A DNA stretch of 64,000 nt, taken from assembly GCA_033391075.1 (NCBI GenBank), contig JAWPMV010000005.1:62001-126000 (forward strand), given 5' to 3'. The notes beneath the pieces are model-generated. The model made no database searches. It was not told where the DNA came from and was given only the letters and a program-made list of their open reading frames with translations. Position numbers and translations under genes: made by a program. The stretch is from Bacteroidia bacterium (lineage in GTDB: Bacteria; Bacteroidota; Bacteroidia; J057). Shown here in pieces: positions 1-64,000 of the stretch (positions are counted from its first letter, which is position 1; each line of letters begins with the position of its first letter).

Positions 1-1
1 T

Positions 2-2299
2 CTTGGCGAATTGCTTCAATACCTGATTCCCACTTTTCACTCTACCCATCAGACTATTTCAGATGGAACCGACCACATTGATCCTATTTCTTTAAGAGGC
101 TTAGGTCCGGATCAGGTGTTAATTCTGATAAATGGGAAGCGCTTTCATACGAGTTCTTTGGTGAATGTGAATGGAACCATTGCGAGGGGGGCTGTAAGTA
201 CCGACATCAATGTAATTCCTTTGGCAATGGTAGAGCGAGTAGAGATCCTGAAGAATGGAGCTTCTACTCTTTACGGATCTGATGCTGTAGCAGGGGTAAT
301 CAATATTGTATTGAAAAAAGATGTGAAACTCACAGAAGCCGGTATCCAGACAGGAGTTACCGGTCAGGGAGATGGCGTTTATAGTCGTATTTATGGAAGT
401 TCTGGTTTTGCTGTAGGCGAAAAGGGCTATGTACATGTAGGGGGCGAATATATTAACAGAGATCCCGTAAATCGATCAGGAGCTTATACAGGTTCTGTTT
501 ATGGAGATGAACGAGACAATAACCTGGGTGATTTCTTTGCGAATACGGGATACACAGATCAGAGAGTAATGTCTATTGGAAGTGCGGGAACCAGAGATGC
601 ACGGATTGTAGCTAATGTGAGCTTTCCCCTCAATGATTTTGCAGAAGTATATGGATATGCTGGTCGTAATTATCGCATTGGCAGAGCCAATGGCTTCTAC
701 CGTTTTCCTCAAAATGAAGCAAGGGTTATTTCACAAATCTATCCCTACGGATTTTCTCCCAGCATACGCACAGACATCGTAGACAACTACATCACGGTAG
801 GTGTTAGGGGTAAGATTGATGCCTGGACCCTCGACTTTAGCAATACCATAGGAGCCAACTCCCTGGATTTTACCATTCAAAACTCAAACAATGCCTCTTT
901 GGGACTAGCCTCCCCTACCCAGGCCTATGCGGGGGGATTCCGTTCCAGACAGAATAATACCAACTTCAATGCATATCGGGGATTTCGTCCGGTTTCAGGA
1001 GTAGATACCCTGACCCTGAAATTTGGAGGAGTGTTCCGGGATGAGGGCTACGAAATTGTACATGGAGAAGATGCCTCCTGGGTTCAAGGGACTGATACTA
1101 CCAGTACAGGTTCATTACGGGCGGCTGGCATTCAGGTCTTTCCCGGCTTTCAACCCATCAATGCCATCAAAGGAGACAGAGCAAATGTTTCTACCTATGC
1201 TGGAGTGGATATTGATATCTCCAAGAATCTATTCCTGGCGGGAACTATGAGATATGAAGCTTTTAGTGAATTCGGAGATAATTTTAGTTGGAAAATTTCA
1301 GCTCGCTATAAGTATCGCTGGCTAAGTCTGCGATCTACCTTTAGTACAGGCTTTCGTGCTCCCTCTCTCCACCAGGTGTACTTCAATAATGTGAGTTTGC
1401 AGTTTATTGGAGAAACCCCTTTGAGAGTAGGAACCTTTGGCAACAATAGCGCAGTTTCCAGAGCATTTGGGATTCCTAGTTTGAAGCCGGAAATTTCTGA
1501 AAACCTCACCTTTGGGTTCGTTATCAAGCCTTCCGTAGATCAAAACCTTTCTATCACCGGAGACTTCTACCAAATTGACATCAGAGATCGTATTGTTTTG
1601 TCCGGTAGACTAAATGCACTTGATGGAAGTGGGGGCCCAAGTTCTTTCTTCACGATTCTGGATCCATTGGGAGTTGGGGCTGCCCAGTTTTTTTCAAATG
1701 CGATTGACACACGTACACGAGGATTTGATTTGGCCATTACTTACAAAGGAATAAAACTCAATAGAGGGGAATTGGATTTATCCCTGAATTCAAACTTTAC
1801 TGAAACTCAAGTCGCTTCTGAAATCACTACTCCTGATCTTCTTATCGGAAAAGAAGAACTCTTTTTCAATAGAGAAGAAAGATCTCGCCTTGAGGTAGCA
1901 TCTCCTGCCAATAAGATCATTTTCATTGCCAATTATCAGATAGGCAGACTTCAAATCCGTGGACAACTCACTAGCTTTGGAAGCGTGCAGTATATCCATC
2001 CATCAGATGGCAGTCAAGGTTCCTGGGTGCTCAATGAACTCAGCGGCCAGATTGAATCCAGAGATCAGGTCTTTAGCCCAAAGGCCATCGGAGATTTGGA
2101 ATTTTCTTATAGCTTCCCCAGTGGTAAAAGCGGTGAAATCCGGCTGGCTCTGGGAGCTCATAATATACTGAATACGTATCCGGACCAACATACTCACTCA
2201 GCGAACATTAGCTCGGGAAGATTCCCATATAGCAGACGTGTTCAGCAGTTTGGCGTAAACGGCTTTTCAGGATATCTGAAGTGTTCAGCAACCCTATAA
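2..2299 (+). CDS. TonB-dependent receptor, 5'-truncated by window edge
   Basis: Outer-membrane TonB-dependent receptor for active uptake of a ligand that cannot be told from sequence. The reading frame is open from base 2, so the N-terminus (signal peptide, TonB box, start of the plug) lies outside the window. The plug domain is visible in the first ~110 residues: SLRGLGPDQVLILINGKR, then the conserved VERVEILKNGASTLYGSDAV and AGVINIVLKK. The remaining ~650 residues are alternating amphipathic strands typical of a 22-strand barrel. The C-terminus lacks the usual terminal aromatic: the last residues are GYLKCSATL, preceded by a region that looks like the last strands. No neighbouring gene indicates a substrate. 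Confidence 0.93.
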   Translation, partial: LGELLQYLIPTFHSTHQTISDGTDHIDPISLRGLGPDQVLILINGKRFHTSSLVNVNGTIARGAVSTDINVIPLAMVERVEILKNGASTLYGSDAVAGVINIVLKKDVKLTEAGIQTGVTGQGDGVYSRIYGSSGFAVGEKGYVHVGGEYINRDPVNRSGAYTGSVYGDERDNNLGDFFANTGYTDQRVMSIGSAGTRDARIVANVSFPLNDFAEVYGYAGRNYRIGRANGFYRFPQNEARVISQIYPYGFSPSIRTDIVDNYITVGVRGKIDAWTLDFSNTIGANSLDFTIQNSNNASLGLASPTQAYAGGFRSRQNNTNFNAYRGFRPVSGVDTLTLKFGGVFRDEGYEIVHGEDASWVQGTDTTSTGSLRAAGIQVFPGFQPINAIKGDRANVSTYAGVDIDISKNLFLAGTMRYEAFSEFGDNFSWKISARYKYRWLSLRSTFSTGFRAPSLHQVYFNNVSLQFIGETPLRVGTFGNNSAVSRAFGIPSLKPEISENLTFGFVIKPSVDQNLSITGDFYQIDIRDRIVLSGRLNALDGSGGPSSFFTILDPLGVGAAQFFSNAIDTRTRGFDLAITYKGIKLNRGELDLSLNSNFTETQVASEITTPDLLIGKEELFFNREERSRLEVASPANKIIFIANYQIGRLQIRGQLTSFGSVQYIHPSDGSQGSWVLNELSGQIESRDQVFSPKAIGDLEFSYSFPSGKSGEIRLALGAHNILNTYPDQHTHSANISSGRFPYSRRVQQFGVNGFSGYLKCSATL

Positions 2300-2321
2300 A
2301 ACCTGGCCTACACCCGGTTTA

Positions 2322-2364
2322 CCCCTATGTGTCTCTTTTGAGATACGTAGGGGAATTTTTTTTT
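2322..2364 (+). terminator. Intrinsic terminator of the TonB receptor gene
   Basis: A 14-bp stem, CCCCTATGTGTCTC (2322) pairing with GAGATACGTAGGGG (2340-2353) with two G-U type mismatches, has a TTTT loop and is followed by AA and nine T residues. It starts 22 bp after the receptor stop codon. Confidence 0.85.
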
Positions 2365-2371
2365 ATTAATT

Positions 2372-2414
2372 GGCTAACAGAAATGCTGTCACAGTGAGCG
2401 AAGTCGAAAGTCTC
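2372..2414. repeat. 43-bp direct repeat, copy 1
   Basis: GGCTAA followed by the exact 34-bp block 2381-2414 (core CTGTCACAGTGAGCGAAGTC). The second copy begins exactly 232 bp downstream at 2604. The core resembles REP-like repeats scattered through Bacteroidota genomes. The repeats flank the hairpin element at 2471-2580. Confidence 0.85.
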
Positions 2415-2470
2415 TCTCTTTTTCTTTGTGACAGGCTTTTAATTTAGGAGGGTAATTAGGAGATCTCTTT

Positions 2471-2580
2471 CCCCTTTTTTAGAAAAAGGGGCAAAAATCG
2501 CATCGCCCAAAGCCAGCCCTGCATGCCGCCCCAGTTCCCGATGGGCGCTGCCGGGCCATCGCGCATGTGCAGACTTCGAT
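2471..2580. repeat. Dispersed hairpin-led repeat element, copy A
   Basis: Begins with a hairpin (CCCCTTTTTT, AG, AAAAAGGGG at 2471-2491), then GCAAAAATCG, a CCAGCC..GC..G.CCGCCCC block and GGGCCATCGCGC. The same order of blocks recurs at 50680-50790, in the same orientation relative to the window, with lower identity between them. The G+C-rich core stands out from the A+T-rich surroundings. A minus-strand open frame crosses it but shows no protein family. Confidence 0.6.
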
Positions 2581-2603
2581 TTCTTTAGAATGGTTTTTTT
2601 TGA

Positions 2604-2646
2604 GGCTAATATAAATGCTGTCACAGTGAGCGAAGTCGAAAGTCTC
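2604..2646. repeat. 43-bp direct repeat, copy 2
   Basis: Same 34-bp block as 2381-2414 (here 2613-2646), preceded by GGCTAATAT instead of GGCTAACAG. With copy 1 it brackets about 190 bp that hold the hairpin element. Confidence 0.85.
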
Positions 2647-2687
2647 ATTCTTTATTCAAATGTAAAGGAAGCAACAGGTGTATATCT

Positions 2688-3155
2688 TTATCCATATTCC
2701 TCAATCAGACCAAATTGCCAAAGGTGGTATCGGCAGTGCTGATAGTGAAAGAGTTCCAACTCCGCAAAGCTCAGACTTCCCATTATGGGGTTGAAGGGGA
2801 TATGGTCAGGATTGGCTTCAAAGAAATCGTAAAATCGTTGTATAGCGAAGGGGATTTGTTCCAAGGCTTCTTCCAAAGAAGCATATTTCAGCTTTCCGAC
2901 TTCTGCATCATCTTTTGGGAAATGTTTAAAAACGGCACCATTAGCGATGAATTGCTTAAACTTCAATTGACCTTTGCTGGGTTCTTCCGGTGCTTCTCCA
3001 TAATTTTTAACACTGGATTTGATGATCCAGGTAAGATGCTCAACCATATGTTGGGCAGTCATGATCCCAAATGAGGGCTTGCTGTCTTTGCTTAACTTTT
3101 GTAAAAGGCTAGATAGCTCTGTGGATAGGAAATCTTTGTGAGTAATAGTTGACAT
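2688..3155 (-). CDS. DinB-like / DUF1569-type protein
   Basis: 155-residue soluble protein that looks like a DinB-superfamily four-helix bundle of the DUF1569 type, also found as an extra domain in oxepin-CoA hydrolase entries. The supporting motifs are MTAQHMVEHL near residue 32, a second cluster NPIMGSLSFAE, and a C-terminal HYQHCRYHLWQFGL that supplies the His residues expected for a DinB-type metal site. Enzymatic activity is unknown. It is alone, with the repeat island downstream and the thiosulfate module upstream on the same strand, 66 bp from tsdA; co-transcription with tsdA is possible. Confidence 0.75.
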   Translation of the reverse strand: MSTITHKDFLSTELSSLLQKLSKDSKPSFGIMTAQHMVEHLTWIIKSSVKNYGEAPEEPSKGQLKFKQFIANGAVFKHFPKDDAEVGKLKYASLEEALEQIPFAIQRFYDFFEANPDHIPFNPIMGSLSFAELELFHYQHCRYHLWQFGLIEEYG

Positions 3156-3221
3156 CTCGATCTTTATTTCAAGATAATCCTATAAACTCTGCAACAGATT
3201 AAACCAGGATAAAAACGTCTT

Positions 3222-4235
3222 TTATTTACTTTTCTGTAAATCGTATTCCTCTTTGTAATATTGAATGATGGGAGGAAATGGTCCAAATTTATGTTGTTCG
3301 GGAGAAAAATTATCTGTCCAGGGACCATAAGGAGTAGATACCGGTTTTAAGGTTTTGTCAGGGAAATCGGCCTGAAGATTAGCTTTGGCAGGCCGCTCAA
3401 AGGTATTGATATAAGAAGCGACATGGTAGGCTTCCTCATCCGTCAATACGGGATTATCCCAGCTTGCACCGAAAGGCATATTCGCTTTGATAAACTGTGC
3501 GGCAGTAAGGACGCGATTCATCCCTGCACCATTATTATATGAATCCTTCCCTCCTATGGGAGGATAAAGATAGCCGCTAAATTCTGCACCTGGAATGGGA
3601 ATTCCTTCTCCCTTTTCCTGATGACAAACCAAACAATGGAGTTGATACAAATTCTTTCCCTTCAGGGTATCTGCCTTGAATTCAGGAATCTCAATCTTTA
3701 CATAGCCTTTGTACCTCTTTTCCTCCTCCGCCGGCACATCCTCACTCAGCCATTTCATATAGGCGATAATGGCTTGCATTTCCCGACTGTCTTCCTCCAT
3801 GATGCGGCCATTCATACTCCTTTCCATACATCCATTGATTCTTTCTTCCAGACTTCCTATTTTATTTTCTCTTCCCCGAAATTGAGGAAAGCGATTATAA
3901 ACCCCCACAAATGATCCTGCGCCTATTTTCCTTCCACCGCCTAAATGACAGTTATTGCAACTTAGGTTATTGCCTGCAAAGCGCATTTTTTTTTCTTTTG
4001 CCAGGGGACCTATCTTTTCGGAGGTTTCTGTAATCAGGATATACCCATACTTAATTTTGGCTCCTTCTTCACCGGGAGGGAGATCTGACTCAATACTCTT
4101 TAACTTCCACTGTTTTTCCCTGGGAAAATTTTCGTGAAGAATACTTGGATAAGCTGCGTGAAGCATCCAAAAACTAAAAAGACCCAGAGATAGTCCTACA
4201 AAAAAGTAGAGAAATTTTAAATACTTACTATTCAT
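3222..4235 (-). CDS. tsdA: Diheme c-type cytochrome, TsdA-like thiosulfate dehydrogenase
   Basis: Probably a periplasmic thiosulfate dehydrogenase that couples two thiosulfates to tetrathionate, or the reverse. An N-terminal hydrophobic helix (residues 8-28) acts as signal or anchor. There are two heme-binding sites, CNNCH (Cys93/Cys96/His97) and CLVCH (Cys201/Cys204/His205). The block EERINGCMERSMNG contains Cys136, which matches the unusual Cys axial ligand of TsdA heme 1. Met253 in ANMPFG, next to Lys250, is in the right place for the heme 2 ligand. The length (337) fits the family. It is transcribed 83 bp after the DsrE-like gene at 4319-4996, so the two probably work together. A plain SoxX-like or electron-transfer cytochrome role cannot be excluded. 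Confidence 0.82.
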   Translation of the reverse strand: MNSKYLKFLYFFVGLSLGLFSFWMLHAAYPSILHENFPREKQWKLKSIESDLPPGEEGAKIKYGYILITETSEKIGPLAKEKKMRFAGNNLSCNNCHLGGGRKIGAGSFVGVYNRFPQFRGRENKIGSLEERINGCMERSMNGRIMEEDSREMQAIIAYMKWLSEDVPAEEEKRYKGYVKIEIPEFKADTLKGKNLYQLHCLVCHQEKGEGIPIPGAEFSGYLYPPIGGKDSYNNGAGMNRVLTAAQFIKANMPFGASWDNPVLTDEEAYHVASYINTFERPAKANLQADFPDKTLKPVSTPYGPWTDNFSPEQHKFGPFPPIIQYYKEEYDLQKSK

Positions 4236-4318
4236 AGCCAGAAAATCCTGCTCGTTTTGTACAAGAAATATGAGCCATCTCCTTTCCAGGTAGATGGCTC
4301 AGGAAATATATAGATAGC

Positions 4319-4996
4319 TTACCCTCCTGCATAAATATATCCGCATCCCATCTCCTGGGCTCTACCAAGGGCCCATACACCGGAAGGAACCGCCTGAACT
4401 CCGGGAAGAATTCCTGCATCCCATTCTGCCTTTACGTCCTCTGGCTTCATATTCATTGATTGAGCCATTACTCCACTGTAAAAAGTCAGTGCAAGATCGC
4501 ATACACAAAACATAGCTCCTCTATCCTGCATTTTTTTGATTCCATCTATGACTGGAATTGGAAAATCTCCTTCCTTTGGGGTGTAGTAAGGATTGCGAAT
4601 TGCTGGTTTTTGAGTAGTGTTGTCATTGATCCCAAAAATTTCTCCAAATTTATACTTGGCCCAAAGCTCATCTTTCATAGCGAAAGGAATGGCATTGTGC
4701 CTCAATACACATAATCCCGTCATATTGGAATCATCTACTCCTGTTTGATTGTTTGTCATATAAAAGGCCCAGGTCCAAATAATAGGAAATGCATCATGTG
4801 GTTCAGGTCCATCATAGGCAATACGATGCTCTCCTTTAAGCCCCTTTTTTAACCAGTCTTCTGCATCTCCAACAAGGGCTGGGTTGATGGGACTTGCTGC
4901 TTGCATGATAGCAGGTAGAGTTCCCAGGCTTGCCATAGTGGTCCCTGCTACAAATTTGCCTAGAAATTGTCTTCTGTTCGTGTGTACTTTGTTCAT
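4319..4996 (-). CDS. Tat-exported DsrE/DsrF-like sulfur protein
   Basis: 225-residue protein with a twin-arginine leader (TNRRQFLGKF, Arg8-Arg9, then a hydrophobic stretch ending near residue 33), which places the folded protein in the periplasm. The mature part resembles the DsrE-like fold used for persulfide relay: candidate cysteines are Cys164 and Cys166 in AMFCVCDLAL, with Cys96 and Cys218 also present. The C-terminal SGVWALGRAQEMGCGY block is typical of exported members of this family. It lies directly upstream of the tsdA-like cytochrome. From this I infer that it binds or carries a sulfane-sulfur intermediate, although no member of this exact arrangement is known to me to be characterised. 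Confidence 0.78.
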   Translation of the reverse strand: MNKVHTNRRQFLGKFVAGTTMASLGTLPAIMQAASPINPALVGDAEDWLKKGLKGEHRIAYDGPEPHDAFPIIWTWAFYMTNNQTGVDDSNMTGLCVLRHNAIPFAMKDELWAKYKFGEIFGINDNTTQKPAIRNPYYTPKEGDFPIPVIDGIKKMQDRGAMFCVCDLALTFYSGVMAQSMNMKPEDVKAEWDAGILPGVQAVPSGVWALGRAQEMGCGYIYAGG

Positions 4997-5472
4997 GTTT
5001 AAGTGAAGTTTTTGATTAAAAAATAGGGTGAACGATTCCAGGAGAATTTCAAGAAATGAAATCCAGTATGGGTTTCGCAGACTACCTGCCTGCTTAAGCA
5101 GGTATCACGGAAATTGATTACTAGCGTATTATATGTTTAGTATTGATTCACATAATTTTTGGCATTAAAGTATTCTGTGCAATAGCCAGAAAGTTCTGAC
5201 GTAGCACGTCTTTAATTATTTAATGTGTACGGGAAAAGCGGGGGAATTTGGAGATTCTTAGGTGTGGCTCAGGGTTATGATAAGAGACTGACTTTTGTGC
5301 CAAATTCCCATAAAGACTTTTGCAATAAGTCTTATTTGAACAATCGTATCTTCCGATAATATAGATAAATTAATAAGCATTGGCAAGCACTATTACTGCT
5401 TATTGATAATTTATTCAGCTAAAACAGAAAATTATTATTGTTTTTTTTCAGTATTTACAGGAAAGGATTATT
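4997..5472. promoter_or_regulatory. 476-bp gene-free upstream region of the thiosulfate module
   Basis: No coding gene recognised. It holds a 14-bp perfect palindrome CCTGCTTAAGCAGG (5089-5102), an inverted repeat AAGACTT/AAGTCTT with a 7-bp gap (5313-5333), and GACTTTTG repeated directly about 25 bp apart (near 5290 and 5315). The region lies upstream of the DsrE/tsdA pair and downstream of the S41 peptidase on the same strand, so the palindromes are candidate operators for the thiosulfate genes. No firm promoter box could be assigned. Confidence 0.4.
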
Positions 5473-6897
5473 TTATTTTGGATGGATCAGTTTGGAAAGC
5501 ACATATTCTTTTTTGCTATTCTTTCGATCTAAATAATCCTTTATAGTCTGCTGCACTTCGTAATCTGGCATCACTCCCCTACTCTTTTCTTCAGGCTCAA
5601 CATTTAGCCTGAAATGAACGGCTGGAATGGAAATTTTTATCCGGGAATGAGGCAGTTTAATTTCTGTCGAATAGCCACTGACATTTCCTTCATAAGCTCC
5701 GCCAGTCTCCTCTCCTATAAATATAGCCCTCTCAGTCATTTTGAGCATGCTCGCAAATTCTGCTCCCCCACTAAAGGTCACTCCTCCAATCAATGCATAT
5801 ACTTTTCCTTCATAGATCAAATCTTTCTCAGGTTTGGTGAATCCCTGATCCGAGTAATAGTCACTTTGCAGGCTAAAATCTCCTCTTAATGCTCTATTTT
5901 TTTCCATTTTCCATTGATCAAAGGCTCGTACTTTTTTGCCGATGTGTTTTTCAAAAAACTCTGGATATGTTGAGACAAAGGCATATTTCTGGAAAGCTTG
6001 AGGACTTAAATAACTCATAAGAAGATTCTCATGCCCTTCTGTGCCTCCTCCATTGTATTGAATATCTATGATCAAATGTTTGATTTTCTGCTCCTTAATG
6101 GTCTGAAAGTGAGCCTTTAATCTCTTTGCATAGGCTTCTGCTTCCCGGGAAAAGCCATTTACTGCCAAATAAGCAATGCTGTCCTCTATGATTTCAAAAT
6201 CAAAGGCCTTATGTCTGAGCACGGGAATATCCCAATAAGCATTTTTACTTTTGAGCTGAGTAGCTTTTATGGGAGCTAAGTTGATCGACTGAATTTTCTC
6301 CGACTTTCTTGCTTTAAAGCGGATTTCAAATTCTTCTTCTGGACCAAAAACGAGTCGATAATAGAGAGGGAATTGCCAACTCAGCCATTCATAAGCAGAA
6401 GTCCAATTAAATCCATCTGTAGGTATATAGGGAAGGACTTCCTCCATGATCTCTTCTATCTTGCGACCGTTTATGGATAGCAATTCTGCGCCTTTTATAG
6501 GGGCTATTTGCTCCTTGTCATAATACTGACTGAGGTAGGCTTTTTTGTTAAAAATTCGGATGCTCAATGGAAAAAAAACCGGCTTTGTACCCATTTGTAG
6601 AAGTGTCTTCCCAGGTAAACGGGCTTCTGTATGACCTTCATGCGTGAGGTACAAGAGAGCATTGATATGCTTGAAAAAATCAGGACGAGACATAGGGCTA
6701 AGTTCGGCTCTCAAACTGTCAACCTTTCGAGAAAAGTCCTTTGGAGAGAGGTGTAGCTTTATACCCTGATGTTTTTCTTCGAGATTTGCTACCAAATAGT
6801 CAAAGTCCTCCTGAATTTTCTCCAGGGAAAGGATTTTTTGAGAAAAAACAGGAAGCATATAAAACGCCATTAAACTGAAGCAGAAAATTCTTCTCAT
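5473..6897 (-). CDS. Exported S41-family serine peptidase
   Basis: 474-residue protein with a signal peptide (cleavage near FSQ, residue 20). The S41 catalytic core is in the second half: strand motif LIIDIQYNGGGTEGHEN (residues 275-291), the nucleophile region GGVTFSGGAEF with Ser376, and GEETGG with Glu397. An N-terminal helical region and a short PDZ-like segment (INGRKIEEI, residues 142-150) precede it. It belongs to the tail-specific or tricorn-like peptidases that act in the envelope; the substrate is unknown. The AraC-type regulator gene ends 68 bp upstream on the same strand, so the two may be co-transcribed or the regulator may control this gene. Confidence 0.88.
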   Translation of the reverse strand: MRRIFCFSLMAFYMLPVFSQKILSLEKIQEDFDYLVANLEEKHQGIKLHLSPKDFSRKVDSLRAELSPMSRPDFFKHINALLYLTHEGHTEARLPGKTLLQMGTKPVFFPLSIRIFNKKAYLSQYYDKEQIAPIKGAELLSINGRKIEEIMEEVLPYIPTDGFNWTSAYEWLSWQFPLYYRLVFGPEEEFEIRFKARKSEKIQSINLAPIKATQLKSKNAYWDIPVLRHKAFDFEIIEDSIAYLAVNGFSREAEAYAKRLKAHFQTIKEQKIKHLIIDIQYNGGGTEGHENLLMSYLSPQAFQKYAFVSTYPEFFEKHIGKKVRAFDQWKMEKNRALRGDFSLQSDYYSDQGFTKPEKDLIYEGKVYALIGGVTFSGGAEFASMLKMTERAIFIGEETGGAYEGNVSGYSTEIKLPHSRIKISIPAVHFRLNVEPEEKSRGVMPDYEVQQTIKDYLDRKNSKKEYVLSKLIHPK

Positions 6898-6965
6898 TAT
6901 TTTAAATCAGGTTTACTTAACAATGATAAGAATTAAGACTTTGTTAGACTTGTATGATCTTGACT

Positions 6966-7769
6966 TTAGTTTTTATAGAGACTTTTTTTATAGCTATTGG
7001 GAGAAAGGCCGATAAATTTCTTGAAGGTTTTGGAGAAATGTGCCTGGTCTGCAAAAGCAAAGTCATAGGCTATTCCGACAAGTTCACTCTCTTTTCGAAT
7101 CTGCTTTTTTGCTGCAAACACCTTTTTCATCAATACATAATTGATAGGAGACATCCCAAATTTGCGCCTGAAACTGCGAGAGAAATGGTATTTGTCCATG
7201 TGAACAAAATCCGCAAGGATCTCAAGGCTGAGTTTGTGTTTTAAATGCTGGTCGATATAAAGAATTAATTCAGACCATTTGGCATCTTTCTGGACAATAT
7301 CTTTTCCAGGGTGCAGCTTATCTGATTGAAGTAAGAGTTGGAGGAAATAGGGGAGAGAGTTTCTCAATGTTTGCCTACTATCAGCTTCTTTCATCCCTCT
7401 CTTAATGTCCTCAAAAGCTGCTAATACCTGAGCATTTGTATAGACACGCTGATGAAAGCTACTTTTCTTTCTCCCTAAATAGTGATCAACGATGTCCTGA
7501 GATAAATAGAGCGTATCAAATGAAAGATGCTGTTTGCCGGACTCAATAGGATTTGCGTGGATTTCGAAAGGATTGGTGAGAGAGATAGCATTCGCAGGGC
7601 AAAAAATGGATTCATTCGCCATCTTGATTGTTTCCAGCCCGCAACGGATAAAAGAAATGCAAAAACTCTCGTGATAATGCTCCGGGAATGCCTGAGATTG
7701 ATTGTGAATACTCAATAATTCCAAATTATCCATAGAGTGTAAACGCGTCCATTGTTCTTGCATAATCAT
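6966..7769 (-). CDS. AraC-family transcriptional regulator with cupin sensor
   Basis: 267 residues. The N-terminal half is an AraC-ligand (cupin) domain: FPEHYHESFCISFI and the Pro-rich strand NPFEIHANP. The C-terminal ~100 residues carry two HTH motifs, LSLEILADFVHMDKYHFSR and GIAYDFAFADQAHFSKTF, ending in the canonical IGLSPNSYKK. It probably binds a small effector. It is upstream of the S41 peptidase and divergent from the SRPBCC gene at 7897; an inverted pair ATCTTG/CAAGAT in the 127-bp divergent gap is a possible site. Met12 is an alternative start. Confidence 0.9.
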   Translation of the reverse strand: MIMQEQWTRLHSMDNLELLSIHNQSQAFPEHYHESFCISFIRCGLETIKMANESIFCPANAISLTNPFEIHANPIESGKQHLSFDTLYLSQDIVDHYLGRKKSSFHQRVYTNAQVLAAFEDIKRGMKEADSRQTLRNSLPYFLQLLLQSDKLHPGKDIVQKDAKWSELILYIDQHLKHKLSLEILADFVHMDKYHFSRSFRRKFGMSPINYVLMKKVFAAKKQIRKESELVGIAYDFAFADQAHFSKTFKKFIGLSPNSYKKSLYKN

Positions 7770-7896
7770 TCTGCTTCTTTAGCATTTAACGGCAAAATAC
7801 GGATCCCAGTTTTTAGAGGCTTGTACAATCTTGGCGAAATAAAATGGCAAGATGCTGTCCTATTTCTTTCTGCTTGATTGATATAAGCTAAAAATT

Positions 7897-8367
7897 ATGA
7901 AAGAAAACAGTCCTCAGAGAGGTACAATATTATCAGCATCGACTTTCATACAGGCTCCTCAGGAAAAAGTTTGGCAAGTGGTCCAGGAAATTGGAGATAT
8001 TCAATCCTTTCATCCCCTGATCAAAAAATCCTATCGGCTAAATGAGAAACATGGCCTGGGCGCGGAGCGGCATTGTGAATTGAAGCCGATGGGAGTTATG
8101 GATGAACAGATTATTTCCTGGAAGGAAGGAGAAGGATTCACCGCCAAAGTCATTGGAGGGAAAATGTTGCCACCTTGTGAATATATGTTGGGAGATCTGT
8201 CCTTGAAAGCAGAGGGAAGAGGCACGCGGGTGAGCTTCACTTTTAGGTATGCAATGAAGTTTGGCTTGCTGGGTAAAATCATGAATCACTTGCTTATCAA
8301 GCCTCAATTCAAAGCAGCACCCCTAAAGTATGTAGAAGGATTGAAAGTTTATGTAGAAAAGAATTGA
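7897..8367 (+). CDS. SRPBCC (START-like / polyketide cyclase) family protein
   Basis: 156-residue cytosolic protein of the helix-grip SRPBCC superfamily, which forms a hydrophobic ligand cavity. The opening strand STFIQAPQEKVWQVVQEI and following IQSFHPLIKKSYRL are typical, as is the long C-terminal helix (LIKPQFKAAPLKYVEGLKVY). The ligand is unknown. Its last 19 bp overlap the 3' end of the sigma-factor gene on the other strand, so the two genes converge tail to tail and must be read antisense to each other. Divergent from the AraC regulator. Confidence 0.8.
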   Translation: MKENSPQRGTILSASTFIQAPQEKVWQVVQEIGDIQSFHPLIKKSYRLNEKHGLGAERHCELKPMGVMDEQIISWKEGEGFTAKVIGGKMLPPCEYMLGDLSLKAEGRGTRVSFTFRYAMKFGLLGKIMNHLLIKPQFKAAPLKYVEGLKVYVEKN

Positions 8368-9596
8368 TTTCTGCGAGCAAGAATCAACTTCCTCTCAGCC
8401 TCGGAAGTAGCGAATTTAGTGGCCTTTTCGAATGCTAAATCTGCCGCTTCCAGCTGAAGGTTTTTTGCCAGTAAAATCGCTTTGCTTAGCATAAAGGGAG
8501 CATGCGAATGAAAATGGGCATCTTGTTCGAGTTCTTCCAAAGCCTTTAAGGCATTTATGCGATCTCCGCTAAAAAAACGGGCGATTTCTCTATTCAGGGC
8601 AATGAGGGCCTGTGGATTTAGATGAAATAGTAACTCATACTGTTTAAGAATACTCTCCCAATTGGTGGAATCAAAATCCGGCGCCAGGCAATGTTCCGCC
8701 ATAATACCAGCCTGCAACTGGTAAATATTGGGGGAAATAGCTTTCATAGACTGGCTCAAATGTTTCATCCCTACTGCAATCATCTCTTGATCCCACTGTG
8801 ACCTATCCTGTTTTTCAAAGGCAATGAGCCCTCCGAAAGGATCTATTCGACTTTGAAAACGCGCAATAGAAAAATACATAAGTGCCAATAAGCCTTGCAG
8901 TTTGGGAGAGCGCGTATATGCGGTTTCTTCGAGCCTGTTTAGTAATCGAATCCCTTCATAGCAGAGGTCGATTCTAATCTTTTCTTCATGGTGGAGAGAG
9001 AAATATCCTTCATTGAAGAGTAAATAGAGAACTTGTAAGACACTGTCCAGCCTTTCTGGCTCATCTGCAGCTGGATTTTCCAGTTTGATTTCTCCAGATC
9101 GGAATTTCTCTTTTGCTCTGTATAGACGCTTATTTATGTTGGCTTTGGTTGTCAACAGACTATCGGCAATTTCCTGAACGCTGAGGCCGCATAAGGTCTT
9201 TAATGCAAGGGCTATTTGTGATTCGACAGCCAAAGCCGGATGACAGCATGCAAATATCATTTTCAAATCACTGTCTTGCTGCTCAACTTCCTTAAAGCTA
9301 GCGGCCTGGATTTGGAGACTTAATTCTTGGGCAATTTTCTGATCGAAAAGGCTTTTACGCTTAAGAAAATTGATGGTCTTCTTCTTTGCGACATCCATCA
9401 GCCAGGCTTCCGGATTGTCAGGGATCTTAGTTATACTCCATTTCTGCAAAGCTTCAACTAAACAATCCTGCACAATATCCTCAGCAATTTCTAGCTGTTC
9501 TAAGCCAAAATAAGAGCTCAGTATAGCGAGCATTTTAGCATACGTATGTCGGAAAAAATGCTCGCTGAGTTCTTCTGGAGAAAGCTTCTTATTCAT
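8349..9596 (-). CDS. ECF sigma factor with long C-terminal TPR-like extension (ECF42 type)
   Basis: 415 residues. Sigma region 2 occupies about residues 13-85 (ILSSYFGLEQLEIAEDIVQD, then PEAWLMDVAKKKTINFLKRK). Region 4 lies around 110-165 (LCGLSVQEIADSLLTTKANI, KRLYRAKEKF). The following 250 residues are helical and TPR-like (DUF6596 type) with LNREIARFFSGDRINALKAL near the end. This architecture plus an adjacent DGPF protein is the hallmark of the ECF42 group, in which the C-terminal extension rather than a membrane anti-sigma factor is thought to control activity. The start codon overlaps the end of the DGPF gene by 8 bp, so translation is probably coupled. Confidence 0.9.
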   Translation of the reverse strand: MNKKLSPEELSEHFFRHTYAKMLAILSSYFGLEQLEIAEDIVQDCLVEALQKWSITKIPDNPEAWLMDVAKKKTINFLKRKSLFDQKIAQELSLQIQAASFKEVEQQDSDLKMIFACCHPALAVESQIALALKTLCGLSVQEIADSLLTTKANINKRLYRAKEKFRSGEIKLENPAADEPERLDSVLQVLYLLFNEGYFSLHHEEKIRIDLCYEGIRLLNRLEETAYTRSPKLQGLLALMYFSIARFQSRIDPFGGLIAFEKQDRSQWDQEMIAVGMKHLSQSMKAISPNIYQLQAGIMAEHCLAPDFDSTNWESILKQYELLFHLNPQALIALNREIARFFSGDRINALKALEELEQDAHFHSHAPFMLSKAILLAKNLQLEAADLAFEKATKFATSEAERKLILARRNQFFST

Positions 9597-9921
9597 AAGG
9601 CAAAACCATCGGCCTGAGCAGAAGGTGAAAATAGTTTATCAAAGGAGAATCCTCAAAGATTTGAGTTGCATGATCCAGACTATCTGCCTGAATAATGATA
9701 AAGCCAGCAATGATCTCTTTCGCCTCTAAAAAAGGACCATCTGATTTTACCACACCCCGGCTTTCAATCATATGCCCTCTTTGTTCCAGGCGATTGTCTT
9801 GCAGGATTGTATCTCCCAATTTATTTGCCCAGGCTCGGTATTCTTCCAGACGTTTTTGAAGTTCTTCTGGAGAATAATCCAACTCTTGTTTCCCTTTGAG
9901 CAAGATGAGGAACTGCTTCAT
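9589..9921 (-). CDS. YCII/DGPF-domain protein
   Basis: 110 residues, a YCII-related ferredoxin-like alpha+beta fold. It carries the family's signature SDGPFLEAKEIIAGF, an N-terminal MKQFLILLKG strand and a C-terminal PLINYFHLLLRP. It is the first gene of the pair with the ECF42-type sigma factor, overlapping it by 8 bp. DGPF proteins are the usual genomic partners, and likely targets or modulators, of this sigma-factor group; the biochemical function is unknown. Confidence 0.88.
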   Translation of the reverse strand: MKQFLILLKGKQELDYSPEELQKRLEEYRAWANKLGDTILQDNRLEQRGHMIESRGVVKSDGPFLEAKEIIAGFIIIQADSLDHATQIFEDSPLINYFHLLLRPMVLPYE

Positions 9922-9998
9922 GAAAAAGAATAATATAGGTGCTTTATACTATGTCAATCCTGATTTCCAAAATAGGACAAATCGAAGGAGCTTTTCCG

Positions 9999-11267
9999 TC
10001 AATTTCTTCCGCTCTTTAATTGCTTAAGTTGTTTTTTGGAAATTTTGTACCGAACATAAAACTTATCCTTGTAGCGCTTGAAAAATAAAAAGCCAGTCTT
10101 ACTTTTATTCCGTTTACATACCTTCCTAACAGAATGCTTAAACTCGCTTAGCGGGATCTTTTCTCCTTTAATGATTGAACCATATCGATCCTTCATCTGG
10201 AAATATACAAATCCTTCTTCTGCTACTAAATCACAAGGAATACCTCCTCTGGCCTTGTTTTTTTTCCAGCGCTCGAATCGATAATTCCCTGTGGGATTAT
10301 CATAGATAACATTGATTCTCCCCAGCCTGTATTTTCGCGGCCATTTAAATACGATATTGTTGTTGCCACCTATTCCTGTTTTATCTTCGCAATCACAATT
10401 GACTTTCATTGGACAGTCAACGATGAGTTCATAGAATTTTTTCCCCTCTATTTCTACTATTGTTACCTCCTTTTGGGGATCGAGCCTCCAGCTGCCATTG
10501 GATATGAAATTGTAAAAACCTGCTGATTCACAACGGGGACAGTCCTCTTCCGGAAATGGGAAACGAAGCTTGACACCTCCATCGAAACAGCCATCTTCAC
10601 AGCCTTCTTTAAGCTTTATCTCAATCATGCCGCAGCTAATCAGAGGAGTTCCATTGGGAGTCATGGTCGAAAGTCCTTGTTCCAAAGCCTCCCTTCCATC
10701 CTCTATAAAATTGATCTCCAGACAATCTTTATACTTTTTGTACTCCTTTTTTGAAATAAGAAGCTGAGCTTCATCTACCAAAAGCAAGGTATCTCCTATT
10801 AGCGCAGTTTCCTCTTCCGTTTTTGTAATGAGGATGGGATTCGGAGGAATAATTTCTTCTGCTTCTGTAACTTCTTCTTCTATTTTGAATTTGAGTAAAA
10901 GCTCTACCCTACGATTCTTTTGTCTCCCGGCTTCATCTTCATTTGTTGCCTTTGGTAAACTTTCTCCAAAATATGCTGCATCTATTAGCCTGTCATTAAT
11001 TCCCTTATTCAAGAGGTAGGCCCTGACGCTTTCTATACGTTTGCGGGATAGCTCGATGTTATAGTCAACACCTCCCCTTTCATCTGTATGCCCACTCAAT
11101 TCGATCCTCTCTATAGGTGTATGAGTTTGAACAAAGGAGTCGAGTCGGCTTTTTTCCAGCTCAGACAATGTGAATTGATCGAAAGCAAAATTTACCTCCA
11201 ATCGGACCTGAGCTGGTAGTAGTTGACTTAAGTAGAAAAAGAGTAGGAATAAAAGCAGTTGTTTCAT
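9999..11267 (-). CDS. OmpA-like domain protein with Cys-rich C-terminal region
   Basis: Start chosen at the Met that opens a clean signal peptide (MKQLLLFLLFFYLSQLLPAQ); an in-frame Met 13 codons earlier would add a polar leader. The OmpA C-like peptidoglycan-binding domain comes first (mature residues 1-110): HTDERGGVDYNIELSRKR and GRQKNRRVEL are the diagnostic motifs. It is followed by ~290 residues that I do not recognise, with clustered cysteines (CEDGC, CPRC, NCDCED) in a beta-rich context and a basic C-terminus. OmpA domains are normally C-terminal, so this order is unusual. It is probably periplasmic and bound to peptidoglycan. Confidence 0.78.
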   Translation of the reverse strand: MKQLLLFLLFFYLSQLLPAQVRLEVNFAFDQFTLSELEKSRLDSFVQTHTPIERIELSGHTDERGGVDYNIELSRKRIESVRAYLLNKGINDRLIDAAYFGESLPKATNEDEAGRQKNRRVELLLKFKIEEEVTEAEEIIPPNPILITKTEEETALIGDTLLLVDEAQLLISKKEYKKYKDCLEINFIEDGREALEQGLSTMTPNGTPLISCGMIEIKLKEGCEDGCFDGGVKLRFPFPEEDCPRCESAGFYNFISNGSWRLDPQKEVTIVEIEGKKFYELIVDCPMKVNCDCEDKTGIGGNNNIVFKWPRKYRLGRINVIYDNPTGNYRFERWKKNKARGGIPCDLVAEEGFVYFQMKDRYGSIIKGEKIPLSEFKHSVRKVCKRNKSKTGFLFFKRYKDKFYVRYKISKKQLKQLKSGRN

Positions 11268-11525
11268 CTTGTGCGAATAGTTCTCAGGCATCTCAACATT
11301 GATCAAGTATCAATCTATGAGAAAAAGTTGGGTTTTGGAATCCCTTTTGAAATCCCTCCCTGGCAGGAAAACCTATAAGTCGGCTCGCTATTTATTAAGG
11401 TAAGCGTAAATCAGGAGAAAGCTCATGTCTTGCATTGCGAGAGATATGTTTGATTGAGGGCTTACCCTACAATTCATCTTCTAGCTTATTATCCATATAA
11501 CCTCTTCGCTACCGGATAAGCTTGC

Positions 11526-12365
11526 CTAGCTCTCGGATTGTTTCTTCCTGTATCTGGAATGGAAAACATCCAATAGATATTCCAGGCGGCTTCGACTTGC
11601 ATTCGCCCGAGCTATATCTATTTCTTGGTGTCCAAAACTATCCGGGGAGGTCTGGAGTATTAAATATGTTTTTTGTTCATTTCCATAGCCTTGATGGATA
11701 ACTTCAAATTCCCTGATTTCTGTCCAGGGAATTTGTATTCTATTTACTTCAATAGATTCTGAATTGAGGGTCATGAAGATTGCCCCTTTCTTTCTATGAT
11801 TGATAAAGGTCCAGAATCCGAAAAGAGCAAATACCATAAAACAAATAGCAGCAATTGTATTTTTTATGATAAAGAAAAAAACGACTGCTACAAGAAGCAG
11901 GATTATACCTATATAAAGGCCCGTTTTGCTAGCAGGAATTTGATATTCTTCAGGAATACTTTCATCTACAATCCACTCTTCAACTCTGGGCAAGTCCAGC
12001 TTTTCTTCCAGAATGTCTAATCTCTTTCTCCTTTCCCCAAATCTCAATTCCGTTTTCTCGTACTTATGATCCTGAGGCCAAATCAACCTGGACGAAACAG
12101 CCCTTCGATATAACAGATGAACATCTTTTACTTTTTCCAGACCTTCAATTTTCCACAATACGACCCAATAACTCCACCACAGCCATCCAATTGATATGCT
12201 GAGAACAATTCCGAGGCCGAGCACGATCGCGAATGATATCCCCTCCAATTCTCCAATAAAATTGGTATATAGAATTGTCAGGGCTATTCCAGCCCCCATG
12301 ATGAAGAGTGGAATGATAAGGAGTAAGGTTCTTCCTTTGTTAAGGTGCTGATAAAGTGGAATCAT
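11526..12365 (-). CDS. Membrane protein of unknown function, four predicted TM helices
   Basis: 279 residues. Two TM helices near the N-terminus (about 13-33 and 44-65), a charged cytoplasmic-looking middle (residues 75-140 with GERRKRLDILEEKLDLPRVE), two more helices (about 147-185), then a C-terminal beta-rich segment with NRIQIPWTEIREFEVI that resembles bacterial PH-like domains. I recognise no named family. It starts 16 bp upstream of the end of the VOC gene on the same strand, and the AraC, VOC and membrane protein genes are tightly spaced, so they may form one transcription unit. Confidence 0.7.
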   Translation of the reverse strand: MIPLYQHLNKGRTLLLIIPLFIMGAGIALTILYTNFIGELEGISFAIVLGLGIVLSISIGWLWWSYWVVLWKIEGLEKVKDVHLLYRRAVSSRLIWPQDHKYEKTELRFGERRKRLDILEEKLDLPRVEEWIVDESIPEEYQIPASKTGLYIGIILLLVAVVFFFIIKNTIAAICFMVFALFGFWTFINHRKKGAIFMTLNSESIEVNRIQIPWTEIREFEVIHQGYGNEQKTYLILQTSPDSFGHQEIDIARANASRSRLEYLLDVFHSRYRKKQSES

Positions 12366-12381
12366 GGGTTTTCAATTGAAT

Positions 12382-12777
12382 TTACAGCATCTCCACCAAC
12401 TGAATTTTATTCCCGCAAGTATCATCGAAGACAATAATTTTCACAGTTCCCATTTCTGTGGGTTTTATTTGGAACTGAACGCCTTTTTCTGCCAATCTAT
12501 CATATTCCGCTTGCACATCATCTACATCAAATTGCGTCCAGGGGATTCCAGCATCATACAGGGCTTTCTGAAAAACTTTGGCAGGTTCAAAATGGAGAGG
12601 AGCAGGTTCCAGCAATATTTGCGGACCATCAGGCAGCTCTTTTGAAACAAGGGTAAGCCATCGATTTCCCTCTCCAAGCGGGATGTCCAGTTTTTTCTCA
12701 AATCCCAGGACTCCTTCGTAAAATTCAAGTGCTTTCGCCTGATCCATAACAGGGATGCTGATTACACTGATTCTCAT
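12382..12777 (-). CDS. VOC-family (glyoxalase / bleomycin-resistance fold) protein
   Basis: 131 residues made of the two beta-alpha-beta-beta-beta modules of the vicinal oxygen chelate fold: the N-terminal strand ISVIPV-type start, ALEFYEGVLGFEK, and the second module WTQFDVDDVQAEYDRLAEKG ending in FDDTCGNKIQLVEM. The Glu at the end (QLVE) is a usual metal ligand; the N-terminal ligand position is not clear. Substrate unknown. An AraC-type regulator starts 435 bp upstream and ends 31 bp before it; this VOC-plus-AraC pairing is common in Bacteroidota. Confidence 0.85.
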   Translation of the reverse strand: MRISVISIPVMDQAKALEFYEGVLGFEKKLDIPLGEGNRWLTLVSKELPDGPQILLEPAPLHFEPAKVFQKALYDAGIPWTQFDVDDVQAEYDRLAEKGVQFQIKPTEMGTVKIIVFDDTCGNKIQLVEML

Positions 12778-12808
12778 TTTGTGATGTTTTTAAGGTAAAA
12801 ACCGAAGA

Positions 12809-13213
12809 TCAGGATTTATCGCCATAAAATCTTGTCGAAAATTGCGCTTTTCGGAAGCTGGAGGGACTACAGCCAATTCTGTCTTTAAATAAGCGAGAGA
12901 ATGAGGCAGGACTTTCGAAACCAATAGCATAGCAGGTCTCTCCAATTTTGTGGCCCTGGCGAATGAGATCTTTAGCTTTTTCTATGCGAAGGGAAATTTG
13001 ATATTGGTGGATGCTTTGCCCGTAGTAATGTTTAAAAATACGGAGAAGGTGGTATTTTGACATGCAGGCAATTTGAGAAAGATGATCGAGATCAAGCTTC
13101 TGGTCAAAATGCTGCCTGATATATTTTCTAAGCAGAATGAGTCGATCGATTTGACCCTGATTGGAATAACAGAGTGCTTTTATACGTATTAATTTTTGCT
13201 CGTAAAAAGTCAT
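12809..13213 (-). CDS. Small AraC-type HTH regulator without sensor domain
   Basis: 134 residues that contain almost only the AraC DNA-binding unit: helix pair LDLDHLSQIACMSKYHLLRIF, second HTH IGETCYAIGFESPASFSRLF and the terminal IGCSPSSFRK. There is no cupin or other effector domain, so control may come from expression level or a partner. Located 31 bp upstream of the VOC gene on the same strand and probably co-transcribed with it. Confidence 0.88.
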   Translation of the reverse strand: MTFYEQKLIRIKALCYSNQGQIDRLILLRKYIRQHFDQKLDLDHLSQIACMSKYHLLRIFKHYYGQSIHQYQISLRIEKAKDLIRQGHKIGETCYAIGFESPASFSRLFKDRIGCSPSSFRKAQFSTRFYGDKS

Positions 13214-13285
13214 AGATCAGGATGAAACCCACATGATCATCCCAATCTACGATCTTTTTATATTCTTTTAAGGAATAGAATCTCC

Positions 13286-13834
13286 CTATTGGTCAAATTC
13301 ATAGCTAACTCGCATCCCCATTTCTATGCCTCCGCTTTCGATAGAGATGTTTCTGGGGAAAGCTTTTCCTTCTTCATAAGGAATGAACTCTACTTCTCCA
13401 ATCAATTCGTCTTCATCCGGCGCATCCGAATCATACCAGCGAATCAGGTAGCGAGATTCAGGGAAATCCATATCAGCATTGATGGATTCGAAAGGATAAA
13501 GGGTTCCGGTTTCGGCATCCTCAAATATCGTATTGGCTGTATAGATAACTTCATCTCCTTTTAATAAAACAAAATAAAGGTCTGCACTGCTATTGCTGTC
13601 CCAGTCATCATTGCGGGATCTGCTGGTTGGAAACTTACTGATGCTTACTTCTTTGAGCAACATCTTTGTAGGAACATCTTCCGTCCCACAATCAGCTCCC
13701 AGGAATCCTGTTGCACAATTACAATCACCATTGATGCAAATGCCATCATTACGACAAACGGTATTTGCACAGGGATTTTGGCAAGAGATTAGGGTGAAAA
13801 GGCTTAATACTGCGATGATTGTTGCGGATCTCAT
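13286..13834 (-). CDS. Lipoprotein with EGF-like domain
   Basis: 182 residues. Lipoprotein signal with lipobox LISC (Cys19). Immediately after the anchor are six cysteines in an EGF-like pattern (CANTVCRNDGICINGDC, CNCATGFLGADC), followed by ~130 residues of beta-rich, acidic sequence (DSNSSADLYFVLL, YLIRWYDSDAPDEDELIGEV) that looks like a C2-type beta sandwich. EGF modules are rare in bacteria but recur in Bacteroidota surface lipoproteins. Divergent from the CocE-type hydrolase at 13991. Function unknown, probably surface adhesion or matrix contact. Confidence 0.75.
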   Translation of the reverse strand: MRSATIIAVLSLFTLISCQNPCANTVCRNDGICINGDCNCATGFLGADCGTEDVPTKMLLKEVSISKFPTSRSRNDDWDSNSSADLYFVLLKGDEVIYTANTIFEDAETGTLYPFESINADMDFPESRYLIRWYDSDAPDEDELIGEVEFIPYEEGKAFPRNISIESGGIEMGMRVSYEFDQ

Positions 13835-13990
13835 GAGTAAATGTATTTGTGTTATATGTTTGATTTTGTGGTTTCACACTAGCCTAGTGACATCCGCCTT
13901 CATCAAGGGCTGCATCTATTCGGAGAATTTCGTGGAAGGATAAGGACCAAATTCTATTTTATTAAGTAGTTTTAGCTTAGATATACAAAG

Positions 13991-15868
13991 ATGAAAAAAC
14001 TAGCTACTGCCCTACTCTTCTCTCTCTTATGGGGAATCATTCCTTTTGCTTTTTCCCAAACGGATTTTGAAAAACTGGAGGGTCATGAAGATCTTTTCGT
14101 TAAAAAAAATGTCATGATCCCCGCTCCCGATGGAATAAAACTAGCGACTGATATTTATAGAAAAACTAAGGGAGATAAGCCTGATGAAAAACCTATGCCG
14201 GTTTTGCTTCAGCGTACTCCTTATGGAAAAATGAGTGAACGTTTTGTAAAGGTGATCACACATTTGGCTTCTAAGGGCTATATCGTAGCCATTCAAGACT
14301 TAAGAGGGCGCTATGATTCAGAGGGAGAGTTTCAAAAATATAATCCTTTGGAGGGTTCTGATGGAGCAGCAACGGTTGAATATCTGGCCCAACTGCCCTA
14401 CTCCGATGGCAGGGTCGGCATGTGGGGAACTTCCTATGGAGCACATACCCAGGCCGATGCGTCCAAACTCAATCCCAAAGGCCTGAGTGCGATGATCCTG
14501 AACATGGGCGGAATGACCAATGCCTGGGATCATGCAGTACGACAAGGCGGAGCTTTTGAATTGGGGAGAGAATTGACCTGGGCTTTCAAGCAGATTCCGG
14601 CTGAAATCAAAGATCCAGTGGTTCAAAAACACTTTGAAAAAGAACAGATTAATGACTGGTACATGGCCTGGCCTTTCCGCAAAGGATTAAATCCACTGTC
14701 TATTGCTCCCAATTTTGAGGACTATATCCTGGAAGAATTGACTCATTCGGATTATGATGAATTTTGGAAAGCGATGGGTATCAATTGGGAAGAGTATTAT
14801 GCACAGACTGCAGATGTGCCGATGGTACATGTAGGCGGATGGTATGACATATTCCTGCGAGGGACAATTAGAAATTTCCTGGTGCTGGACAGCTTGCAGG
14901 AGAGTCCCAAATGGTTGATCCTCGGTCCCTGGACACATAGTGGAAATGGACGAACCTATTCAGGGGATGTAGATTTTGGGGAAAGTGCGGCTATTCCGGA
15001 TTTTCGCGTGGAATATCAGGGCCGCTGGTTTGATCATTTACTGCTGGGGAAAGATCAATCAGATTTGAATACCGATCCAATACAACTCTTTATCATGGGA
15101 ACAGGAGATGGGAGTAAAAATGAAGCAGGCCGGTTAAGACACGGAGGATACTGGCAAAGCTTTGAGCACTGGCCTCCCCTGAAAATTGAGAAGCAGACTT
15201 ACTATCTAGGAGAGGAAGGAACTCTTGGTAAGGAGAGATCCTCAAAGTCCATGTCTTCCACTACTTATACCTTTGATCCCTCTCATCCGGTTCCTACTCT
15301 TGGAGGCAATGTATCTGCTCGCGTAAAAGATGGGGCCTTCAATCAAAGAGAACGAGCGGATTTTGCAGGAAGCAAGCCACCATACTTACCGTTAAAAGCC
15401 CGGCCAGATGTAGTGGTATTTCAAACAGAACCTTTGGAGGAAGACCGGAAAATTGTAGGGCCCATTGAATTGGAACTCTATGTTTCCTCTTCTGCTGTAG
15501 ATACAGACTTTACGATAAAATTGCTAGACATATACCCTCCCTCTGAGGATTTTCCAGAAGGCTTTGACCTAAACCTCACGGATGGGATCGTTCGTATGAG
15601 CTATCGAAATGGGAGAATCAGTCGGGAACTCATCGAGGCGGGCAAAGTGTATAAATTGAAGGTTGATCTTTTCCCTACCGCCAATGTTTTTAAGAAAGGA
15701 CATCGAATACGTGTGGACATTTCGAGCAGCAATTTTCCTCGATGGGATGTAAATCCGAATACAGGAGAAGCTTTGGGAAAAAATCGGAGGATGATCAAAG
15801 CCGACAATACAATTTTTCATTCAGCCACATACCCTTCCCTAATTATCCTGCCGATCTTAGAGGATTGA
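13991..15868 (+). CDS. Exported CocE/NonD-family hydrolase (X-Pro dipeptidyl-peptidase-like)
   Basis: 625 residues. Signal peptide to FAFSQ (residue 23). Alpha/beta-hydrolase core with RTPYGK, DLRGRYDSEGEF oxyanion region, nucleophile elbow GTSYGAH (Ser148), Asp286 in GWYDIFLRG and His316 in GPWTHSG, so the full triad is present. The C-terminal ~200 residues form the jelly-roll domain of this family (IELELYVSSSAVDTDF, IRVDISSSNFPRWDVNPNT). Members hydrolyse acylated substrates such as X-Pro peptides, glutaryl-cephalosporins or esters; which one applies here cannot be told. It has its own divergent promoter region with the EGF lipoprotein. Confidence 0.9.
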   Translation: MKKLATALLFSLLWGIIPFAFSQTDFEKLEGHEDLFVKKNVMIPAPDGIKLATDIYRKTKGDKPDEKPMPVLLQRTPYGKMSERFVKVITHLASKGYIVAIQDLRGRYDSEGEFQKYNPLEGSDGAATVEYLAQLPYSDGRVGMWGTSYGAHTQADASKLNPKGLSAMILNMGGMTNAWDHAVRQGGAFELGRELTWAFKQIPAEIKDPVVQKHFEKEQINDWYMAWPFRKGLNPLSIAPNFEDYILEELTHSDYDEFWKAMGINWEEYYAQTADVPMVHVGGWYDIFLRGTIRNFLVLDSLQESPKWLILGPWTHSGNGRTYSGDVDFGESAAIPDFRVEYQGRWFDHLLLGKDQSDLNTDPIQLFIMGTGDGSKNEAGRLRHGGYWQSFEHWPPLKIEKQTYYLGEEGTLGKERSSKSMSSTTYTFDPSHPVPTLGGNVSARVKDGAFNQRERADFAGSKPPYLPLKARPDVVVFQTEPLEEDRKIVGPIELELYVSSSAVDTDFTIKLLDIYPPSEDFPEGFDLNLTDGIVRMSYRNGRISRELIEAGKVYKLKVDLFPTANVFKKGHRIRVDISSSNFPRWDVNPNTGEALGKNRRMIKADNTIFHSATYPSLIILPILED

Positions 15869-16023
15869 TTAGGATATTGGCTGAATTTCTGTTTCATGAT
15901 TGCCTGGCCGAAGAAGATCTGCCTCAGGATGCTATACCTTTCGCTCGAAGGATTAGAACTAATTGTATTAACCCTCTATTCCCCCCTCTTTCAATGTCCC
16001 CAAAAGATGTCTCCATCTGCATA

Positions 16024-16302
16024 CTAAAACTGAAATTCCCCTCCTCGAAATACAACAATACTTTCCAACTTGATCTTATGGAGGAATTCTTTTTTGCTTA
16101 AAGGCTTTTCTCCTTCTTCCAACCAAGTCTCATTTTTCAAAGAAAGCAATCCCTCAAGTATTTGCTGCTTTCCTTTCAGGTCCCACTCTTCTTCTTTGGC
16201 AAATAGTTCGAGGGCTATTTTGTCCACCAATTCCATTTCTCTTAGTTCAGGAGTACTAAAAAGAGCTGGAAATTTGCAGGATGCCCGGATATCAATTTTC
16301 AT
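16024..16302 (-). CDS. Small hypothetical protein
   Basis: 92 residues, acidic and helical in the middle (ELVDKIALELFAKEEEW, GKQQILEGLLSLK), with a C-terminal strand IVVFRGGEFQF. Base composition by codon position and residue mix look like a real protein, and the frame has a clean ATG with no better gene on the other strand. I recognise no family; a small DUF-type beta/alpha protein is possible. It is divergent from the outer-membrane protein at 16365 with 62 bp between starts. Confidence 0.5.
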   Translation of the reverse strand: MKIDIRASCKFPALFSTPELREMELVDKIALELFAKEEEWDLKGKQQILEGLLSLKNETWLEEGEKPLSKKEFLHKIKLESIVVFRGGEFQF

Positions 16303-16364
16303 TCTTGATCAAAGTCAATGAAACTGATTTCGATAAGTGCCTATTTGGAGAAAAACTCAATATT

Positions 16365-16982
16365 ATGAAAGTTAAAATAATTGCATTTCTCCTCACCATC
16401 TCTTGCCTTCTGGGCAACTTACACGCACAAGACAAGCAAACAGAGTCAAAGTTTCGCAGGCACTTTATCGGAAGTACAGCCTTTATTATCATGACTCCTC
16501 TGCTTGATCCTTCGCCTCGTTATTTTCAGTTGAATTATGGATATCGTTTGACTCCCAAAGATGTACTCTCAGTAGAGGCCATCACCTGGACCTACCAGGG
16601 ACCTTTGGGTCGGCCTTATGGACCTGATTATGAACAGTCGAGTAGCAATTTTCCCGGAGAGGTTCGAGCTTATGGTCTTGGTTTGGCCTATAAGAGATTT
16701 CTGTGGAAAGGAGCTTATGCACAGATTCATTCGACCGCTTTCCACCAGAATTATTTGGATGAGGGCGACAATAAGATTCAAAGTGGCTTCCAGCTATTTA
16801 ATATCTTTCGTTTGGGCTATCACTTTGATCTTTTCAAAGGACGCATGTTTGTGGAGCCTTCTATAACTACGACCTGGTGGCCGATCAATACGAATCTTCC
16901 AGAATCTTTCCAGCGAGAAGAGGATAAATGGAATAAATACTTCTTGTTTGAGCCGGGTCTACATTTCGGCTTTAATTTTTAG
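16365..16982 (+). CDS. Outer-membrane beta-barrel-like protein
   Basis: 206 residues from the ATG that opens a signal peptide (MKVKIIAFLL to NLHAQ, residue 21); in-frame codons further upstream encode no signal and are not used. The rest alternates aromatic and polar residues as in an 8-10-strand barrel (YFQLNYGYRLTPKDVLSVEA, YAQIHSTAFHQNY, FVEPSITTTWWP) and ends in the terminal-Phe pattern FGFNF expected for BAM-dependent insertion. Function unknown. It ends 4 bp before the convergent Crp/Fnr gene. Confidence 0.75.
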   Translation: MKVKIIAFLLTISCLLGNLHAQDKQTESKFRRHFIGSTAFIIMTPLLDPSPRYFQLNYGYRLTPKDVLSVEAITWTYQGPLGRPYGPDYEQSSSNFPGEVRAYGLGLAYKRFLWKGAYAQIHSTAFHQNYLDEGDNKIQSGFQLFNIFRLGYHFDLFKGRMFVEPSITTTWWPINTNLPESFQREEDKWNKYFLFEPGLHFGFNF

Positions 16983-16986
16983 GCCC

Positions 16987-17562
16987 TTACTTTTTAAGGG
17001 TAATTCTGCGCCTGATCCGACTCAAAGTTTCAGGCTTTACCCCTAAATAACTGGCCAATTGATATTGAGGGACCCGGTTCAACAAACCGGGTCTTTCTGC
17101 TAAAAGAAAAAGGTATCTTTCTTCAGGAGTTGAGGTAATAAAACGCGTAAATTCTGCTTGCCTTGCTCCCATAGCACTTTCCATATTGGTTCGGCAAATG
17201 GTCTCAAAATGCGGAAAGCGTTTGTAGAGTTTATTTTCTTTGTCCTGGTTGAGGATGGCAACCGTCGTTTCCTCTACGCATTCAAAAAAGAGATTGGAAG
17301 GTGTTCGCTGAGTCAAACTTTGAAAGTCCACGACCGATTGTTCTTCGACAATGAAATCGAGGGTTTTCTCTTCCGCATGTTGCACTTCGTATTTTCGGAT
17401 ACATCCTTTTACCACATAAAAAGCATCCTGGGCTATCTGACCTTCCTTTAGCAAAAAGCTTCCTTTAGGATAGGTCTTGATGGGAAAGGATTCTTCAATC
17501 GCCAGAATTTCTTCTTCGTTTAAGGCGACCAACTGTGACATAATTTCAACTAAGACATGCAT
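16987..17562 (-). CDS. Crp/Fnr-family transcriptional regulator
   Basis: 191 residues. N-terminal cyclic-nucleotide-binding-like beta roll (FPIKTYPKGSFLLKEGQIAQ, FYVVKGCIRKY) and a C-terminal winged HTH (VPQYQLASYLGVKPETLSRI) near residues 165-185. The beta roll has no visible cAMP phosphate-binding motif and no Fnr cysteine cluster, so the ligand is unknown, as for many small Bacteroidota members. Met8 (17541) is an alternative start. Follows the SUKH gene by 30 bp on the same strand. Confidence 0.9.
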   Translation of the reverse strand: MHVLVEIMSQLVALNEEEILAIEESFPIKTYPKGSFLLKEGQIAQDAFYVVKGCIRKYEVQHAEEKTLDFIVEEQSVVDFQSLTQRTPSNLFFECVEETTVAILNQDKENKLYKRFPHFETICRTNMESAMGARQAEFTRFITSTPEERYLFLLAERPGLLNRVPQYQLASYLGVKPETLSRIRRRITLKK

Positions 17563-17592
17563 AAGTGTAGGCTTAATGGAAGCTATAATTTA

Positions 17593-18168
17593 CTAAGAGA
17601 CCAGCTCAGACCAAAAAGGGATGGACTTGACTGTTGAAGGATTTGAAAAAAAATCAGGCAATTGGAAGTGAAATTCCTGGGAAAAGTAATCTGCCAGTGT
17701 TCTTCCATAGTAAATGATATCTGTTTGATGAACAGAGAATACGGGATTTCCAGCTTCTGAAGGAGAGCCAGGCATGTATCTATGTGAATAAATGGGGATC
17801 AGCCAGGAAGCTTTCAGCAAATGCTCATAAGCAATGGTTTTTTGTTCCTGATACGAATCCGGTTTTTCTCCCCAATCCTTCATCCAGAATCCATTATGTC
17901 TGATGTCAAAGTAAATTCCCTCAGCAGGCCCATTCAATCTATAAATGATTTCTTCTTTGCCCTTCTGAGAATTTATGCCGTATCTCCAATGAACAAAACC
18001 AACTGAAACAGGGAGTTTTGTTTGAAGGAAGGCTTTCAAGTCCTCAGGAAATTCAATCTGAAAGCTGGTTTTGACCTGAGCGATCTCCACTTCCGAAAGT
18101 CCTTTATCGAAGGAAACTCCTTTCGCTGAAAGCAGGTCAATAAGGCTATGGATTTCTTTCTCTGTCAT
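17593..18168 (-). CDS. SMI1/KNR4 (SUKH) family protein
   Basis: 191 residues. SUKH-type opening: an N-terminal helix pair, then GLSEVEIAQVKTSFQIEFPE and LKAFLQTKLPVSVGFVHWR, continuing with KTIAYEHLLKASWLIPIYSHR and NPVFSVHQTDIIYYG. SUKH proteins are often immunity proteins for contact-dependent or polymorphic toxins, but solitary members with unknown role are common. No toxin gene is adjacent here: downstream is a Crp/Fnr regulator and upstream the REP array. Confidence 0.85.
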   Translation of the reverse strand: MTEKEIHSLIDLLSAKGVSFDKGLSEVEIAQVKTSFQIEFPEDLKAFLQTKLPVSVGFVHWRYGINSQKGKEEIIYRLNGPAEGIYFDIRHNGFWMKDWGEKPDSYQEQKTIAYEHLLKASWLIPIYSHRYMPGSPSEAGNPVFSVHQTDIIYYGRTLADYFSQEFHFQLPDFFSNPSTVKSIPFWSELVS

Positions 18169-18254
18169 GTTGTGCTGCCAATTTACCCAAAGATTTACAG
18201 CTTTTTTCTTAAGCCTGTTTTTCTACTCCCATCAGAAAACCAGCCCGAATGGCT

Positions 18255-18792
18255 TTCTCCTTCGCTTTAGATACTTATTGAGAATCAAGGGGATTGCTTC
18301 ACTTTGCTCGCAATGACAGCGCTGCTGAATGTTTTTGAATGATAAAGAACCAAATAGGAACCAAAGCAAGCCTGTCATTGCGAGCCCAAAATTTGGGCGA
18401 AGCAATCTCCTTCGTTTTAGATAATTATTGGGATTCAAGGGGATTGCTTCACTTTGCTCGCAATGACAGCGCTGCTGGATGTTTTTGAATGATAAAGAAC
18501 CAAATAGGAACCAAAGCAAGCCTGTCATTGCGAGCCCAAAATTTGGGCGAAGCAATCTCCTTCGCTTTAGATAATTATTGGGATTCAAGGGGATTGCTTC
18601 ACTTCGTTCGCAATGACAGCAGTGCTGGATGTTTTTGAATGATAAAGAACCAAATAGGAACCAAATAGGAACCAAAGCAAGCTTGTCATTGCGAGCCCAA
18701 AATTTGGGCGAAGCAATCTCCTTCGCTTTAGATAATTATTGGGATTCAAGGGGATTGCTTCACTTCGTTCGCAATGACAGAGGTGCTGGATG
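18255..18792. repeat. Tandem array of REP-like hairpin units, ~150-bp period
   Basis: About three and a half near-identical units. The unit core TGTCATTGCGAGCCC recurs with its TCATTG at 18375, 18525 and 18686, giving periods of 150 and 161 bp; the extra 11 bp are a local duplication of CCAAATAGGAA. Within each unit TGTCATTGCGAGC and GAAGCAATC are repeated in inverted form as GATTGCTTC and GCTCGCAATGACA, so each unit can fold into a long hairpin around ATAATTATTGGGATTCAAGG. Minus-strand frames across it give CHCERSEAIP peptides, which are artefacts. It fills the space between SUKH and the membrane protein gene. Confidence 0.92.
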
Positions 18793-18801
18793 ACTAAATT
18801 T

Positions 18802-19254
18802 TCAATCCTCCGCCGGTCTCCATAAAGGTCCCACTGCCAATAACAGAAACAGAAGATTGAATAAAGCATTGGAGGCATTGCCGGAAGCAATCGAACCCAC
18901 ACTATCGAGGAAAAACCAGGAAAGAGCGCCGTATAAAACTGCCTTCCTAACAGCTTCAGGAGCTTTATCATAAACAGAGGTAGAGAGAAACCAGATCATC
19001 ACTCCCCAACCCAGCAAAAATCCTCCAGTCAAAGCTGAGAGAAATCGCGTATCAGGAGATTCATAAGTGGTCATACCATCCAGTGGCCAACTCAAAATAT
19101 CCAGGGTCAAACGGGCAGGTTCCATGGTGGCAATCATAGTCCCCAGAAAAAAGACAGGCCCAAAGGAGCCCACGACAAAAGCCGTAATCTTTAACCAAAA
19201 CTTATTAAAGGAATGCGATCTGTATTTGCTGATACTTGAAGTTTGTGTACTCAT
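18802..19254 (-). CDS. Small integral membrane protein, four TM helices
   Basis: 150 residues with four hydrophobic helices (about 22-45, 70-92, 105-122, 125-143), e.g. ITAFVVGSFGPVFFLGTMI and NALFNLLFLLLAVGPLW. No family recognised with certainty; it resembles small uncharacterised Bacteroidota inner-membrane proteins. The stop codon is 10 bp from the end of the REP array, so the array forms its 3' flank and could affect mRNA end formation. Confidence 0.75.
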   Translation of the reverse strand: MSTQTSSISKYRSHSFNKFWLKITAFVVGSFGPVFFLGTMIATMEPARLTLDILSWPLDGMTTYESPDTRFLSALTGGFLLGWGVMIWFLSTSVYDKAPEAVRKAVLYGALSWFFLDSVGSIASGNASNALFNLLFLLLAVGPLWRPAED

Positions 19255-19257
19255 AGA

Positions 19258-19278
19258 GAAGGAATTATTATTTCCTTC
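19258..19278. promoter_or_regulatory. Inverted repeat just upstream of the membrane protein gene
   Basis: GAAGGAA and TTCCTTC with a 7-bp gap, 3 bp upstream of the start codon at 19254. It could form a hairpin covering the translation start, or be an operator. It lacks a T-tract, so it is not a clear terminator for the gene ending at 19333. Confidence 0.35.
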
Positions 19279-19332
19279 ATATTAGGGAGAATAAGCCTAA
19301 ACCTTTAGACGGCAGCGTCCAATCAAGATAGT

Positions 19333-20613
19333 CTAGGGCAGTTGATGGCCTTCGAGTTGTTTGGTGAGTAGCTCAAATTTTTCCCAGGGGAAATCTTCAT
19401 CCCATTCTTCGGGCATAGAAGTAAGTTTTTTGTTCTCATCCCAGGTCCAGATATAATCTTGTCCCTTATAGGTCTTTTCTCCAAGAGCTTCATCTCGGGT
19501 CATATCTATTTTTTTAATAGAGTTACTGGAATCGTAATACACATAAAGATTGTGGCGTAAATCAGCTTGACATGCGGGACCCTTTGTTTTCCATCGAAAG
19601 ACCTGACTGGAAAGATTACCTTCTTCATCAAATCTTTTACTTCCGTTTGGGAAAACGATTTCCCGAAAATTCCCATTCTCATACCATTTATAGAGGGTAT
19701 CATTGCTCAACAGATATTCTCTTTGACCATCTCTGTAAAAGGTCTCTTTATATAAGGTTTCTGTTCTTAGGTCTGCCTCCTCAAAGCAAGGATTCAATTC
19801 ACTCCTAAGTATGTAAGGATAGGAAAGCACGAGAGATTTCTCAGCTAATTTTCGATTTTCAAATTTTCTAAAAATATACTTGAAGCTGGTATCCCCTTTT
19901 GTATAAGAAAACTCTTCTGCCCTAATCTCTCTATCTTCAAACCAAGCTTGTATACTATCCTTCCGATCAAAGTAAATGAGCTCTCCTTCTTTATTATACC
20001 TCTTATACCAGATAGCTTCAGAATCCTGGTACTGCACATTATTCGGAAATTCTCCATCGTATTCTACTTGCCCGTTTTCATGAAATACCATCCATCTTCC
20101 TTCTTTAAATCCGTATTTATTGGTAAAGTTGATCTGCTCACCCCTGTACATTTCATATGTTACCTTCTGGGTTTCGTAATGCTCATCCGATACTTCAATT
20201 TTCTTCCCATTAAAAAAGACTTCAAAAGTCTTTCCTGATAAACCCGCTATTTTATACTCCAGGGAAAAACAACAATTGCAAAAACAAAACTCATTATCTT
20301 CCTGAGTGGCTGAAACAAGCTCCAGCCGATTATTTGCAAATGTGATGTCTGGCGTAAAATCTGCACAACAGTTATCTGCAAAATTGACCCGAATATGTAA
20401 CAAGCCATCCACTTCTTCCATAAAGCTAATCCGACTCTTTAATTTGTAGGGATCATAGGTGTCATCACAATCCATGGATTCCCAATCGACCAGAAGAATT
20501 TCTTCCTCGGTATGGGTGGATAATTCCTGAGCTAATAGTTCAGGGAAGCAGGAGAAAAAAAATGAAAAGAGGAGCAGAAGGCTAATGTGTGATTGTGCGG
20601 GGATTCTATTCAT
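19333..20613 (-). CDS. Exported protein with MORN-like (YwqK-type) repeats
   Basis: 426 residues with a signal peptide (hydrophobic run LLLLFSFFFSCFPELLAQ; the Cys in it might act as a lipobox). The N-terminal part has a CCADF and CFCNCCFSLEY cysteine cluster. The middle and C-terminal parts show degenerate MORN/YwqK-type strands: GRWMVFHENGQVEYDGEF, WYKRYNKEGELIYF, ETFYRDGQREYLL, YKWYENGNFREIVF. Such repeats are widespread in Bacteroidota; the 'YwqK antitoxin' label attached to them is not supported by any toxin nearby. Function unknown. Confidence 0.72.
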   Translation of the reverse strand: MNRIPAQSHISLLLLFSFFFSCFPELLAQELSTHTEEEILLVDWESMDCDDTYDPYKLKSRISFMEEVDGLLHIRVNFADNCCADFTPDITFANNRLELVSATQEDNEFCFCNCCFSLEYKIAGLSGKTFEVFFNGKKIEVSDEHYETQKVTYEMYRGEQINFTNKYGFKEGRWMVFHENGQVEYDGEFPNNVQYQDSEAIWYKRYNKEGELIYFDRKDSIQAWFEDREIRAEEFSYTKGDTSFKYIFRKFENRKLAEKSLVLSYPYILRSELNPCFEEADLRTETLYKETFYRDGQREYLLSNDTLYKWYENGNFREIVFPNGSKRFDEEGNLSSQVFRWKTKGPACQADLRHNLYVYYDSSNSIKKIDMTRDEALGEKTYKGQDYIWTWDENKKLTSMPEEWDEDFPWEKFELLTKQLEGHQLP

Positions 20614-20720
20614 GTGCAGGGCAATTCTTTCTATCTTAATCTGCCAAAGTTTTAGGAGAAATAAAAGGGATTTGAGAATCCCTCAAAGAGCTCATGAATC
20701 TGCTTCGAGGGCACTAAGCC

Positions 20721-21365
20721 TCACTTTACAGCCTTGAAAAGTGCGTAGTTATTGGCTGTCGTTGGATTATCAACCGACTTCTCATACTCAGCTAAACATT
20801 CCACTTTTGAAAAGCCTGCTTTTTGAAGCAATACTAGCTGTTCGCTGGGTTTTATGCGCCCTCCTTCATATTCAAAATCAGATTCCTCAGGTTTGATAAA
20901 ATCACCATTTAGCAATACTCCTCCTTCAGCTAAACATCCATATGCATCCCTATAAACTTTCAATATGTTTTGAGCTTTAAAAAGATCATGCAGTGCCCAG
21001 GTAGATACAATTGCGGCAGGCCTGTTGCTGAGTTTTTTGGGCCAATTTTCTTTGACAAGATCCACCTGACAAAAGGCTATTCTTTCTGAATATTTCCGCG
21101 TCCTTTTTTGAGCAATGTCCAGCATAGCCTGAGAAAAATCAAGGCCTACATAGCGCATTTCTGTAAGCTGCTCCAAAAGAAAAACAGCCAAATAGCCGGG
21201 ACCTATTCCTAGCTCTAGGATAGGATTTTCATTGGAGATCAAAGGAGCTATCTGTTCTTGAATATCCTGAAAAAGGCGAGTCCTGTCCGGATTAGGAGTA
21301 AATCTGTCTGCCCAGGCCTGGGAAAATTCAGGATCGTGAAAATCGTGTAAGGCTTCTATTTTCAT
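20721..21365 (-). CDS. Class I SAM-dependent methyltransferase
   Basis: 214 residues. Rossmann methyltransferase motifs in order: motif I ILELGIGPGYLAVFLL (residues 47-62), the acidic end of strand 2 VGLDFSQAMLDIA, motif near FCQVDLVKENWP, and strand 4 AIVSTWALHDLF. The substrate is not evident. The LysR regulator gene ends 34 bp upstream on the same strand, which suggests co-transcription. Confidence 0.88.
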   Translation of the reverse strand: MKIEALHDFHDPEFSQAWADRFTPNPDRTRLFQDIQEQIAPLISNENPILELGIGPGYLAVFLLEQLTEMRYVGLDFSQAMLDIAQKRTRKYSERIAFCQVDLVKENWPKKLSNRPAAIVSTWALHDLFKAQNILKVYRDAYGCLAEGGVLLNGDFIKPEESDFEYEGGRIKPSEQLVLLQKAGFSKVECLAEYEKSVDNPTTANNYALFKAVK

Positions 21366-21399
21366 GTGGAGAGGCTTAGGTTAAGTGATGATAGAAGAA

Positions 21400-22293
21400 C
21401 TATAGCTTGCCGATAAATTCTTCCTCAAAGGTTTCCACGAAATTGCTAATATATTTTTTCTGTAGGGCTGCTTTTTTTATGATCAAATAATGGGTTCGTT
21501 TGAGTCCATGCAGCCCAATTCGTTTGAAAGTAAGTTCTTCTTGTAGCTTAAAGCAATTCAATTGCCATTTAGGAGCGCATAGCACGCCAATATTTGCAGC
21601 TGCCATAGCCAATGAAATTTCTGTAAAGGGAATGGCTGATATTTTTTTGGGATGTATGCTTTGATGGCGCAAGGCATGTTCATAGACAGCAACTCCTTCC
21701 AAAGGAAAAGAATTGATGATGAGATGACAGTCTGCAAACTTGCCAGGAGCTACATAGTCCTCTTCATTGAAAAAATGCTCTTTATTAACTACCCCAAAAA
21801 TCTCATCCCGAAAAACCTCCAGGCATAGCAAGTCTTCTGCTTCTGGTTTAAAGGTTGCCAAACAAAGGTCGATTTGATTGGCTTGTACTTTTGAGATCAT
21901 TTCATTTCGCGGACCTGTATCTAATTCGATCTCTATTTCCGGATAGAGGATGCCCATTTTCTGAATAAAGCCTGGGAGTTGTTGAAAAAATGACTGGCAT
22001 TCTACCGATATTTTTATCTGCCCTTTTGAGCCTTCTTTAATCTGTTTGATTTTACTGAAGCCCTTTTCAATGGAATCAAATAACTGATTCGCCAAAGCAT
22101 AGATTTCCTCTCCTTCTTGTGTCAGCTTCCACTGATTTCGTTTTCGCTGAAAAACTTTAAAACCCAGGCGTTCTTCTACTTCTCTCAATTGATGACTTAA
22201 AGCCGACTGAGTCAGAAACAAGCGCTCTGATGAATTCGCGATACTTCCCTCTTCAGCTATGGTTTTGATTAGCCTGAAATATTTAAGTTCCAT
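21400..22293 (-). CDS. LysR-family transcriptional regulator
   Basis: 297 residues when started at MELKYFRLIKT, the normal LysR beginning; a Met 15 codons upstream would add an unusual leader. The winged HTH is clear (GSIANSSERLFLTQSALSHQ, LREVEERLGFKVFQRK). The effector domain follows (GQIKISVECQSFFQQLPGF). The HTH text is close to MetR-like proteins, and a methyltransferase gene follows 34 bp downstream, but a methionine role is only a guess. Confidence 0.9.
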   Translation of the reverse strand: MELKYFRLIKTIAEEGSIANSSERLFLTQSALSHQLREVEERLGFKVFQRKRNQWKLTQEGEEIYALANQLFDSIEKGFSKIKQIKEGSKGQIKISVECQSFFQQLPGFIQKMGILYPEIEIELDTGPRNEMISKVQANQIDLCLATFKPEAEDLLCLEVFRDEIFGVVNKEHFFNEEDYVAPGKFADCHLIINSFPLEGVAVYEHALRHQSIHPKKISAIPFTEISLAMAAANIGVLCAPKWQLNCFKLQEELTFKRIGLHGLKRTHYLIIKKAALQKKYISNFVETFEEEFIGKL

Positions 22294-22451
22294 GGAAGTG
22301 AAATTACGATTTATTGCTGATCTCCAGGATGAATCCAATGCCGGGCGGAGCTTTAGAGATGATATTGAAAATAGTTTATTCAGCCTTCAAGCTGAGCATC
22401 CTCTCCTCCTGAAATTCAGTTTTCGTTTTAATTGAACTTCAGCAATTGCTG

Positions 22452-23000
22452 TTATGTCTGGGAAAGTTTGCCGACAATGCGTTTGATGGTGTTCCAGTTT
22501 CGAGTGGTAATATCCTTGCCGTAAAATTTCTCCAGAGCTTCCATGGCTTTTGGAGTACCTGATACAGCGAGATCGAGAACACTGAGAATATTTTTTTCTC
22601 TTTTTGCCAGAATTCGAAAAGAAGTATCAGGACTGGACCAGGGAATAGCTGGCTCCAGTTCTTTGTTTTCTTTTAATAAAGAGATATACAATCGAATTCC
22701 TTTATGTACTTCAATAGCTGAGAAAGGCTCTTCCGAAAAAAGGCTTAATATAAAAGATGCCCTGCGAAGGATACAGGGAATCGGAAAAGCAAAGTGTTTT
22801 TCAAGATGCTCAGAAATTCTCCCTTCAAGCTCTTCCAGATTCGTAGCTTCCGTTTCGAAAATGATATTGCCTGTATTGAGGATTGTCTGAATATTGGCAA
22901 ATCCCAGTTCTTTAAGGCAATCGCGTAATTCCTGCATGGGAACTTTATGATGTCCCCCAACATTTATTCCTCTCAAAAAAGCCAAATAGGTTTCTTTCAT
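22452..23000 (-). CDS. DUF1697 family protein
   Basis: 182 residues. The family hallmark YLAFLRGINVGGHHKVPM opens the protein, followed by LRDCLKELGFANIQTILNTG and NIIFET. The C-terminal NWNTIKRIVGKL is also typical. The fold is alpha+beta and no biochemical function is established. It stands alone on the minus strand. Confidence 0.92.
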   Translation of the reverse strand: MKETYLAFLRGINVGGHHKVPMQELRDCLKELGFANIQTILNTGNIIFETEATNLEELEGRISEHLEKHFAFPIPCILRRASFILSLFSEEPFSAIEVHKGIRLYISLLKENKELEPAIPWSSPDTSFRILAKREKNILSVLDLAVSGTPKAMEALEKFYGKDITTRNWNTIKRIVGKLSQT

Positions 23001-23140
23001 CTTTCCTTTATCTTGAGTCTCTGCCTACGGATGGAACACAAGGATGTTTTTGATGTACTTTAGTCGCAAACTATCTGAATGGTATCCATACTACTTAAAA
23101 AAAAATGGAATTTCGATCTGAAAGTCAGAATGAGTTGATC

Positions 23141-23902
23141 CTAGTCTTGGAAAACGGGGCTAAAACTTGACTTCGTTTTGATCTCGGCCATAAGATTCTG
23201 GAGGTATGCAGCTTTACGATTAAACAGAAAATTTCCCATGGAAATACGACTTACTCCCCATGATTTTAGTTCGGAAAAATCCGCCAGCTCCGGCATGCAC
23301 ATTACATTTACAGGTAGAGAAGTCGCTGCAATAAGTGATTTTATATCTTCTTCTTTGCTTATGCAAGGAACAAATAATCCGTCTGCTCCAGCTGCTGCAT
23401 AGATTTTAGCTCTATGTATGCTTTCCTCCAAAGGCTCAGGATGCCCTAGCAGAAAAGGATCGGTTCTTATGTTTAGGAAAGTATTAATTCTATTCTCTTC
23501 CAAGACTACCGAAAGTGCTCTGAGCATAGCGGCAAAATCTTCTGCTTTAACTAGCTGCCTGTTTTCCTTCCATAGACTATCTTCCAAATTTAGCCCCACT
23601 ACCCCTAATCGGTCCAAGCTGCTTATATATTCTGCGATTTTAAGGGGATCTCGACTGTATCCGGCTTCTAAATCTACAGAAAGCGGAAGCTTTACATGGC
23701 TAATGATCCTTTCCACTATATATAAGACTTCTTCAAAGCTGATCTCTTCTCCATCCCTATATCCGAGCATACTGGCAATGGCTCCACTAGAAGTAGCTAT
23801 GGCTTGAAATCCTGCTACTTCTGCAGCCTTTGCACTGCTGACATCCCATACATTGCAGATAATAAGGGGCGCTTCATTTTTGTGTAACTCTTTGAAATTC
23901 AT
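23141..23902 (-). CDS. Isocitrate lyase / PEP mutase superfamily protein
   Basis: 253 residues from MNFKELHK; an in-frame Met six codons earlier is possible. It shows the TIM-barrel features of the ICL/PEPM superfamily: PLIICNVWDVSSAKAAEVAG, LPLSVDLEAGYS (metal-binding Asp and Glu), GVVGLNLEDS and GADGLFVPCISKEED. The flexible-loop KKCGH signature of isocitrate lyase is absent, so the protein is closer to the short carboxyphosphonoenolpyruvate-mutase-like or oxaloacetate-decarboxylase-like members. Substrate unknown. No phosphonate genes nearby. Confidence 0.88.
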   Translation of the reverse strand: MNFKELHKNEAPLIICNVWDVSSAKAAEVAGFQAIATSSGAIASMLGYRDGEEISFEEVLYIVERIISHVKLPLSVDLEAGYSRDPLKIAEYISSLDRLGVVGLNLEDSLWKENRQLVKAEDFAAMLRALSVVLEENRINTFLNIRTDPFLLGHPEPLEESIHRAKIYAAAGADGLFVPCISKEEDIKSLIAATSLPVNVMCMPELADFSELKSWGVSRISMGNFLFNRKAAYLQNLMAEIKTKSSFSPVFQD

Positions 23903-23979
23903 ATCTTTTTTTTGATACAAATCTCTAGCCCCAATTTTTGATCAGCAACCGATTTTTGGACGAGTATTTTTTGTAGATA

Positions 23980-24645
23980 TTATTCTCTTGGCATGTTGGA
24001 CATCCTCTTCAATCCATAGGCATAGACATAAAACATAAATCCCAGGATAATGCCCATACACAAAGCCGAAGGCAGGTATTGGCTATGAGGCTGATAGGCC
24101 TCCAAAACTGTTCCTGCAAATGCAGAAAGCAAAGCCGAGAATGCACTCATCATTTTATAGATATGCTCATAAAGCCAAATTCGATGTCTCTTATATGCTT
24201 CTTTAGGAATGAAGTAGCGGAGAAAGTCATAAAGTAGCACAAAGAGTAGAGCTCCAACTGTACTATAAATAACAATGGGAGACCATATCATCCCTATTGA
24301 TTGGAAATAGTAAAGGAAATAGGCCAATACAATCAAGCTGATTATGGAAAGAGCGATATCTGTTTTGTTTACTTCATTGTTTTTCGATTTTAAAACCCGA
24401 TATCCGGAAAGCGAAACGTATCCACTCAAAACCGTAATTACCAATAAGAAGGTGTTTCGCTCGAAAACAAATACCCCAATCAATCCCGTGAGGATGACAA
24501 AGGCAATTAGTCTTAGGAAATAACGTCCAACTAAATTGTGCTGTTTAGATCCTTTGATGGTCAACAAAGCTATCAGCCCCAGAATCAGAGCTATGGTCCC
24601 TGAGGCAAGGTGAATGAAGATATTGGCTTTGTGTAGTAGTTCCAT
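23980..24645 (-). CDS. DUF2306-like membrane protein
   Basis: 221 residues from MELLHKANIFIHL, preferred over a Met 17 codons earlier. The first TM region matches the DUF2306-like pattern (IFIHLASGTIALILGLIAL followed by a polar GSKQHNLVGRYFLRL). About seven TM helices in all, including FLLVITVLSGYVSLSGYRVL and SALLSAFAGTVLEAY. Histidines in the first and fifth helices could bind a cofactor. Function unknown. Confidence 0.72.
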   Translation of the reverse strand: MELLHKANIFIHLASGTIALILGLIALLTIKGSKQHNLVGRYFLRLIAFVILTGLIGVFVFERNTFLLVITVLSGYVSLSGYRVLKSKNNEVNKTDIALSIISLIVLAYFLYYFQSIGMIWSPIVIYSTVGALLFVLLYDFLRYFIPKEAYKRHRIWLYEHIYKMMSAFSALLSAFAGTVLEAYQPHSQYLPSALCMGIILGFMFYVYAYGLKRMSNMPRE

Positions 24646-24757
24646 GTCTGAGGGTGAATATAAATAAGAGACCTTAGCAGGAAGGATTTGTTGCATGTTT
24701 AGGGCAATGCATGTTTCTCCATAAGCAGTTTTTTATGTAATAAAGTAGGTTTCTCAG

Positions 24758-24856
24758 CTAGATCATCATGACTCCTCCATTGATATGAATACACTGTCCT
24801 TGAATATGGCTGGAACCATTACTGATTAGAAATAGAAGCAGATCAGCTATTTCCTC
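24758..24856 (-). pseudogene. C-terminal remnant of a short-chain dehydrogenase
   Basis: Thirty-two in-frame codons end in TAG at 24758 and read EEIADLLLFLISNGSS then HIQGQCIHINGGVMMI. This is the SDR C-terminus (…ADLVLFLxSxxSxYITGQxIxVDGG). Two stop codons (TAG, TAG separated by one codon) precede it in frame, and nothing SDR-like remains upstream. It is a decayed gene tail, distinct from the intact SDR at 57202. Confidence 0.8.
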
Positions 24857-24932
24857 CTACTAAAACTATGTGCGTATTTTCAGATTGGTAGCTTTACTGT
24901 AACACGTCTGCAATTATATTCTAAAGGGTGGG

Positions 24933-25415
24933 TCAGGGAAAGAGGGTATAATGTCCATGAATGCATAACCATTTCCCATCCTCTTTGACAAAGATTCTGC
25001 TTGATTTACCACCAGAGGAAAATTTCTCTCCCTGACTGATCCCCTGATCTTTCCAATAGTAGGTGATCCAGGCTACAGTTCCTTTAACTACTACCCGGGG
25101 TTCCAGCATTTCAGTGTGGATGTTGGATGCATTTTCAAGCCATCCTCTTACTCCTTCTACTTCTTTTTCCTTACCAATATTTAAGGAAGAATCCATTTCC
25201 CCGAATTGCGTAAAATCCGGATGAATAAATTCCGCGTACTTCTCGACTTCCTCATATTCGATAGCTTCCCACATCTTTATAAGCGTCTCCTTAATGGCTT
25301 CCTCTTCAGCCAGCAGACTTTCCCTGCTTTCCACTTTAAGAGAAGATGGGGAATTTGTACAGGCAAATGCTGACAGGAACAGCATAAGGAAGATGAATAG
25401 CTTAATAATATTCAT
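24933..25415 (-). CDS. Lipoprotein with SnoaL/NTF2-like domain
   Basis: 160 residues. Lipobox SAFAC (Cys19) after a hydrophobic leader. The rest is an NTF2/SnoaL-like cone fold: EEEAIKETLIKMWEAIEYEE, FIHPDFTQFGEM, VAWITYYWKDQG and ending KWLCIHGHYTLFP. This fold includes scaffold, ketosteroid-isomerase-like and unknown-function proteins; no catalytic residues can be assigned. Membrane-anchored, facing the periplasm or outside. Confidence 0.82.
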   Translation of the reverse strand: MNIIKLFIFLMLFLSAFACTNSPSSLKVESRESLLAEEEAIKETLIKMWEAIEYEEVEKYAEFIHPDFTQFGEMDSSLNIGKEKEVEGVRGWLENASNIHTEMLEPRVVVKGTVAWITYYWKDQGISQGEKFSSGGKSSRIFVKEDGKWLCIHGHYTLFP

Positions 25416-25447
25416 AAGTGTAATTATTTATCAGGATTTCTTTGAAA

Positions 25448-25993
25448 TTAGTCCTCAGCAAGCAAAAATCTCAGGTCCCAGCTTTTGTCATTATGACCGG
25501 CATCTATTCCTCCTCCTATCATTTCAGCTACACTTCTGGGGGAACTTCCATGAAAATTTGCAGTATCCCATGATGCTCCCTTATCCCTCAAGCTTCTGAT
25601 CATTTCCAGCGCTCCGGGATTCGCTCTATAGCCCATGACAGCTTTGAAAAGAGGGGTGTTCCCATTTTTATCCTGGAGATCTACCTTTGCTCCTCTTTCA
25701 AGAAGATGCCTGGCGATTTCAAAATTTTTAGTCGCGATGGCTTTATGGAGAGCCGTCTCCCCATTAGCTCTTCTATTCATTTTATGATTTATATCGAGGC
25801 CACAACTCAGCAGAAAATCAATCATTTCGTCTGAGCGATAATTTTGGGTATATCCATAGGTCGAATAAGAAATCAGGAGATTAGCATCAGTAGAGAGATC
25901 ATGGATCGAAAAATCCAGACCCTTAGATTTGGCAGTCTTGAGTTCGGCAAGGCTAGCATCATGCAAGAGTTTCAGGAGTTGGGAGTATTCCAT
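25448..25993 (-). CDS. Ankyrin-repeat protein
   Basis: 181 residues, no signal peptide, so cytosolic. About four ankyrin repeats: one ending in DFLLSCGLDINHKMNRR, then GETALHKAIATKNFEIARHL, GANPLFKAVM-like NTPLFKAVMGYRANPGALEM and a last GASWDTANFHGSSPRSVAEM. Ankyrin repeats bind proteins; the partner is unknown. Precedes the NTF2-like lipoprotein gene by 32 bp on the same strand. Confidence 0.9.
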   Translation of the reverse strand: MEYSQLLKLLHDASLAELKTAKSKGLDFSIHDLSTDANLLISYSTYGYTQNYRSDEMIDFLLSCGLDINHKMNRRANGETALHKAIATKNFEIARHLLERGAKVDLQDKNGNTPLFKAVMGYRANPGALEMIRSLRDKGASWDTANFHGSSPRSVAEMIGGGIDAGHNDKSWDLRFLLAED

Positions 25994-26109
25994 TGGATTC
26001 GTTTAATTGAAAATTTATCAATTTTCGCTGTATGCCGTTCATGATTGATAAATGTTTTTGCGAAGCTAAAATTAGCGGAAAGTCTCAGGGAAATCAGGCC
26101 AAACATTCC

Positions 26110-26294
26110 TTATTTCAGAGCAATCTCACTCAAGGGAGAGTCATTGAGACCAAAACTATCTTCGATATCTTTTTCAATTTCGGAAATTAAGGAGGAATCT
26201 ATTTTTGTCTGCTGATCGTCTGACTGGCAAGAAATGAACAATAACCCATGCCAAGTAATATACTGAGCAATAAGGGAATAGGAGAAGCTTTCAT
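26110..26294 (-). pseudogene. Frameshifted small lipoprotein gene
   Basis: An ATG at 26294 starts MKASPIPLLLSILLGMG, a typical signal peptide, but this frame stops after 31 codons. The neighbouring frame carries LLFISCQSDDQQTKIDSSL (lipobox Cys) and continues for another 29 residues to a TAA at 26110. One added base near 26243, in the GGTTATTG stretch, joins the two into a ~60-residue lipoprotein. Either the gene is broken by a single-base deletion or the base call is wrong. No function is known. Confidence 0.65.
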
Positions 26295-26393
26295 AGGGAA
26301 GTATTTAGGAGTGTCTTTTATCAAGTTACAGAAGCTCCTTGAGTTTTCTAAACCAGATCTACCCCTATGAGGGGCTGGCTTGAATTATGAGAA

Positions 26394-26861
26394 TTACCTG
26401 GATTTTGGAAAGTGTTTTGCCAGGAGTTCATCCAGCTTTTCGTAAACAGGTATGTGATATCTTTCACATACAATATCTACATTCCCCTTTCTCCAAAATC
26501 CAGTTGGGCAGCAGAGCAATACTTTCCCACTAGCAGCAAATAAGCCTAACTCTAAAAGTGAAATGGGAGCTTTGGTATCTGGACTTACATACCAAATGAT
26601 CTTATCTGCTCTTTCCAGCCCCTTCAGTTCCCAGTTGACTTGCTGATAGAAATTTGGGTTCTCAAATGCTTGTACCCATGAGGAATCCCAATCGTCCCTT
26701 CGGGGATTTAAGAGGGTATATGTTGCTAGATCTTTGAAATAGTTTTCTACCCTGCTCTGCCAGTCTTCTGCCAGCCCCATTTCTATTGATCCTGCCAGGA
26801 AGATCAGTTTCTCAGTCCTGAAATTTTTGGAAATGCTTTCAGGTGCTTTGATTACGTGCAT
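26394..26861 (-). CDS. Nucleoside 2-deoxyribosyltransferase-like protein
   Basis: 155 residues from MHVIKAPESISKN; upstream in-frame codons look non-coding. Motifs of the Nuc_deoxyrib_tr_2 family in order: IFLAGSIEMGLAEDW, YTLLNPRRDDWDSSW, FYQQVNWELKGLERADKIIW, KAPISLLELGLFA and CPTGFWRKGNVDIVCERY. The family transfers or hydrolyses deoxyribosyl groups of nucleosides and some members act in nucleotide-signal defence, but no partner gene is present here. Confidence 0.8.
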   Translation of the reverse strand: MHVIKAPESISKNFRTEKLIFLAGSIEMGLAEDWQSRVENYFKDLATYTLLNPRRDDWDSSWVQAFENPNFYQQVNWELKGLERADKIIWYVSPDTKAPISLLELGLFAASGKVLLCCPTGFWRKGNVDIVCERYHIPVYEKLDELLAKHFPKSR

Positions 26862-26992
26862 GCTCGAAGAGATAAATTCAAATAAAATATTTGCGTAAAT
26901 ATAACACAAATTATTCAATCTCTAATCTCACCCAAAACAAAAGAGTTCACAACAGCTGCTATGAGCTCATTCAGATCAAGCTCTGATAAAGC

Positions 26993-27367
26993 TTATCGGA
27001 AGATATAGGATAGCGTAGAGCTGCCCCAGTGATTTTTTACTTGAGAACTTTGCGGAGTATCATTTTTAGCCACATTCATCAGCCCATAATTGATGATACC
27101 GCCCAACTGCAATCGATTGGATACATCGAGACTGATCTCCAAAGGAATTCCCCAGTCTGAACCTGTAAAATCCTTTCGACTAAGCCCGATTCTGTATTCC
27201 CAGTACAATCCCCCAATTAGGCCCATCCGCTTTTCAGCCTCATATCCTTCTATGCTGGATATCCCCCCACCGATTTGAATGCCGAAAATATTCTTTTTGC
27301 CTTCTTCCTGCGCCAGCACACCAGAATTCATCATACACAATGTAAATACCGATAGGAAAAGCTTCAC
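26993..27367 (-). CDS. Short exported protein, outer-membrane barrel-like
   Basis: 124 residues with a signal peptide ending near VLAQ (residue 20). The mature part has beta-strand patterns (FGIQIGGGISSIEG, IGGLYWEYRIGLSR, LQLGGIINYGLMNV) and ends TLSYIFR. It is about 80 residues shorter than a usual 8-strand barrel and passes quickly from 'GLYWEYRIGLS' to 'NRLQLGGIINYGL', so it may have lost an internal segment. No function recognised. Confidence 0.6.
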   Translation of the reverse strand: MKLFLSVFTLCMMNSGVLAQEEGKKNIFGIQIGGGISSIEGYEAEKRMGLIGGLYWEYRIGLSRKDFTGSDWGIPLEISLDVSNRLQLGGIINYGLMNVAKNDTPQSSQVKNHWGSSTLSYIFR

Positions 27368-27537
27368 AAATATTTGGAGATTTCTTTTGCAAAGAATTAT
27401 GCAGGATTCTTAACAAGAATGAGAGTTGATGGGAGAGAAGAATGGATTGAATAGGACCATATATGGTTAATATCTGGCTAGTGCCATCTGTACCTATTCA
27501 TTATTTTCCCTATTCGTTCATTATCCAAGTAAAAACT

Positions 27538-28866
27538 ATGCTCTGGAACCTCCTGTCCTTACTGCTGATCCTGATCCTCCTGGTCTATTCGGTATCAAAA
27601 TGGAAACTACATCCCTTTATAGCCCTTATTCTGGCTGCGATTGCTCTGGGCTTTTCACTGGGAATGGGAGGAAAACAAAGCCTGGAAGTCTTACTGGAAG
27701 GATTCGGAAACACGATGAAATGGATTGCCATAGTCGTGATTTTGGGAGCCTTTATCGGCGAGGTCTTGAGCGAGACCGGAGCCGCCCAAAGAATTTCAAA
27801 AGCGGTCGTAAAAAGAACCGGAGAAAAGAAGCTTCCCTGGGCAATGGGAATAACCGGATATTTGGTATCTATTCCTGTTTTTGTAGATGTAGCCTATATC
27901 ATTTTACAACCTATCACAGAAGCTTTATCAGTAAAAAGTAAAAGGCCTGTTTTGGTTTTAGGTCTTGCGCTGACAGCTGGACTTACCGTTTCTCATACCT
28001 TGATCCCCCCTACTCCGGGTCCCTTAGTGGTTGCCTCTTTATTAAAGGTGGATTTGGGGAAAATGCTACTTATCAATTTGGGAGTTGGAGGCCTAGCTAT
28101 GGCAGCAGGAATTCTCTGGGCTTCAAAAGCCTGTAAAAATCAATGGCTGGAATATGATCAAAAGCTCCTGGCTCAAAAAAAAGAAATTGATACAGAGACT
28201 GAGCATGCCAATATTCCGGTAATTATGGATCTATTACCCATCCTGGTGCCAATCCTCTTGATGGCTGCAGGTGGATTTCTGGAATTGGAAGAAGGCTCAT
28301 ACTCTCAGGAAATACTTGCTTTCATCAGTACTCCTATTATAGCAGTACTTATTGGGGCTTTTATTGCTTTCTTGCAATTCAACAGGACTTCTGGAAAAGC
28401 CGAATTCAATAGATTGGTAGAACAAGCCATTGTAAAGTCAGCATTGGTAATTATGATCACTGCTGCTGGAGGAGCTTTTGGCAATATCATAAGAGAAAGT
28501 GGAATGGACGCCTCGCTTTCTGACTTCTTTATTTCCTATCCTGCTTTGGGTATAATGTTACCCTTTTTACTTGCAGCAGTCCTTACAACGGCTACCGGCT
28601 CGATAACTGTTTCCCTGATCGGAACTGCCTCAATTTTGGGGCCTATGGCCTCAGAGATGAGTTATTCTCCAGAGATTATGGCTGCCCTGATTGGCTGTGG
28701 ATCCTTTTGCGTTTTTCATGCCAATTCGAGTTTTTTCTGGCTGCTCAATCGTCTGCATGATGTTCCGGTTCACATCCTCTATAAAACCTATACACCTCAA
28801 TCTGCAGTAATGGGTTTTTCAGGTTTAATGCTTGTCCTCTGCCTCCATTTTTTGGGTCTCGCCTAG
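27538..28866 (+). CDS. GntP-family gluconate/sugar-acid:H+ symporter
   Basis: 442 residues from the ATG at 27538 (MLWNLLSLLLILILLVYSVS); a longer in-frame start adds an atypical leader. Twelve or more TM helices with GntP signatures: FIALILAAIALGFSLGM, NTMKWIAIVVILGAFIGEVL, LGLALTAGLTVSHTLIPPTP and ATGSITVSLIGTASILGP. Family members carry gluconate, D-glycerate or related sugar acids across the inner membrane. It sits just upstream of the AraC regulator and SusCD locus and would fit uptake of an acidic monosaccharide released by that locus. Confidence 0.92.
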   Translation: MLWNLLSLLLILILLVYSVSKWKLHPFIALILAAIALGFSLGMGGKQSLEVLLEGFGNTMKWIAIVVILGAFIGEVLSETGAAQRISKAVVKRTGEKKLPWAMGITGYLVSIPVFVDVAYIILQPITEALSVKSKRPVLVLGLALTAGLTVSHTLIPPTPGPLVVASLLKVDLGKMLLINLGVGGLAMAAGILWASKACKNQWLEYDQKLLAQKKEIDTETEHANIPVIMDLLPILVPILLMAAGGFLELEEGSYSQEILAFISTPIIAVLIGAFIAFLQFNRTSGKAEFNRLVEQAIVKSALVIMITAAGGAFGNIIRESGMDASLSDFFISYPALGIMLPFLLAAVLTTATGSITVSLIGTASILGPMASEMSYSPEIMAALIGCGSFCVFHANSSFFWLLNRLHDVPVHILYKTYTPQSAVMGFSGLMLVLCLHFLGLA

Positions 28867-29069
28867 ATTTTTTTTCGATATCCATATGCGTCCCAAAAGA
28901 ATCTATGATTCCCCAGATTGTATTGGCCCCCTGTCATGCTGTTGATTTTTTCAAGAACAAACTTCAAATGTAAAGATCCCTTACAAAATTCCGGGTTTGA
29001 AGAGAAGACTGGTACATTTTTATCCCTTCTAAATCCTTTATTATGCAATCTCATTATTTTCTTATCCAT
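28863..29069 (-). CDS. Doubtful small open frame
   Basis: 68 residues, basic and aromatic (GGQYNLGNHRFFWDAYGY near the end), overlapping the permease stop by 4 bp. I recognise no family; it may be the tail of a lost gene or chance. No upstream extension: a TAA stop lies six codons before the Met. Confidence 0.22.
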   Translation of the reverse strand: MDKKIMRLHNKGFRRDKNVPVFSSNPEFCKGSLHLKFVLEKINSMTGGQYNLGNHRFFWDAYGYRKKI

Positions 29070-29133
29070 ACAAAATTCTATATATTAAGTTGACTACTAC
29101 TACACTTGCCAGGTAAAGGAAGTGTTCATTATT

Positions 29134-30009
29134 ATGAAACTTCAATACAAATCCACCGAGAAGGACATCCGCTCCTCAATTTATGTTAAAAGGGTATTCC
29201 AGCCATATCTGGGAGGGAATTGGCATTTCCATAAGGAATTTGAACTCATATATTTCCTCGAAGGCCAAGGCCATAGAATCGTTGGTGACCATATCTCTCA
29301 TTTTCAAAAAGGTGAATTAGTCCTCGTAGGCGAATGGCTCCCTCATTTATGGAGGAATGACGCAAATTTTGATGGAAAAGCGGATTTTATTGTGGTAAAA
29401 TTTGCCAAAGAATTTTTAGGGGTAAATCTCTTTTCACTTCCCGAACTTAGCGAGATTCGAGTATTGTTGCAGAAGTCTTTCCGGGGAATTCTTTTTTCCA
29501 AAAAAACCCAAATGGAAATAGGCAAACTTTTGCTGCAATTAAGTGAGAGTAAGTCTGTTGATTTGCTGATCAACTTCCTCAAAGTCCTGAACATCCTATC
29601 CAGAGATGAGGATTATCAGCTCCTTTCTAGTCCTCATTTTGTGCTTCCTTCTTCGGGTTCCAGGGAAAATCGACTACAAAAAGTTATTACCTATATTTCA
29701 AATAATTATTCCCGGAATATAAATCTGGAAGAGATTTCAGGTATTGCCCATATGACCCCTCCTGCTTTCTGTCGATTTTTCAAGAACAGTACCCATAAAA
29801 CTTTTTCCCATTTCCTAAATGAGGTTCGTATAAGTAAGGCTTGTCAGCTCCTCATCAATGGCGAGATTTCCATTAAAGAAATCTGTTATGAAGTCGGCTT
29901 TAATTCACTCACCAATTTCAACCGGACATTTCGTAGCATAAAGGGAGAAACTCCTAGTAGTTACAGAGCAGCCTATAGTCTTTTTCGACATTCCCTTTCC
30001 CCGGTATAA
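29134..30009 (+). CDS. AraC-family regulator of the SusCD locus
   Basis: 291 residues from the ATG at 29134; a GTG at 29122 could add four residues. N-terminal cupin sensor (WHFHKEFELIYFLEGQGHRI, GELVLVGEWLPHLWR), C-terminal AraC HTH pair (INLEEISGIAHMTPPAFCRF, SIKEICYEVGFNSLTNFNRT) and the PSSYR end. Cupin-AraC regulators beside SusCD operons usually respond to a sugar and activate the locus. It lies between the permease and susC on the same strand, 228 bp upstream of susC, and the inverted repeat at 30034-30055 is a candidate site. Confidence 0.9.
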   Translation: MKLQYKSTEKDIRSSIYVKRVFQPYLGGNWHFHKEFELIYFLEGQGHRIVGDHISHFQKGELVLVGEWLPHLWRNDANFDGKADFIVVKFAKEFLGVNLFSLPELSEIRVLLQKSFRGILFSKKTQMEIGKLLLQLSESKSVDLLINFLKVLNILSRDEDYQLLSSPHFVLPSSGSRENRLQKVITYISNNYSRNINLEEISGIAHMTPPAFCRFFKNSTHKTFSHFLNEVRISKACQLLINGEISIKEICYEVGFNSLTNFNRTFRSIKGETPSSYRAAYSLFRHSLSPV

Positions 30010-30033
30010 GTAAAAAAGTATATCCTCTGTATT

Positions 30034-30055
30034 ACATATATTTTCCCATATATGT
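30034..30055. promoter_or_regulatory. 8-bp inverted repeat upstream of susC
   Basis: ACATATAT and ATATATGT separated by 6 bp, 25 bp after the AraC stop and ~180 bp before the SusC start. No T-tract follows, so an operator is more likely than a terminator. A second weaker hairpin TTGCCT/AGGCAA lies near 30152-30174. The rest of 30010-30237 shows no gene. Confidence 0.4.
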
Positions 30056-30237
30056 TAAAATACGTTTAGCCTCTGTTAATAGCTGCATACCTTCTTCTTT
30101 CATCCTTTCCTAATTTATGCAATACAGATTGGGGAATAATTGTGTGATTGATTTGCCTATGCTAAAAGGCAAGGTAATGCCACTCGCATCTATTCCCATC
30201 TAATTGACATCATGGACTATCTACTAATTATTTTTTT

Positions 30238-33200
30238 ATGAAACTGACTACTACTATTCACTACTTTTTTCGATGTAGTCTTCTTGTTTTCAGTCTGATT
30301 TGCTTTACAATTTCCAGCGTATCAGCAGAAGTACATCCAAAAAACGATCTCGATAATGAGTTCGCCCAAATCAGCGGAACTGTCCTGGATGAAGATGGTG
30401 AAGCTCTCATAGGTGCTAGTGTTCGTGCAAAAGGGACCACAGCGGGAGCACTCACAGATGAGCAAGGGAGATTTAGCTTTGATGTTCCAGATGGGGTTAC
30501 TACCCTTATCATTTCTTACATCGGTTATAAAACCCTGGAAGTAAATATTGAAGGCAAAACAAGTGTTACCATTGATATGGTTGCTACGGCAAGCACACTG
30601 GAACAAGTAGTTGTTACCGGATATACTACGCAAAAGAAAGCTAACCTGACGGGTGCTGTTACAGCGGTAAATGCAGATGCTATCGAGAACCGCCCGATTA
30701 CAAGTGCGGCTGTGGCTATGCAAGGTGCCGCACCCGGCGTATTTATCAACCAAAATTCGGGACAGCCGGGACGTGATAATGTCCTGATTCGGATTCGAGG
30801 AGTCGGTACCCTGAATAATGCTAACCCTTTGATTCTGGTGGATGGGATTGAAGCCCCAATTAGTAATCTAAATCCAGATGATATAGAAAGCATCACGATC
30901 CTGAAAGATGCTGCATCGGCAGCTATTTATGGATCACGTGCTGCAAATGGGGTTGTACTGGTTACCACCAAAAATGGAAATGGCCGGGAAGGAGTTTCCT
31001 TTAATTACAATGGATATATTGGTACTACAGAAGGAATTCGTTTACCAGAACTCATCACGGATGCAGCTGCATTTGCGGAGTTGCACAATGAGGCCCAGAC
31101 CAATTTCGGCGAAGCGCCGAAATATACCGATCAGGACATTGCCAATTTCCGGGCAAATGGTCCGAATTCGAATATTATGGACGAATTATTTTCTTCAGCC
31201 CCTATCCAACAACATAACTTTAGTGTGGCAGGAAGTTCGTCCAATACAGATTTCAGATTTTCATTTGGCTACCTGGATCAGCAAGGGATTATGGAGAAAA
31301 CAGGATTTGATCGATACACCAGTCGATTTAATCTTAATACCCGGGTAAATGAGCAGGTCACCATAGGTGTAAACCTGGCCTTAACCCGTGGGGATCGAAT
31401 AGGACATCAGGAAAATCCAGGCAATCTGATTGCCAATATGTTGAGATCATTGCCGGTCGATAGAATACGAAATGATAATGGAGATTTGCTTCGACCAGTT
31501 TTTGGTGTCGGAAATGCGTGGTTCAACGTTATTGAAAACGAATTCAATCGTAAAGAAAATGACGTCCTGGGTTCTACATTTATTGAATACGAAATTATCC
31601 CTGGCCTGAGAGTAAAAGGTACTGCAGCCATAAATTATCGCCATAACTTTGACCGCACCTTAAGATTCACCTCTCCTTCTGCGGATCCTCTTACTAATGT
31701 TGTCACGGTGGGACCCAATGAAAGTAGGTCGGCTTCTCGTGCTACCTGGAATGGGGTCAATATAACTACCTGGCTTCAGGCTACTTACGAAAAGACTTTT
31801 GGTAAAAATTACTTCAAAATTCTGGGAGGATTTAATCAGGAAACCAGTCAGTCTGAATCTTTCTGGGCAGGACGAACCACCTTTATCTCAAATAATGTTC
31901 TTACACTGAATGCAGGAGATCCATCTACTGCTACCAATAGTGAAAGTGCAACTCAATGGGCGCTTCAGTCCTATTTTGGAAGGGTAAACTATGTCCTTGA
32001 CGATAGATATCTCTTTGAGGCCAATTTGCGCTATGATGGTTCTTCAAGATTCCTGAATGAAAAATGGGGGCTCTTCCCCTCATTCTCCGCAGGCTGGATT
32101 ATTTCCAAAGAAACTTTCTTCAATTCTTCTGCTATTGATTTCCTGAAAATCAGGGCATCCTGGGGACAATTGGGGAACCAGAATATTGGAAACTTTAGCT
32201 ATGCAAGGACTTTGAGTTTATCAGAAAACTACAACTTCGGAGGAAGTATTGTCCAGGGAGTCGCCCAGACTTCATTAGGTAATCCTGATCTGGTATGGGA
32301 AACTACCACTTCCTCTAATATTGGGATAAATGCAGAATTGTTTAATTCTCGAATTCAGCTTGAAGCGGATTATTTCATTAGAACTACTGAGGATATTCTC
32401 TTTAATGTACCTGTACCTACCATTTCCGGATTTGGTTCGCAAATTCTTAACTCTGCCGAGGTAGAAAATAAAGGGTGGGAAATTAGCCTCTTCTACAGAG
32501 ATAATTTTGGAGACTTCCGCTTTGGAATAGGAGGAAATGTAACCCATGTAAAAAATGAAGTATTGAAGTTGAATAAACTACTGGGAGAAGAAGAAGTTGA
32601 TCGTAGAATTTCTGGTGCCAATGCAGGTCAAACGGTGCTACAGCCAGGATCGCCAATCGGCGCATATTTTGGCTATAGATCTCTGGGGATTTTCCGCAAC
32701 CAGTCTGAATTTGAATCAGCCGCAGACCATACAGGTATAAATGCTTTGTATGGACCGGGTGATGTACGATTGGAAGACCTGAATGGAGATGGAGTTATTG
32801 ATGCAGAAGATCGACAGGTCATTGGGAACCAGGATCCAAGATGGATCTATGGACTGAACCTTGACTTTGGTTGGAAAGGATTTGACCTGGCTGTTTTGGT
32901 ACAGGGAGCAGCTTCCTATCAGACTTATGGAAGTAATGAACTCTTCTGGCCATTTAATAACCTCCATACAACAGATACACGCTGGTTGGATCGATGGACA
33001 CCTGATAATACAGACGCTACTTTCCCAAGGGTATTTCTGGGAGGAGATGGTTGGCCATCTACCTCAGCTTCCAATAGTTTCTGGTTATTGGATCGCTCTC
33101 ACCTCAGAATCAAAAATGTCCAGTTTAGCTATACCTTACCTCAGAGTTTAATGGACAATAGTTTTCTGCAAAGTGTTCAGATCTACGTCAACGCTCAAAA

Positions 33201-33321
33201 CCTGGCGACATTTACCAGTTTCCCCTTTTTCGATCCTGAAAGACCAAGAGGGGTAAACCGTGCCTGGGATAGTTTCCCAAACCTTAGGATCATTTCCGGG
33301 GGAATAAATGCAAGTTTTTAA
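30238..33321 (+). CDS. SusC/RagA-family TonB-linked outer-membrane transporter
   Basis: 1027 residues. Signal peptide to VSA (residue 30). CarboxypepD-like domain at about 45-120 (ISGTVLDEDGEALIGASV, LIISYIGYKTLEV). TonB box region near EQVVVTGYTTQ (122-131). Plug from 135 to 245: GVFINQNSGQPGRDN, IRGVGTLNNANPLILVDG, IESITILKDAASAAIYG. The rest is the barrel, ending RIISGGINASF. It imports oligosaccharide with the SusD partner 79 bp downstream. A weak inverted pair GAATTG/CAATTC lies in the SusC-SusD gap. Confidence 0.97.
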   Translation: MKLTTTIHYFFRCSLLVFSLICFTISSVSAEVHPKNDLDNEFAQISGTVLDEDGEALIGASVRAKGTTAGALTDEQGRFSFDVPDGVTTLIISYIGYKTLEVNIEGKTSVTIDMVATASTLEQVVVTGYTTQKKANLTGAVTAVNADAIENRPITSAAVAMQGAAPGVFINQNSGQPGRDNVLIRIRGVGTLNNANPLILVDGIEAPISNLNPDDIESITILKDAASAAIYGSRAANGVVLVTTKNGNGREGVSFNYNGYIGTTEGIRLPELITDAAAFAELHNEAQTNFGEAPKYTDQDIANFRANGPNSNIMDELFSSAPIQQHNFSVAGSSSNTDFRFSFGYLDQQGIMEKTGFDRYTSRFNLNTRVNEQVTIGVNLALTRGDRIGHQENPGNLIANMLRSLPVDRIRNDNGDLLRPVFGVGNAWFNVIENEFNRKENDVLGSTFIEYEIIPGLRVKGTAAINYRHNFDRTLRFTSPSADPLTNVVTVGPNESRSASRATWNGVNITTWLQATYEKTFGKNYFKILGGFNQETSQSESFWAGRTTFISNNVLTLNAGDPSTATNSESATQWALQSYFGRVNYVLDDRYLFEANLRYDGSSRFLNEKWGLFPSFSAGWIISKETFFNSSAIDFLKIRASWGQLGNQNIGNFSYARTLSLSENYNFGGSIVQGVAQTSLGNPDLVWETTTSSNIGINAELFNSRIQLEADYFIRTTEDILFNVPVPTISGFGSQILNSAEVENKGWEISLFYRDNFGDFRFGIGGNVTHVKNEVLKLNKLLGEEEVDRRISGANAGQTVLQPGSPIGAYFGYRSLGIFRNQSEFESAADHTGINALYGPGDVRLEDLNGDGVIDAEDRQVIGNQDPRWIYGLNLDFGWKGFDLAVLVQGAASYQTYGSNELFWPFNNLHTTDTRWLDRWTPDNTDATFPRVFLGGDGWPSTSASNSFWLLDRSHLRIKNVQFSYTLPQSLMDNSFLQSVQIYVNAQNLATFTSFPFFDPERPRGVNRAWDSFPNLRIISGGINASF

Positions 33322-33400
33322 CCTAAGGTGAATTGTTTCAAATGATCAATTCAAGCCCTTGTTTAACTCAAATTATTTGGAAAAAATAAGCTAAGATAAA

Positions 33401-34981
33401 ATGAAAGATTTTTTAAGAATCATATGTGTATCGGTCCTCATGTTCGCAACAAGTTGTGAAGACACCCTGGACCTCACGCCCATTGATACAGGATCTGTAG
33501 ATGGATTTTTCACAAGTACTACAGATGTCATAGCCGGAGTAAATGGAGTTTATAACTCCTTTACAGGTTCCTGGTGGGGAGGAGCTTTCATTCATGTTCA
33601 ACCTCATTTTGAAGCTGTAACTGAAAACGCTGTTATCTGTTGCGCCTGGGAATACCAGTATAAAGCCATTGCCCAAGGTACATTTAGCCCCAATACGGGT
33701 GGAGTGGTTACCTGGAAATGGGATTATGGGTATCGCGCAATCTTTAGAATCAATTCCATATTAGAAGTTATTGAATCCGGAGTGATAGAGGATTTGGATT
33801 CCTCTTCTGACACTTACAAACAAATTGTAGGAGAACTCCGATTTTTGAGAGCCTATGTCTATCATGAGTTGACCTTCTTATATGGGGATGTTCCTTTAGT
33901 ATTAAAGACGCTTACACCCGCGGAGGCTCGTGTAATTACGCGAACAGCCAGATCTCAGGTAGAGGATGCGATGTATGCAGATATGGATTATGCGATAGCC
34001 AATTTGCAAGAAACTCCTTTCCAGGGTGAATTTGGCAGACCTACCAAGCAGGCAGCTTTATCTTTGAAAGGTAGAGCCCAATTGTTCAGAAATGATTTCG
34101 CAAATGCTGCTTCTACCCTGGCTCAGGTAATTGCTATGGAAGGTGGAGCGGTGGATTTGGATCCAAATTATGAAAGCTTGTTTAGAGGATCCAACGAACA
34201 AAGTCCTGAAATCATCTTCTCACTTCAATACGTTGATTCTGAAGTAGGTGCTGGCGAAGGAAATTTCCTGGGAGCACATTATGGTCCTAATCAATTGGCA
34301 GGAACCACTGCTTCACAAGGACAGGGCTGGGGAGCTTTTCAGTTTACTCAGCATTTGATCGACGATTATTATATGACAGATGGATTACCCTTTGATCAAT
34401 CTCCACTTTATGATCCAGATAATCCTTTTGCCAATAGAGATTCCCGTTTTAGTGGTACATTTTTCTTTCCCGGAGAAACCTATCGAGGAACTGTTTTGAT
34501 CGAAAACAACTTTAACTCCAATGGCGCAGTAAAGGACATCCCGATTGCGTCCAGAAAATGGAAAAATGAAACCTCTAACAACAGCTTTAGCAGCAATGGT
34601 GGAGAAGACTTTATTCTAATTAGGTATGCAGATATCCTCTTGATGTGGGCAGAAGCGACCAATGAAATTTCCGGACCTACAGCCGCTGTATATGAAGCTG
34701 TTAATAAAGTTCGTGCACGTGTAGGCATGCCAAACTTTGATGTAGGTAGTCATACGATGGAAAGCATGCGAGATGAGATCAAGCATGAACGAAAAGTTGA
34801 GTTTTTCATGGAAGGAACCCGCTATTACGACCTGCTTAGATGGAGAGATGCTGAAACCGTTCTCCTTATGCCTAACATTAATGAAGCGAGAACCTTTGAC
34901 CCAGGCAAGCATTACCTTTGGCCTATCCCTCAATTTGCGATAGATCAAAGTCCTAGTATTACGCAAAACCCTGGATACTAA
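33401..34981 (+). CDS. SusD/RagB-family glycan-binding lipoprotein
   Basis: 526 residues. Lipobox MFATSC with Cys19, then LDLTPIDTGSVDGFFTSTTD, the usual SusD beginning. TPR-like helices follow, with LRFLRAYVYHELTFLYGDVP and ALSLKGRAQLFRNDFANAA, and the C-terminal RYADILLMWAEATNE, EVNKVRARVGM-type segment and HERKVEFFMEGTRYYDLLRW are diagnostic. It lies on the cell surface and closes over SusC to capture glycan. Followed at once by an intrinsic terminator. Confidence 0.97.
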   Translation: MKDFLRIICVSVLMFATSCEDTLDLTPIDTGSVDGFFTSTTDVIAGVNGVYNSFTGSWWGGAFIHVQPHFEAVTENAVICCAWEYQYKAIAQGTFSPNTGGVVTWKWDYGYRAIFRINSILEVIESGVIEDLDSSSDTYKQIVGELRFLRAYVYHELTFLYGDVPLVLKTLTPAEARVITRTARSQVEDAMYADMDYAIANLQETPFQGEFGRPTKQAALSLKGRAQLFRNDFANAASTLAQVIAMEGGAVDLDPNYESLFRGSNEQSPEIIFSLQYVDSEVGAGEGNFLGAHYGPNQLAGTTASQGQGWGAFQFTQHLIDDYYMTDGLPFDQSPLYDPDNPFANRDSRFSGTFFFPGETYRGTVLIENNFNSNGAVKDIPIASRKWKNETSNNSFSSNGGEDFILIRYADILLMWAEATNEISGPTAAVYEAVNKVRARVGMPNFDVGSHTMESMRDEIKHERKVEFFMEGTRYYDLLRWRDAETVLLMPNINEARTFDPGKHYLWPIPQFAIDQSPSITQNPGY

Positions 34982-35010
34982 ATGGATAAATAATAATTAG
35001 ATCAATAGAT

Positions 35011-35046
35011 TGAGAGGCCCTGGCTGACAAGGCCTCTCATTTTTTA
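35011..35046 (+). terminator. Intrinsic terminator between SusD and the FG-GAP gene
   Basis: Perfect 9-bp stem TGAGAGGCC/GGCCTCTCA with an 11-nt loop, followed by a run of T. It sits 30 bp after the SusD stop and only 11 bp before the ATG of the next gene, so read-through must feed downstream genes unless they have another promoter. Confidence 0.88.
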
Positions 35047-35056
35047 GACTTTTATT

Positions 35057-36970
35057 ATGACGGAATATCTACGCCCTATATTCATCGCTATTCTGGTTCC
35101 GCTTTGCTTTCTCCCTGGAAAAATGTTTGCTCAGCTTACATTTACAGATGCCACGGAAGAAGCTGGAATAAATCATAGTTTTCAGGTTTTTCAAGGAATA
35201 TTTGGAGGCGGTGCAGCTGTTATTGATTTCAATCAGGATGGTTGGGAGGATGTCTTCCTGAGTGGTGGAGCTGGCCCCAATCAGCTTCTCCAGAATATGG
35301 GAGATGGGAGCTTCCAAAATGTAAGTACTCAGGCTGGATTAAATAGCCTGGATGGTTATGTAACCCAGGGAGCAGCAGTGGCTGATGTAAATCGTGATGG
35401 ATGGCCTGATCTATATGTTACTACCATTACCTTCGTTTTCGGAAACACATTCGGTGAGGCACCCAATATCCTCCTGATTAATAATAAAGATGGAACCTTT
35501 TCTGATCAGTCTTTGAGTTTTGGTCTGGTTGAAGGAAGTTTTTCAACCGGAGCATCTTTTGGAGATGTAAATCGTGATGGCTATCCAGATCTATATGTAT
35601 GCAACTACTTTAGCAATTTTGAAGGAAGCCTCGATGAATTCGAAGGCCCATTGGTAAATGGCAACACTTCCCCTGCGGCTGATCTTTTGTACATCAATGT
35701 GGATGGTGAACGATTCGTTGAATCCTCCCAACTTTATGGCATTGAGAGAGCCGGCCTCACTTTTCAAGCCTTATGGACGGACTTCGACAATGATAACGAC
35801 CTTGATATTCTGGTAGCCAATGATTTTGGTGACAGGGAAACCCCCAACCTGGTGTACAGAAATGAATTTCCCCGTGCTGCTTTTACCGAAATAGGAGAAG
35901 CCATGGATTTTGATTACGGAATCAATGGAATGGGATTGGCAGCTGCTGATGTGAATATGGATGGATGGTTGGACTATTTGGTTACCAATATTCAGATTTC
36001 TCCCTTCTTTATTAATGAAGGTCCCGATAAACCCTTTCGTGAGAAATCCTACAATCGGGGCATAGGCTTTAGTACGATCGGCACCAATGATGGGACGAGG
36101 GTCGTTCCCGTAAGCTGGGGAGCCAATTTCTTTGACATCGACCATGACATGGATTCAGATCTCTACATTTCAAATGGATGCCTGAATCCTTCCCTCCTAC
36201 CCAATCCCAATCTCTTTTTGGAAAACCGGGGTGGACTCTATCGTGAATTTGGATTCGAAACCCAAACCAATGACCACTCGATTGGTAGAGGCTCTGTGGT
36301 CTTTGATTATGATAAGGATGGGGACATGGATTTACTGGTTATTAATCAAACCCCCTATCAGGAAGAAAATCCCGAAGATTTCTTTCGCCCCAGTCGCTTG
36401 TACAAAAATGAAAATAACAGCAACTATCATTGGCTAAAAATAAAACTGGAGGGCATAAAATCTGAAACAAGCGGCATCGGTAGTCGAATTGAAGCCCATC
36501 TGGGAGGAGGAGAAATCCTCCTACGGGAAATCTATGGAGGTTCCAGTCATGAATCTCAAAACAGCACAATTGTCCATTTGGGTCTGGGTCCTTACGATAA
36601 AGTCGATTCTTTGGTAATTAAATGGAGTGCTTCGGGTAAACAAGTCTTGCAGAATATACAGGCAGATCGCCTCATCGAGATTGCAGAGGATAGTGAGGAG
36701 TTAAGTTTTCAAACACCCGGATTCGAAATCTATCCAGTCCCTTTCACTGATCAGTTATGGATTGATGTTCCCAGCAAAGATATCGGGAAGACCCTTTTGC
36801 TCAGGCTTTTTGATATACAGGGCCAGGAAATTTATCGAAGGTTAATCCCCAGTACCAAAGCTCTGGGCAATCAGGTTGATATCAGACACCATTTAGCCGC
36901 TGGAATATATGTCGTAAAACTGGAAGGCGAAGGTTTCAATTATAAAACAAAACTCCTGAGAACAAATTAA
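35057..36970 (+). CDS. FG-GAP/VCBS and ASPIC/UnbV surface protein with T9SS tail
   Basis: 637 residues with signal peptide (FAQ, residue 26). Four to six FG-GAP (VCBS) repeats, each with Ca-binding D-x-N-x-D-G motifs: AVIDFNQDGWEDVF, AVADVNRDGWPDLY, SFGDVNRDGYPDLY, FDNDNDLDIL. An ASPIC/UnbV domain at about 475-550 (GIGSRIEAHLGGGE, LREIYGGSSHES). The last ~80 residues are a type IX secretion sorting domain (YPVPFTDQLWIDVPSKD, GIYVVKLEGEGF). It is a secreted or surface beta-propeller. These proteins commonly sit beside SusCD pairs with unknown role. Confidence 0.9.
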   Translation: MTEYLRPIFIAILVPLCFLPGKMFAQLTFTDATEEAGINHSFQVFQGIFGGGAAVIDFNQDGWEDVFLSGGAGPNQLLQNMGDGSFQNVSTQAGLNSLDGYVTQGAAVADVNRDGWPDLYVTTITFVFGNTFGEAPNILLINNKDGTFSDQSLSFGLVEGSFSTGASFGDVNRDGYPDLYVCNYFSNFEGSLDEFEGPLVNGNTSPAADLLYINVDGERFVESSQLYGIERAGLTFQALWTDFDNDNDLDILVANDFGDRETPNLVYRNEFPRAAFTEIGEAMDFDYGINGMGLAAADVNMDGWLDYLVTNIQISPFFINEGPDKPFREKSYNRGIGFSTIGTNDGTRVVPVSWGANFFDIDHDMDSDLYISNGCLNPSLLPNPNLFLENRGGLYREFGFETQTNDHSIGRGSVVFDYDKDGDMDLLVINQTPYQEENPEDFFRPSRLYKNENNSNYHWLKIKLEGIKSETSGIGSRIEAHLGGGEILLREIYGGSSHESQNSTIVHLGLGPYDKVDSLVIKWSASGKQVLQNIQADRLIEIAEDSEELSFQTPGFEIYPVPFTDQLWIDVPSKDIGKTLLLRLFDIQGQEIYRRLIPSTKALGNQVDIRHHLAAGIYVVKLEGEGFNYKTKLLRTN

Positions 36971-37107
36971 TTTTAGTTCATCTTATCATAGGTAATTTAT
37001 GCTCGAAATTGGATAATTTCCATCCAGCTAAATTCATGTCTCTGGTTTATTTTAAATCTGATTCGGTTTACAGCTATTAATCTACTGCACACTACAGCTT
37101 TGCATCA

Positions 37108-38250
37108 ATGAATATAAGTAGCATAGAAACCTTTGTTTTGTCAGATAAGCTAGGGAAGAGTTTCTCATTTTCTCAATGGGAATACAGTGAAAGAAGAATC
37201 TGCATCGTAAAGATTACCACTGATGAAGGCCTGGTAGGTTGGGGAGAAGGCTATGGGCCTGCAGATGTGCTGGCAGCTGGCATAAAACTTTTATGCCCAT
37301 TGCTCATGGGAAAAGATCCCCTGGAGCAGGAAACCCTATGGTTTGAAATGTATCGGAAAACCCTGGATTTTGCCAGAAGAGGGGTTCTGGTAGCCTCAAT
37401 TAGTGCCCTCGATATTGCATTGTGGGACTTGAAAGGCAAAGCTTTGAACTTACCTGTTTGCAAACTCCTGGGAGGGCAATTTCGGGATAAAATTATGCCT
37501 TATGCGACAGGACTCTACTTTACAGAAAGTCCGAACCTGCCAGCAGAATTGGCCGATGAAGCTCGAAGCTATGTAAAGGAAGGATTTAAGGCCATAAAAA
37601 TGAAGGTCGGTTTGTCGGTAAAAGCAGACCTCAGACATGTGCAAATGGTGAGAGAAGCCATAGGTAATGAGATTATGCTCATGGTGGATTCCAATCATGC
37701 CTATTCTCTAAGAGAAGCTGCTGAGCTCGCCCGCCTTATTGAACCCTACAATATTGGATGGTTTGAAGAACCCGTTTCTCCTGAATTCTATCATCACTAT
37801 AAAGAACTAAGGAGTAAAACTAGCATACCCATTGCCGGGGGAGAATGTGAATACCTCCGTTATGGATTTCAAAAACTTTTGCAGAACGATTCTGTAGATA
37901 TTTTACAGGTAGATATATGCGGAGCAGGAGGACTGACAGAGGCTAAGAGAATTGCAGCGCTTGCCAGCACCTATGGAGTTGAAATTATCCCCCATACCTG
38001 GGGTTCGGGCATAGCCTTTCATACGGCTTTACATTTTATTGCCAATCTGGAACCGATTCCAGGTCGCCTGATCAATCCCGATTTTTTTATTGAGTATGAT
38101 CGTACCGAAAATGGCATTCGAGAGCAACTAACTCACCCAGCTATCCAAATGGAAGGAGGCATGATTTCCGTTCCCCAAAAGCCCGGTCTGGGCATTGAAG
38201 TTGATGAGGATATCATTCGATTTTATTCAGATGAAATGCTAATCAATTGA
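37108..38250 (+). CDS. Enolase-superfamily (mandelate racemase/muconate lactonizing) enzyme
   Basis: 380 residues. The N-terminal capping domain is followed by an eight-stranded barrel with all metal and base residues: KAIKMKVG (Lys164-x-Lys166), Asp194 in LMVDSNHAYS, Glu220 in GWFEEPV, Glu246 in AGGECEYL, Asp269 and His296 in IIPHTWGS. The Lys and Asp-His pair place it in the mandelate racemase subgroup, which includes sugar-acid dehydratases such as galactonate and rhamnonate dehydratases. Here it probably dehydrates or epimerises a hexonic or related acid. It ends 3 bp before the sulfatase start. Confidence 0.92.
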   Translation: MNISSIETFVLSDKLGKSFSFSQWEYSERRICIVKITTDEGLVGWGEGYGPADVLAAGIKLLCPLLMGKDPLEQETLWFEMYRKTLDFARRGVLVASISALDIALWDLKGKALNLPVCKLLGGQFRDKIMPYATGLYFTESPNLPAELADEARSYVKEGFKAIKMKVGLSVKADLRHVQMVREAIGNEIMLMVDSNHAYSLREAAELARLIEPYNIGWFEEPVSPEFYHHYKELRSKTSIPIAGGECEYLRYGFQKLLQNDSVDILQVDICGAGGLTEAKRIAALASTYGVEIIPHTWGSGIAFHTALHFIANLEPIPGRLINPDFFIEYDRTENGIREQLTHPAIQMEGGMISVPQKPGLGIEVDEDIIRFYSDEMLIN

Positions 38251-38253
38251 GGG

Positions 38254-39912
38254 ATGATGGCTATTCAAACATACTTTGCGATCAAGGATTTGGGGGAAAG
38301 AAAAATCTTATTTCTTGTTCTGCTTTTTTCCCTGCTTTTCTCACAAATCCTGTCGAAAACTCCCGCTTCCGACAAGCCCAATGTTTTGATGATCATGATA
38401 GATGATCTCAATGATTGTATTGAAGGAATGAGTGGGCACCGACAAAGTATCAGTCCTCATATTAAGAAACTGGCTGATTCAGGCGTCTTCTTTAAACAAG
38501 CCTATACCAATGCTCCGATGTGCGGTCCTTCTCGTGCCAGCTTGTTCACCGGAATTTATCCTCATCATTCCAGAAACTTCTTCCAGGCTCCCTGGTTCAA
38601 AAATGAAGTGCTCAATAATAGTCGAACCATCATGGAGCAATTTAAGGATGCAGGCTATGGGGTTTACGGAACGGGGAAAATTATGCACCACAATCAAGAG
38701 CATCTTTGGACTGAGTTTGAAAATCCGGCCGATTATGGACCATCTCCCTTCAATGGAAAGGAAAGAGTCCCCCACCCCGATGTTCCAGCTCCCTTTTTTG
38801 ACATCGGATGGGTAGATGGTTCCCTTGGTCCTTTTGTAAATCTGGAAGGGAGAAAGGATCAGGCAGGGAAAGCACTTCTATGGACCACCGGAAATGGAAA
38901 CAACATTCCCTACAAAGAAATGAGATACCGAAATGATGAGGATCGAGACCCTACACCTGATGAGGTAAATGCCAATTGGGCAGCGAATATGATTCGAAAT
39001 TTCTCTAAAAATAAGTCCGATCAAGCTTTTTTTCTTGCAGTAGGCTTTTTAAGACCTCACACTCCCTTGCTTGCTCCTCAAAAATATTTTGACCGTTTCC
39101 CACTCGATGAAATTGAATTGGCTACTATAAAAGAAGGAGATTCAGATGACACCCATTTGAATGTCGCATATAAAGGAGATGTATTCACCTTAAGATTTGG
39201 GAGGGAAATGCATGAAGCAATAAGCAAGGCTTATGGAGGTAGAGAAATGGGATTAAAAAAGTGGACGCAGGCCTATTTGGCTTGTGTGGCTGCAGTAGAT
39301 GACAATGTAGGGACGGTAATGGATGCGCTCAACAATTCTCCTCTTAAAGAAAACACCATCGTCATATTGGCAAGTGATCATGGCTTTCATATGGGAGAAA
39401 AAGCCTATCTCTATAAAAACTCTCTCTGGGAAGAAAGTACACGCATCCCTCTGATAATGCGAGTCCCAAATATGACAAAAGCAGGAAGCAGGATTGAGCA
39501 AAGTATTTCCCTTATCGATGTATATCCTACCCTAATTGAACTCTGCAATTTGCCAAATGAAACAAAAAAGAATTCGAAAGGGCATGCTCTGGACGGAAGG
39601 AGTTTGCTTCCCTTGTTAAAAAATCCTAAGACCACATCCTGGAAGAATAAGCCTGCCTTGACTGTAGTTTATGCCGGACCTGAGTATCTGAATGATCCTG
39701 CAAAACAGCACTATGCTTTGAGGTCCAATCGCTATAGATACATCCTTTATAATAATGGACAGGAAGAACTCTACGATCACAAAAAAGACCCTTTTGAATG
39801 GGCCAACATAGCCCACAAAAAGAAAAAAAGACGCAAGCTATTTCGACAAGAAATTCAAGCCTACTTTAAAGAAAATAAATTGGGCGCTCTTGAGAACCTG
39901 CAGCTCCCATAA
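38254..39912 (+). CDS. Exported sulfatase, Cys-type, iduronate-2-sulfatase-like
   Basis: 552 residues. Signal-like hydrophobic helix at 18-34. The S1 sulfatase core starts PNVLMIMIDDLNDC with metal ligands Asp50 and Asp51, and carries the formylglycine motif CGPSR (Cys90) in APMCGPSRASLFTG. Further motifs: GYGVYGTGKIMHH, AVGFLRPHTPLLAP, ILASDHGFHMGEK. Needs a formylglycine-generating enzyme, absent from this window. The sequence resembles the iduronate-2-sulfatase-like group (S1_7), suggesting a sulfated uronic or hexosamine unit. It is the third gene after SusCD on the same strand. Confidence 0.93.
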   Translation: MMAIQTYFAIKDLGERKILFLVLLFSLLFSQILSKTPASDKPNVLMIMIDDLNDCIEGMSGHRQSISPHIKKLADSGVFFKQAYTNAPMCGPSRASLFTGIYPHHSRNFFQAPWFKNEVLNNSRTIMEQFKDAGYGVYGTGKIMHHNQEHLWTEFENPADYGPSPFNGKERVPHPDVPAPFFDIGWVDGSLGPFVNLEGRKDQAGKALLWTTGNGNNIPYKEMRYRNDEDRDPTPDEVNANWAANMIRNFSKNKSDQAFFLAVGFLRPHTPLLAPQKYFDRFPLDEIELATIKEGDSDDTHLNVAYKGDVFTLRFGREMHEAISKAYGGREMGLKKWTQAYLACVAAVDDNVGTVMDALNNSPLKENTIVILASDHGFHMGEKAYLYKNSLWEESTRIPLIMRVPNMTKAGSRIEQSISLIDVYPTLIELCNLPNETKKNSKGHALDGRSLLPLLKNPKTTSWKNKPALTVVYAGPEYLNDPAKQHYALRSNRYRYILYNNGQEELYDHKKDPFEWANIAHKKKKRRKLFRQEIQAYFKENKLGALENLQLP

Positions 39913-39924
39913 ATACAGGAAAAA

Positions 39925-42822
39925 ATGATGGACTACCGTACTAGCATATTCTTAGCCCTTATCATCTGTCTTATGACATGCTCCCTGTTTTCTCAGGAAG
40001 AAAGAAGTCTCTCCCTGGACGGAGCTTGGGAAATCATTTTTGATGAACATAATGAAGGGCGAGAAGCTGACTGGATGAAGGACAAAATATTTTCCAATCA
40101 TGCTTCTAAGGAATTCATTCAGCTTCCAATCGCCTGGGAAACCATTAAGCAAGACTATGAAGGAGTCGCTTTTTATCGCAAGGAATTTGAAGTGCCAGCA
40201 GACTGGGAAAACAAACTTATTCGTCTGCACTTTGGCGCGGTAAACTACCTCTCCGAAGTATGGATCAATGATGAAGTAGTTGGCTACCATGAAGGAGGAT
40301 TTAGTCCTTTTGAATTTCGGGTAGATGAAATGATTAAGGTGGGTGAAAAGAATGTCGTAACCCTACGAGTTGTCGGGCCTCTGTTTTTATCCGATAAAGA
40401 AATCGACGGGATGAAAGCTCTTGAAACTCCTCAATGGAGAGGAGGTATCTCCGGAGGGATTTGGCAATCTGTACAGCTTTTGGCCAGCGAGCAATTGTAT
40501 ATAGATGACGTATATATCCAACCCAATATCCAGAACAATACGGCCAGCATTCAAGTACTGCTTGATTATACAGGAATTCAGAATAAAAATATAGAGCTGC
40601 AACTCAACATTTATGAGGTTAATGAAAGCAGTGAAGTAGGACTTCACAAGGAAATTTGGGAGCTTCATTCAGGTAAAAATCAGCACAGCTGGACCCTGCC
40701 TATTCCCAAGTCCCATTATTGGTCTCCGGATGATCCTTTCTTATATCGCTTGGAAGTCACTACCCATATTGATGGGGAAATGGCAGATAGTTGGTCCGGA
40801 AGATTCGGCATGCGAGCCTTGACTATCAAAGACAAAGATTTCTATCTGAATGGAAAGAAAATTTACCTCAAAGCCTCTTTTTTCGAAGGACTCTATCCCA
40901 ATGGAATTGCACATCCCGACTCCAAAGAGATGATCCGGAAGGAAATTCAAATGGCCAAGGATGCAGGTTTTAATTTGATTCGACCCTGGAGGAGGCCACC
41001 GGTTCCACTTTGGTTGGATTTGGCGGATGAAATGGGAGTTCTGGTTGTAGGCAGTCCCGCACTTGAATGCATGCAACTCCCCTTCTCTACTCCCTATTTG
41101 CCTATGCGAGTAGAAAATGAAGTCAGACAAGCCATTCTCCGCGACCGAAACCGAGCCTGTATTATTCAATGGGAATTATTCAACGAACTCCATCGACCTG
41201 TACTAAAGCAAATGATGCGGCCTATGGCCATGCTTGCCCGTGAACTAGACCCTAGTCGTCTTATCCTCGATGAGTCAGGTGGTTGGGCATTTGGAGCAAA
41301 TATGTATCTCCCCTATGAATACGAAGCCACAAAATTCAATGATATCCACAATTATCCGGGACCATTTATCAATAAGGACCGCTATGATGGATATTTATCG
41401 ATTGGTATGACTGAAGAAGAAAAGAAAAGGGCAGGATATACGGCCCGGACACCAGGTAGAAATGTCCTTCCCGGACTCATGTCTTATGTTTCTGAATTAG
41501 GCTACGGGAGTTTGCCGGATTTGACGGTCAATAATGAAAAATTTGCACAAGTGGGCAATCCGCTTACTCCCGCTTTTCGCTATCACAAACGACTTCATGA
41601 AGGTCAAGTAAGAATACTGGAGGAAAGTAATTTCAAATACCTCTATCCGGATATGCAGAAATTCTACCTGGAACAACAGCTCATTCACGGAACGGCTAAT
41701 AAGCGAATGATAGAAGCAGTCCGAGCAAACCCTGAAGTGGATGGATATTGTATCCATGCATTGGTGGCAGGAGATTGGATCATGGGAGCGGGCTTGATGG
41801 ATTTATGGCGAAATCCTAAATCCTATGCCTATGAAGGAACCAAAGCAGCAAATCAGCCCCGGATACTGAGTATCAGAAGTATTCCACGAAACATTTATGC
41901 TGAAAAAGGAAGTAAAATCGAAATAATCGGAATCAATGAGAAAAATGAGATAGCAACTGATTTATGTATAGAAGTGCTTTCAGAGAAAGGGAAAAAGGTG
42001 TATTCCCAAAAGCTTGAAAAAAACTGGGAGGAAGGAGTCTCTACTTTATTTAATCATAGCCTAAACAGCTCCAGAATGAAAGGGAGCTATCAAATAAAAG
42101 CTAAAATTCTCGATTCGGATGGGAATCTACTGGCAGAAAATTCAACTCCTATAGACGTATTTCGATCCAAAGACCTCCAAAGCAAAAATAAAGAAGTCCT
42201 CATTCACGATGAACAGGGTAATCTGAGTCGTTTTCTAGAGCAGAGAAATATTACCCTTTCCGAACTTAACAGCTCTAGCTCCATTTCTCTGCCTCTTCTT
42301 GTAAGTGGAAATCCGGCAAACTTTGAGGATGCCCTACTGGAGCAGATTTTACAACACAGCAAAAAAGGTGGGAAAACGGTTTTTATCGAAGGCTTTGCAA
42401 ATGCATTTCAGGAAGAGAATTCAAAATTTCCCTTCCAGGCCAGGGTTCATCCATCTGTTGGGCTTTGGACCTGTATTCCTCACCTGATTCGAGAACATCC
42501 CATTTTCAAGGGTTTGCCTTCAAATGAAATGATGAAAGACATTTACGAGAACGTTTGGGCAAATAGAACCCTGCGTAACCTTAAAGCTGAAGATGGAAAG
42601 TTGAATGTGCTAGTAGGTTCTATGGGATTTGATTGGTTCTCACGTGAACATAAAATGCACTATTCTGGTCCGGGAGAAGAATGGTGGGGTTCAGATGTTG
42701 CAGAGCTAAGTTATGGCAAAGGGAGTATCATATTCTCCCAACTGAGACTGGTAGAGCATCTGGGAAAAGATCCTGTGGCTGATAAGATTTTACTCAATCT
42801 ACTCAACTACCTGACTCCTTAA
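39925..42822 (+). CDS. GH2-family glycosidase with C-terminal GATase-like domain
   Basis: 965 residues. Signal peptide to FSQ (residue 23). GH2 layout: sugar-binding jelly roll (GAVNYLSEVWINDEVVGYHE), Ig-like domain (SGRFGMRALTIKDKDFYLNG), TIM barrel with acid/base Glu421 in QWELFNELHRP and candidate nucleophile Glu524 in SYVSELGYGS. The last ~220 residues (VLIHDEQGNLSRFLE to the end) contain HPIFKGLPSNEM and look like the glutamine-amidotransferase-like fold that some GH2/GH42 enzymes carry, probably non-catalytic. Activity is likely beta-galactosidase, beta-glucuronidase or mannosidase type. ATG at 39928 is also possible. Confidence 0.9.
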   Translation: MMDYRTSIFLALIICLMTCSLFSQEERSLSLDGAWEIIFDEHNEGREADWMKDKIFSNHASKEFIQLPIAWETIKQDYEGVAFYRKEFEVPADWENKLIRLHFGAVNYLSEVWINDEVVGYHEGGFSPFEFRVDEMIKVGEKNVVTLRVVGPLFLSDKEIDGMKALETPQWRGGISGGIWQSVQLLASEQLYIDDVYIQPNIQNNTASIQVLLDYTGIQNKNIELQLNIYEVNESSEVGLHKEIWELHSGKNQHSWTLPIPKSHYWSPDDPFLYRLEVTTHIDGEMADSWSGRFGMRALTIKDKDFYLNGKKIYLKASFFEGLYPNGIAHPDSKEMIRKEIQMAKDAGFNLIRPWRRPPVPLWLDLADEMGVLVVGSPALECMQLPFSTPYLPMRVENEVRQAILRDRNRACIIQWELFNELHRPVLKQMMRPMAMLARELDPSRLILDESGGWAFGANMYLPYEYEATKFNDIHNYPGPFINKDRYDGYLSIGMTEEEKKRAGYTARTPGRNVLPGLMSYVSELGYGSLPDLTVNNEKFAQVGNPLTPAFRYHKRLHEGQVRILEESNFKYLYPDMQKFYLEQQLIHGTANKRMIEAVRANPEVDGYCIHALVAGDWIMGAGLMDLWRNPKSYAYEGTKAANQPRILSIRSIPRNIYAEKGSKIEIIGINEKNEIATDLCIEVLSEKGKKVYSQKLEKNWEEGVSTLFNHSLNSSRMKGSYQIKAKILDSDGNLLAENSTPIDVFRSKDLQSKNKEVLIHDEQGNLSRFLEQRNITLSELNSSSSISLPLLVSGNPANFEDALLEQILQHSKKGGKTVFIEGFANAFQEENSKFPFQARVHPSVGLWTCIPHLIREHPIFKGLPSNEMMKDIYENVWANRTLRNLKAEDGKLNVLVGSMGFDWFSREHKMHYSGPGEEWWGSDVAELSYGKGSIIFSQLRLVEHLGKDPVADKILLNLLNYLTP

Positions 42823-42862
42823 GGAAAATCTGTTTCATTCTTTATACTCAACATTCTCAGGT

Positions 42863-45424
42863 ATGTCCATCAAATCCCAAAGGCTATTTCTCCTGCTTTT
42901 TTTATTGGCTATTCTTCCAGCTAAGATCCTCTTTTCCCAAACTGCAAAAGGTATTTGGACGAAGATGCTCCCTCTTGAAGAGCAAAATCCTGTTTGGAAA
43001 GCTCATTGGATATGGGTAGATGAAAGCAAGGGATATGATGTCATCCTTGCAAGAAAGACTTTTGAATTGGAGCAAGAAGAAAAGAAGGCCCGCTTGTATA
43101 TTTCTGCAAGTTCAATTTATCGCCTATATGTAAACGGAAAATATGTAGCCCGGGGGCCTGCCCGTTCCGCCCCACACCACCAGTATGTAGATGCCTGGGA
43201 GATCGCCGAGTTTCTTCAGAAAGGCAAAAACACCCTGGCCGTAAGGGTACATAGTCAACAAAACAAACATTCCTATCATGACGAAGGAAGGGCCGGTTTA
43301 TTTGTTCAATTGGAAATGGCTGCAAAAACCCTGATTTCAGATAAAAGTTGGAGAGTCTCTGCGGATCTTTCCTGGGATTCCAAGACACCCAAAATTAGCC
43401 GTTTTCAACAGATAGTTACGGATCGGGTAGATTTCAGGGAATATGCACATGGGTGGCATATGTCTGACTTTGACGATGGAAAATGGGAATATGCGACTCC
43501 TTTGATGCGAAATGTGGGTTGGCCCAGTCCTCCCAAAGATGCAGATCCCATTCCCCTCACTCCTCCCTGGACTTCTCTTTTATTGCGAGACCTTCCTTAT
43601 TTAAGGGAGAAGAAGCAAATAGCCATAGTTCCCATTCAGGCTTCATATGTCAGCAGAGAAGAAATTGATCAAGGAGTAAATCTGGATCGGAGTCTGGACA
43701 AAAGAATTAAGAAACAATGGGAATCCTATGCCAGGCAGCAATCTTCACTGGAAATTTCGACTCCGCACGAAAAGGGATCATTCTTTATCCTTTTTGATCT
43801 GGGAAGTTTAAAAAATGGTAGCCCTCAGTTGGAGATTGAGGGGGAAGCAGGTACAGAAATAAGCATATTATGTGCACCCTTTTTGGTAGATGAGGTTTTT
43901 TCTCATAAGGTGGTTTTCTCTGATTTTGAAGACAAGATCATTTTATCAGGCAAAAGGGATAGCTGGGAAGCTACTTATTTTAAACCGGCTCGGTATATGG
44001 GAATTTTGATTCCAGCTTCTTCAGCCCCTGTCAATATCCATTATGCTGGTATTCGATATATAGAATATCCCTTCGAACGTAAGGGCCACATCCGTTCCCC
44101 TCAGGCTCCCTGGATTCAGGCCTATATGGATGCTACCGATCGTACCATCAAAGCCTGTACGACTGATGGATATACCGACAATTATCGAGAAAGACGTCAG
44201 TATGCGCAAACAGGCTACTATGGGGCTATGGGAAATTACTGGCTCTTTGGGGATCATGAACTTCAAAGAAGGTATTTGGTTCAGGTTGCTCAGGAACAGG
44301 ATGCAAACGGAATCATGCCTGCTTATGCACCTCTGGCCGCGGATGATTTTATGATTATCCTGGATTCCAACTGTCTTTGGATTCGTAGCCTGAGAAACTA
44401 CCTGCTCTACTCCGGTGATTATGAGACAGCCAGACACTTGCTTCCTGCTGCCCATAAACTTATGGATCTCTTACACAGCTATACCAATGAGCTTGGGATG
44501 ATCAACAATCCCCCTTACCCTTATTGGTTGGATCACGCACAAATTGATCGGAGAGGGGCCAATTTCACCCTCAATGGGCATTACTTAGGAGCATTGGAAG
44601 ATTTTGTGGAAGTGCTGAACTGGATTGGCGTAAGGGATCTTCAAACCTATGAAGATAGAGCCCAAAAACTGAGGACTTCTCTTTCTACTGAACTATGGGA
44701 TCATGAGCAGGCTTTGTTTTCAGATGCATATATCGATGGTGGCATTTCCAAACGATTTTCAGAACATACACAGGCCATGGCGCTTAGCCTGAACCTGGGT
44801 TCACAAAATCAAAGAGAGCAAGTAATTGCAAAAATTTTGGAAGAGGACAAGCTCAATTATGTAAATCGTGAATCGGGTATGACCATGGTTACACCGGCCA
44901 TGTCCTATTTCCTCCATAAAGGTCTCTGTGAAAATGGATACATAGATGAATCATTCGACTTGTTTCGTCGACGGTTTGATAAAATGCTTGCTCCTGAGGG
45001 GAACCAAAGTCTTTGGGAAGAATGGTGGCTGGATGCTACAGGAAGGAGTGGTGAAAAAAGGAAAACTTCCCGAAGCGATGCCCAAACAGAAAGTGCCTTT
45101 CCCCCTGCCCTATTTGCTGAATACCTTTTAGGACTGAATCCAACAGAACCGGGCATGAAGGAAATACTCATTCATTTACCTAAAACTTCCCTGGAAAATA
45201 TTGAAGCTGAAATCCCTTCGCCTGAGGGTACATTAAAACTCTCATGGCAGTTAGGGCAAGAAGAAGGCAAGCTGATGCTGGAAATACCGGGAGAGATGCA
45301 AATCAAACTGGAGCCTGAAAGTTTTGGGGAAGAAGTTTTAAGGAAAATGAGGATAAATGGGAAAGCACTTAAAGGCGGGAATTTCCCTCTTCTTTCGGCC
45401 GGAAACTATGAGATTTCATTTTAG
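42863..45424 (+). CDS. GH78-like (alpha-L-rhamnosidase-related) glycosidase
   Basis: 853 residues with signal peptide (LFSQ, residue 26). N-terminal carbohydrate-binding-like region (IYRLYVNGKYVARGP, HQYVDAWEI) typical of GH78, then an (alpha/alpha)6 barrel from about 405: RTIKACTTDGYTDNYRERR contains Glu443 at the position of the GH78 general acid, followed by YGAMGNYWLFGDHELQR and AFPPALFAEYLLG. The usual GH78 'CPQR..R..WTGD' wording is replaced, so a relative with another specificity (e.g. uronic or rhamnose-like) is possible. It starts 41 bp after the GH2 stop. Confidence 0.82.
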   Translation: MSIKSQRLFLLLFLLAILPAKILFSQTAKGIWTKMLPLEEQNPVWKAHWIWVDESKGYDVILARKTFELEQEEKKARLYISASSIYRLYVNGKYVARGPARSAPHHQYVDAWEIAEFLQKGKNTLAVRVHSQQNKHSYHDEGRAGLFVQLEMAAKTLISDKSWRVSADLSWDSKTPKISRFQQIVTDRVDFREYAHGWHMSDFDDGKWEYATPLMRNVGWPSPPKDADPIPLTPPWTSLLLRDLPYLREKKQIAIVPIQASYVSREEIDQGVNLDRSLDKRIKKQWESYARQQSSLEISTPHEKGSFFILFDLGSLKNGSPQLEIEGEAGTEISILCAPFLVDEVFSHKVVFSDFEDKIILSGKRDSWEATYFKPARYMGILIPASSAPVNIHYAGIRYIEYPFERKGHIRSPQAPWIQAYMDATDRTIKACTTDGYTDNYRERRQYAQTGYYGAMGNYWLFGDHELQRRYLVQVAQEQDANGIMPAYAPLAADDFMIILDSNCLWIRSLRNYLLYSGDYETARHLLPAAHKLMDLLHSYTNELGMINNPPYPYWLDHAQIDRRGANFTLNGHYLGALEDFVEVLNWIGVRDLQTYEDRAQKLRTSLSTELWDHEQALFSDAYIDGGISKRFSEHTQAMALSLNLGSQNQREQVIAKILEEDKLNYVNRESGMTMVTPAMSYFLHKGLCENGYIDESFDLFRRRFDKMLAPEGNQSLWEEWWLDATGRSGEKRKTSRSDAQTESAFPPALFAEYLLGLNPTEPGMKEILIHLPKTSLENIEAEIPSPEGTLKLSWQLGQEEGKLMLEIPGEMQIKLEPESFGEEVLRKMRINGKALKGGNFPLLSAGNYEISF

Positions 45425-45578
45425 CCAAATGAATAGGTAAGAGTAAGTTGAAAAGATGCTATAGGCTCATATGCCTTCGGTAAATTATTTCAAGGAGGAT
45501 TTATACTTCTTCGTGTAGCAGCTTTTTGTATCTTCCAGGCACGTTAGAAATGGATTTGTCCACCCTATCCTAAATGAA

Positions 45579-47357
45579 ATGAAAAGACCTACTACTACAC
45601 GGCTTTCCAAGGCTCCCTGGATTTTGCTTTTAAGCAGCTTTCTTTTGCTTGATATTTCTTGCGGGCCCTCACAAACAACAACTTCAGAAGCTGACCTTAT
45701 TATTCACAACGCGAAAATCTATACCCTGTCCTGGGAGGATCCGGATGAAAATGGAACACCAGCAGCTGATGCTCCGTTCACGGATGGAAGATGGAATCCG
45801 GATGCGGAGGCAATTGTCATTAAGGGCGATAAACTCATCTACATCGGAAATAAGGAATCCGCTCTAGAATATAAAGGAGATAAGACACAAATCATCGATG
45901 CAGAAGGCAACATTCTTATCCCGGGCTTGATAGACTCACACACCCATCCATTTGGCTTTGGAGCAAATTTGGGGAAAGTAGATCTCACAAATTTGAAGGA
46001 TAAGGAGTTGATTGTTCAGACCTTAAAGGAAGAATCAGATCCGAATATTAAAAAAGGAGATTGGATTCTGGGTTTTGGATATGACGAAGGCAATCTTTCG
46101 ACAGAAGCCCTTCCCAATGCAGATCTGCTTTCCACTCATTTCCCTGATAATCCGGTCTATCTGCTCGGTGCTCATGGCTTTTCATCTGTTGCGAATCGGA
46201 TGGCTATGGAATTGGTAGGAATAAATTCAGACAGTGAGGCTCCTGTTGGTGGTGAAATCGTGAAAGATGCACAAGGTAATCTCATGGGCATTTTTCTCAA
46301 CAATGCCAGCGGAATGCTCGCTGATGCCTTACCGGCTAAAAGCCTCGAAGATTATAAAAAAATCGGACTGTATGGGCTGAACGTAATGGCAAAATCTGGA
46401 TTTACTAGCATTCACGATGCAGGCATGGGCCGAACGAATTATGAAAGCTATCAAGCGCTCGAAGATGAAGGAAACTTGCCCATACGGGTATATGGAATGA
46501 TACGAGCTACGGATACTTCCCTGGTTAATCAGCTTAAACAGCAGGGGCCGGATCAGGACATGGAAGAAATGTTTGTAGTTCGATCGCTTAAGGCATATTA
46601 TGACGGTTCTTTAGGAATTCGAGGTGCCAGAATGATAGAGGATTATTCGGATAAAGCCGGTCACAAAGGTGTCAGCGGTGAGGCATATGGCTATGATGAA
46701 GCCCTGGTTGCTGAAATGATGAATCTGGGTTACCAAACAGGTATACATGCTATTGGGGATGCCGGGAATCGGGAAGTACTGAATTTCTACAATAGAGTCT
46801 ATGAAAAACACCCGAATGCTCGAAAGAATCGAAATCGCATTGAACATGCGCAAGTGGTTCATCCCGATGATTTTGATCGCTTCAAAAGCCTGGATTTGAT
46901 TGCTTCAATGGAACCTCCTCATATGGCCGAGGATTTAGATTGGGCAGAGGATCGAGTAGGACGTGAACGCATCAAAGGGGCTTATGCCTGGCGAACGATG
47001 CGGGAAAAAGGAGTACCCCTGACTTTTAATTCGGACCTTACGGGTTCAGACCACAGCATTTTTTATGGTTTGTATGCAGCCATTGCCCGAAAGAATCGCG
47101 ACAAAAAACCTGATGGCGGCTGGTATATCGAACAAAAGATGTCTCCTGAAGAAGCATTACGTGCCTACACCATTTGGGCGGCATATGCTGGGTTTCAGGA
47201 AAAGGAAATCGGGAGCCTGGAAGTTGGAAAAATGGCGGATATCACCATGCTAAATATTGATGTACTCAATCTGGGTTTGACGGATCCGGATAAATTATGG
47301 GACGGAAAAATCCTGATGACAATGGTAGGAGGCAAAATAGTTTATGAAGGAATGTAA
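45579..47357 (+). CDS. YtcJ-like amidohydrolase lipoprotein
   Basis: 592 residues. Lipobox LLLDISC with Cys28, an unusual location for an amidohydrolase. The amidohydrolase_3 (YtcJ-like) core shows HTHPFGFG (His121-x-His123), a metal-binding His in GIHAIGDAGNRE, RIEHAQVVHPDD and the closing NSDLTGSDHSIFYG Asp. The chemistry is metal-dependent hydrolysis of amide-type bonds; an amino-sugar deacetylase or dipeptide role is conceivable but unproven. Begins 154 bp after the GH78-like gene. Confidence 0.88.
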   Translation: MKRPTTTRLSKAPWILLLSSFLLLDISCGPSQTTTSEADLIIHNAKIYTLSWEDPDENGTPAADAPFTDGRWNPDAEAIVIKGDKLIYIGNKESALEYKGDKTQIIDAEGNILIPGLIDSHTHPFGFGANLGKVDLTNLKDKELIVQTLKEESDPNIKKGDWILGFGYDEGNLSTEALPNADLLSTHFPDNPVYLLGAHGFSSVANRMAMELVGINSDSEAPVGGEIVKDAQGNLMGIFLNNASGMLADALPAKSLEDYKKIGLYGLNVMAKSGFTSIHDAGMGRTNYESYQALEDEGNLPIRVYGMIRATDTSLVNQLKQQGPDQDMEEMFVVRSLKAYYDGSLGIRGARMIEDYSDKAGHKGVSGEAYGYDEALVAEMMNLGYQTGIHAIGDAGNREVLNFYNRVYEKHPNARKNRNRIEHAQVVHPDDFDRFKSLDLIASMEPPHMAEDLDWAEDRVGRERIKGAYAWRTMREKGVPLTFNSDLTGSDHSIFYGLYAAIARKNRDKKPDGGWYIEQKMSPEEALRAYTIWAAYAGFQEKEIGSLEVGKMADITMLNIDVLNLGLTDPDKLWDGKILMTMVGGKIVYEGM

Positions 47358-47418
47358 GGCGCTTGACCTTTGGGAATTGAGCTTGTCTTCATTTTGCCAG
47401 AAAATCAAACCAGATCAG

Positions 47419-48246
47419 ATGTCTCTACAACACATAGAAATACTCAGAAGAAGCATAGGAATCACATTCTGCCTCCTTATCATTTTGTCATGCAGCCAGA
47501 TGGAAAATGCGGACAAGGGAGTATCCAGGGAAGAGGTAAAAAATCAAGTTTTGGTCCTGGGCACTATTCATAGCGGCCATTTAAAAGATAGCGTTTATAA
47601 TATCTCATACCTGGATAAATTGATTCGTGAGATCGATCCCGATTTTATCCTGGCCGAGATTCCTCCGGATCGTATGCAGGAGGCCATGGAAGGATTTTTG
47701 AGGGATGATAGCATTTCTGAGCCACGTGTCATGCGATTTCCGGAATATGTGGATGTCGTTTTTCCTCTACTCAAAGAAATGGATTTCGAAATTATCCCCA
47801 CAGCCGGATGGACCCAACCTATGGCTCAGGAAAGAAGCCAAAAACTGAGAGCTATTAGTGAAAATCCAGATCGTTTGGATGATTGGAAAGCATATCGGGA
47901 AGCCAATAGGCAGTCAGATTCGGTTTATGAAGCTAGCGGAAAACGCAATGATCCCTATTTTATCCATACACATAGCTATGACAGCATTCAGGATATCGCT
48001 TTGCAAGTCTATAATCGCCTGTTTAATGTGGAATTGGGCTTAGGGGGATGGGACAATATCAACATCGCGCACTACTGGAATATTCATAAGGCGCTGGAGA
48101 AACACAAATATGCAGGAAAGCGATTCCTGATTATTTATGGAGCGGGCCATAAAGGTTGGTTTCTCAGGGAATTGAAACAAAGAGATGATATTCAACTGCT
48201 GGAGATGCGTCCCTTCCTGGATGCCATTTCTGAAATGAGTCCTTAA
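47419..48246 (+). CDS. DUF5694 / TIKI-TraB-like lipoprotein
   Basis: 275 residues from the ATG at 47419, which gives a signal and lipobox LIILSC; a longer in-frame start at 47344 would overlap the amidohydrolase end. Key motifs of the TIKI/TraB/EreA-like superfamily: VLVLGTIHSGH near residue 45 and IIYGAGHKGWFL near the end, with conserved Glu in LAEIPPDRM. Members are putative metal-dependent hydrolases or esterases. Lipid anchoring places it outside the cytoplasm. Function in the glycan locus is unclear. Confidence 0.75.
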   Translation: MSLQHIEILRRSIGITFCLLIILSCSQMENADKGVSREEVKNQVLVLGTIHSGHLKDSVYNISYLDKLIREIDPDFILAEIPPDRMQEAMEGFLRDDSISEPRVMRFPEYVDVVFPLLKEMDFEIIPTAGWTQPMAQERSQKLRAISENPDRLDDWKAYREANRQSDSVYEASGKRNDPYFIHTHSYDSIQDIALQVYNRLFNVELGLGGWDNINIAHYWNIHKALEKHKYAGKRFLIIYGAGHKGWFLRELKQRDDIQLLEMRPFLDAISEMSP

Positions 48247-48276
48247 GAATAATGAGTCTGCTGATGTTATAGATAT

Positions 48277-48984
48277 ATGAAAGTTGAAGTCCTGGTAGAT
48301 AAAGATGCATTAGCAGAAACAGCTTCAAACTTTCTGCTAGAAGAAATTAGGAAGCATGCAAAATTGCTATTGTGTGCTGCTACGGGAAATACTCCTATTG
48401 GAACCTATAAAAAGTTGAGCGAAAAGCTGAAAAGCGATCAGGCAGAAAAAATCCGATTATTAAAACTCGATGAATGGGGAGGCATTTTTATGGCTCATCC
48501 CGAAAGCTGCGAACAGTATTTACAAGAAAGTCTTATAAAACCCCTGAAAATATCGAAGGATCGCTACTTCTCTTTTGAGAGCGATCCAAATAATCCCGAG
48601 CTAGAGATCAAGCGCATGCAGAAAATCCTGGATAGAGAAGGCCCTATTGATCTCTGTGTATTGGGTTTAGGGGCGAATGGACACCTTGCTTTTAATGAGC
48701 CAGCAGATCAATTAATTCCCCATTGCCATATTGCTGATCTTTCTTCAGCAAGTATGCAACACAGCATGGCGCAGGCTATGGAAGAAAAACCCACATATGG
48801 ATTAAGTTTAGGAATGGCTGATATACTTCAATCCAAAACTATTGTCATATTGATTAGTGGGAAGCATAAACGAGCCATAACAAAAGCCTTTCTCTCTCAA
48901 AAAATAAGTACCCAGCTGCCTGCCTCTTTCCTATGGCTGCATCCTCGAACCTACTGCTTTTTGGATCAGGAAGCTTTTGGATAA
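48277..48984 (+). CDS. Hexosamine-6-phosphate deaminase/isomerase (NagB/AgaI-like)
   Basis: 235 residues. NagB superfamily motifs: LLLCAATGNTPIGTYKKL (phosphate loop), RLLKLDEWGG with catalytic Asp, CVLGLGANGHLAFNEPAD with the metal/active-site His, and KPTYGLSLGMADIL. The last wording is closer to galactosamine-6-phosphate isomerase than to the glucosamine enzyme, so the natural substrate may be galactosamine-6-phosphate. It makes a fructose- or tagatose-6-phosphate. Followed 33 bp later by the ROK kinase, together forming a small sugar-phosphate branch of the locus. Confidence 0.85.
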   Translation: MKVEVLVDKDALAETASNFLLEEIRKHAKLLLCAATGNTPIGTYKKLSEKLKSDQAEKIRLLKLDEWGGIFMAHPESCEQYLQESLIKPLKISKDRYFSFESDPNNPELEIKRMQKILDREGPIDLCVLGLGANGHLAFNEPADQLIPHCHIADLSSASMQHSMAQAMEEKPTYGLSLGMADILQSKTIVILISGKHKRAITKAFLSQKISTQLPASFLWLHPRTYCFLDQEAFG

Positions 48985-49017
48985 ACATTCCATTCCACAA
49001 CTTTAACGATCAATCTC

Positions 49018-49938
49018 ATGGTAATTCAGGCAGGTATCGGAATAGATTTGGGGGGCACAAGCCTCAAATATGGTATCGTAGATATTGCTCGGAAGGTCCA
49101 TTGGGAAAGTAAAAGGCCCAGTAAAGCCAAAACCTCGCGGAGAGAAATTGAAGAAAACATCCTGGAGTCTGCCAATGAAGCCCTCATACAGGCAGAATCC
49201 TTGGGAATCAATATTCAGGCAATTGGAATAGGGACTCCGGGAGTTGTAAATGGGGCGGGCTTAGTCCTGGGTGGTTCCCCTAACCTTGCAGGCTGGGATC
49301 AGGTTCCGCTGGCAAAGATTCTCCAAGAAGCCACGGGCCTTCCTGCTGTTGCAGCCAATGATGCAGATATGATGGCTATAGGAGAAACACATGCTGCAGG
49401 AGGAGAAGCTACTACGGCCATATTCATCACCCTCGGTACAGGAATCGGAGGAGCTATGATTATCAAGGGGGAACTCTTCACCGGACATTTTGGTCTGGGA
49501 GGAGAAATGGGCGTAATCCCGATGCTGATTGATGGGAAAGTGTATAGCTGGGAAGATGTGGCGAGTACAACTGCTTTGGTAAAGCGCTATCGGGAAACCA
49601 GACCTGAAAAAGAGGGGGAAATAGATGGCAAATACATCATTCAGAAGTATTGGGAGGGTGAAGAATTAGCTAAAGAGAGCCTGGAATACTTTAGTCAGTT
49701 AGTTGGAATGGGGATAGCTGCCTTCATCAACATCTTCAATCCGGAAATGATCATTATTGGAGGCGGGATCTCTGAAGCAGGAGACTTTCTCATAGAGAAG
49801 ATCAAAACCCATAGTTTTAGATATGCCCTAAAGCCTTGCCAGCAAGGAGTCAAAATTTTGCGAGCAAGTTTAGGAAATCGAGCGGGATTCATGGGCGCGG
49901 GTATGTATGCCTTATCTCAATATCCAGCAAGCCCATAA
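49018..49938 (+). CDS. ROK-family sugar kinase
   Basis: 306 residues. ATP-binding start GIGIDLGGTSLKYGIVD, GIGTPGVVNGAGLVLGG, catalytic Asp115 in ANDADMMAIGE, and GTGIGGAMIIKGELF. The usual ROK zinc motif CxCGxxGCxE is replaced: after GGEMGVIPM comes DGKVYSWEDVASTTAL with no cysteine, as in Bacteroidota glucokinase-type members. Sugar choice is therefore open (glucose, N-acetylhexosamine or fructose). It is the last gene of the plus-strand run and converges on the response regulator gene. Confidence 0.9.
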   Translation: MVIQAGIGIDLGGTSLKYGIVDIARKVHWESKRPSKAKTSRREIEENILESANEALIQAESLGINIQAIGIGTPGVVNGAGLVLGGSPNLAGWDQVPLAKILQEATGLPAVAANDADMMAIGETHAAGGEATTAIFITLGTGIGGAMIIKGELFTGHFGLGGEMGVIPMLIDGKVYSWEDVASTTALVKRYRETRPEKEGEIDGKYIIQKYWEGEELAKESLEYFSQLVGMGIAAFINIFNPEMIIIGGGISEAGDFLIEKIKTHSFRYALKPCQQGVKILRASLGNRAGFMGAGMYALSQYPASP

Positions 49939-49958
49939 CTTGGCTTCAATCGACTGCC

Positions 49959-50657
49959 TCAGTTTTTAACACTTCCATCATTCAGCATAAAACCTACCTT
50001 ATAAATATTCTGTATCTCTACTTTCGGATCTTTGCTTAGCAGCTTCCGAATCCGAGAAATATACACATCAAAACTCCGACCCAAAAAATAATCCTTCTTC
50101 CCATAAATATGCTCCAATGCATCTTGTCTTTTGAGGATGCGGTTTTTATGCAGAGCCAAAAGTCGAAGGATTTGATTCTCTTTTTCTGTAAGGCTAAAGC
50201 TTTGCCCTCCAAACATTAACTCCTGTCGGTTGAAATCATACTGAAATTGGCCGATTTGAAATTGAGTAGGCGCATCTTTGAAGGGATCGCTTTTATACTT
50301 CCGCAGTACTACATGGATTTTGCAAAGTAATTCATCTTCGTCGAAAGGTTTGGTTACATAATCTTCAGCACCCAAATCATAGCCTAGCAATTTGTCCTCT
50401 TTCATCGATTTGGCTGTGAGGAAAATGAAAGGGGTTTCCAGGCCTTTGCTCTTCATTGCACGAGCCATATTGAAGCCATCAAATTTGGGCATCATTACAT
50501 CCAGTAAACAAAGATCAAAATGTTGCTTCTCCAATAATTCCAAACCCGCCAATCCATCCTTGCAGAGTTTGACCTGCATATTGGCGGATTCGAGGTAGTC
50601 CATGAGCAAGAATCCAAGATTTAGGTCGTCTTCGACTAAGAGTATTCTTTTCTGCAT
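49959..50657 (-). CDS. OmpR-family response regulator
   Basis: 232 residues from the ATG that begins MQKRILLVEDDLNLGFLL; an upstream in-frame Met gives a non-coding leader. Receiver domain with phospho-acceptor Asp53 in LLDVMMPKFDGF, Lys in KPFDEDEL, then a winged-helix C-terminal domain (FSLTEKENQILRLLALHKNR, GRSFDVYISRIRKLL). Its partner kinase ends 299 bp upstream on the same strand. In between is a repeat element, so the operon is interrupted. Likely target: the 11-bp direct repeats at 52267. Confidence 0.93.
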   Translation of the reverse strand: MQKRILLVEDDLNLGFLLMDYLESANMQVKLCKDGLAGLELLEKQHFDLCLLDVMMPKFDGFNMARAMKSKGLETPFIFLTAKSMKEDKLLGYDLGAEDYVTKPFDEDELLCKIHVVLRKYKSDPFKDAPTQFQIGQFQYDFNRQELMFGGQSFSLTEKENQILRLLALHKNRILKRQDALEHIYGKKDYFLGRSFDVYISRIRKLLSKDPKVEIQNIYKVGFMLNDGSVKN

Positions 50658-50679
50658 TTGATTGTTATTTGGAGCTTTT

Positions 50680-50790
50680 GCCACTTTTTTACGAAAAAAA
50701 GTGGCGCAAAAACCGGCAAGATTTTAAACCAGCCGCACTGTCCGCCCCGACCACCATATCTTGTGGGCCATCGCGCTTGAAGGAGGGACG
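50680..50790. repeat. Dispersed hairpin-led repeat element, copy B
   Basis: Hairpin CCACTTTTTT, ACG, AAAAAAAGTGG at 50681-50704, then GCGCAAAAACCGG, AAACCAGCCGCACTG, TCCGCCCCG and GGGCCATCGCGC. Same block order as 2471-2580. It lies in the 299-bp gap between the kinase and regulator genes of one operon. The remaining bases to 50956 include TTTTTCTCTC/GAGGAAAAAG, another possible hairpin, and no gene. Confidence 0.6.
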
Positions 50791-50956
50791 GATGTTGGGT
50801 ACTTATATTTAAAAACAACCCCAAAGCGCGTTGGAGATGGAACGAGAATTTAGGGGATGGAAATGCGGGTTGGCTGGTTCTTTCGTTCCGACTTCGTTTT
50901 TCCACTTTTTCTCTCAAAAAGAGGAAAAAGACCCTCAAAAAATGAAAAACAAACAT

Positions 50957-52210
50957 CTATAAAGAAGGAATTAACAATTGAAACAAACTCCCCTTTTGCA
51001 ACTCACTATCAACCTTCACAAAACCTTTATGCATCACCATAATGGTCTTGACGTAAGATAAACCTATCCCAAAACCCTTGGCTTCACGAACATTTCCGGT
51101 ATTGACTCTTTGGAATTTTTCAAAAATATGATCCAGATCCTTTTGGCTGATCCCGATGCCATTGTCTTTAAACAAGAGTCGCACGTGTTTATCATCTTCG
51201 GAAAGGGAAATTTTAATTCGCGGAGGATCTTTGGAATATTTCAGGGCATTATCGATCAGGTTACGGCAGACGTTGCTGAGGTGGTAATAGTCCCCCATGA
51301 TCTGTAGACTTTTCTCTGGCGTTTCCCATTCAATCTCTCCTCCTCTTTCCTCAGCTATCAAACTCATTTCATCTATCACCTCACTCAGCAAGCTCCCCAG
51401 ATCAAGTACCTCTTTCTTTAAGCTATATTCTCCATTTTCAAGTCTGGCTAAAGAAAGTACCCGCTCAATCTGATAGGCCAATTTCGAATTCTCCGCTTGA
51501 ATGATCTGGGCGTACTTATTGTCTTCTAGCTCAGTATGTTTACGTTTGAGCAGTTTAAGTGCCAGTGAAATATTGGTCAATGGGGTTTTGAGTTCGTGGG
51601 CCGTATTGTTGAAGAAGTCGATATTATTCTCTGTGATCCTCTTTTGTTTGACCAAAGACCATAACACCATAAAAGAAACGGATGCCAGTAATAGGAAGAT
51701 GAGAATGGATGAAAGGATCATTGAACCCATTTTCGAATAGGTATAATCCTCTCTTGAAATAAATGAAATACCCAGCATCATGGGATCTTTACAGCTACTA
51801 CTCATATTTATGGCCGAACAATAGGTCGGGGCAAAATTCCCCTCATTTGCCGCAAAAATGCCGACCCTGTATTTTTCATCTATCCCATAGCAGGCCATAT
51901 AAGTACTCAATCTTTCCTCCAGCAACTCCTGATCTCCGAAGCTGATGTAGGGAATTTGGGTTGATAGATAATTGATATAGTTGGTCGTTCCACATTGCTT
52001 TTGAAGGGGAAACCCTGGTTCATCTTTCAGTCGGTAGAAATCGCTCAAGGCGCTACCCATAGCAAGATTCACTTTCTGGTCAAACTGCTCTTCAATCAGC
52101 TTTTTAGAGGTAGTGAGCCAATGGATTTGAAAGGCCATTAGGGCGAATAAAGCCAGGCAGACAATTCCGAAGAGATAAGGGACTTGTTTGAAATGAGATA
52201 ATTTCTTCAA
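50957..52210 (-). CDS. Membrane sensor histidine kinase
   Basis: 417 residues. TM1 at about 11-30 (FGIVCLALFALMAFQIHWL), an extracytoplasmic region with Cys (KQCGTTNYINYL, TYMACYGI, NMSSSCKD) at 35-155, and TM2 at about 168-190. HisKA H-box NTAHELKTPLTNISLAL and HATPase motifs: NLIDNALKYSKD (N), DNGIGISQKDLD (G1), GFGIGLSYVK (G2). Several cysteines in the sensor region suggest a redox or metal signal, but this is only a guess. Divergent from the Cys-rich protein gene at 52391. Resembles the RprX type. Confidence 0.92.
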   Translation of the reverse strand: MKKLSHFKQVPYLFGIVCLALFALMAFQIHWLTTSKKLIEEQFDQKVNLAMGSALSDFYRLKDEPGFPLQKQCGTTNYINYLSTQIPYISFGDQELLEERLSTYMACYGIDEKYRVGIFAANEGNFAPTYCSAINMSSSCKDPMMLGISFISREDYTYSKMGSMILSSILIFLLLASVSFMVLWSLVKQKRITENNIDFFNNTAHELKTPLTNISLALKLLKRKHTELEDNKYAQIIQAENSKLAYQIERVLSLARLENGEYSLKKEVLDLGSLLSEVIDEMSLIAEERGGEIEWETPEKSLQIMGDYYHLSNVCRNLIDNALKYSKDPPRIKISLSEDDKHVRLLFKDNGIGISQKDLDHIFEKFQRVNTGNVREAKGFGIGLSYVKTIMVMHKGFVKVDSELQKGSLFQLLIPSL

Positions 52211-52266
52211 GGTTTTAGGCTTTTATGCTAAACAAAGAACCTAAATTTTCAGCTTCGAGGCTGGTC

Positions 52267-52310
52267 TTTAACAACTTTTTAACAAGCTGTTAGGAGCTAT
52301 TAAACAAGTT
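52267..52310. promoter_or_regulatory. Four tandem 11-bp direct repeats, probable response-regulator operator
   Basis: TTTAACAACTT (52267), TTTAACAAGCT (52278), GTTAGGAGCTA (52289, degenerate) and TTAAACAAGTT (52300) follow each other with exact 11-bp spacing, one helical turn, as expected for OmpR-type head-to-tail dimers. They lie between the kinase gene and the Cys-rich protein gene. The last repeat ends 17 bp before the -7 box at 52328, where the -33 element would be, which is the layout of an activated promoter. A fifth partial copy, ATTTAACAA, lies at 52376. Confidence 0.7.
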
Positions 52311-52327
52311 CGTATCTACTTGATGGA

Positions 52328-52335
52328 TAATTTTG
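52328..52335 (+). promoter_or_regulatory. Bacteroidota -7 box of the Cys-rich protein promoter
   Basis: TAATTTTG matches the TAnnTTTG consensus exactly. No TTG -33 box is visible at the right distance; instead the operator repeats occupy that place. Confidence 0.6.
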
Positions 52336-52390
52336 GACTAGATTATTCGCTGCCTTATCAGCAGTACCGAAAACATTTAACAATAGAATT

Positions 52391-52801
52391 ATGAAAAAGA
52401 TGATCAGCCTATGCTGTGTTTTCCTCTTCCTTGGTTTCACTGCTTTTGCTCAGTCTGCCGAAGTTTCCAAAACCGCTGCCAAAACAGAGAAGACCAGCTG
52501 CAAACCTGTTCCACCTGAAGTATGTGCAGCCAAAATGGGAATCAGCCTGGAAGATTACCTAAAAAGAAACAAGCAGTGCAAAACTACTTCGACTGCATCA
52601 GCTGAGAATTCAGCTCTACCCATCATAAGAGTTGCCAATACTTCTACCAGCACTAAAGCAAATAAGAAAAGCTGCGGTTCAATAGAGGAATGCGCCAAAA
52701 AGATGGGCATGTCGGTCGAGGAGTGTAAAGCCAAATGTGGATCAAAAGTAGCTTTAGCGGATGAAAAGGTTTCTGCTGAAATCGCTGAATCCCGGCAATA
52801 G
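52391..52801 (+). CDS. Small exported Cys-rich protein with duplicated motif
   Basis: 136 residues. Signal peptide MKKMISLCCVFLFLGFTAFA. Mature part has two related Cys segments: CKPVPPEVCAAKMGISLEDY..KQC and CGSIEECAKKMGMSVEECKAKC, joined by a Ser/Thr-rich linker. Each carries a C…C-AxKMGxS pattern. This looks like an internal duplication of a small metal- or thiol-binding unit. I recognise no family. It is divergent from the histidine kinase with the operator array between, so it is probably a regulated target of that system. Confidence 0.75.
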   Translation: MKKMISLCCVFLFLGFTAFAQSAEVSKTAAKTEKTSCKPVPPEVCAAKMGISLEDYLKRNKQCKTTSTASAENSALPIIRVANTSTSTKANKKSCGSIEECAKKMGMSVEECKAKCGSKVALADEKVSAEIAESRQ

Positions 52802-52962
52802 CTGTTTAAGGAGTTGATGTACTAATTATAAAGAAAGTCTGTGTCTAATCGGCATAGGCTTTTTCCTTTTCTGTTGTCAAATCCTGGATTTTTAATTGCA
52901 AAGAGCCGGACAGAAGCCAGGCTTCAAAATGACAAGGGTTTAAAAGCTTTCTTCACATATTT

Positions 52963-53195
52963 TTATCCCATCTTCCCCTCCCCTTTCATTTGCTCAATTT
53001 TGTCGTCCGAATATCCCATTTCCGTTAATAGATTCTGTTTATCTGCACCGATTTCCGGAGGATCATTTAAGATTTCGGCTTGTTATCTGAAATAACCGGA
53101 CCTATCTGTGCCTCTTCCATTTTAGGGTAAGCCAATTTTACAGCTTTAGCCTTTTGGATCCAATTTATAAGCATTTCCAAACAAGCCTTGTATTG
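52963..53195 (-). pseudogene. Frameshifted C-terminal remnant of a CaiB/BaiF-type CoA-transferase
   Basis: On the minus strand one frame reads AVKLAYPKMEEAQIGPVISD up to a stop near 53070; the next frame continues NDPPEIGADKQNLLTEMGYS then DDKIEQMKGEGKMG to TAA at 52963. Together they match the family III CoA-transferase C-terminus (…xLGEHTxExLxELGYSxEEIxxLKxEG). One extra A in the AAATC run near 53073 would rejoin the frames. The upstream part of the gene is gone (stop at 53196). Confidence 0.7.
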
Positions 53196-53308
53196 CTATT
53201 AGCTATTGCTTTCGCCTAAAGGAAAACTGCTTAGGAAATATTCAGGCAAAACTACGACTTCTGTGTAGTGTCCAATGAATGCTTTTAAGGTAGGTGCTTT
53301 GAAGTGCG

Positions 53309-53348
53309 AGGGCTTTGTAAAAGTTTGTAGCGAAATTTACAAAGCCCT
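53309..53348. terminator. Perfect 13-bp hairpin downstream of the S41 peptidase gene
   Basis: AGGGCTTTGTAAA pairs with TTTACAAAGCCCT across a 14-nt loop. It lies 42 bp beyond the stop codon of the minus-strand S41 peptidase. There is no clear T-tract on either side, so termination or mRNA stabilisation is inferred from position and stem strength only. Confidence 0.5.
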
Positions 53349-53389
53349 CTAGATTATTTCCTGTTTCCCGAAGGATTTATTTAGCTTTC

Positions 53390-54793
53390 CTACTCATTGC
53401 TCTTTGCCAGTTGTTTTTTGACATTGGCCAGGTTTTCTCTAAAAAGCCCCAGATTACCATCTTCATTTTTCTCCGCCAGCTCCACTGCCTTTTGATAACT
53501 CTTGATGGAAGCTTCCAGTTTCCCATTCATTGCCAAAGCTTCTCCATAACTATCATAGACATTTGCTGATTTAGGATAGAGTTTGGTATTCGTTCTGAAG
53601 ATCACCTCAGCCACTTTGGGCTTCTTTTCCCGCATCAGGTATTCATACCCAAGTCCATTGATTTCATTTTCTGTCAATAAGCCCAGCTTCTTCCCCATTT
53701 TTATCCTCTTTTCAATCTCATTCCCGGAAGATTTATCCGAGTGGGAGTTCAGGGCTTTGAATAATCCCTGCAAGGCAAGTTTATACTCTGCATTTTTTCT
53801 CGATCTAAATTCGTCAGCAGCTTCTTTAGCTAATTCATGAGCCTTCTCCAGGGTCTTTTCAGGACTTACTTTTACCTCCGGAATAACACCCACTCCTTCC
53901 CAATTGGTTTTGGTGATAGGATTGATGGCTCTTCCAGTAGGAATAAATACGCCCAGTTCTTTATTGATTCGAACCATTTGACCCGGATTAGCTCCACCTC
54001 CTGTAGTTTGTCCGATAAGGGTGGCTCTTTTCCGGCTTTGCATATTGTAGGAAAATTCTTCTGCTGCTGAAAAGGTGCGATTGCTGGTTAGAACAAATAA
54101 AGGCACCTCCGGCATTTTCTCACCATTTACCTTATCCAGGGTCCAGAAATCTGTAGTTCTGTCTCCTTGCCTCCAATAGAGACTGTTCAAATGAACCCTT
54201 TCGTCAAAAAAGAAGCTACAGAGGTATTGTACCATTTCCGGATCTCCACCTCCATTTTGCCGCAGGTCAATAATGATGGCATCTGAAGTTGAAAGTAATT
54301 TCATGTAGTTATCTGCAACAGGGGCTCCTCTTTGGACACTGGCAAAGCCCCTGAGGTCGAGATAGCCGACATTTCCTTCCATTTTTTCCGCTTTAAAAAA
54401 TCCCGCTGTCATTGCCCGACTACGATTGATCATGTCAAGTCTTTCCTCTATCATCCGCTCAGGGCTGTTTTCTGGCGCTTTATAAGGTGGATTGGGACGA
54501 ATCCGCATGTGTTTATCTTTATTGATGTATTGGACCGATTCGGTCAGGGCCTCAGCAAAAGAAGATACATCTTTGAATTCTTTGAAATGTCCCGCTTTCA
54601 ATTGCTTTTGAAGGTGCGCTGAAGTCTTCTCCGCAACTTCAGGAAATACATAGCGTTCATTCATCAATTCCGAAAGACGCTCGATGGTTTCCTCCTTGAA
54701 TTTCTCACTCAGCTCCCCGTCCTGAGCTCTGAGTACCGCTGAGAAAATCAGACTTAAAAGGAGGAATAGGCTAATTTTTAGTATATTATTCAT
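53390..54793 (-). CDS. Exported S41 peptidase with C-terminal TPR region
   Basis: 467 residues. Signal peptide to LRAQ (residue 24). Helical N-terminal region ETIERLSELMNERYVFPE as in retinoid-binding-protein-like S41 members, then the core AIIIDLRQNGGGDPEMVQYL, nucleophile RTFSAAEEFSYN with Ser242, and GQTTGGGANPG. No PDZ domain between them. The last ~80 residues carry TPR-like helices (YDSYGEALAMNGKLEASIKS). Probably a periplasmic or surface peptidase. Unrelated in sequence detail to the S41 gene at 5473. Confidence 0.9.
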   Translation of the reverse strand: MNNILKISLFLLLSLIFSAVLRAQDGELSEKFKEETIERLSELMNERYVFPEVAEKTSAHLQKQLKAGHFKEFKDVSSFAEALTESVQYINKDKHMRIRPNPPYKAPENSPERMIEERLDMINRSRAMTAGFFKAEKMEGNVGYLDLRGFASVQRGAPVADNYMKLLSTSDAIIIDLRQNGGGDPEMVQYLCSFFFDERVHLNSLYWRQGDRTTDFWTLDKVNGEKMPEVPLFVLTSNRTFSAAEEFSYNMQSRKRATLIGQTTGGGANPGQMVRINKELGVFIPTGRAINPITKTNWEGVGVIPEVKVSPEKTLEKAHELAKEAADEFRSRKNAEYKLALQGLFKALNSHSDKSSGNEIEKRIKMGKKLGLLTENEINGLGYEYLMREKKPKVAEVIFRTNTKLYPKSANVYDSYGEALAMNGKLEASIKSYQKAVELAEKNEDGNLGLFRENLANVKKQLAKSNE

Positions 54794-54988
54794 TGCTTAT
54801 CTTAATTTCTTGAGTTCAAATTAGGATATGCGGAAAAGAAAAAATTGTAAAAAAGTAAAGGCAGGTGGGGATTTCAAAATTAAGAACGAGGAAGGTAGAA
54901 GTGATTGAATTCCTTTCAAGCGAAGCTGCAAAAACCAACTTCTCAATTCTCCAATCCTTGTTCCTTGTTTTTCCTTTCTTCCTCTTCC

Positions 54989-55849
54989 CTATCGAGGATC
55001 ATACTGGTTGCTAAACCTTTGCTGGATGGCAAAGCGTGAGATTTCGAGCAGTTCACTTTTTTGACCCAAAAACTCTCGCGGTGCACTTCCCAACATGGAT
55101 TTAAATTCCTTGATAAAATGGGCTTGATCATAAAAGCCACACTCCAGACATAGGGAAGTCAGGTTTTCATCTGTACTTGTATTTTTAAGTTGGAGGAAAT
55201 AATTCATCCGCCAGATTCGAGATACCTTTTTGGGACTAAGGCCCACTTTATTGATAAAGTGTTTATGCAGAGTAACCTTGCTCACCCCAAATTCTGTAAA
55301 TAGGTCCTGAACTCTTAATACGCCTTTTCGATCAAGAATATAATTGAGTTGGGCTCGTAAATTCTGATCAATGCTTAAGGAGTCTTCTAGTAGACTTGCT
55401 AACAACACATTTGCCTCAGAACATTGAAAATCTGTCTCCCACTTCCTCAGGATATTTTTTATGGTTTGTTCCTGAGAGGCTTTTAGCTTAAAAAGTTGAC
55501 TTAGGACTAGAAACTGATCGGTGAGTTTGTGTACTGGTATGTCTAAAATATTTGCAAAGGCAAAAGGCTTAAAGCGAATTCCAAAAACCCTGATTGATTT
55601 TTTTACCCGAAAGCTAAGAGGAGTATTTCTTTGACCGAGAAAGTGAACGCCGGCAGGAATGCATTTCCATAGCTTTTCATAAGCAGCCTTAATGAAAAGA
55701 TCCTGATCCGTAAAAATGATATTGAAGGTACAATCCGGTAGCAAAAGATCATTCAGATGATTGAGCTCACCTGCCTTGATCTGCATTTCCCAATAAATCT
55801 CAACATGTCTTGAGAAATGATCGGGCACATGTATTTCTTTATAATGCAT
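54989..55849 (-). CDS. AraC-family regulator (DUF6597 N-terminus)
   Basis: 286 residues. N-terminal DUF6597-type sensor (HFSRHVEIYWEMQI, LLPDCTFNIIFTDQDL, FLGQRNTPLSFRV), then a linker and AraC HTH near the end (VQDLFTEFGVSKVTLHKHF, LTSLCLECGFYDQAHFIKEF, GSAPREFLG). Such regulators are common and often autoregulatory. Effector and target are unknown; the nearest genes are an S41 peptidase (same strand, downstream) and the divergent DUF3095 gene. Confidence 0.88.
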   Translation of the reverse strand: MHYKEIHVPDHFSRHVEIYWEMQIKAGELNHLNDLLLPDCTFNIIFTDQDLFIKAAYEKLWKCIPAGVHFLGQRNTPLSFRVKKSIRVFGIRFKPFAFANILDIPVHKLTDQFLVLSQLFKLKASQEQTIKNILRKWETDFQCSEANVLLASLLEDSLSIDQNLRAQLNYILDRKGVLRVQDLFTEFGVSKVTLHKHFINKVGLSPKKVSRIWRMNYFLQLKNTSTDENLTSLCLECGFYDQAHFIKEFKSMLGSAPREFLGQKSELLEISRFAIQQRFSNQYDPR

Positions 55850-56035
55850 ATATCCTTAGAAATGAACCTTTAGGGGCAAATTTCAGGGGATAACTGAAAC
55901 CAGAAGTTAATTAGGTGCAATTTGAAACAATTAAGACTTGCACTTAAAACAAATCATACGCCTTTTCTGCATTGAGGGTTTATTTCATTCCCCTTTTTCT
56001 TTTTTAACTTGTAAGCAGAAACAGGCTTTAGAGAA

Positions 56036-57205
56036 ATGGGAACGGATAGCACTTTCTTTTATACAAATATCAATAGCCAGCAGGCACCTATCCATGAGGT
56101 TTTGGGGAAAGAGGAATTGTTCCAACGGGTACCTGAAGATTGGCATGTGGTGATCACAGATGTAAAAAACAGTACTCAGGCGGTTTCTGATGGAAAACAT
56201 TCGCTGGTCAATCTCATTGCTACGGGCAGCATCATTGCCTCATTGAATCTGGCCAGAAAGGCAGGAATTAAAATTCCTTTTTTCTTTGGAGGAGACGGCG
56301 CAACCCTGATTGTCCCCGAACAAATCCTTTCGCCCCTATTACAAGCACTTCAGGAACACAAAAAGAACTCCCTGGAAAATTTCCAGCTGTATTTACGGGT
56401 CGGTAGTATGCCCGTTTCTCAAGTCTATGAAGAAAAGCATCGTCTGCTGATCAGCAAGGCAAATATGAGCCCAATACTGCCTATTCCACTTGTATTGGGA
56501 TCCGGCTTGAAATATGCAGAAGATCAAATCAAAAAGGATGATCCACTTGCTGAGAGGGATGATGATTTCAGAGATTCAATGCTGGATCTTGCGGGTATGG
56601 AATGTAGATGGAAAAAGATTACTCCTCCAGAGAACAAACAGGAAGTTCTAAGTTTGCTAGTTGAATCTCTTGATGAGGAAAATCAGGGGATCGTATTTCG
56701 AAAGGTTTTGCAGGAGGTGGAGAACATTTTTGGCAGTCAGGGGAAAAGAAATCCTATATCTGTTCAAAAACTTCGGCTGGATGCCAGTATGGATAAAATT
56801 CGTGCAGAGATGAAGGTGAAACTTGGAGAAAATAGTTTTGCCTACTTTTTGGAAAATTGGCTGAGAACCCTGATTGGCAATGTCTACTTTAGATTTGACA
56901 AGGGTGGAAAGATGTACCTGGACAATTTGGTGAAATTATCTGACACTCTGGTGATAGATGGTCGGATCAATACAGTTATCAGTGGTACGGTAGCGCAAAG
57001 AAATCTTCTCATCCAGAAATTGGATCAAATTGAGGGCTCAGGCGATATCCTGTATGGAATCCATAGTAGCCCGGAAAGCATTATGTCCTGTTATGTAACT
57101 GACCGGGATGATCAACACATCCATTTTGTGGATGGTTCTGGGGGAGGCTATACCCAGGCAGCAAAAATGCTCAAAAGAAAGATTAAGCAACACAATAAAG
57201 CTTAA
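56036..57205 (+). CDS. DUF3095 family protein, nucleotide-cyclase-like
   Basis: 389 residues, cytosolic. DUF3095 pattern: WHVVITDVKNSTQAVSDGKH with a possible metal-binding Asp, then a helix, and FFFGGDGATLIVP with a GGDGA loop, as in class III nucleotidyl cyclases. The C-terminal half (VYFRFDKGGKMYLDNLVKL, CYVTDRDDQHIHFVDGSGGG) is family-specific. The cyclase-like reading is inference from fold motifs, as no activity is established for the family. Its stop overlaps the convergent SDR stop by 4 bp. Confidence 0.82.
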   Translation: MGTDSTFFYTNINSQQAPIHEVLGKEELFQRVPEDWHVVITDVKNSTQAVSDGKHSLVNLIATGSIIASLNLARKAGIKIPFFFGGDGATLIVPEQILSPLLQALQEHKKNSLENFQLYLRVGSMPVSQVYEEKHRLLISKANMSPILPIPLVLGSGLKYAEDQIKKDDPLAERDDDFRDSMLDLAGMECRWKKITPPENKQEVLSLLVESLDEENQGIVFRKVLQEVENIFGSQGKRNPISVQKLRLDASMDKIRAEMKVKLGENSFAYFLENWLRTLIGNVYFRFDKGGKMYLDNLVKLSDTLVIDGRINTVISGTVAQRNLLIQKLDQIEGSGDILYGIHSSPESIMSCYVTDRDDQHIHFVDGSGGGYTQAAKMLKRKIKQHNKA

Positions 57206-57966
57206 ATTTCTGTAGAAAGACCTTCTGTATGCCCATCCAGTCCAATGGCTTGACCACTGATAAATCGGCCATTGGGTGATGCAAGAAAGAGGCATAACTG
57301 AGCCACATCTTCGGCTTCCACGAAAGTTTTCATAGAAGTTTGTTTTACATACAATTCCCGAATTTCATCTATACTTTTCCCTTGCTTTTTTGCATCTGCA
57401 GCGATAACCCTATCTATCCTTTCTCCATTTACGCTACCCGGACATATGGCATTGACCCGTATACCTTCCTTTCCTAATTCCATAGCAAGGGTTTTTGTCA
57501 TTCCTATTGTAGCCCATTTTGCTGATGCATAGGGAGATCTAAATGGGAATCCGAAAAAGGATGCAGAAGAGGCAAGATTAATGATAGAAGCTGAATCAGA
57601 ACGCTTTAACATCGGAATTCCTTCCCTTAAGCAATAAAACATCCCATTTACATTAACCTGGATACATCTCTCCCATGCCTCAACGGGCAGATCTTCCAAT
57701 CTGCCTGTAGGCCCAGCAATTCCTGCACAGTTTATCAGTACGTCGAGTGTATCAACTTCTTTTTTTACCGCCCCGAAAAAGGATTTGACTTCCTTATAAT
57801 TCGCTACATCCGTCTTTTGAACAAAAACCTTGGGAAATTCACTTCGAAATTGTTTGATCGCCTTTTCCGAAACATCACAAATAAAAAGTTTGGCATTTGC
57901 AGAAAGGAAGCTTTCCACTATCTTTTTGCCTATCCCGGATGCAGCTGCTACAATGACAACATTCAT
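57202..57966 (-). CDS. Short-chain dehydrogenase/reductase
   Basis: 254 residues. Rossmann start NVVIVAAASGIGKKIVE, with the unusual AAASGIG in place of TGxxxGIG as in one SDR subgroup; NAG motif VLINCAGIAGPTG, catalytic Ser in NLASSASFFGFP and YASAKW (Tyr-x-x-x-Lys). The end GRFISGQAIGLDGHTEG is typical. NAD(P)-dependent alcohol or sugar dehydrogenase; substrate unknown. Overlaps the DUF3095 stop by 4 bp, convergent. Confidence 0.92.
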   Translation of the reverse strand: MNVVIVAAASGIGKKIVESFLSANAKLFICDVSEKAIKQFRSEFPKVFVQKTDVANYKEVKSFFGAVKKEVDTLDVLINCAGIAGPTGRLEDLPVEAWERCIQVNVNGMFYCLREGIPMLKRSDSASIINLASSASFFGFPFRSPYASAKWATIGMTKTLAMELGKEGIRVNAICPGSVNGERIDRVIAADAKKQGKSIDEIRELYVKQTSMKTFVEAEDVAQLCLFLASPNGRFISGQAIGLDGHTEGLSTEI

Positions 57967-58090
57967 GGCCTTTTCGATTCAAAATAATTGGGGCTTAAGC
58001 CAAGCTTAAAACTTAAGGCAAAATAAATGAGTGCATGCGTAAAAAGCCACTATCTACTATTAAAAGACAAGTTTTAGACCTTCCCTTCTA

Positions 58091-58137
58091 AAATTGATGC
58101 AGAAGTTTGGCTTGATGTCAAAAATCTGCATCAATTT
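58091..58137. promoter_or_regulatory. 13-bp perfect inverted repeat upstream of the response regulator gene
   Basis: AAATTGATGCAGA (58091) and TCTGCATCAATTT (58125) flank 21 bp that contain a third partial copy CTTGATGTCA. It lies in the divergent gap between the SDR and the response regulator, 7 bp upstream of the OmpR-type operator at 58144. It may be an operator for a dimeric repressor, or a stem-loop on the way to the SDR promoter. Confidence 0.5.
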
Positions 58138-58143
58138 CAGTGT

Positions 58144-58172
58144 TCTTAATTTTATTTTAATATAATTTTAAT
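58144..58172. promoter_or_regulatory. Three TyTTAAT direct repeats with 11-bp period
   Basis: TCTTAAT (58144), TTTTAAT (58155) and TTTTAAT (58166), each exactly 11 bp after the last. The same T-y-y-TAAT element recurs upstream of the SulP gene at 60345-60384. Probable binding site of the response regulator, i.e. autoregulation. Confidence 0.6.
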
Positions 58173-58223
58173 TTCTTTAGAGAAATTAGAAACCTTTCAA
58201 ATCTAAATCAGTTAGCATAAAGG

Positions 58224-58231
58224 TAAATTTG
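58224..58231 (+). promoter_or_regulatory. Candidate -7 box of the response regulator gene
   Basis: TAAATTTG fits TAnnTTTG, 12 bp upstream of the start codon at 58244. No clear -33 box. The short leader suggests this may be a chance match. Confidence 0.35.
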
Positions 58232-58243
58232 ACTTAAGCTCAG

Positions 58244-58951
58244 ATGAAAATACTCTTAATAGAAGACGAGCCTGCAATCTCCGGTTTTATTAAAAAGGGA
58301 TTAGAGGAGAATGGCTGTGCTGTAACACAAGCCTTTGATGGAGAAATGGGGTTACGCCTTGCTGAGAGATCGGAATACGATGTGATGATCATGGATTTGA
58401 TCCTCCCCGGTATCAACGGTTTGGAGCTGACACAACAAATCCGAAAAGAATTAAAAATCAAGACACCGATTATCATGCTAACTGCCCTCAATGAAACCGA
58501 TGACATTGTTCGGGGATTGAATGCAGGCGCTGACGATTATTTAGGTAAACCCTTTAAATTCCAGGAATTGCTGGCCAGGGTGCATGCCTTATCCCGTCGT
58601 CCGGTAGAGCTAAAGCAGGAATCTAACCATCTGCAAATCGCGGATCTGATTGTTGACCTCAACCGAAAGACCGTCAAAAGAGCCGGTCAGGAAATCAAGC
58701 TTACCGCCAAAGAATACTTTCTTCTCACCTACCTTATGCGAAATAAAAACCGGGTTGTAAGCCGCATGGATATCCTGGAAAATGTTTGGGACGTCCAATT
58801 TGACCTGGGTACAAATGTGGTTGACGTATACGTGAATTATTTGCGGAAGAAAGTAGATAAGCCTTTTGATGAAAAACTGATTCGAACGGTGACCGGTATG
58901 GGATACATGATAGATGCCCAGAGCGAAGACAAGGTTTATGAGAATACGTGA
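58244..58951 (+). CDS. OmpR-family response regulator
   Basis: 235 residues. Receiver domain with Glu8/Asp9-type acidic pair (LLIEDEPAISGFI), phospho-acceptor Asp51 in MIMDLILPGINGLEL, Thr in MLTALNETDD and Lys in GKPFKFQELLARV; winged-helix domain at the end (IKLTAKEYFLLTYLMRNKNR, TNVVDVYVNYLRKKVD, VTGMGYMID). Pairs with the kinase that follows, overlapping by 14 bp, so the two are co-translated. Operator repeats lie upstream of this gene and of the SulP gene that follows the kinase. Confidence 0.95.
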   Translation: MKILLIEDEPAISGFIKKGLEENGCAVTQAFDGEMGLRLAERSEYDVMIMDLILPGINGLELTQQIRKELKIKTPIIMLTALNETDDIVRGLNAGADDYLGKPFKFQELLARVHALSRRPVELKQESNHLQIADLIVDLNRKTVKRAGQEIKLTAKEYFLLTYLMRNKNRVVSRMDILENVWDVQFDLGTNVVDVYVNYLRKKVDKPFDEKLIRTVTGMGYMIDAQSEDKVYENT

Positions 58952-60266
58952 TCGACTCACCTGGACACTTTCCATTACCGCCCTTATTGCAGTTACCTTA
59001 CTGGGGTCCATCATTTACATCTTTACCGCAACCTTTCATGAACTGGAGTTTTTCAGTCGCTTGGAAGAGCGGGTTGCGATAACCGAGATTATGTTTTTGG
59101 AGAATGATGCCGAATTGGAGTCTACCGTTCGGGATCGATTCTTACAGACCCTGGATGAAGAAGAAGAATACGCCATTTCTTTTCAGCCCAGCGGAGTTGA
59201 TTCGCTCGAGAAACTATTCCCACCAGGATTCGCCACAGAAATTCAGAATAAAAAAAGGGTACAATTCTGGCAGGGAGATCGTCAGGGCGTAGGTGTCCAT
59301 TATTATTTGCCGCGAGGAGAATACGCAGTTGTGGTGACGGCTCTCGATAAATTCGGTTTGCGAAAATTAGACTTCCTCAGAAAAGTCCTTTTATTAGGCG
59401 GTTTTTGCCTGGTAGGGATACTCGTACTGATCGACAGATTGGCGCTCTCTCAAGCCCTGAAGCCTTTAGAAAACACCAGCCAAAAAGCCAGTAACATTAC
59501 CGCAGATCGCCTGGACCTAAGGCTGCATGTCAAAAACCCTAATGACGAAATCGGGAAGGTGGCTCATGCATTCAACAAAATGCTGGATCGATTGCAAAAT
59601 GCCTTTGAGGCGCAACGATTATTTGTTCGGAATGCCAGCCATGAAATCAAAAATCCGTTAACGGCCATCAGCGGAGAAGCTGAGGTTCTGCTTCAAAAGA
59701 AAAGAAGCCCGGAAGAATACGAGGAAGCCCTTCAAACCGTACTTAACGAAAGCACCCGGCTTCAGGTACTTATCAGTCAATTGCTGGATCTTGAGAAAAC
59801 GGATGCTCTCTTCGATTTGCCAGATCCTGAAATTTTCCCCTTAGATCAGGTTTTATTAGAATCTATTGAACACTTTCAAAGTCCGCGTTTTAAGCTGGAA
59901 TTTGATCCGGGAGATGAAGACAGCCTGGTCTACGGAAGTAAGTATCTTCTCCAAACCGCCCTGATCAACATTTTGGACAATGCCCTCAAATATTCAGATA
60001 AGAAAGCAGTAACCGTTGCTTTCTCAAATCAGGATGAAAAACTCACCATTATCGTCGCGGATGAAGGCCAGGGCATCCCTGAGGAAGATGTTGACAAGAT
60101 TTTTCAGGCCTTTTTCCGTTCGACTAATGCTCGGATTAAACAAGGACATGGGATTGGTCTGGCTTTGGTCAAAAAGATCATTGATCTTCACAATGGAGAA
60201 ATTCAATACAATTCGGTGGAAGGAAAGGGGACAGCTGTGGTCATCAATTTACCCCAATACCCCTAA
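58938..60266 (+). CDS. Membrane sensor histidine kinase with HAMP domain
   Basis: 442 residues from MRIRDRLTWTLSITALIAVT (start overlapping the regulator stop by 14 bp; a Met eight codons earlier is in the same frame). TM1 at 9-30, extracytoplasmic region to ~150, TM2 at ~152-172, HAMP (LKPLENTSQKASNITADRLD), HisKA NASHEIKNPLTAISGEAEVL with the phospho-His, and HATPase ILDNALKYSDKK, VADEGQGIPEEDVD, GHGIGLALVKKI. The ligand is not known. Next gene downstream is a SulP transporter with related operator repeats. Confidence 0.95.
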   Translation: MRIRDRLTWTLSITALIAVTLLGSIIYIFTATFHELEFFSRLEERVAITEIMFLENDAELESTVRDRFLQTLDEEEEYAISFQPSGVDSLEKLFPPGFATEIQNKKRVQFWQGDRQGVGVHYYLPRGEYAVVVTALDKFGLRKLDFLRKVLLLGGFCLVGILVLIDRLALSQALKPLENTSQKASNITADRLDLRLHVKNPNDEIGKVAHAFNKMLDRLQNAFEAQRLFVRNASHEIKNPLTAISGEAEVLLQKKRSPEEYEEALQTVLNESTRLQVLISQLLDLEKTDALFDLPDPEIFPLDQVLLESIEHFQSPRFKLEFDPGDEDSLVYGSKYLLQTALINILDNALKYSDKKAVTVAFSNQDEKLTIIVADEGQGIPEEDVDKIFQAFFRSTNARIKQGHGIGLALVKKIIDLHNGEIQYNSVEGKGTAVVINLPQYP

Positions 60267-60312
60267 ATCCCGAAAAGACCCCTAAATTCAGCCAAGCACT
60301 TCTTTTTCAACA

Positions 60313-60384
60313 GATTAAAATAAGATTAGATTTTCAAAAAAAATTCCTAATCGAATTCTAATATCTCTTTTAATCCTGTCTAAT
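60313..60384. promoter_or_regulatory. Cluster of TyyTAAT repeats upstream of the SulP gene
   Basis: Plus-strand copies TCCTAAT (60345), TTCTAAT (60356), TTTTAAT (60368), GTCTAAT (60378), spaced 11, 12 and 10 bp; and two copies in the opposite orientation, GATTAAA (60313) and GATTAGA (60324), spaced 11 bp. They share the T-y-y-TAAT core with the repeats upstream of the response regulator at 58144. Probable operator through which the adjacent two-component system controls the transporter. Downstream, ATACCTTCA is directly repeated just before the ATG (60411-60431). Confidence 0.58.
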
Positions 60385-60432
60385 AGTAATGAAGGATATT
60401 GCGAGCCTCTAAATACCTTCAAAAATACCTTC

Positions 60433-62073
60433 ATGACAAAAAATCAGAGTAACTCTCAGATGGAACTGCCTGCAAAAGGCTTGTTTGCCAATCTGAAGTA
60501 CGATCTGCCAGCCAGTATCGTCGTCTTTCTTGTGGCGACGCCCCTGTGTTTGGGAATTGCGCTTGCCTCGGGTGCGCCCCTATTTTCCGGAATCATTGCT
60601 GGTATAGTGGGTGGTATCGTAGTAGGCATGCTGAGTGGATCAGACATAGGAGTAAGTGGACCTGCAGCAGGTCTTGCAGTAATTGTATTGAACGCCATTA
60701 CCTCTTTAGGTGCGTATGAAACTTTCTTGCTGGCAGTAGTTATAGCGGGAGTTATTCAAACAGCGCTTGGGTTTTTGCGAGCGGGGATTATCGGTTATTA
60801 TTTTCCCTCTTCTGTTATTAAAGGAATGCTATCGGGAATTGGGATTATCATTATCCTCAAGCAGATTCCCCACGCATTTGGCTATGACAAAGTACCGGAA
60901 GGAAGCCTGGCTTTTGAACAGGCTGACTCCCAAAACACGATTTCTGAGCTAACAAACATGCTCAATTTTATTGAGCCTGGAGCCTTAATTATCACTGTAA
61001 TCTCTTTGGCTATCTTAATTCTTTGGGATCGTCCCTTCATGAAAAGAATTAAGCTATTCCAATTAGTACAAGGGCCCCTTGTCGCGGTTGTTACAGGTAT
61101 CGTACTGAATATTGTATTCACGGCAGCATTTCCGAATCTTGCCATCGATGCCAAACACCTCGTACAGATTCCTGTTGCAGAAGGTATTTCAGGATTCTTG
61201 GGGCTCTTTACTTTACCCGATTTCACTCAGATAGGGAATCCTGAAATCTACATCACTGCAATCACCATTGCCGTTGTGGCCAGTTTGGAAACCCTCCTCT
61301 GTGTAGAAGCTACAGATAAACTGGATCCTTATAAACGTATCACCCCTACCAACCGCGAGCTCAAAGCTCAGGGTGTGGGTAACTTCCTCTCAGGTATGGT
61401 AGGTGGTCTGCCAGTAACCCAGGTAATTGTTCGTAGTTCAGCGAATATTCAATCAGGAGGTCGTTCAAAAATGTCTGCTATTATCCATGGTTTCTTTCTG
61501 CTTTTCGCAGCCATGTTGATTCCTAGCATTCTAAACATGATCCCTCTTGCGACTTTGGCTGCTATCCTCTTTATCGTAGGATACAAGCTCGCCAAGCCGG
61601 TATTGTTTAAAACCATGTACAATCAGGGTTGGACACAGTTCATTCCATTCATGGTTACCATCATCGGTATCATCACCACAGACCTTCTGATTGGTATTGG
61701 ATTGGGTATGGCAGTAGCTGTATTCTTTATCCTGAGAACCAACTTTAGAAATCCTTATTTCTTTACCCAGGAAAAACGCGAAGAGGATGATGCGATTGTC
61801 ATCAGCCTGTCTGAAGATGTTACCTTCCTGAACCGTGCTAATATCATGCAGACCTTGGATGAAATACCTCAAAACACCCGTCTGGTTATTGACGCTAGTC
61901 GCTCTGTCAGCATTGACCATGATGTGAAAGAGATCATTATGGAATTTAAGGACAAAGCCAAGCTCAATAACATTGACCTAACGATCATAGGCATTGGAAA
62001 TGGCAGTCAAAATAATGCGAGAAATGAGGTTCGCAAGGCAATCCGGGAGAAGCAGGCTCAAGTCAGTGATTAA
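60433..62073 (+). CDS. SulP-family inorganic anion transporter with STAS domain
   Basis: 546 residues. About 11-12 TM helices; SulP signature LYDLPASIVVFLVATPLCLG-type opening, PLFSGIIAGIVGGIVVGMLS, GVSGPAAGLAVIVLNAI and the transport-core VVASLETLLCVEATDKLDP, GNFLSGMVGGLPVTQVIVR. C-terminal STAS domain at ~455-540 (VISLSEDVTFLNRANIMQTL, LVIDASRSVSIDHDVKEII). Family members carry sulfate, bicarbonate or other anions, often with a carbonic anhydrase; none is adjacent. Regulation by the two-component system next to it is inferred from the operator cluster at 60313. Confidence 0.93.
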   Translation: MTKNQSNSQMELPAKGLFANLKYDLPASIVVFLVATPLCLGIALASGAPLFSGIIAGIVGGIVVGMLSGSDIGVSGPAAGLAVIVLNAITSLGAYETFLLAVVIAGVIQTALGFLRAGIIGYYFPSSVIKGMLSGIGIIIILKQIPHAFGYDKVPEGSLAFEQADSQNTISELTNMLNFIEPGALIITVISLAILILWDRPFMKRIKLFQLVQGPLVAVVTGIVLNIVFTAAFPNLAIDAKHLVQIPVAEGISGFLGLFTLPDFTQIGNPEIYITAITIAVVASLETLLCVEATDKLDPYKRITPTNRELKAQGVGNFLSGMVGGLPVTQVIVRSSANIQSGGRSKMSAIIHGFFLLFAAMLIPSILNMIPLATLAAILFIVGYKLAKPVLFKTMYNQGWTQFIPFMVTIIGIITTDLLIGIGLGMAVAVFFILRTNFRNPYFFTQEKREEDDAIVISLSEDVTFLNRANIMQTLDEIPQNTRLVIDASRSVSIDHDVKEIIMEFKDKAKLNNIDLTIIGIGNGSQNNARNEVRKAIREKQAQVSD

Positions 62074-62188
62074 GTCCGTCTCTATTAATTTAGAACTGTC
62101 TATACATGAAATAGCTACCTAGTTTCTCTATCCGGGAAAGTTTCCGATCTGCTGCTAGGTAAGCGAACAGAATAAAAAATAATTCGAT

Positions 62189-62209
62189 TTGGGGAGACTC
62201 AATCCCCAA
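62189..62209. repeat. 7-bp inverted repeat downstream of the SulP gene
   Basis: TTGGGGA and TCCCCAA separated by 7 bp, in the A+T-rich stretch between the SulP stop and the terminator. Small hairpin of unclear role. Confidence 0.4.
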
Positions 62210-62224
62210 TATCTGAATTTATCA

Positions 62225-62263
62225 TTGCCGGCTCCTGCATTTTCTGCGGAGCCGGCAATTTTT
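62225..62263 (+). terminator. Intrinsic terminator of the SulP transcript
   Basis: Stem TTGCCGGCTCC/GGAGCCGGCAA (11 bp) with a 12-nt loop, then TTTTT. Strong G+C-rich hairpin. Confidence 0.92.
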
Positions 62264-62706
62264 GTCACGATTCATCTCTTTTTAATTAGTTCGGAAAGGG
62301 AATGAAAAGACAACATTGGTAACGAGCTGATTCCCATTCAAAAAAATAGGATTTAAACTCATCCCTTCTATACTACCGTTCACCCAGAGTATTCTACTGT
62401 TCCTCCGAAAAATTGAACATTTCAAGGCAAAAAAACATTAGCCAGCTTTTTTAAGATTACCTTTAGACCAAGGAAATATTAGGTACTTTTTTAATTTTTA
62501 AATACATCCATAATAAAGTAGCAGGCAGGATAACTGCATGGCTCCGGAAGTACTAAAAATTAAGCTTATTCGAATTTTGATACTTGTGTTTATCCCCCGT
62601 AACTTCTTAAATAGGCAGATTCAAGTATTGCTCTGGCATAAGATTTCCGTACAGCCAAAACGACTCTATAATCTAATTGGGTTTAGAGTTCTAAATGTAA
62701 TCAGGA
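62264..62706. other. 443-bp leader before the polysaccharide gene, no gene recognised
   Basis: A+T-rich, with no palindrome or promoter box that I can assign confidently. A 59-codon frame from ATG at 62538 overlaps the next gene's start by 11 bp but shows no homology. A long leader is common before exopolysaccharide operons and may carry antitermination signals. Confidence 0.4.
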
Positions 62707-64000
62707 ATGATTGTTAAAAAACAGAGGATAGTCTTTGCCTATTTAATAATTGAACTTCTCTTACTCAATCTCGCGTATATTCCATTTTATATGGGAAGAT
62801 TCGGCGAAATACTTCAACCCTCCTTTTGGGGAAACTTTATTCAATCTCCTCTTTTCGCCTTCATCCTGTTCAATCTTAGCTGGTTACTGATTGTCGCCTT
62901 TAAAGGGGCAAATGAAATCTATTTAAGTGAGAATCATTTGAAAAGATTTAAGCACCTGACGATCAATATTCTCGGTTATATGGGGATACTTTCCTCACTT
63001 ATGCTTGTATTTGAGGTAATCGACTTTGAATGGCAACTGCTGATTTTGCCCCTCAGCCTTTTTGCCGTGCTCAATTTTCTCAGTTTTGCCTGGATTTCAA
63101 AAGTTTTCAGATCGAAAATAAGAGAACAAGCCTTCGGCTCAAATTTACTCATTATCGGTGACGGGAAAAGTGGTAGAGAAGTGATGAATTTTAGCAAAAA
63201 CAACCAACATCTGGGCTATGGCGTCCTGGGATATGTAGTAGATGAGGAAGGAAAGCTGGGAACAAATCAGGAAATTAATGTATTGGGAGAATTAAAAGAC
63301 TTAGGACAAATTCTCGACAATGTACCTGTTCATGAGATGGTCATCACCTTGCCACGTGAAGAAGATGAAAAAATCCGTCATGCAATAGAAGAGGCCAACT
63401 ATAGAGGAATTCGCATAAGCATGATCCAGGACAATCCGGAATGGATGGGACATAATTTCAAGGACTATAGACTGGGAGATTTGAACATTATGCAGTTGCG
63501 ACAAACGCCTCTGGATGATTTCAAACGCTTTATGCTAAAGAAGGTATTTGATACCCTATTTGCATTGGCAGTCCTGGTCCTCTTATCTCCCGTCTATCTT
63601 ATCATAGGATTGATGATCGTCATTGAATCGGGCTTTCCGGTTTTCTATACTCCTACAAGGAAAAGGGAAGCAGGCATGACTTTTAAATGCTATAAATTCC
63701 GGACCATGAATGTGTGTGATGATCCGAATGCAGGTACAAAATCAACTGTCAAAGACGATCCCCGGCTAACCAAAATGGGGAAATTTCTCCGTAAAAAGGA
63801 TTTGGATGAATTACCCCAATTTTTCAATGTTCTCAAAGGAGAAATGAGTGTTGTGGGTCCTCGGCCCCATCGTGTTCATTTGAAGCAGGACTTTAGAAGT
63901 GTCGTGCAGGAGTACATGGTCAGGCATTATGTCAAACCCGGCATTACCGGTTGGGCACAGGTAAATGGATGGCGTGGTCCTACAGTTACCCAGGAACAAA
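62707..64000 (+). CDS. Undecaprenyl-phosphate glycosylphosphotransferase, 3'-truncated by window end
   Basis: First 431 residues of a WbaP/WcaJ-type initiating sugar transferase. Start at ATG 62707 with AGGA four bases upstream. Four TM helices at about 10-30, 50-67, 85-105 and 108-130, then a CoA-binding-like Rossmann domain (NLLIIGDGKSGREVMNFSKN, 147-240), a fifth helix at 282-304 and the catalytic domain: CYKFRTMNV, KDLDELPQFFNVLKGEMSV, GPRPHRVHLKQ and KPGITGWAQVNGWRG. It attaches a hexose-1-phosphate to the lipid carrier and begins exopolysaccharide synthesis. The rest of the gene and cluster lie beyond the window. Confidence 0.94.
   Translation, partial: MIVKKQRIVFAYLIIELLLLNLAYIPFYMGRFGEILQPSFWGNFIQSPLFAFILFNLSWLLIVAFKGANEIYLSENHLKRFKHLTINILGYMGILSSLMLVFEVIDFEWQLLILPLSLFAVLNFLSFAWISKVFRSKIREQAFGSNLLIIGDGKSGREVMNFSKNNQHLGYGVLGYVVDEEGKLGTNQEINVLGELKDLGQILDNVPVHEMVITLPREEDEKIRHAIEEANYRGIRISMIQDNPEWMGHNFKDYRLGDLNIMQLRQTPLDDFKRFMLKKVFDTLFALAVLVLLSPVYLIIGLMIVIESGFPVFYTPTRKREAGMTFKCYKFRTMNVCDDPNAGTKSTVKDDPRLTKMGKFLRKKDLDELPQFFNVLKGEMSVVGPRPHRVHLKQDFRSVVQEYMVRHYVKPGITGWAQVNGWRGPTVTQEQ

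Follow-up and report, generated by a model that had tools for sequence, protein, structure and literature searches.

Among the polysaccharides of red algae, carrageenan is a major one, and the literature excerpts on which we draw ascribe the release of its anhydro-sugar to GH127/GH129-type enzymes alone. The carrageenan cluster of Zobellia galactanivorans comprises ZGAL_3145-3159, with dag, dau and cgs genes (PMC5698469). The excerpted text of that study gives dauA-D, dagA, cgsB, cgrA, cgtA and cgtB as the carrageenan core, lists ZGAL_3158 merely as a high-affinity sugar transporter, and includes assays of the enzymatic activity of DauB. A GH2 beta-galactosidase, encoded remotely, is also required for the route, and the survey for carrageenan loci used DagA and DauA as its query proteins (PMC5698469). 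GH78 appears once in these excerpts, in connection with PULs of gut Bacteroides that carry a dagA1-like gene. The excerpts of PMC8360166 name GH127/GH129 and GH2 for carrageenan use.

Here, we analysed a window of 64,000 nucleotides from a Bacteroidia bacterium (contig JAWPMV010000005.1). Positions 27463-45424 of this window are probably a polysaccharide-utilisation locus (PUL) for a sulfated red-algal galactan of the carrageenan/furcellaran type that contains 3,6-anhydro-D-galactose (D-AnG), with a GH78-like enzyme as the proposed replacement for DagA. The gene content (Table 1) supports the description as a sulfated-glycan utilisation locus in the earlier note. All genes named there are present, but its title omitted the amidohydrolase_3 and DUF5694-like genes; its GntP start at 27538 is usable, but the reading frame may also start at 27463.

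Table 1. Features of the locus and of the adjoining second group, in window positions.
Feature	Position	Strand	Evidence
GntP-family acid/H+ symporter	27463..28866	+	PF02447 6.8e-91; alternative start 27538
AraC-type regulator, cupin N-terminal	29122..30009	+	PF12833, PF07883
SusC-like TonB-dependent transporter	30238..33321	+	PF07715, PF13715
SusD-like surface lipoprotein	33401..34981	+	PF07980
Likely intrinsic terminator (hairpin plus T tail) between susD and ASPIC genes	35011..35045	+	-18.9 to -19.5 kcal/mol
FG-GAP/ASPIC protein, type IX secretion sorting tail	35057..36970	+	PF13517, PF07593, PF18962
Predicted DauB-type 3,6-anhydro-D-galactonate cycloisomerase (enolase superfamily; MR/MLE)	37108..38250	+	5olc 480 bits, residues, motifs, tree
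S1-family formylglycine sulfatase, signal-like N-terminus	38254..39912	+	PF00884, PF16347; CGPSR
GH2 exo-beta-glycosidase	39925..42822	+	PF02837/PF00703/PF02836
GH78-like (alpha/alpha)6 glycosidase, altered motif	42863..45424	+	Family match, alignment, fold comparison, distribution
Amidohydrolase_3 predicted lipoprotein, opens second group	45579..47357	+	PF07969 1.7e-93
Weakly DUF5694-like protein, second group	47344..48246	+	20.1 bits, below Pfam cut-off 27.5
AgaI-like NagB-family protein, second group	48277..48984	+	NF007291 294.7 bits vs cut-off 271
ROK-family sugar kinase, second group	49018..49938	+	PF00480 5.4e-53

The named genes are long intact reading frames on the + strand with clear family matches in the domain profile scans, and the conserved unit runs from the GntP gene to the GH78-like gene. 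Two tight groups stand out: cycloisomerase, sulfatase, GH2 and GH78-like genes are spaced by 3, 12 and 40 bases, amidohydrolase, DUF5694-like, AgaI-like and ROK genes by -14, 30 and 33 bases, and 154 bases part the two groups. The terminator that the earlier note placed near 35011 is borne out by a hairpin with a T tail of about -19 kcal/mol, which a pattern scan had missed. Rfam and tRNA scans gave no matches.

What the earlier note called a sugar-acid dehydratase can be narrowed, on sequence comparison, to a DauB-family enzyme, and 37108-38250 is thus predicted to encode a DauB-type 3,6-anhydro-D-galactonate cycloisomerase. Among proteins of solved structure, Zobellia DauB matches it best (5olc, 480 bits, residues 3-376); the galactarolactone enzyme AtGci (4ggb) comes second, with 305 bits. 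The window protein resembles AtGci in the catalytic residues K166 and H296 and the metal ligands D194, E220 and E246, a set retained in 18 of 18 aligned rows, as well as in D87 and W298. However, it shares with Zobellia-like DauB the motifs FSQW and TGLYF, which are absent from AtGci. Exceptions among the relatives are FSQH/FSQN in two Acidobacteriota and TGMYF in L025. The assignment is also based on a tree. An L-anhydrogalactose (agar) route was set aside, with the L-anhydrogalactonate enzyme 5xd7 only a distant match (128 bits).

The neighbours of DauB in several relatives supply the adjoining steps of the route. In L026, L030 and L032, DauB is followed by an aldehyde dehydrogenase, a RhaT-like symporter, a KDPG-type aldolase and a PfkB kinase, and then by the sulfatase-GH2-GH78 genes. 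In L028, the dehydrogenase and RhaT-like symporter lie 3' of DauB up to the contig end, and the aldolase is found 5' of the sulfatase on another contig. Hence, an anhydrogalactose dehydrogenase comes next after DauB in 4 of 11 relatives, with kinase and/or aldolase genes before the sulfatase. This dehydrogenase shows 66-68% identity to its counterpart in L053, a GH127 locus, and 53-54% to Zobellia-like DauA. At E<=1e-120, DauA was found in these 4 relatives and not in the other 7, and the window's genome contains no close DauA homologue (best aldehyde dehydrogenase 39%). An aldehyde dehydrogenase at G000:C1:1702396 was rejected as DauA, at only 33-38% identity to DauA-like enzymes; its neighbours, a second aldehyde dehydrogenase, a sulfatase-like protein and a 538-aa protein, may point to choline-sulfate/betaine metabolism. 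Genes for a DgoK-like kinase and a KDPGal aldolase (39% and 42% identical to their Zobellia-like counterparts) lie side by side at about 80.1-81.8 kb of G000:C4; this pair is unlinked to the locus and could serve D-galactonate.

The GH78-like gene and DauB occur together in 12 of 12 genomes, namely 11 from a collection scan plus the window's own. The hosts of the operon are Saprospiraceae, Lewinella, Flavobacteriaceae and Cytophagales MAGs, and parts of it are found in two Acidobacteriota MAGs, in which DauB and the GH78-like gene do not share a contig. In the window the GH78-like gene adjoins GH2; the same holds for 10 of 11 relatives, and in L029 the contig ends there. Both genes are rare: including the window's genome, DauB was found in 6 of 395 genomes of the phylum (E<=1e-70) and the GH78-like gene in 1 of 395 (E<=1e-50), and none of the other genomes in the window's order carried the latter (1 of 22, its own).

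New in our results is the distribution of DagA, which is missing from all 12 GH78-like genomes and present in all five DauB genomes without the GH78-like gene; we took these five as part of the 395-genome phylum sample. The best GH127 of the window's genome is only 38% identical to the DagA of L054, compared with 50-67% for the DagA-type proteins of G209 and G237. The Fisher p of 1.6e-4 for this mutual exclusion overstates independence, because the relatives are related MAGs, some of them clearly small. DagB is likewise missing from the 12 genomes, but its absence says little, since 3 of the 5 DagA genomes also lack it.

GH78 is a family characterised as alpha-L-rhamnosidases. The AlphaFold model of the GH78-like protein (pLDDT 69.9, pTM 0.65) has the predicted (alpha/alpha)6 fold and catalytic acids of this family, with Z scores of 34.8 to RhaB (2okx) and 33.6 to the B. 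thetaiotaomicron enzyme 3cih, at 22-23% identity over the structure alignment. Its active-site loops 434-448 and 719-740 (pLDDT <50) are too weak for judging sugar binding. In the alignment, D567, E572 and E841 of RhaB, which we take to have catalytic-type roles, are all matched. Conversely, the two features of RhaB by which alpha-L-rhamnosidase activity would be recognised, D579 and the CHAW stretch, which presumably bind rhamnose, are replaced by T450 and AQTE in 11 of 11 aligned rows (L028 was omitted, as the contig end cuts its gene). Moreover, the genomic partner of the GH78-like gene is DauB.

We propose that the GH78-like protein may be a replacement alpha-(3,6-anhydro)-D-galactosidase for DagA. 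More broadly, we raise the tentative idea, to which we give somewhat less than an even chance, of a second route for D-AnG glycans, which would combine such a non-orthologous GH78-type enzyme with GntP uptake of the oxidised sugar in genomes without DauA. Alternatively, the D-AnG pathway could be the same while the GH78-like enzyme removes another sugar from a side chain or terminus, perhaps L-rhamnose, and an unlinked, unrecognised enzyme frees D-AnG. The clear GH78 fold and matched catalytic acids would fit this alternative, as would the GH28 and GH29 genes of a second carrageenan-induced Zobellia locus, given in the excerpts of PMC5698469. Yet the altered rhamnose-binding positions, the constant company of DauB and GH2, and the absence of DagA and DagB from the GH78-like genomes argue against it, and we consider it rather unlikely.

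The sulfatase has its CxPSR motif as CGPSR at residue 90 and a C-terminal domain of the SGSH type. Orthologues are 56-66% identical in eight homologous loci and 43% in L027 (10 aligned rows, own plus 9), and 6hr5, a GH78/sulfatase protein, is among its better solved relatives (122 bits). In the GH2 protein, E421 and E524 are invariant in 8 of 8 aligned rows; we take these from the motif to be the acid/base and the nucleophile. The genes of L024, L025 and L031 were omitted from this alignment because they are cut, and L029 because its contig has none. Most likely, the GH2 protein is a beta-galactosidase.

A second alternative is that the locus targets a pectin- or ulvan-like glycan containing uronic acid or rhamnose, where the cycloisomerase would act on a galactaro- or glucaro-lactone, as Gci does, or on a related acid, and the GH78-like protein would be a rhamnosidase. 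GntP family members are sugar-acid importers, the window's genome lacks DauA, and AtGci is the second-best solved relative of the cycloisomerase. Furthermore, position 301 is G in both the window protein and AtGci, as opposed to W in DauB; however, this position is variable, since it is A in the enzymes of GH127-type loci. Ulvan degraders are known to use GH78 enzymes and S1_7 sulfatases, according to the excerpts of PMC8360166. Against this reading, DauB is far closer than AtGci and the lid motifs are DauB-like, close relatives of the cycloisomerase gene adjoin dehydrogenase, kinase and aldolase genes as in the anhydrogalactose route, and the domain profile scans matched neither a polysaccharide lyase nor GH105 in the block. 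A pectin- or ulvan-like substrate therefore appears improbable.

The transport and regulatory genes are conserved to varying degrees. Of the 9 Bacteroidota genomes that carry the GH78-like gene, 7 have a GntP orthologue of 62-67% identity, and none was found in L030 and L032 at E<=1e-60; in both Acidobacteriota the identity is 44% (one match is partial). AraC orthologues reach 60-63% in L023, L024 (L075), L026 (L067), L028 (L070) and L033, 48% in L027 and 40% in L025 (L079), and none was seen adjoining DauB in L030 and L032 (L068, L069). In L076 and L077, SusC orthologues (62% and 66%) adjoin GntP, SusD orthologues are 71-72% identical, and ASPIC orthologues (56% and 61%) lie 3' of SusD. The FG-GAP/ASPIC protein is likely a surface glycan-binding or accessory protein. 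In two relatives, GntP-SusC-SusD-ASPIC (L076, L077) and AraC-DauB (L067, L070) occupy different places, and separate transcription units are therefore compatible with one function. The earlier note had counted independent regulation 3' of 35011 against a single system; this argument loses force, because these relatives keep the two sets apart. Beta-helix proteins near GntP in L073-L075 and in L026 are GH136-like (lacto-N-biosidase) by sequence, and the window's block has none.

For the four genes of the second group, neither the 11 homologous loci (10 kb downstream is covered in 5) nor the extra stretches searched gave a match, and hence the amino-sugar step does not appear to belong to this system; 45579-49938 is a neighbouring, separate group. 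The earlier idea that the same system feeds an amino-sugar phosphate into glycolysis is accordingly not supported. A single amino-sugar or sulfated-GAG pathway over 27538-49938 that ends in the AgaI-like protein and the ROK kinase (for instance, a chondroitin or heparin route) is very improbable: the AgaI-like protein does pass the curated AgaI cut-off, the ROK kinase is adjacent and the sulfatase has its SGSH-type domain, but the gap between the groups, the lack of conservation with the locus, the lack of a lyase match in the block, and the auxiliary role of AgaI in GalN6P deamination, for which the excerpted review names AgaS as the enzyme (PMC12118421), all stand against it.

Returning to the D-AnG galactan, oligosaccharides would enter through SusC/SusD, probably aided by the FG-GAP/ASPIC surface protein. 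In the periplasm, the S1 sulfatase, GH2 and the GH78-like enzyme would act by turns, taking off sulfate, beta-linked galactose and alpha-linked D-AnG, respectively. Since no close DauA was found, some unrelated enzyme would have to oxidise D-AnG, or its oxidation would have to take place in the periplasm or ahead of uptake. GntP would then import the acid form, 3,6-anhydro-D-galactonate, which the cytoplasmic cycloisomerase, given its close similarity to an assayed enzyme, would convert to 2-keto-3-deoxy-D-galactonate. Homology suggests that a kinase and an aldolase encoded elsewhere in the genome could complete the route. Local regulation probably falls to the AraC protein.

From a conserved operon that pairs DauB with a modified GH78 enzyme, one would expect a new activity within what is regarded as a rhamnosidase family; the operon also suggests that routine names such as galactonate dehydratase and rhamnosidase may hide carrageenan-type loci. 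A survey with DagA and DauA queries, as described in the excerpts of PMC5698469, would overlook loci of the window's type. Compared to the Zobellia cluster, the window shares DauB, an AraC regulator, an S1 sulfatase, GntP near dauB (as in L054) and the need for GH2, and an FG-GAP/ASPIC protein also occurs in the GH127-type locus L052. In contrast, the window lacks the GH127 DagA, the GH129-like DagB and DauA, so that dagA and dauA of the published core are missing from its genome, and its operon has GH2 and the GH78-like enzyme instead. It also carries SusC and SusD within the locus, with low identity to their counterparts in GH127-type loci (29-31% and 25-27%; 25-31% overall), and its sulfatase is only 29% identical to the CgsB-like one. 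Because of these low identities, the sulfation pattern or oligosaccharide may differ from that of kappa/iota-carrageenan. The earlier note held that the gene combination matches no PUL for a single polysaccharide. This is true of the glycosidases, which differ from the carrageenan sets in the literature excerpts; GntP, AraC and DauB, however, are no unusual combination, being found together in the carrageenan-type cluster of the Zobellia-like genome L054 (GntP 40% and AraC 41.7% identical to those of the window) and consistent with the excerpts of PMC5698469.

By sequence comparison, the window most likely carries a new version of the carrageenan-type system for 3,6-anhydro-D-galactose (D-AnG), a reading in which we have reasonable confidence. 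The cycloisomerase, sulfatase, GH2 and GH78-like genes are separated by gaps of only 3, 12 and 40 bases. After 154 bases the amidohydrolase gene follows, and the gaps from there through the DUF5694-like and AgaI-like genes to the ROK gene are −14, 30 and 33 bases. This spacing indicates that the later genes of the interval fall into two groups. A hairpin, likely the terminator noted earlier, is indeed present (see table). By eye, the sulfatase, GH2 and GH78-like proteins have hydrophobic signal-like N-termini, and no such stretch was seen in the cycloisomerase.

Features of the window and of the comparison loci, with their coordinates
Location	Coordinates	Feature
Window	27463-49938	13 intact genes, all on the + strand
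Window	27463-45424	Conserved unit, GntP to GH78-like gene
Window	35011	Hairpin with T run, between susD and ASPIC gene
Window	45579-49938	Second gene group
Window	45579-47357	Amidohydrolase_3, predicted lipoprotein; first gene of second group
Window	48277-49938	AgaI-like and ROK pair
L026	15109-16689	GH136-like beta-helix protein
L026	16690-19143	Second, distant GH78-like protein (19% identity), further downstream in the locus
L030	12546-15347	Extra sulfatase-like gene
L032	12558-15521	Extra sulfatase-like gene
L052	1335-3236	FG-GAP/ASPIC protein within GH127-type anhydrogalactose locus, as in the window
L054 (G237)	9064-13713	GntP gene between RhaT-like symporter and AraC regulator
L068	1287-3059	Extra sulfatase-like gene
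L069	1470-3242	Extra sulfatase-like gene
L071 (G000:C4:70000-89999)	10137-11825	Divergent DgoK-like kinase and KDPGal-type aldolase
L073	4189-6525	GH136-like beta-helix protein
L074	12506-14776	GH136-like beta-helix protein
L075	9258-11546	GH136-like beta-helix protein

The gene previously labeled a sugar-acid dehydratase is real, but its function is better described as DauB-type. Among solved structures it scored 480 bits against Zobellia 5olc, versus 305 against AtGci and 128 against the L-anhydrogalactonate enzyme; 5olc is the Zobellia DauB, assigned by assay as 3,6-anhydro-D-galactonate cycloisomerase in PMC5698469. The DauB of the Zobellia-like genome G237 matches the printed 5olc letters except for a few residues. 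In an 18-row alignment, five catalytic or metal residues were conserved throughout. AtGci lacks the motifs FSQW and TGLYF, which the window enzyme and its relatives share with the Zobellia-like protein; the exceptions were both Acidobacteriota rows (FSQ followed by H or N) and L025 (TGMYF). At position 301 the Zobellia-like DauB carries W, the enzymes of four GH127-type loci A and those of Acidobacteriota C; G occurs in the window enzyme, AtGci and the remaining relatives. In the tree, which has several long branches, the window enzyme grouped with those of GH78 loci, adjoining four from GH127-type loci (13-row group, support 87/98); an 8-row group that includes the window (91/89) is drawn open.

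When the window GH78-like protein served as single query against 84,980 species genomes, a scan that recovers close relatives only, 11 loci (49–57% identity) were found in Saprospiraceae, Lewinella, Flavobacteriaceae, Cytophagales and two Acidobacteriota. DauB lies on the same stretch in six (L023, L026, L027, L030, L032, L033). In L024 and L025 it lies on a contig (L075, L079) that breaks off within the matching GH2 gene, in L028 on one (L070) ending inside the RhaT gene, and in the two Acidobacteriota on a different contig, adjoining GntP (L080, L081). Together, these cases place DauB in 11/11 GH78-like genomes. GH2 adjoins the GH78-like gene in 10 of the 11 loci (the L029 contig ends at that point). 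The sulfatase is immediately upstream of GH2 in eight, downstream of GH78 in L027 (43%), and absent from the two Acidobacteriota GH78-like contigs. GntP orthologues (62–67% identity) occur in 7/9 Bacteroidota relatives, with none of that level in the L030 and L032 genomes; in L076 and L077, GntP is followed by SusC (62%, 66%), SusD (71%, 72%) and ASPIC (56%, 61%). Possibly, the FG-GAP/ASPIC protein is a recurrent part of anhydrogalactose systems. In both Flavobacteriaceae loci the DauB-GH78 operon is accompanied by extra flanking sulfatase-like genes, which makes more than one desulfation step likely. GH136-like proteins, candidate endo- or exo-enzymes, lie near GntP or the GH78-like gene in four relatives, with none in the window's block.

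The dagA gene is described as strictly conserved among the carrageenan PULs found (PMC5698469, section 11). However, the PUL search reported there used DagA and DauA as queries, which left no way for a type lacking dagA to be noticed. A DagA-like GH127 was found in 0/12 genomes with the GH78-like gene (best GH127 38% to L054 DagA). Conversely, in the phylum sample DagA was present in each of the five genomes that have DauB but gave no GH78-like match (G209, G237, G143, G162, G366), those of G209 and G237 being 50–67% identical to L054 DagA. DagB was also missing from all 12 GH78-like genomes, yet from 3/5 DagA genomes as well, and hence only the absence of DagA is informative. The exclusion (12 versus 5 genomes; Fisher p 1.6e-4) is overstated, given that these genomes share ancestry and that those of the relatives are MAGs.

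The predicted model of the GH78-like protein (pLDDT 69.9) has the GH78 fold (2okx at Z 34.8 and rmsd 9.5 over 658 aligned positions; 8iwf at Z 33.5 and rmsd 3.2 over 534). Counted from a profile alignment, RhaB D567, E572 and E841, which we take to be catalytic acids, correspond to D439, E443 and E719. RhaB D579 and CHAW, presumably rhamnose-site residues, are replaced by T450 and AQTE. All these window residues are invariant in 11/11 aligned rows. We favor a GH78 enzyme that may have been re-purposed for D-AnG.

In the published route (PMC5698469), D-AnG is converted through anhydrogalactonate and 2-keto-3-deoxygalactonate to the 6-phosphate of the latter, which yields pyruvate and glyceraldehyde-3-phosphate. 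L026 has the order DauB, aldehyde dehydrogenase, RhaT-like symporter, KDPG aldolase, PfkB KDG kinase, sulfatase, GH2, GH78-like. These genes recur in L030 and L032, where kinase and aldolase are reversed (symporter 73% identical to the L026 one; kinase 32–33%; aldolase 35–38% to the Zobellia-like DauD). In L028, two contigs carry AraC-DauB-dehydrogenase-RhaT and aldolase-sulfatase-GH2-GH78, respectively. These gene sets are predicted to encode the published route, with a PfkB kinase replacing the DgoK type. Beside DauB, G237 has DauA, DgoK and aldolase homologues, three GH127, one GH129-like, RhaT, GntP and AraC; ZGAL_3158 is listed only as a high-affinity sugar transporter in PMC5698469. The window's genome (9.49 Mb, 5 contigs, completeness 99.2%) has a DgoK-like kinase (39% to Zobellia-like DauC) and an aldolase (42% to DauD) as immediate neighbours on a different contig from the window, which likely provide unlinked downstream steps, and also a PfkB KDG kinase (46%). 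It has no close homologue of the D-AnG dehydrogenase DauA (best 39%); at E<=1e-120, the dehydrogenase was found in 4/11 relatives. A close DauA is missing from the window's genome and the Bacteroidota L023, L024, L025, L027 and L033, even though DauB, GH78-like and GntP are present. Tentatively, and at somewhat less than even chances, a GH78-type alpha-(3,6-anhydro)-D-galactosidase might replace DagA, with GntP taking up pre-oxidized sugar where DauA is missing.

The second gene group does not travel with the D-AnG system. For the AgaI, ROK, amidohydrolase and DUF5694-like proteins, nothing scored over 60 bits in a search that covered the 11 GH78-like loci, 5/11 of which include 10 kb downstream. 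The amino-sugar step that had been assigned to the system thus finds no support in these loci. By eye, the AgaI-like protein has GANGH at the site where NagB enzymes carry D before GH, and the ROK kinase apparently lacks the CxCGxxGC zinc motif. Among the NCBIfam cut-offs shown, the amidohydrolase came near none (59 bits versus 298 at best).

GH78 and S1_7 are otherwise tied to ulvan in PMC8360166; this link, like the low value of the missing DagB, slightly lowers our confidence. Compared to the GH127-type loci seen, the SusC/SusD pair and the sulfatase of the window are only distant relatives, so that the galactan and its sulfation may differ from kappa/iota-carrageenan. The earlier note saw in the interval a combination that fits no standard PUL for a single known polysaccharide. 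In our reading it is most likely no mixed pathway: the DauB-GH78 unit would follow the D-AnG route, and the second gene group is a neighbour.
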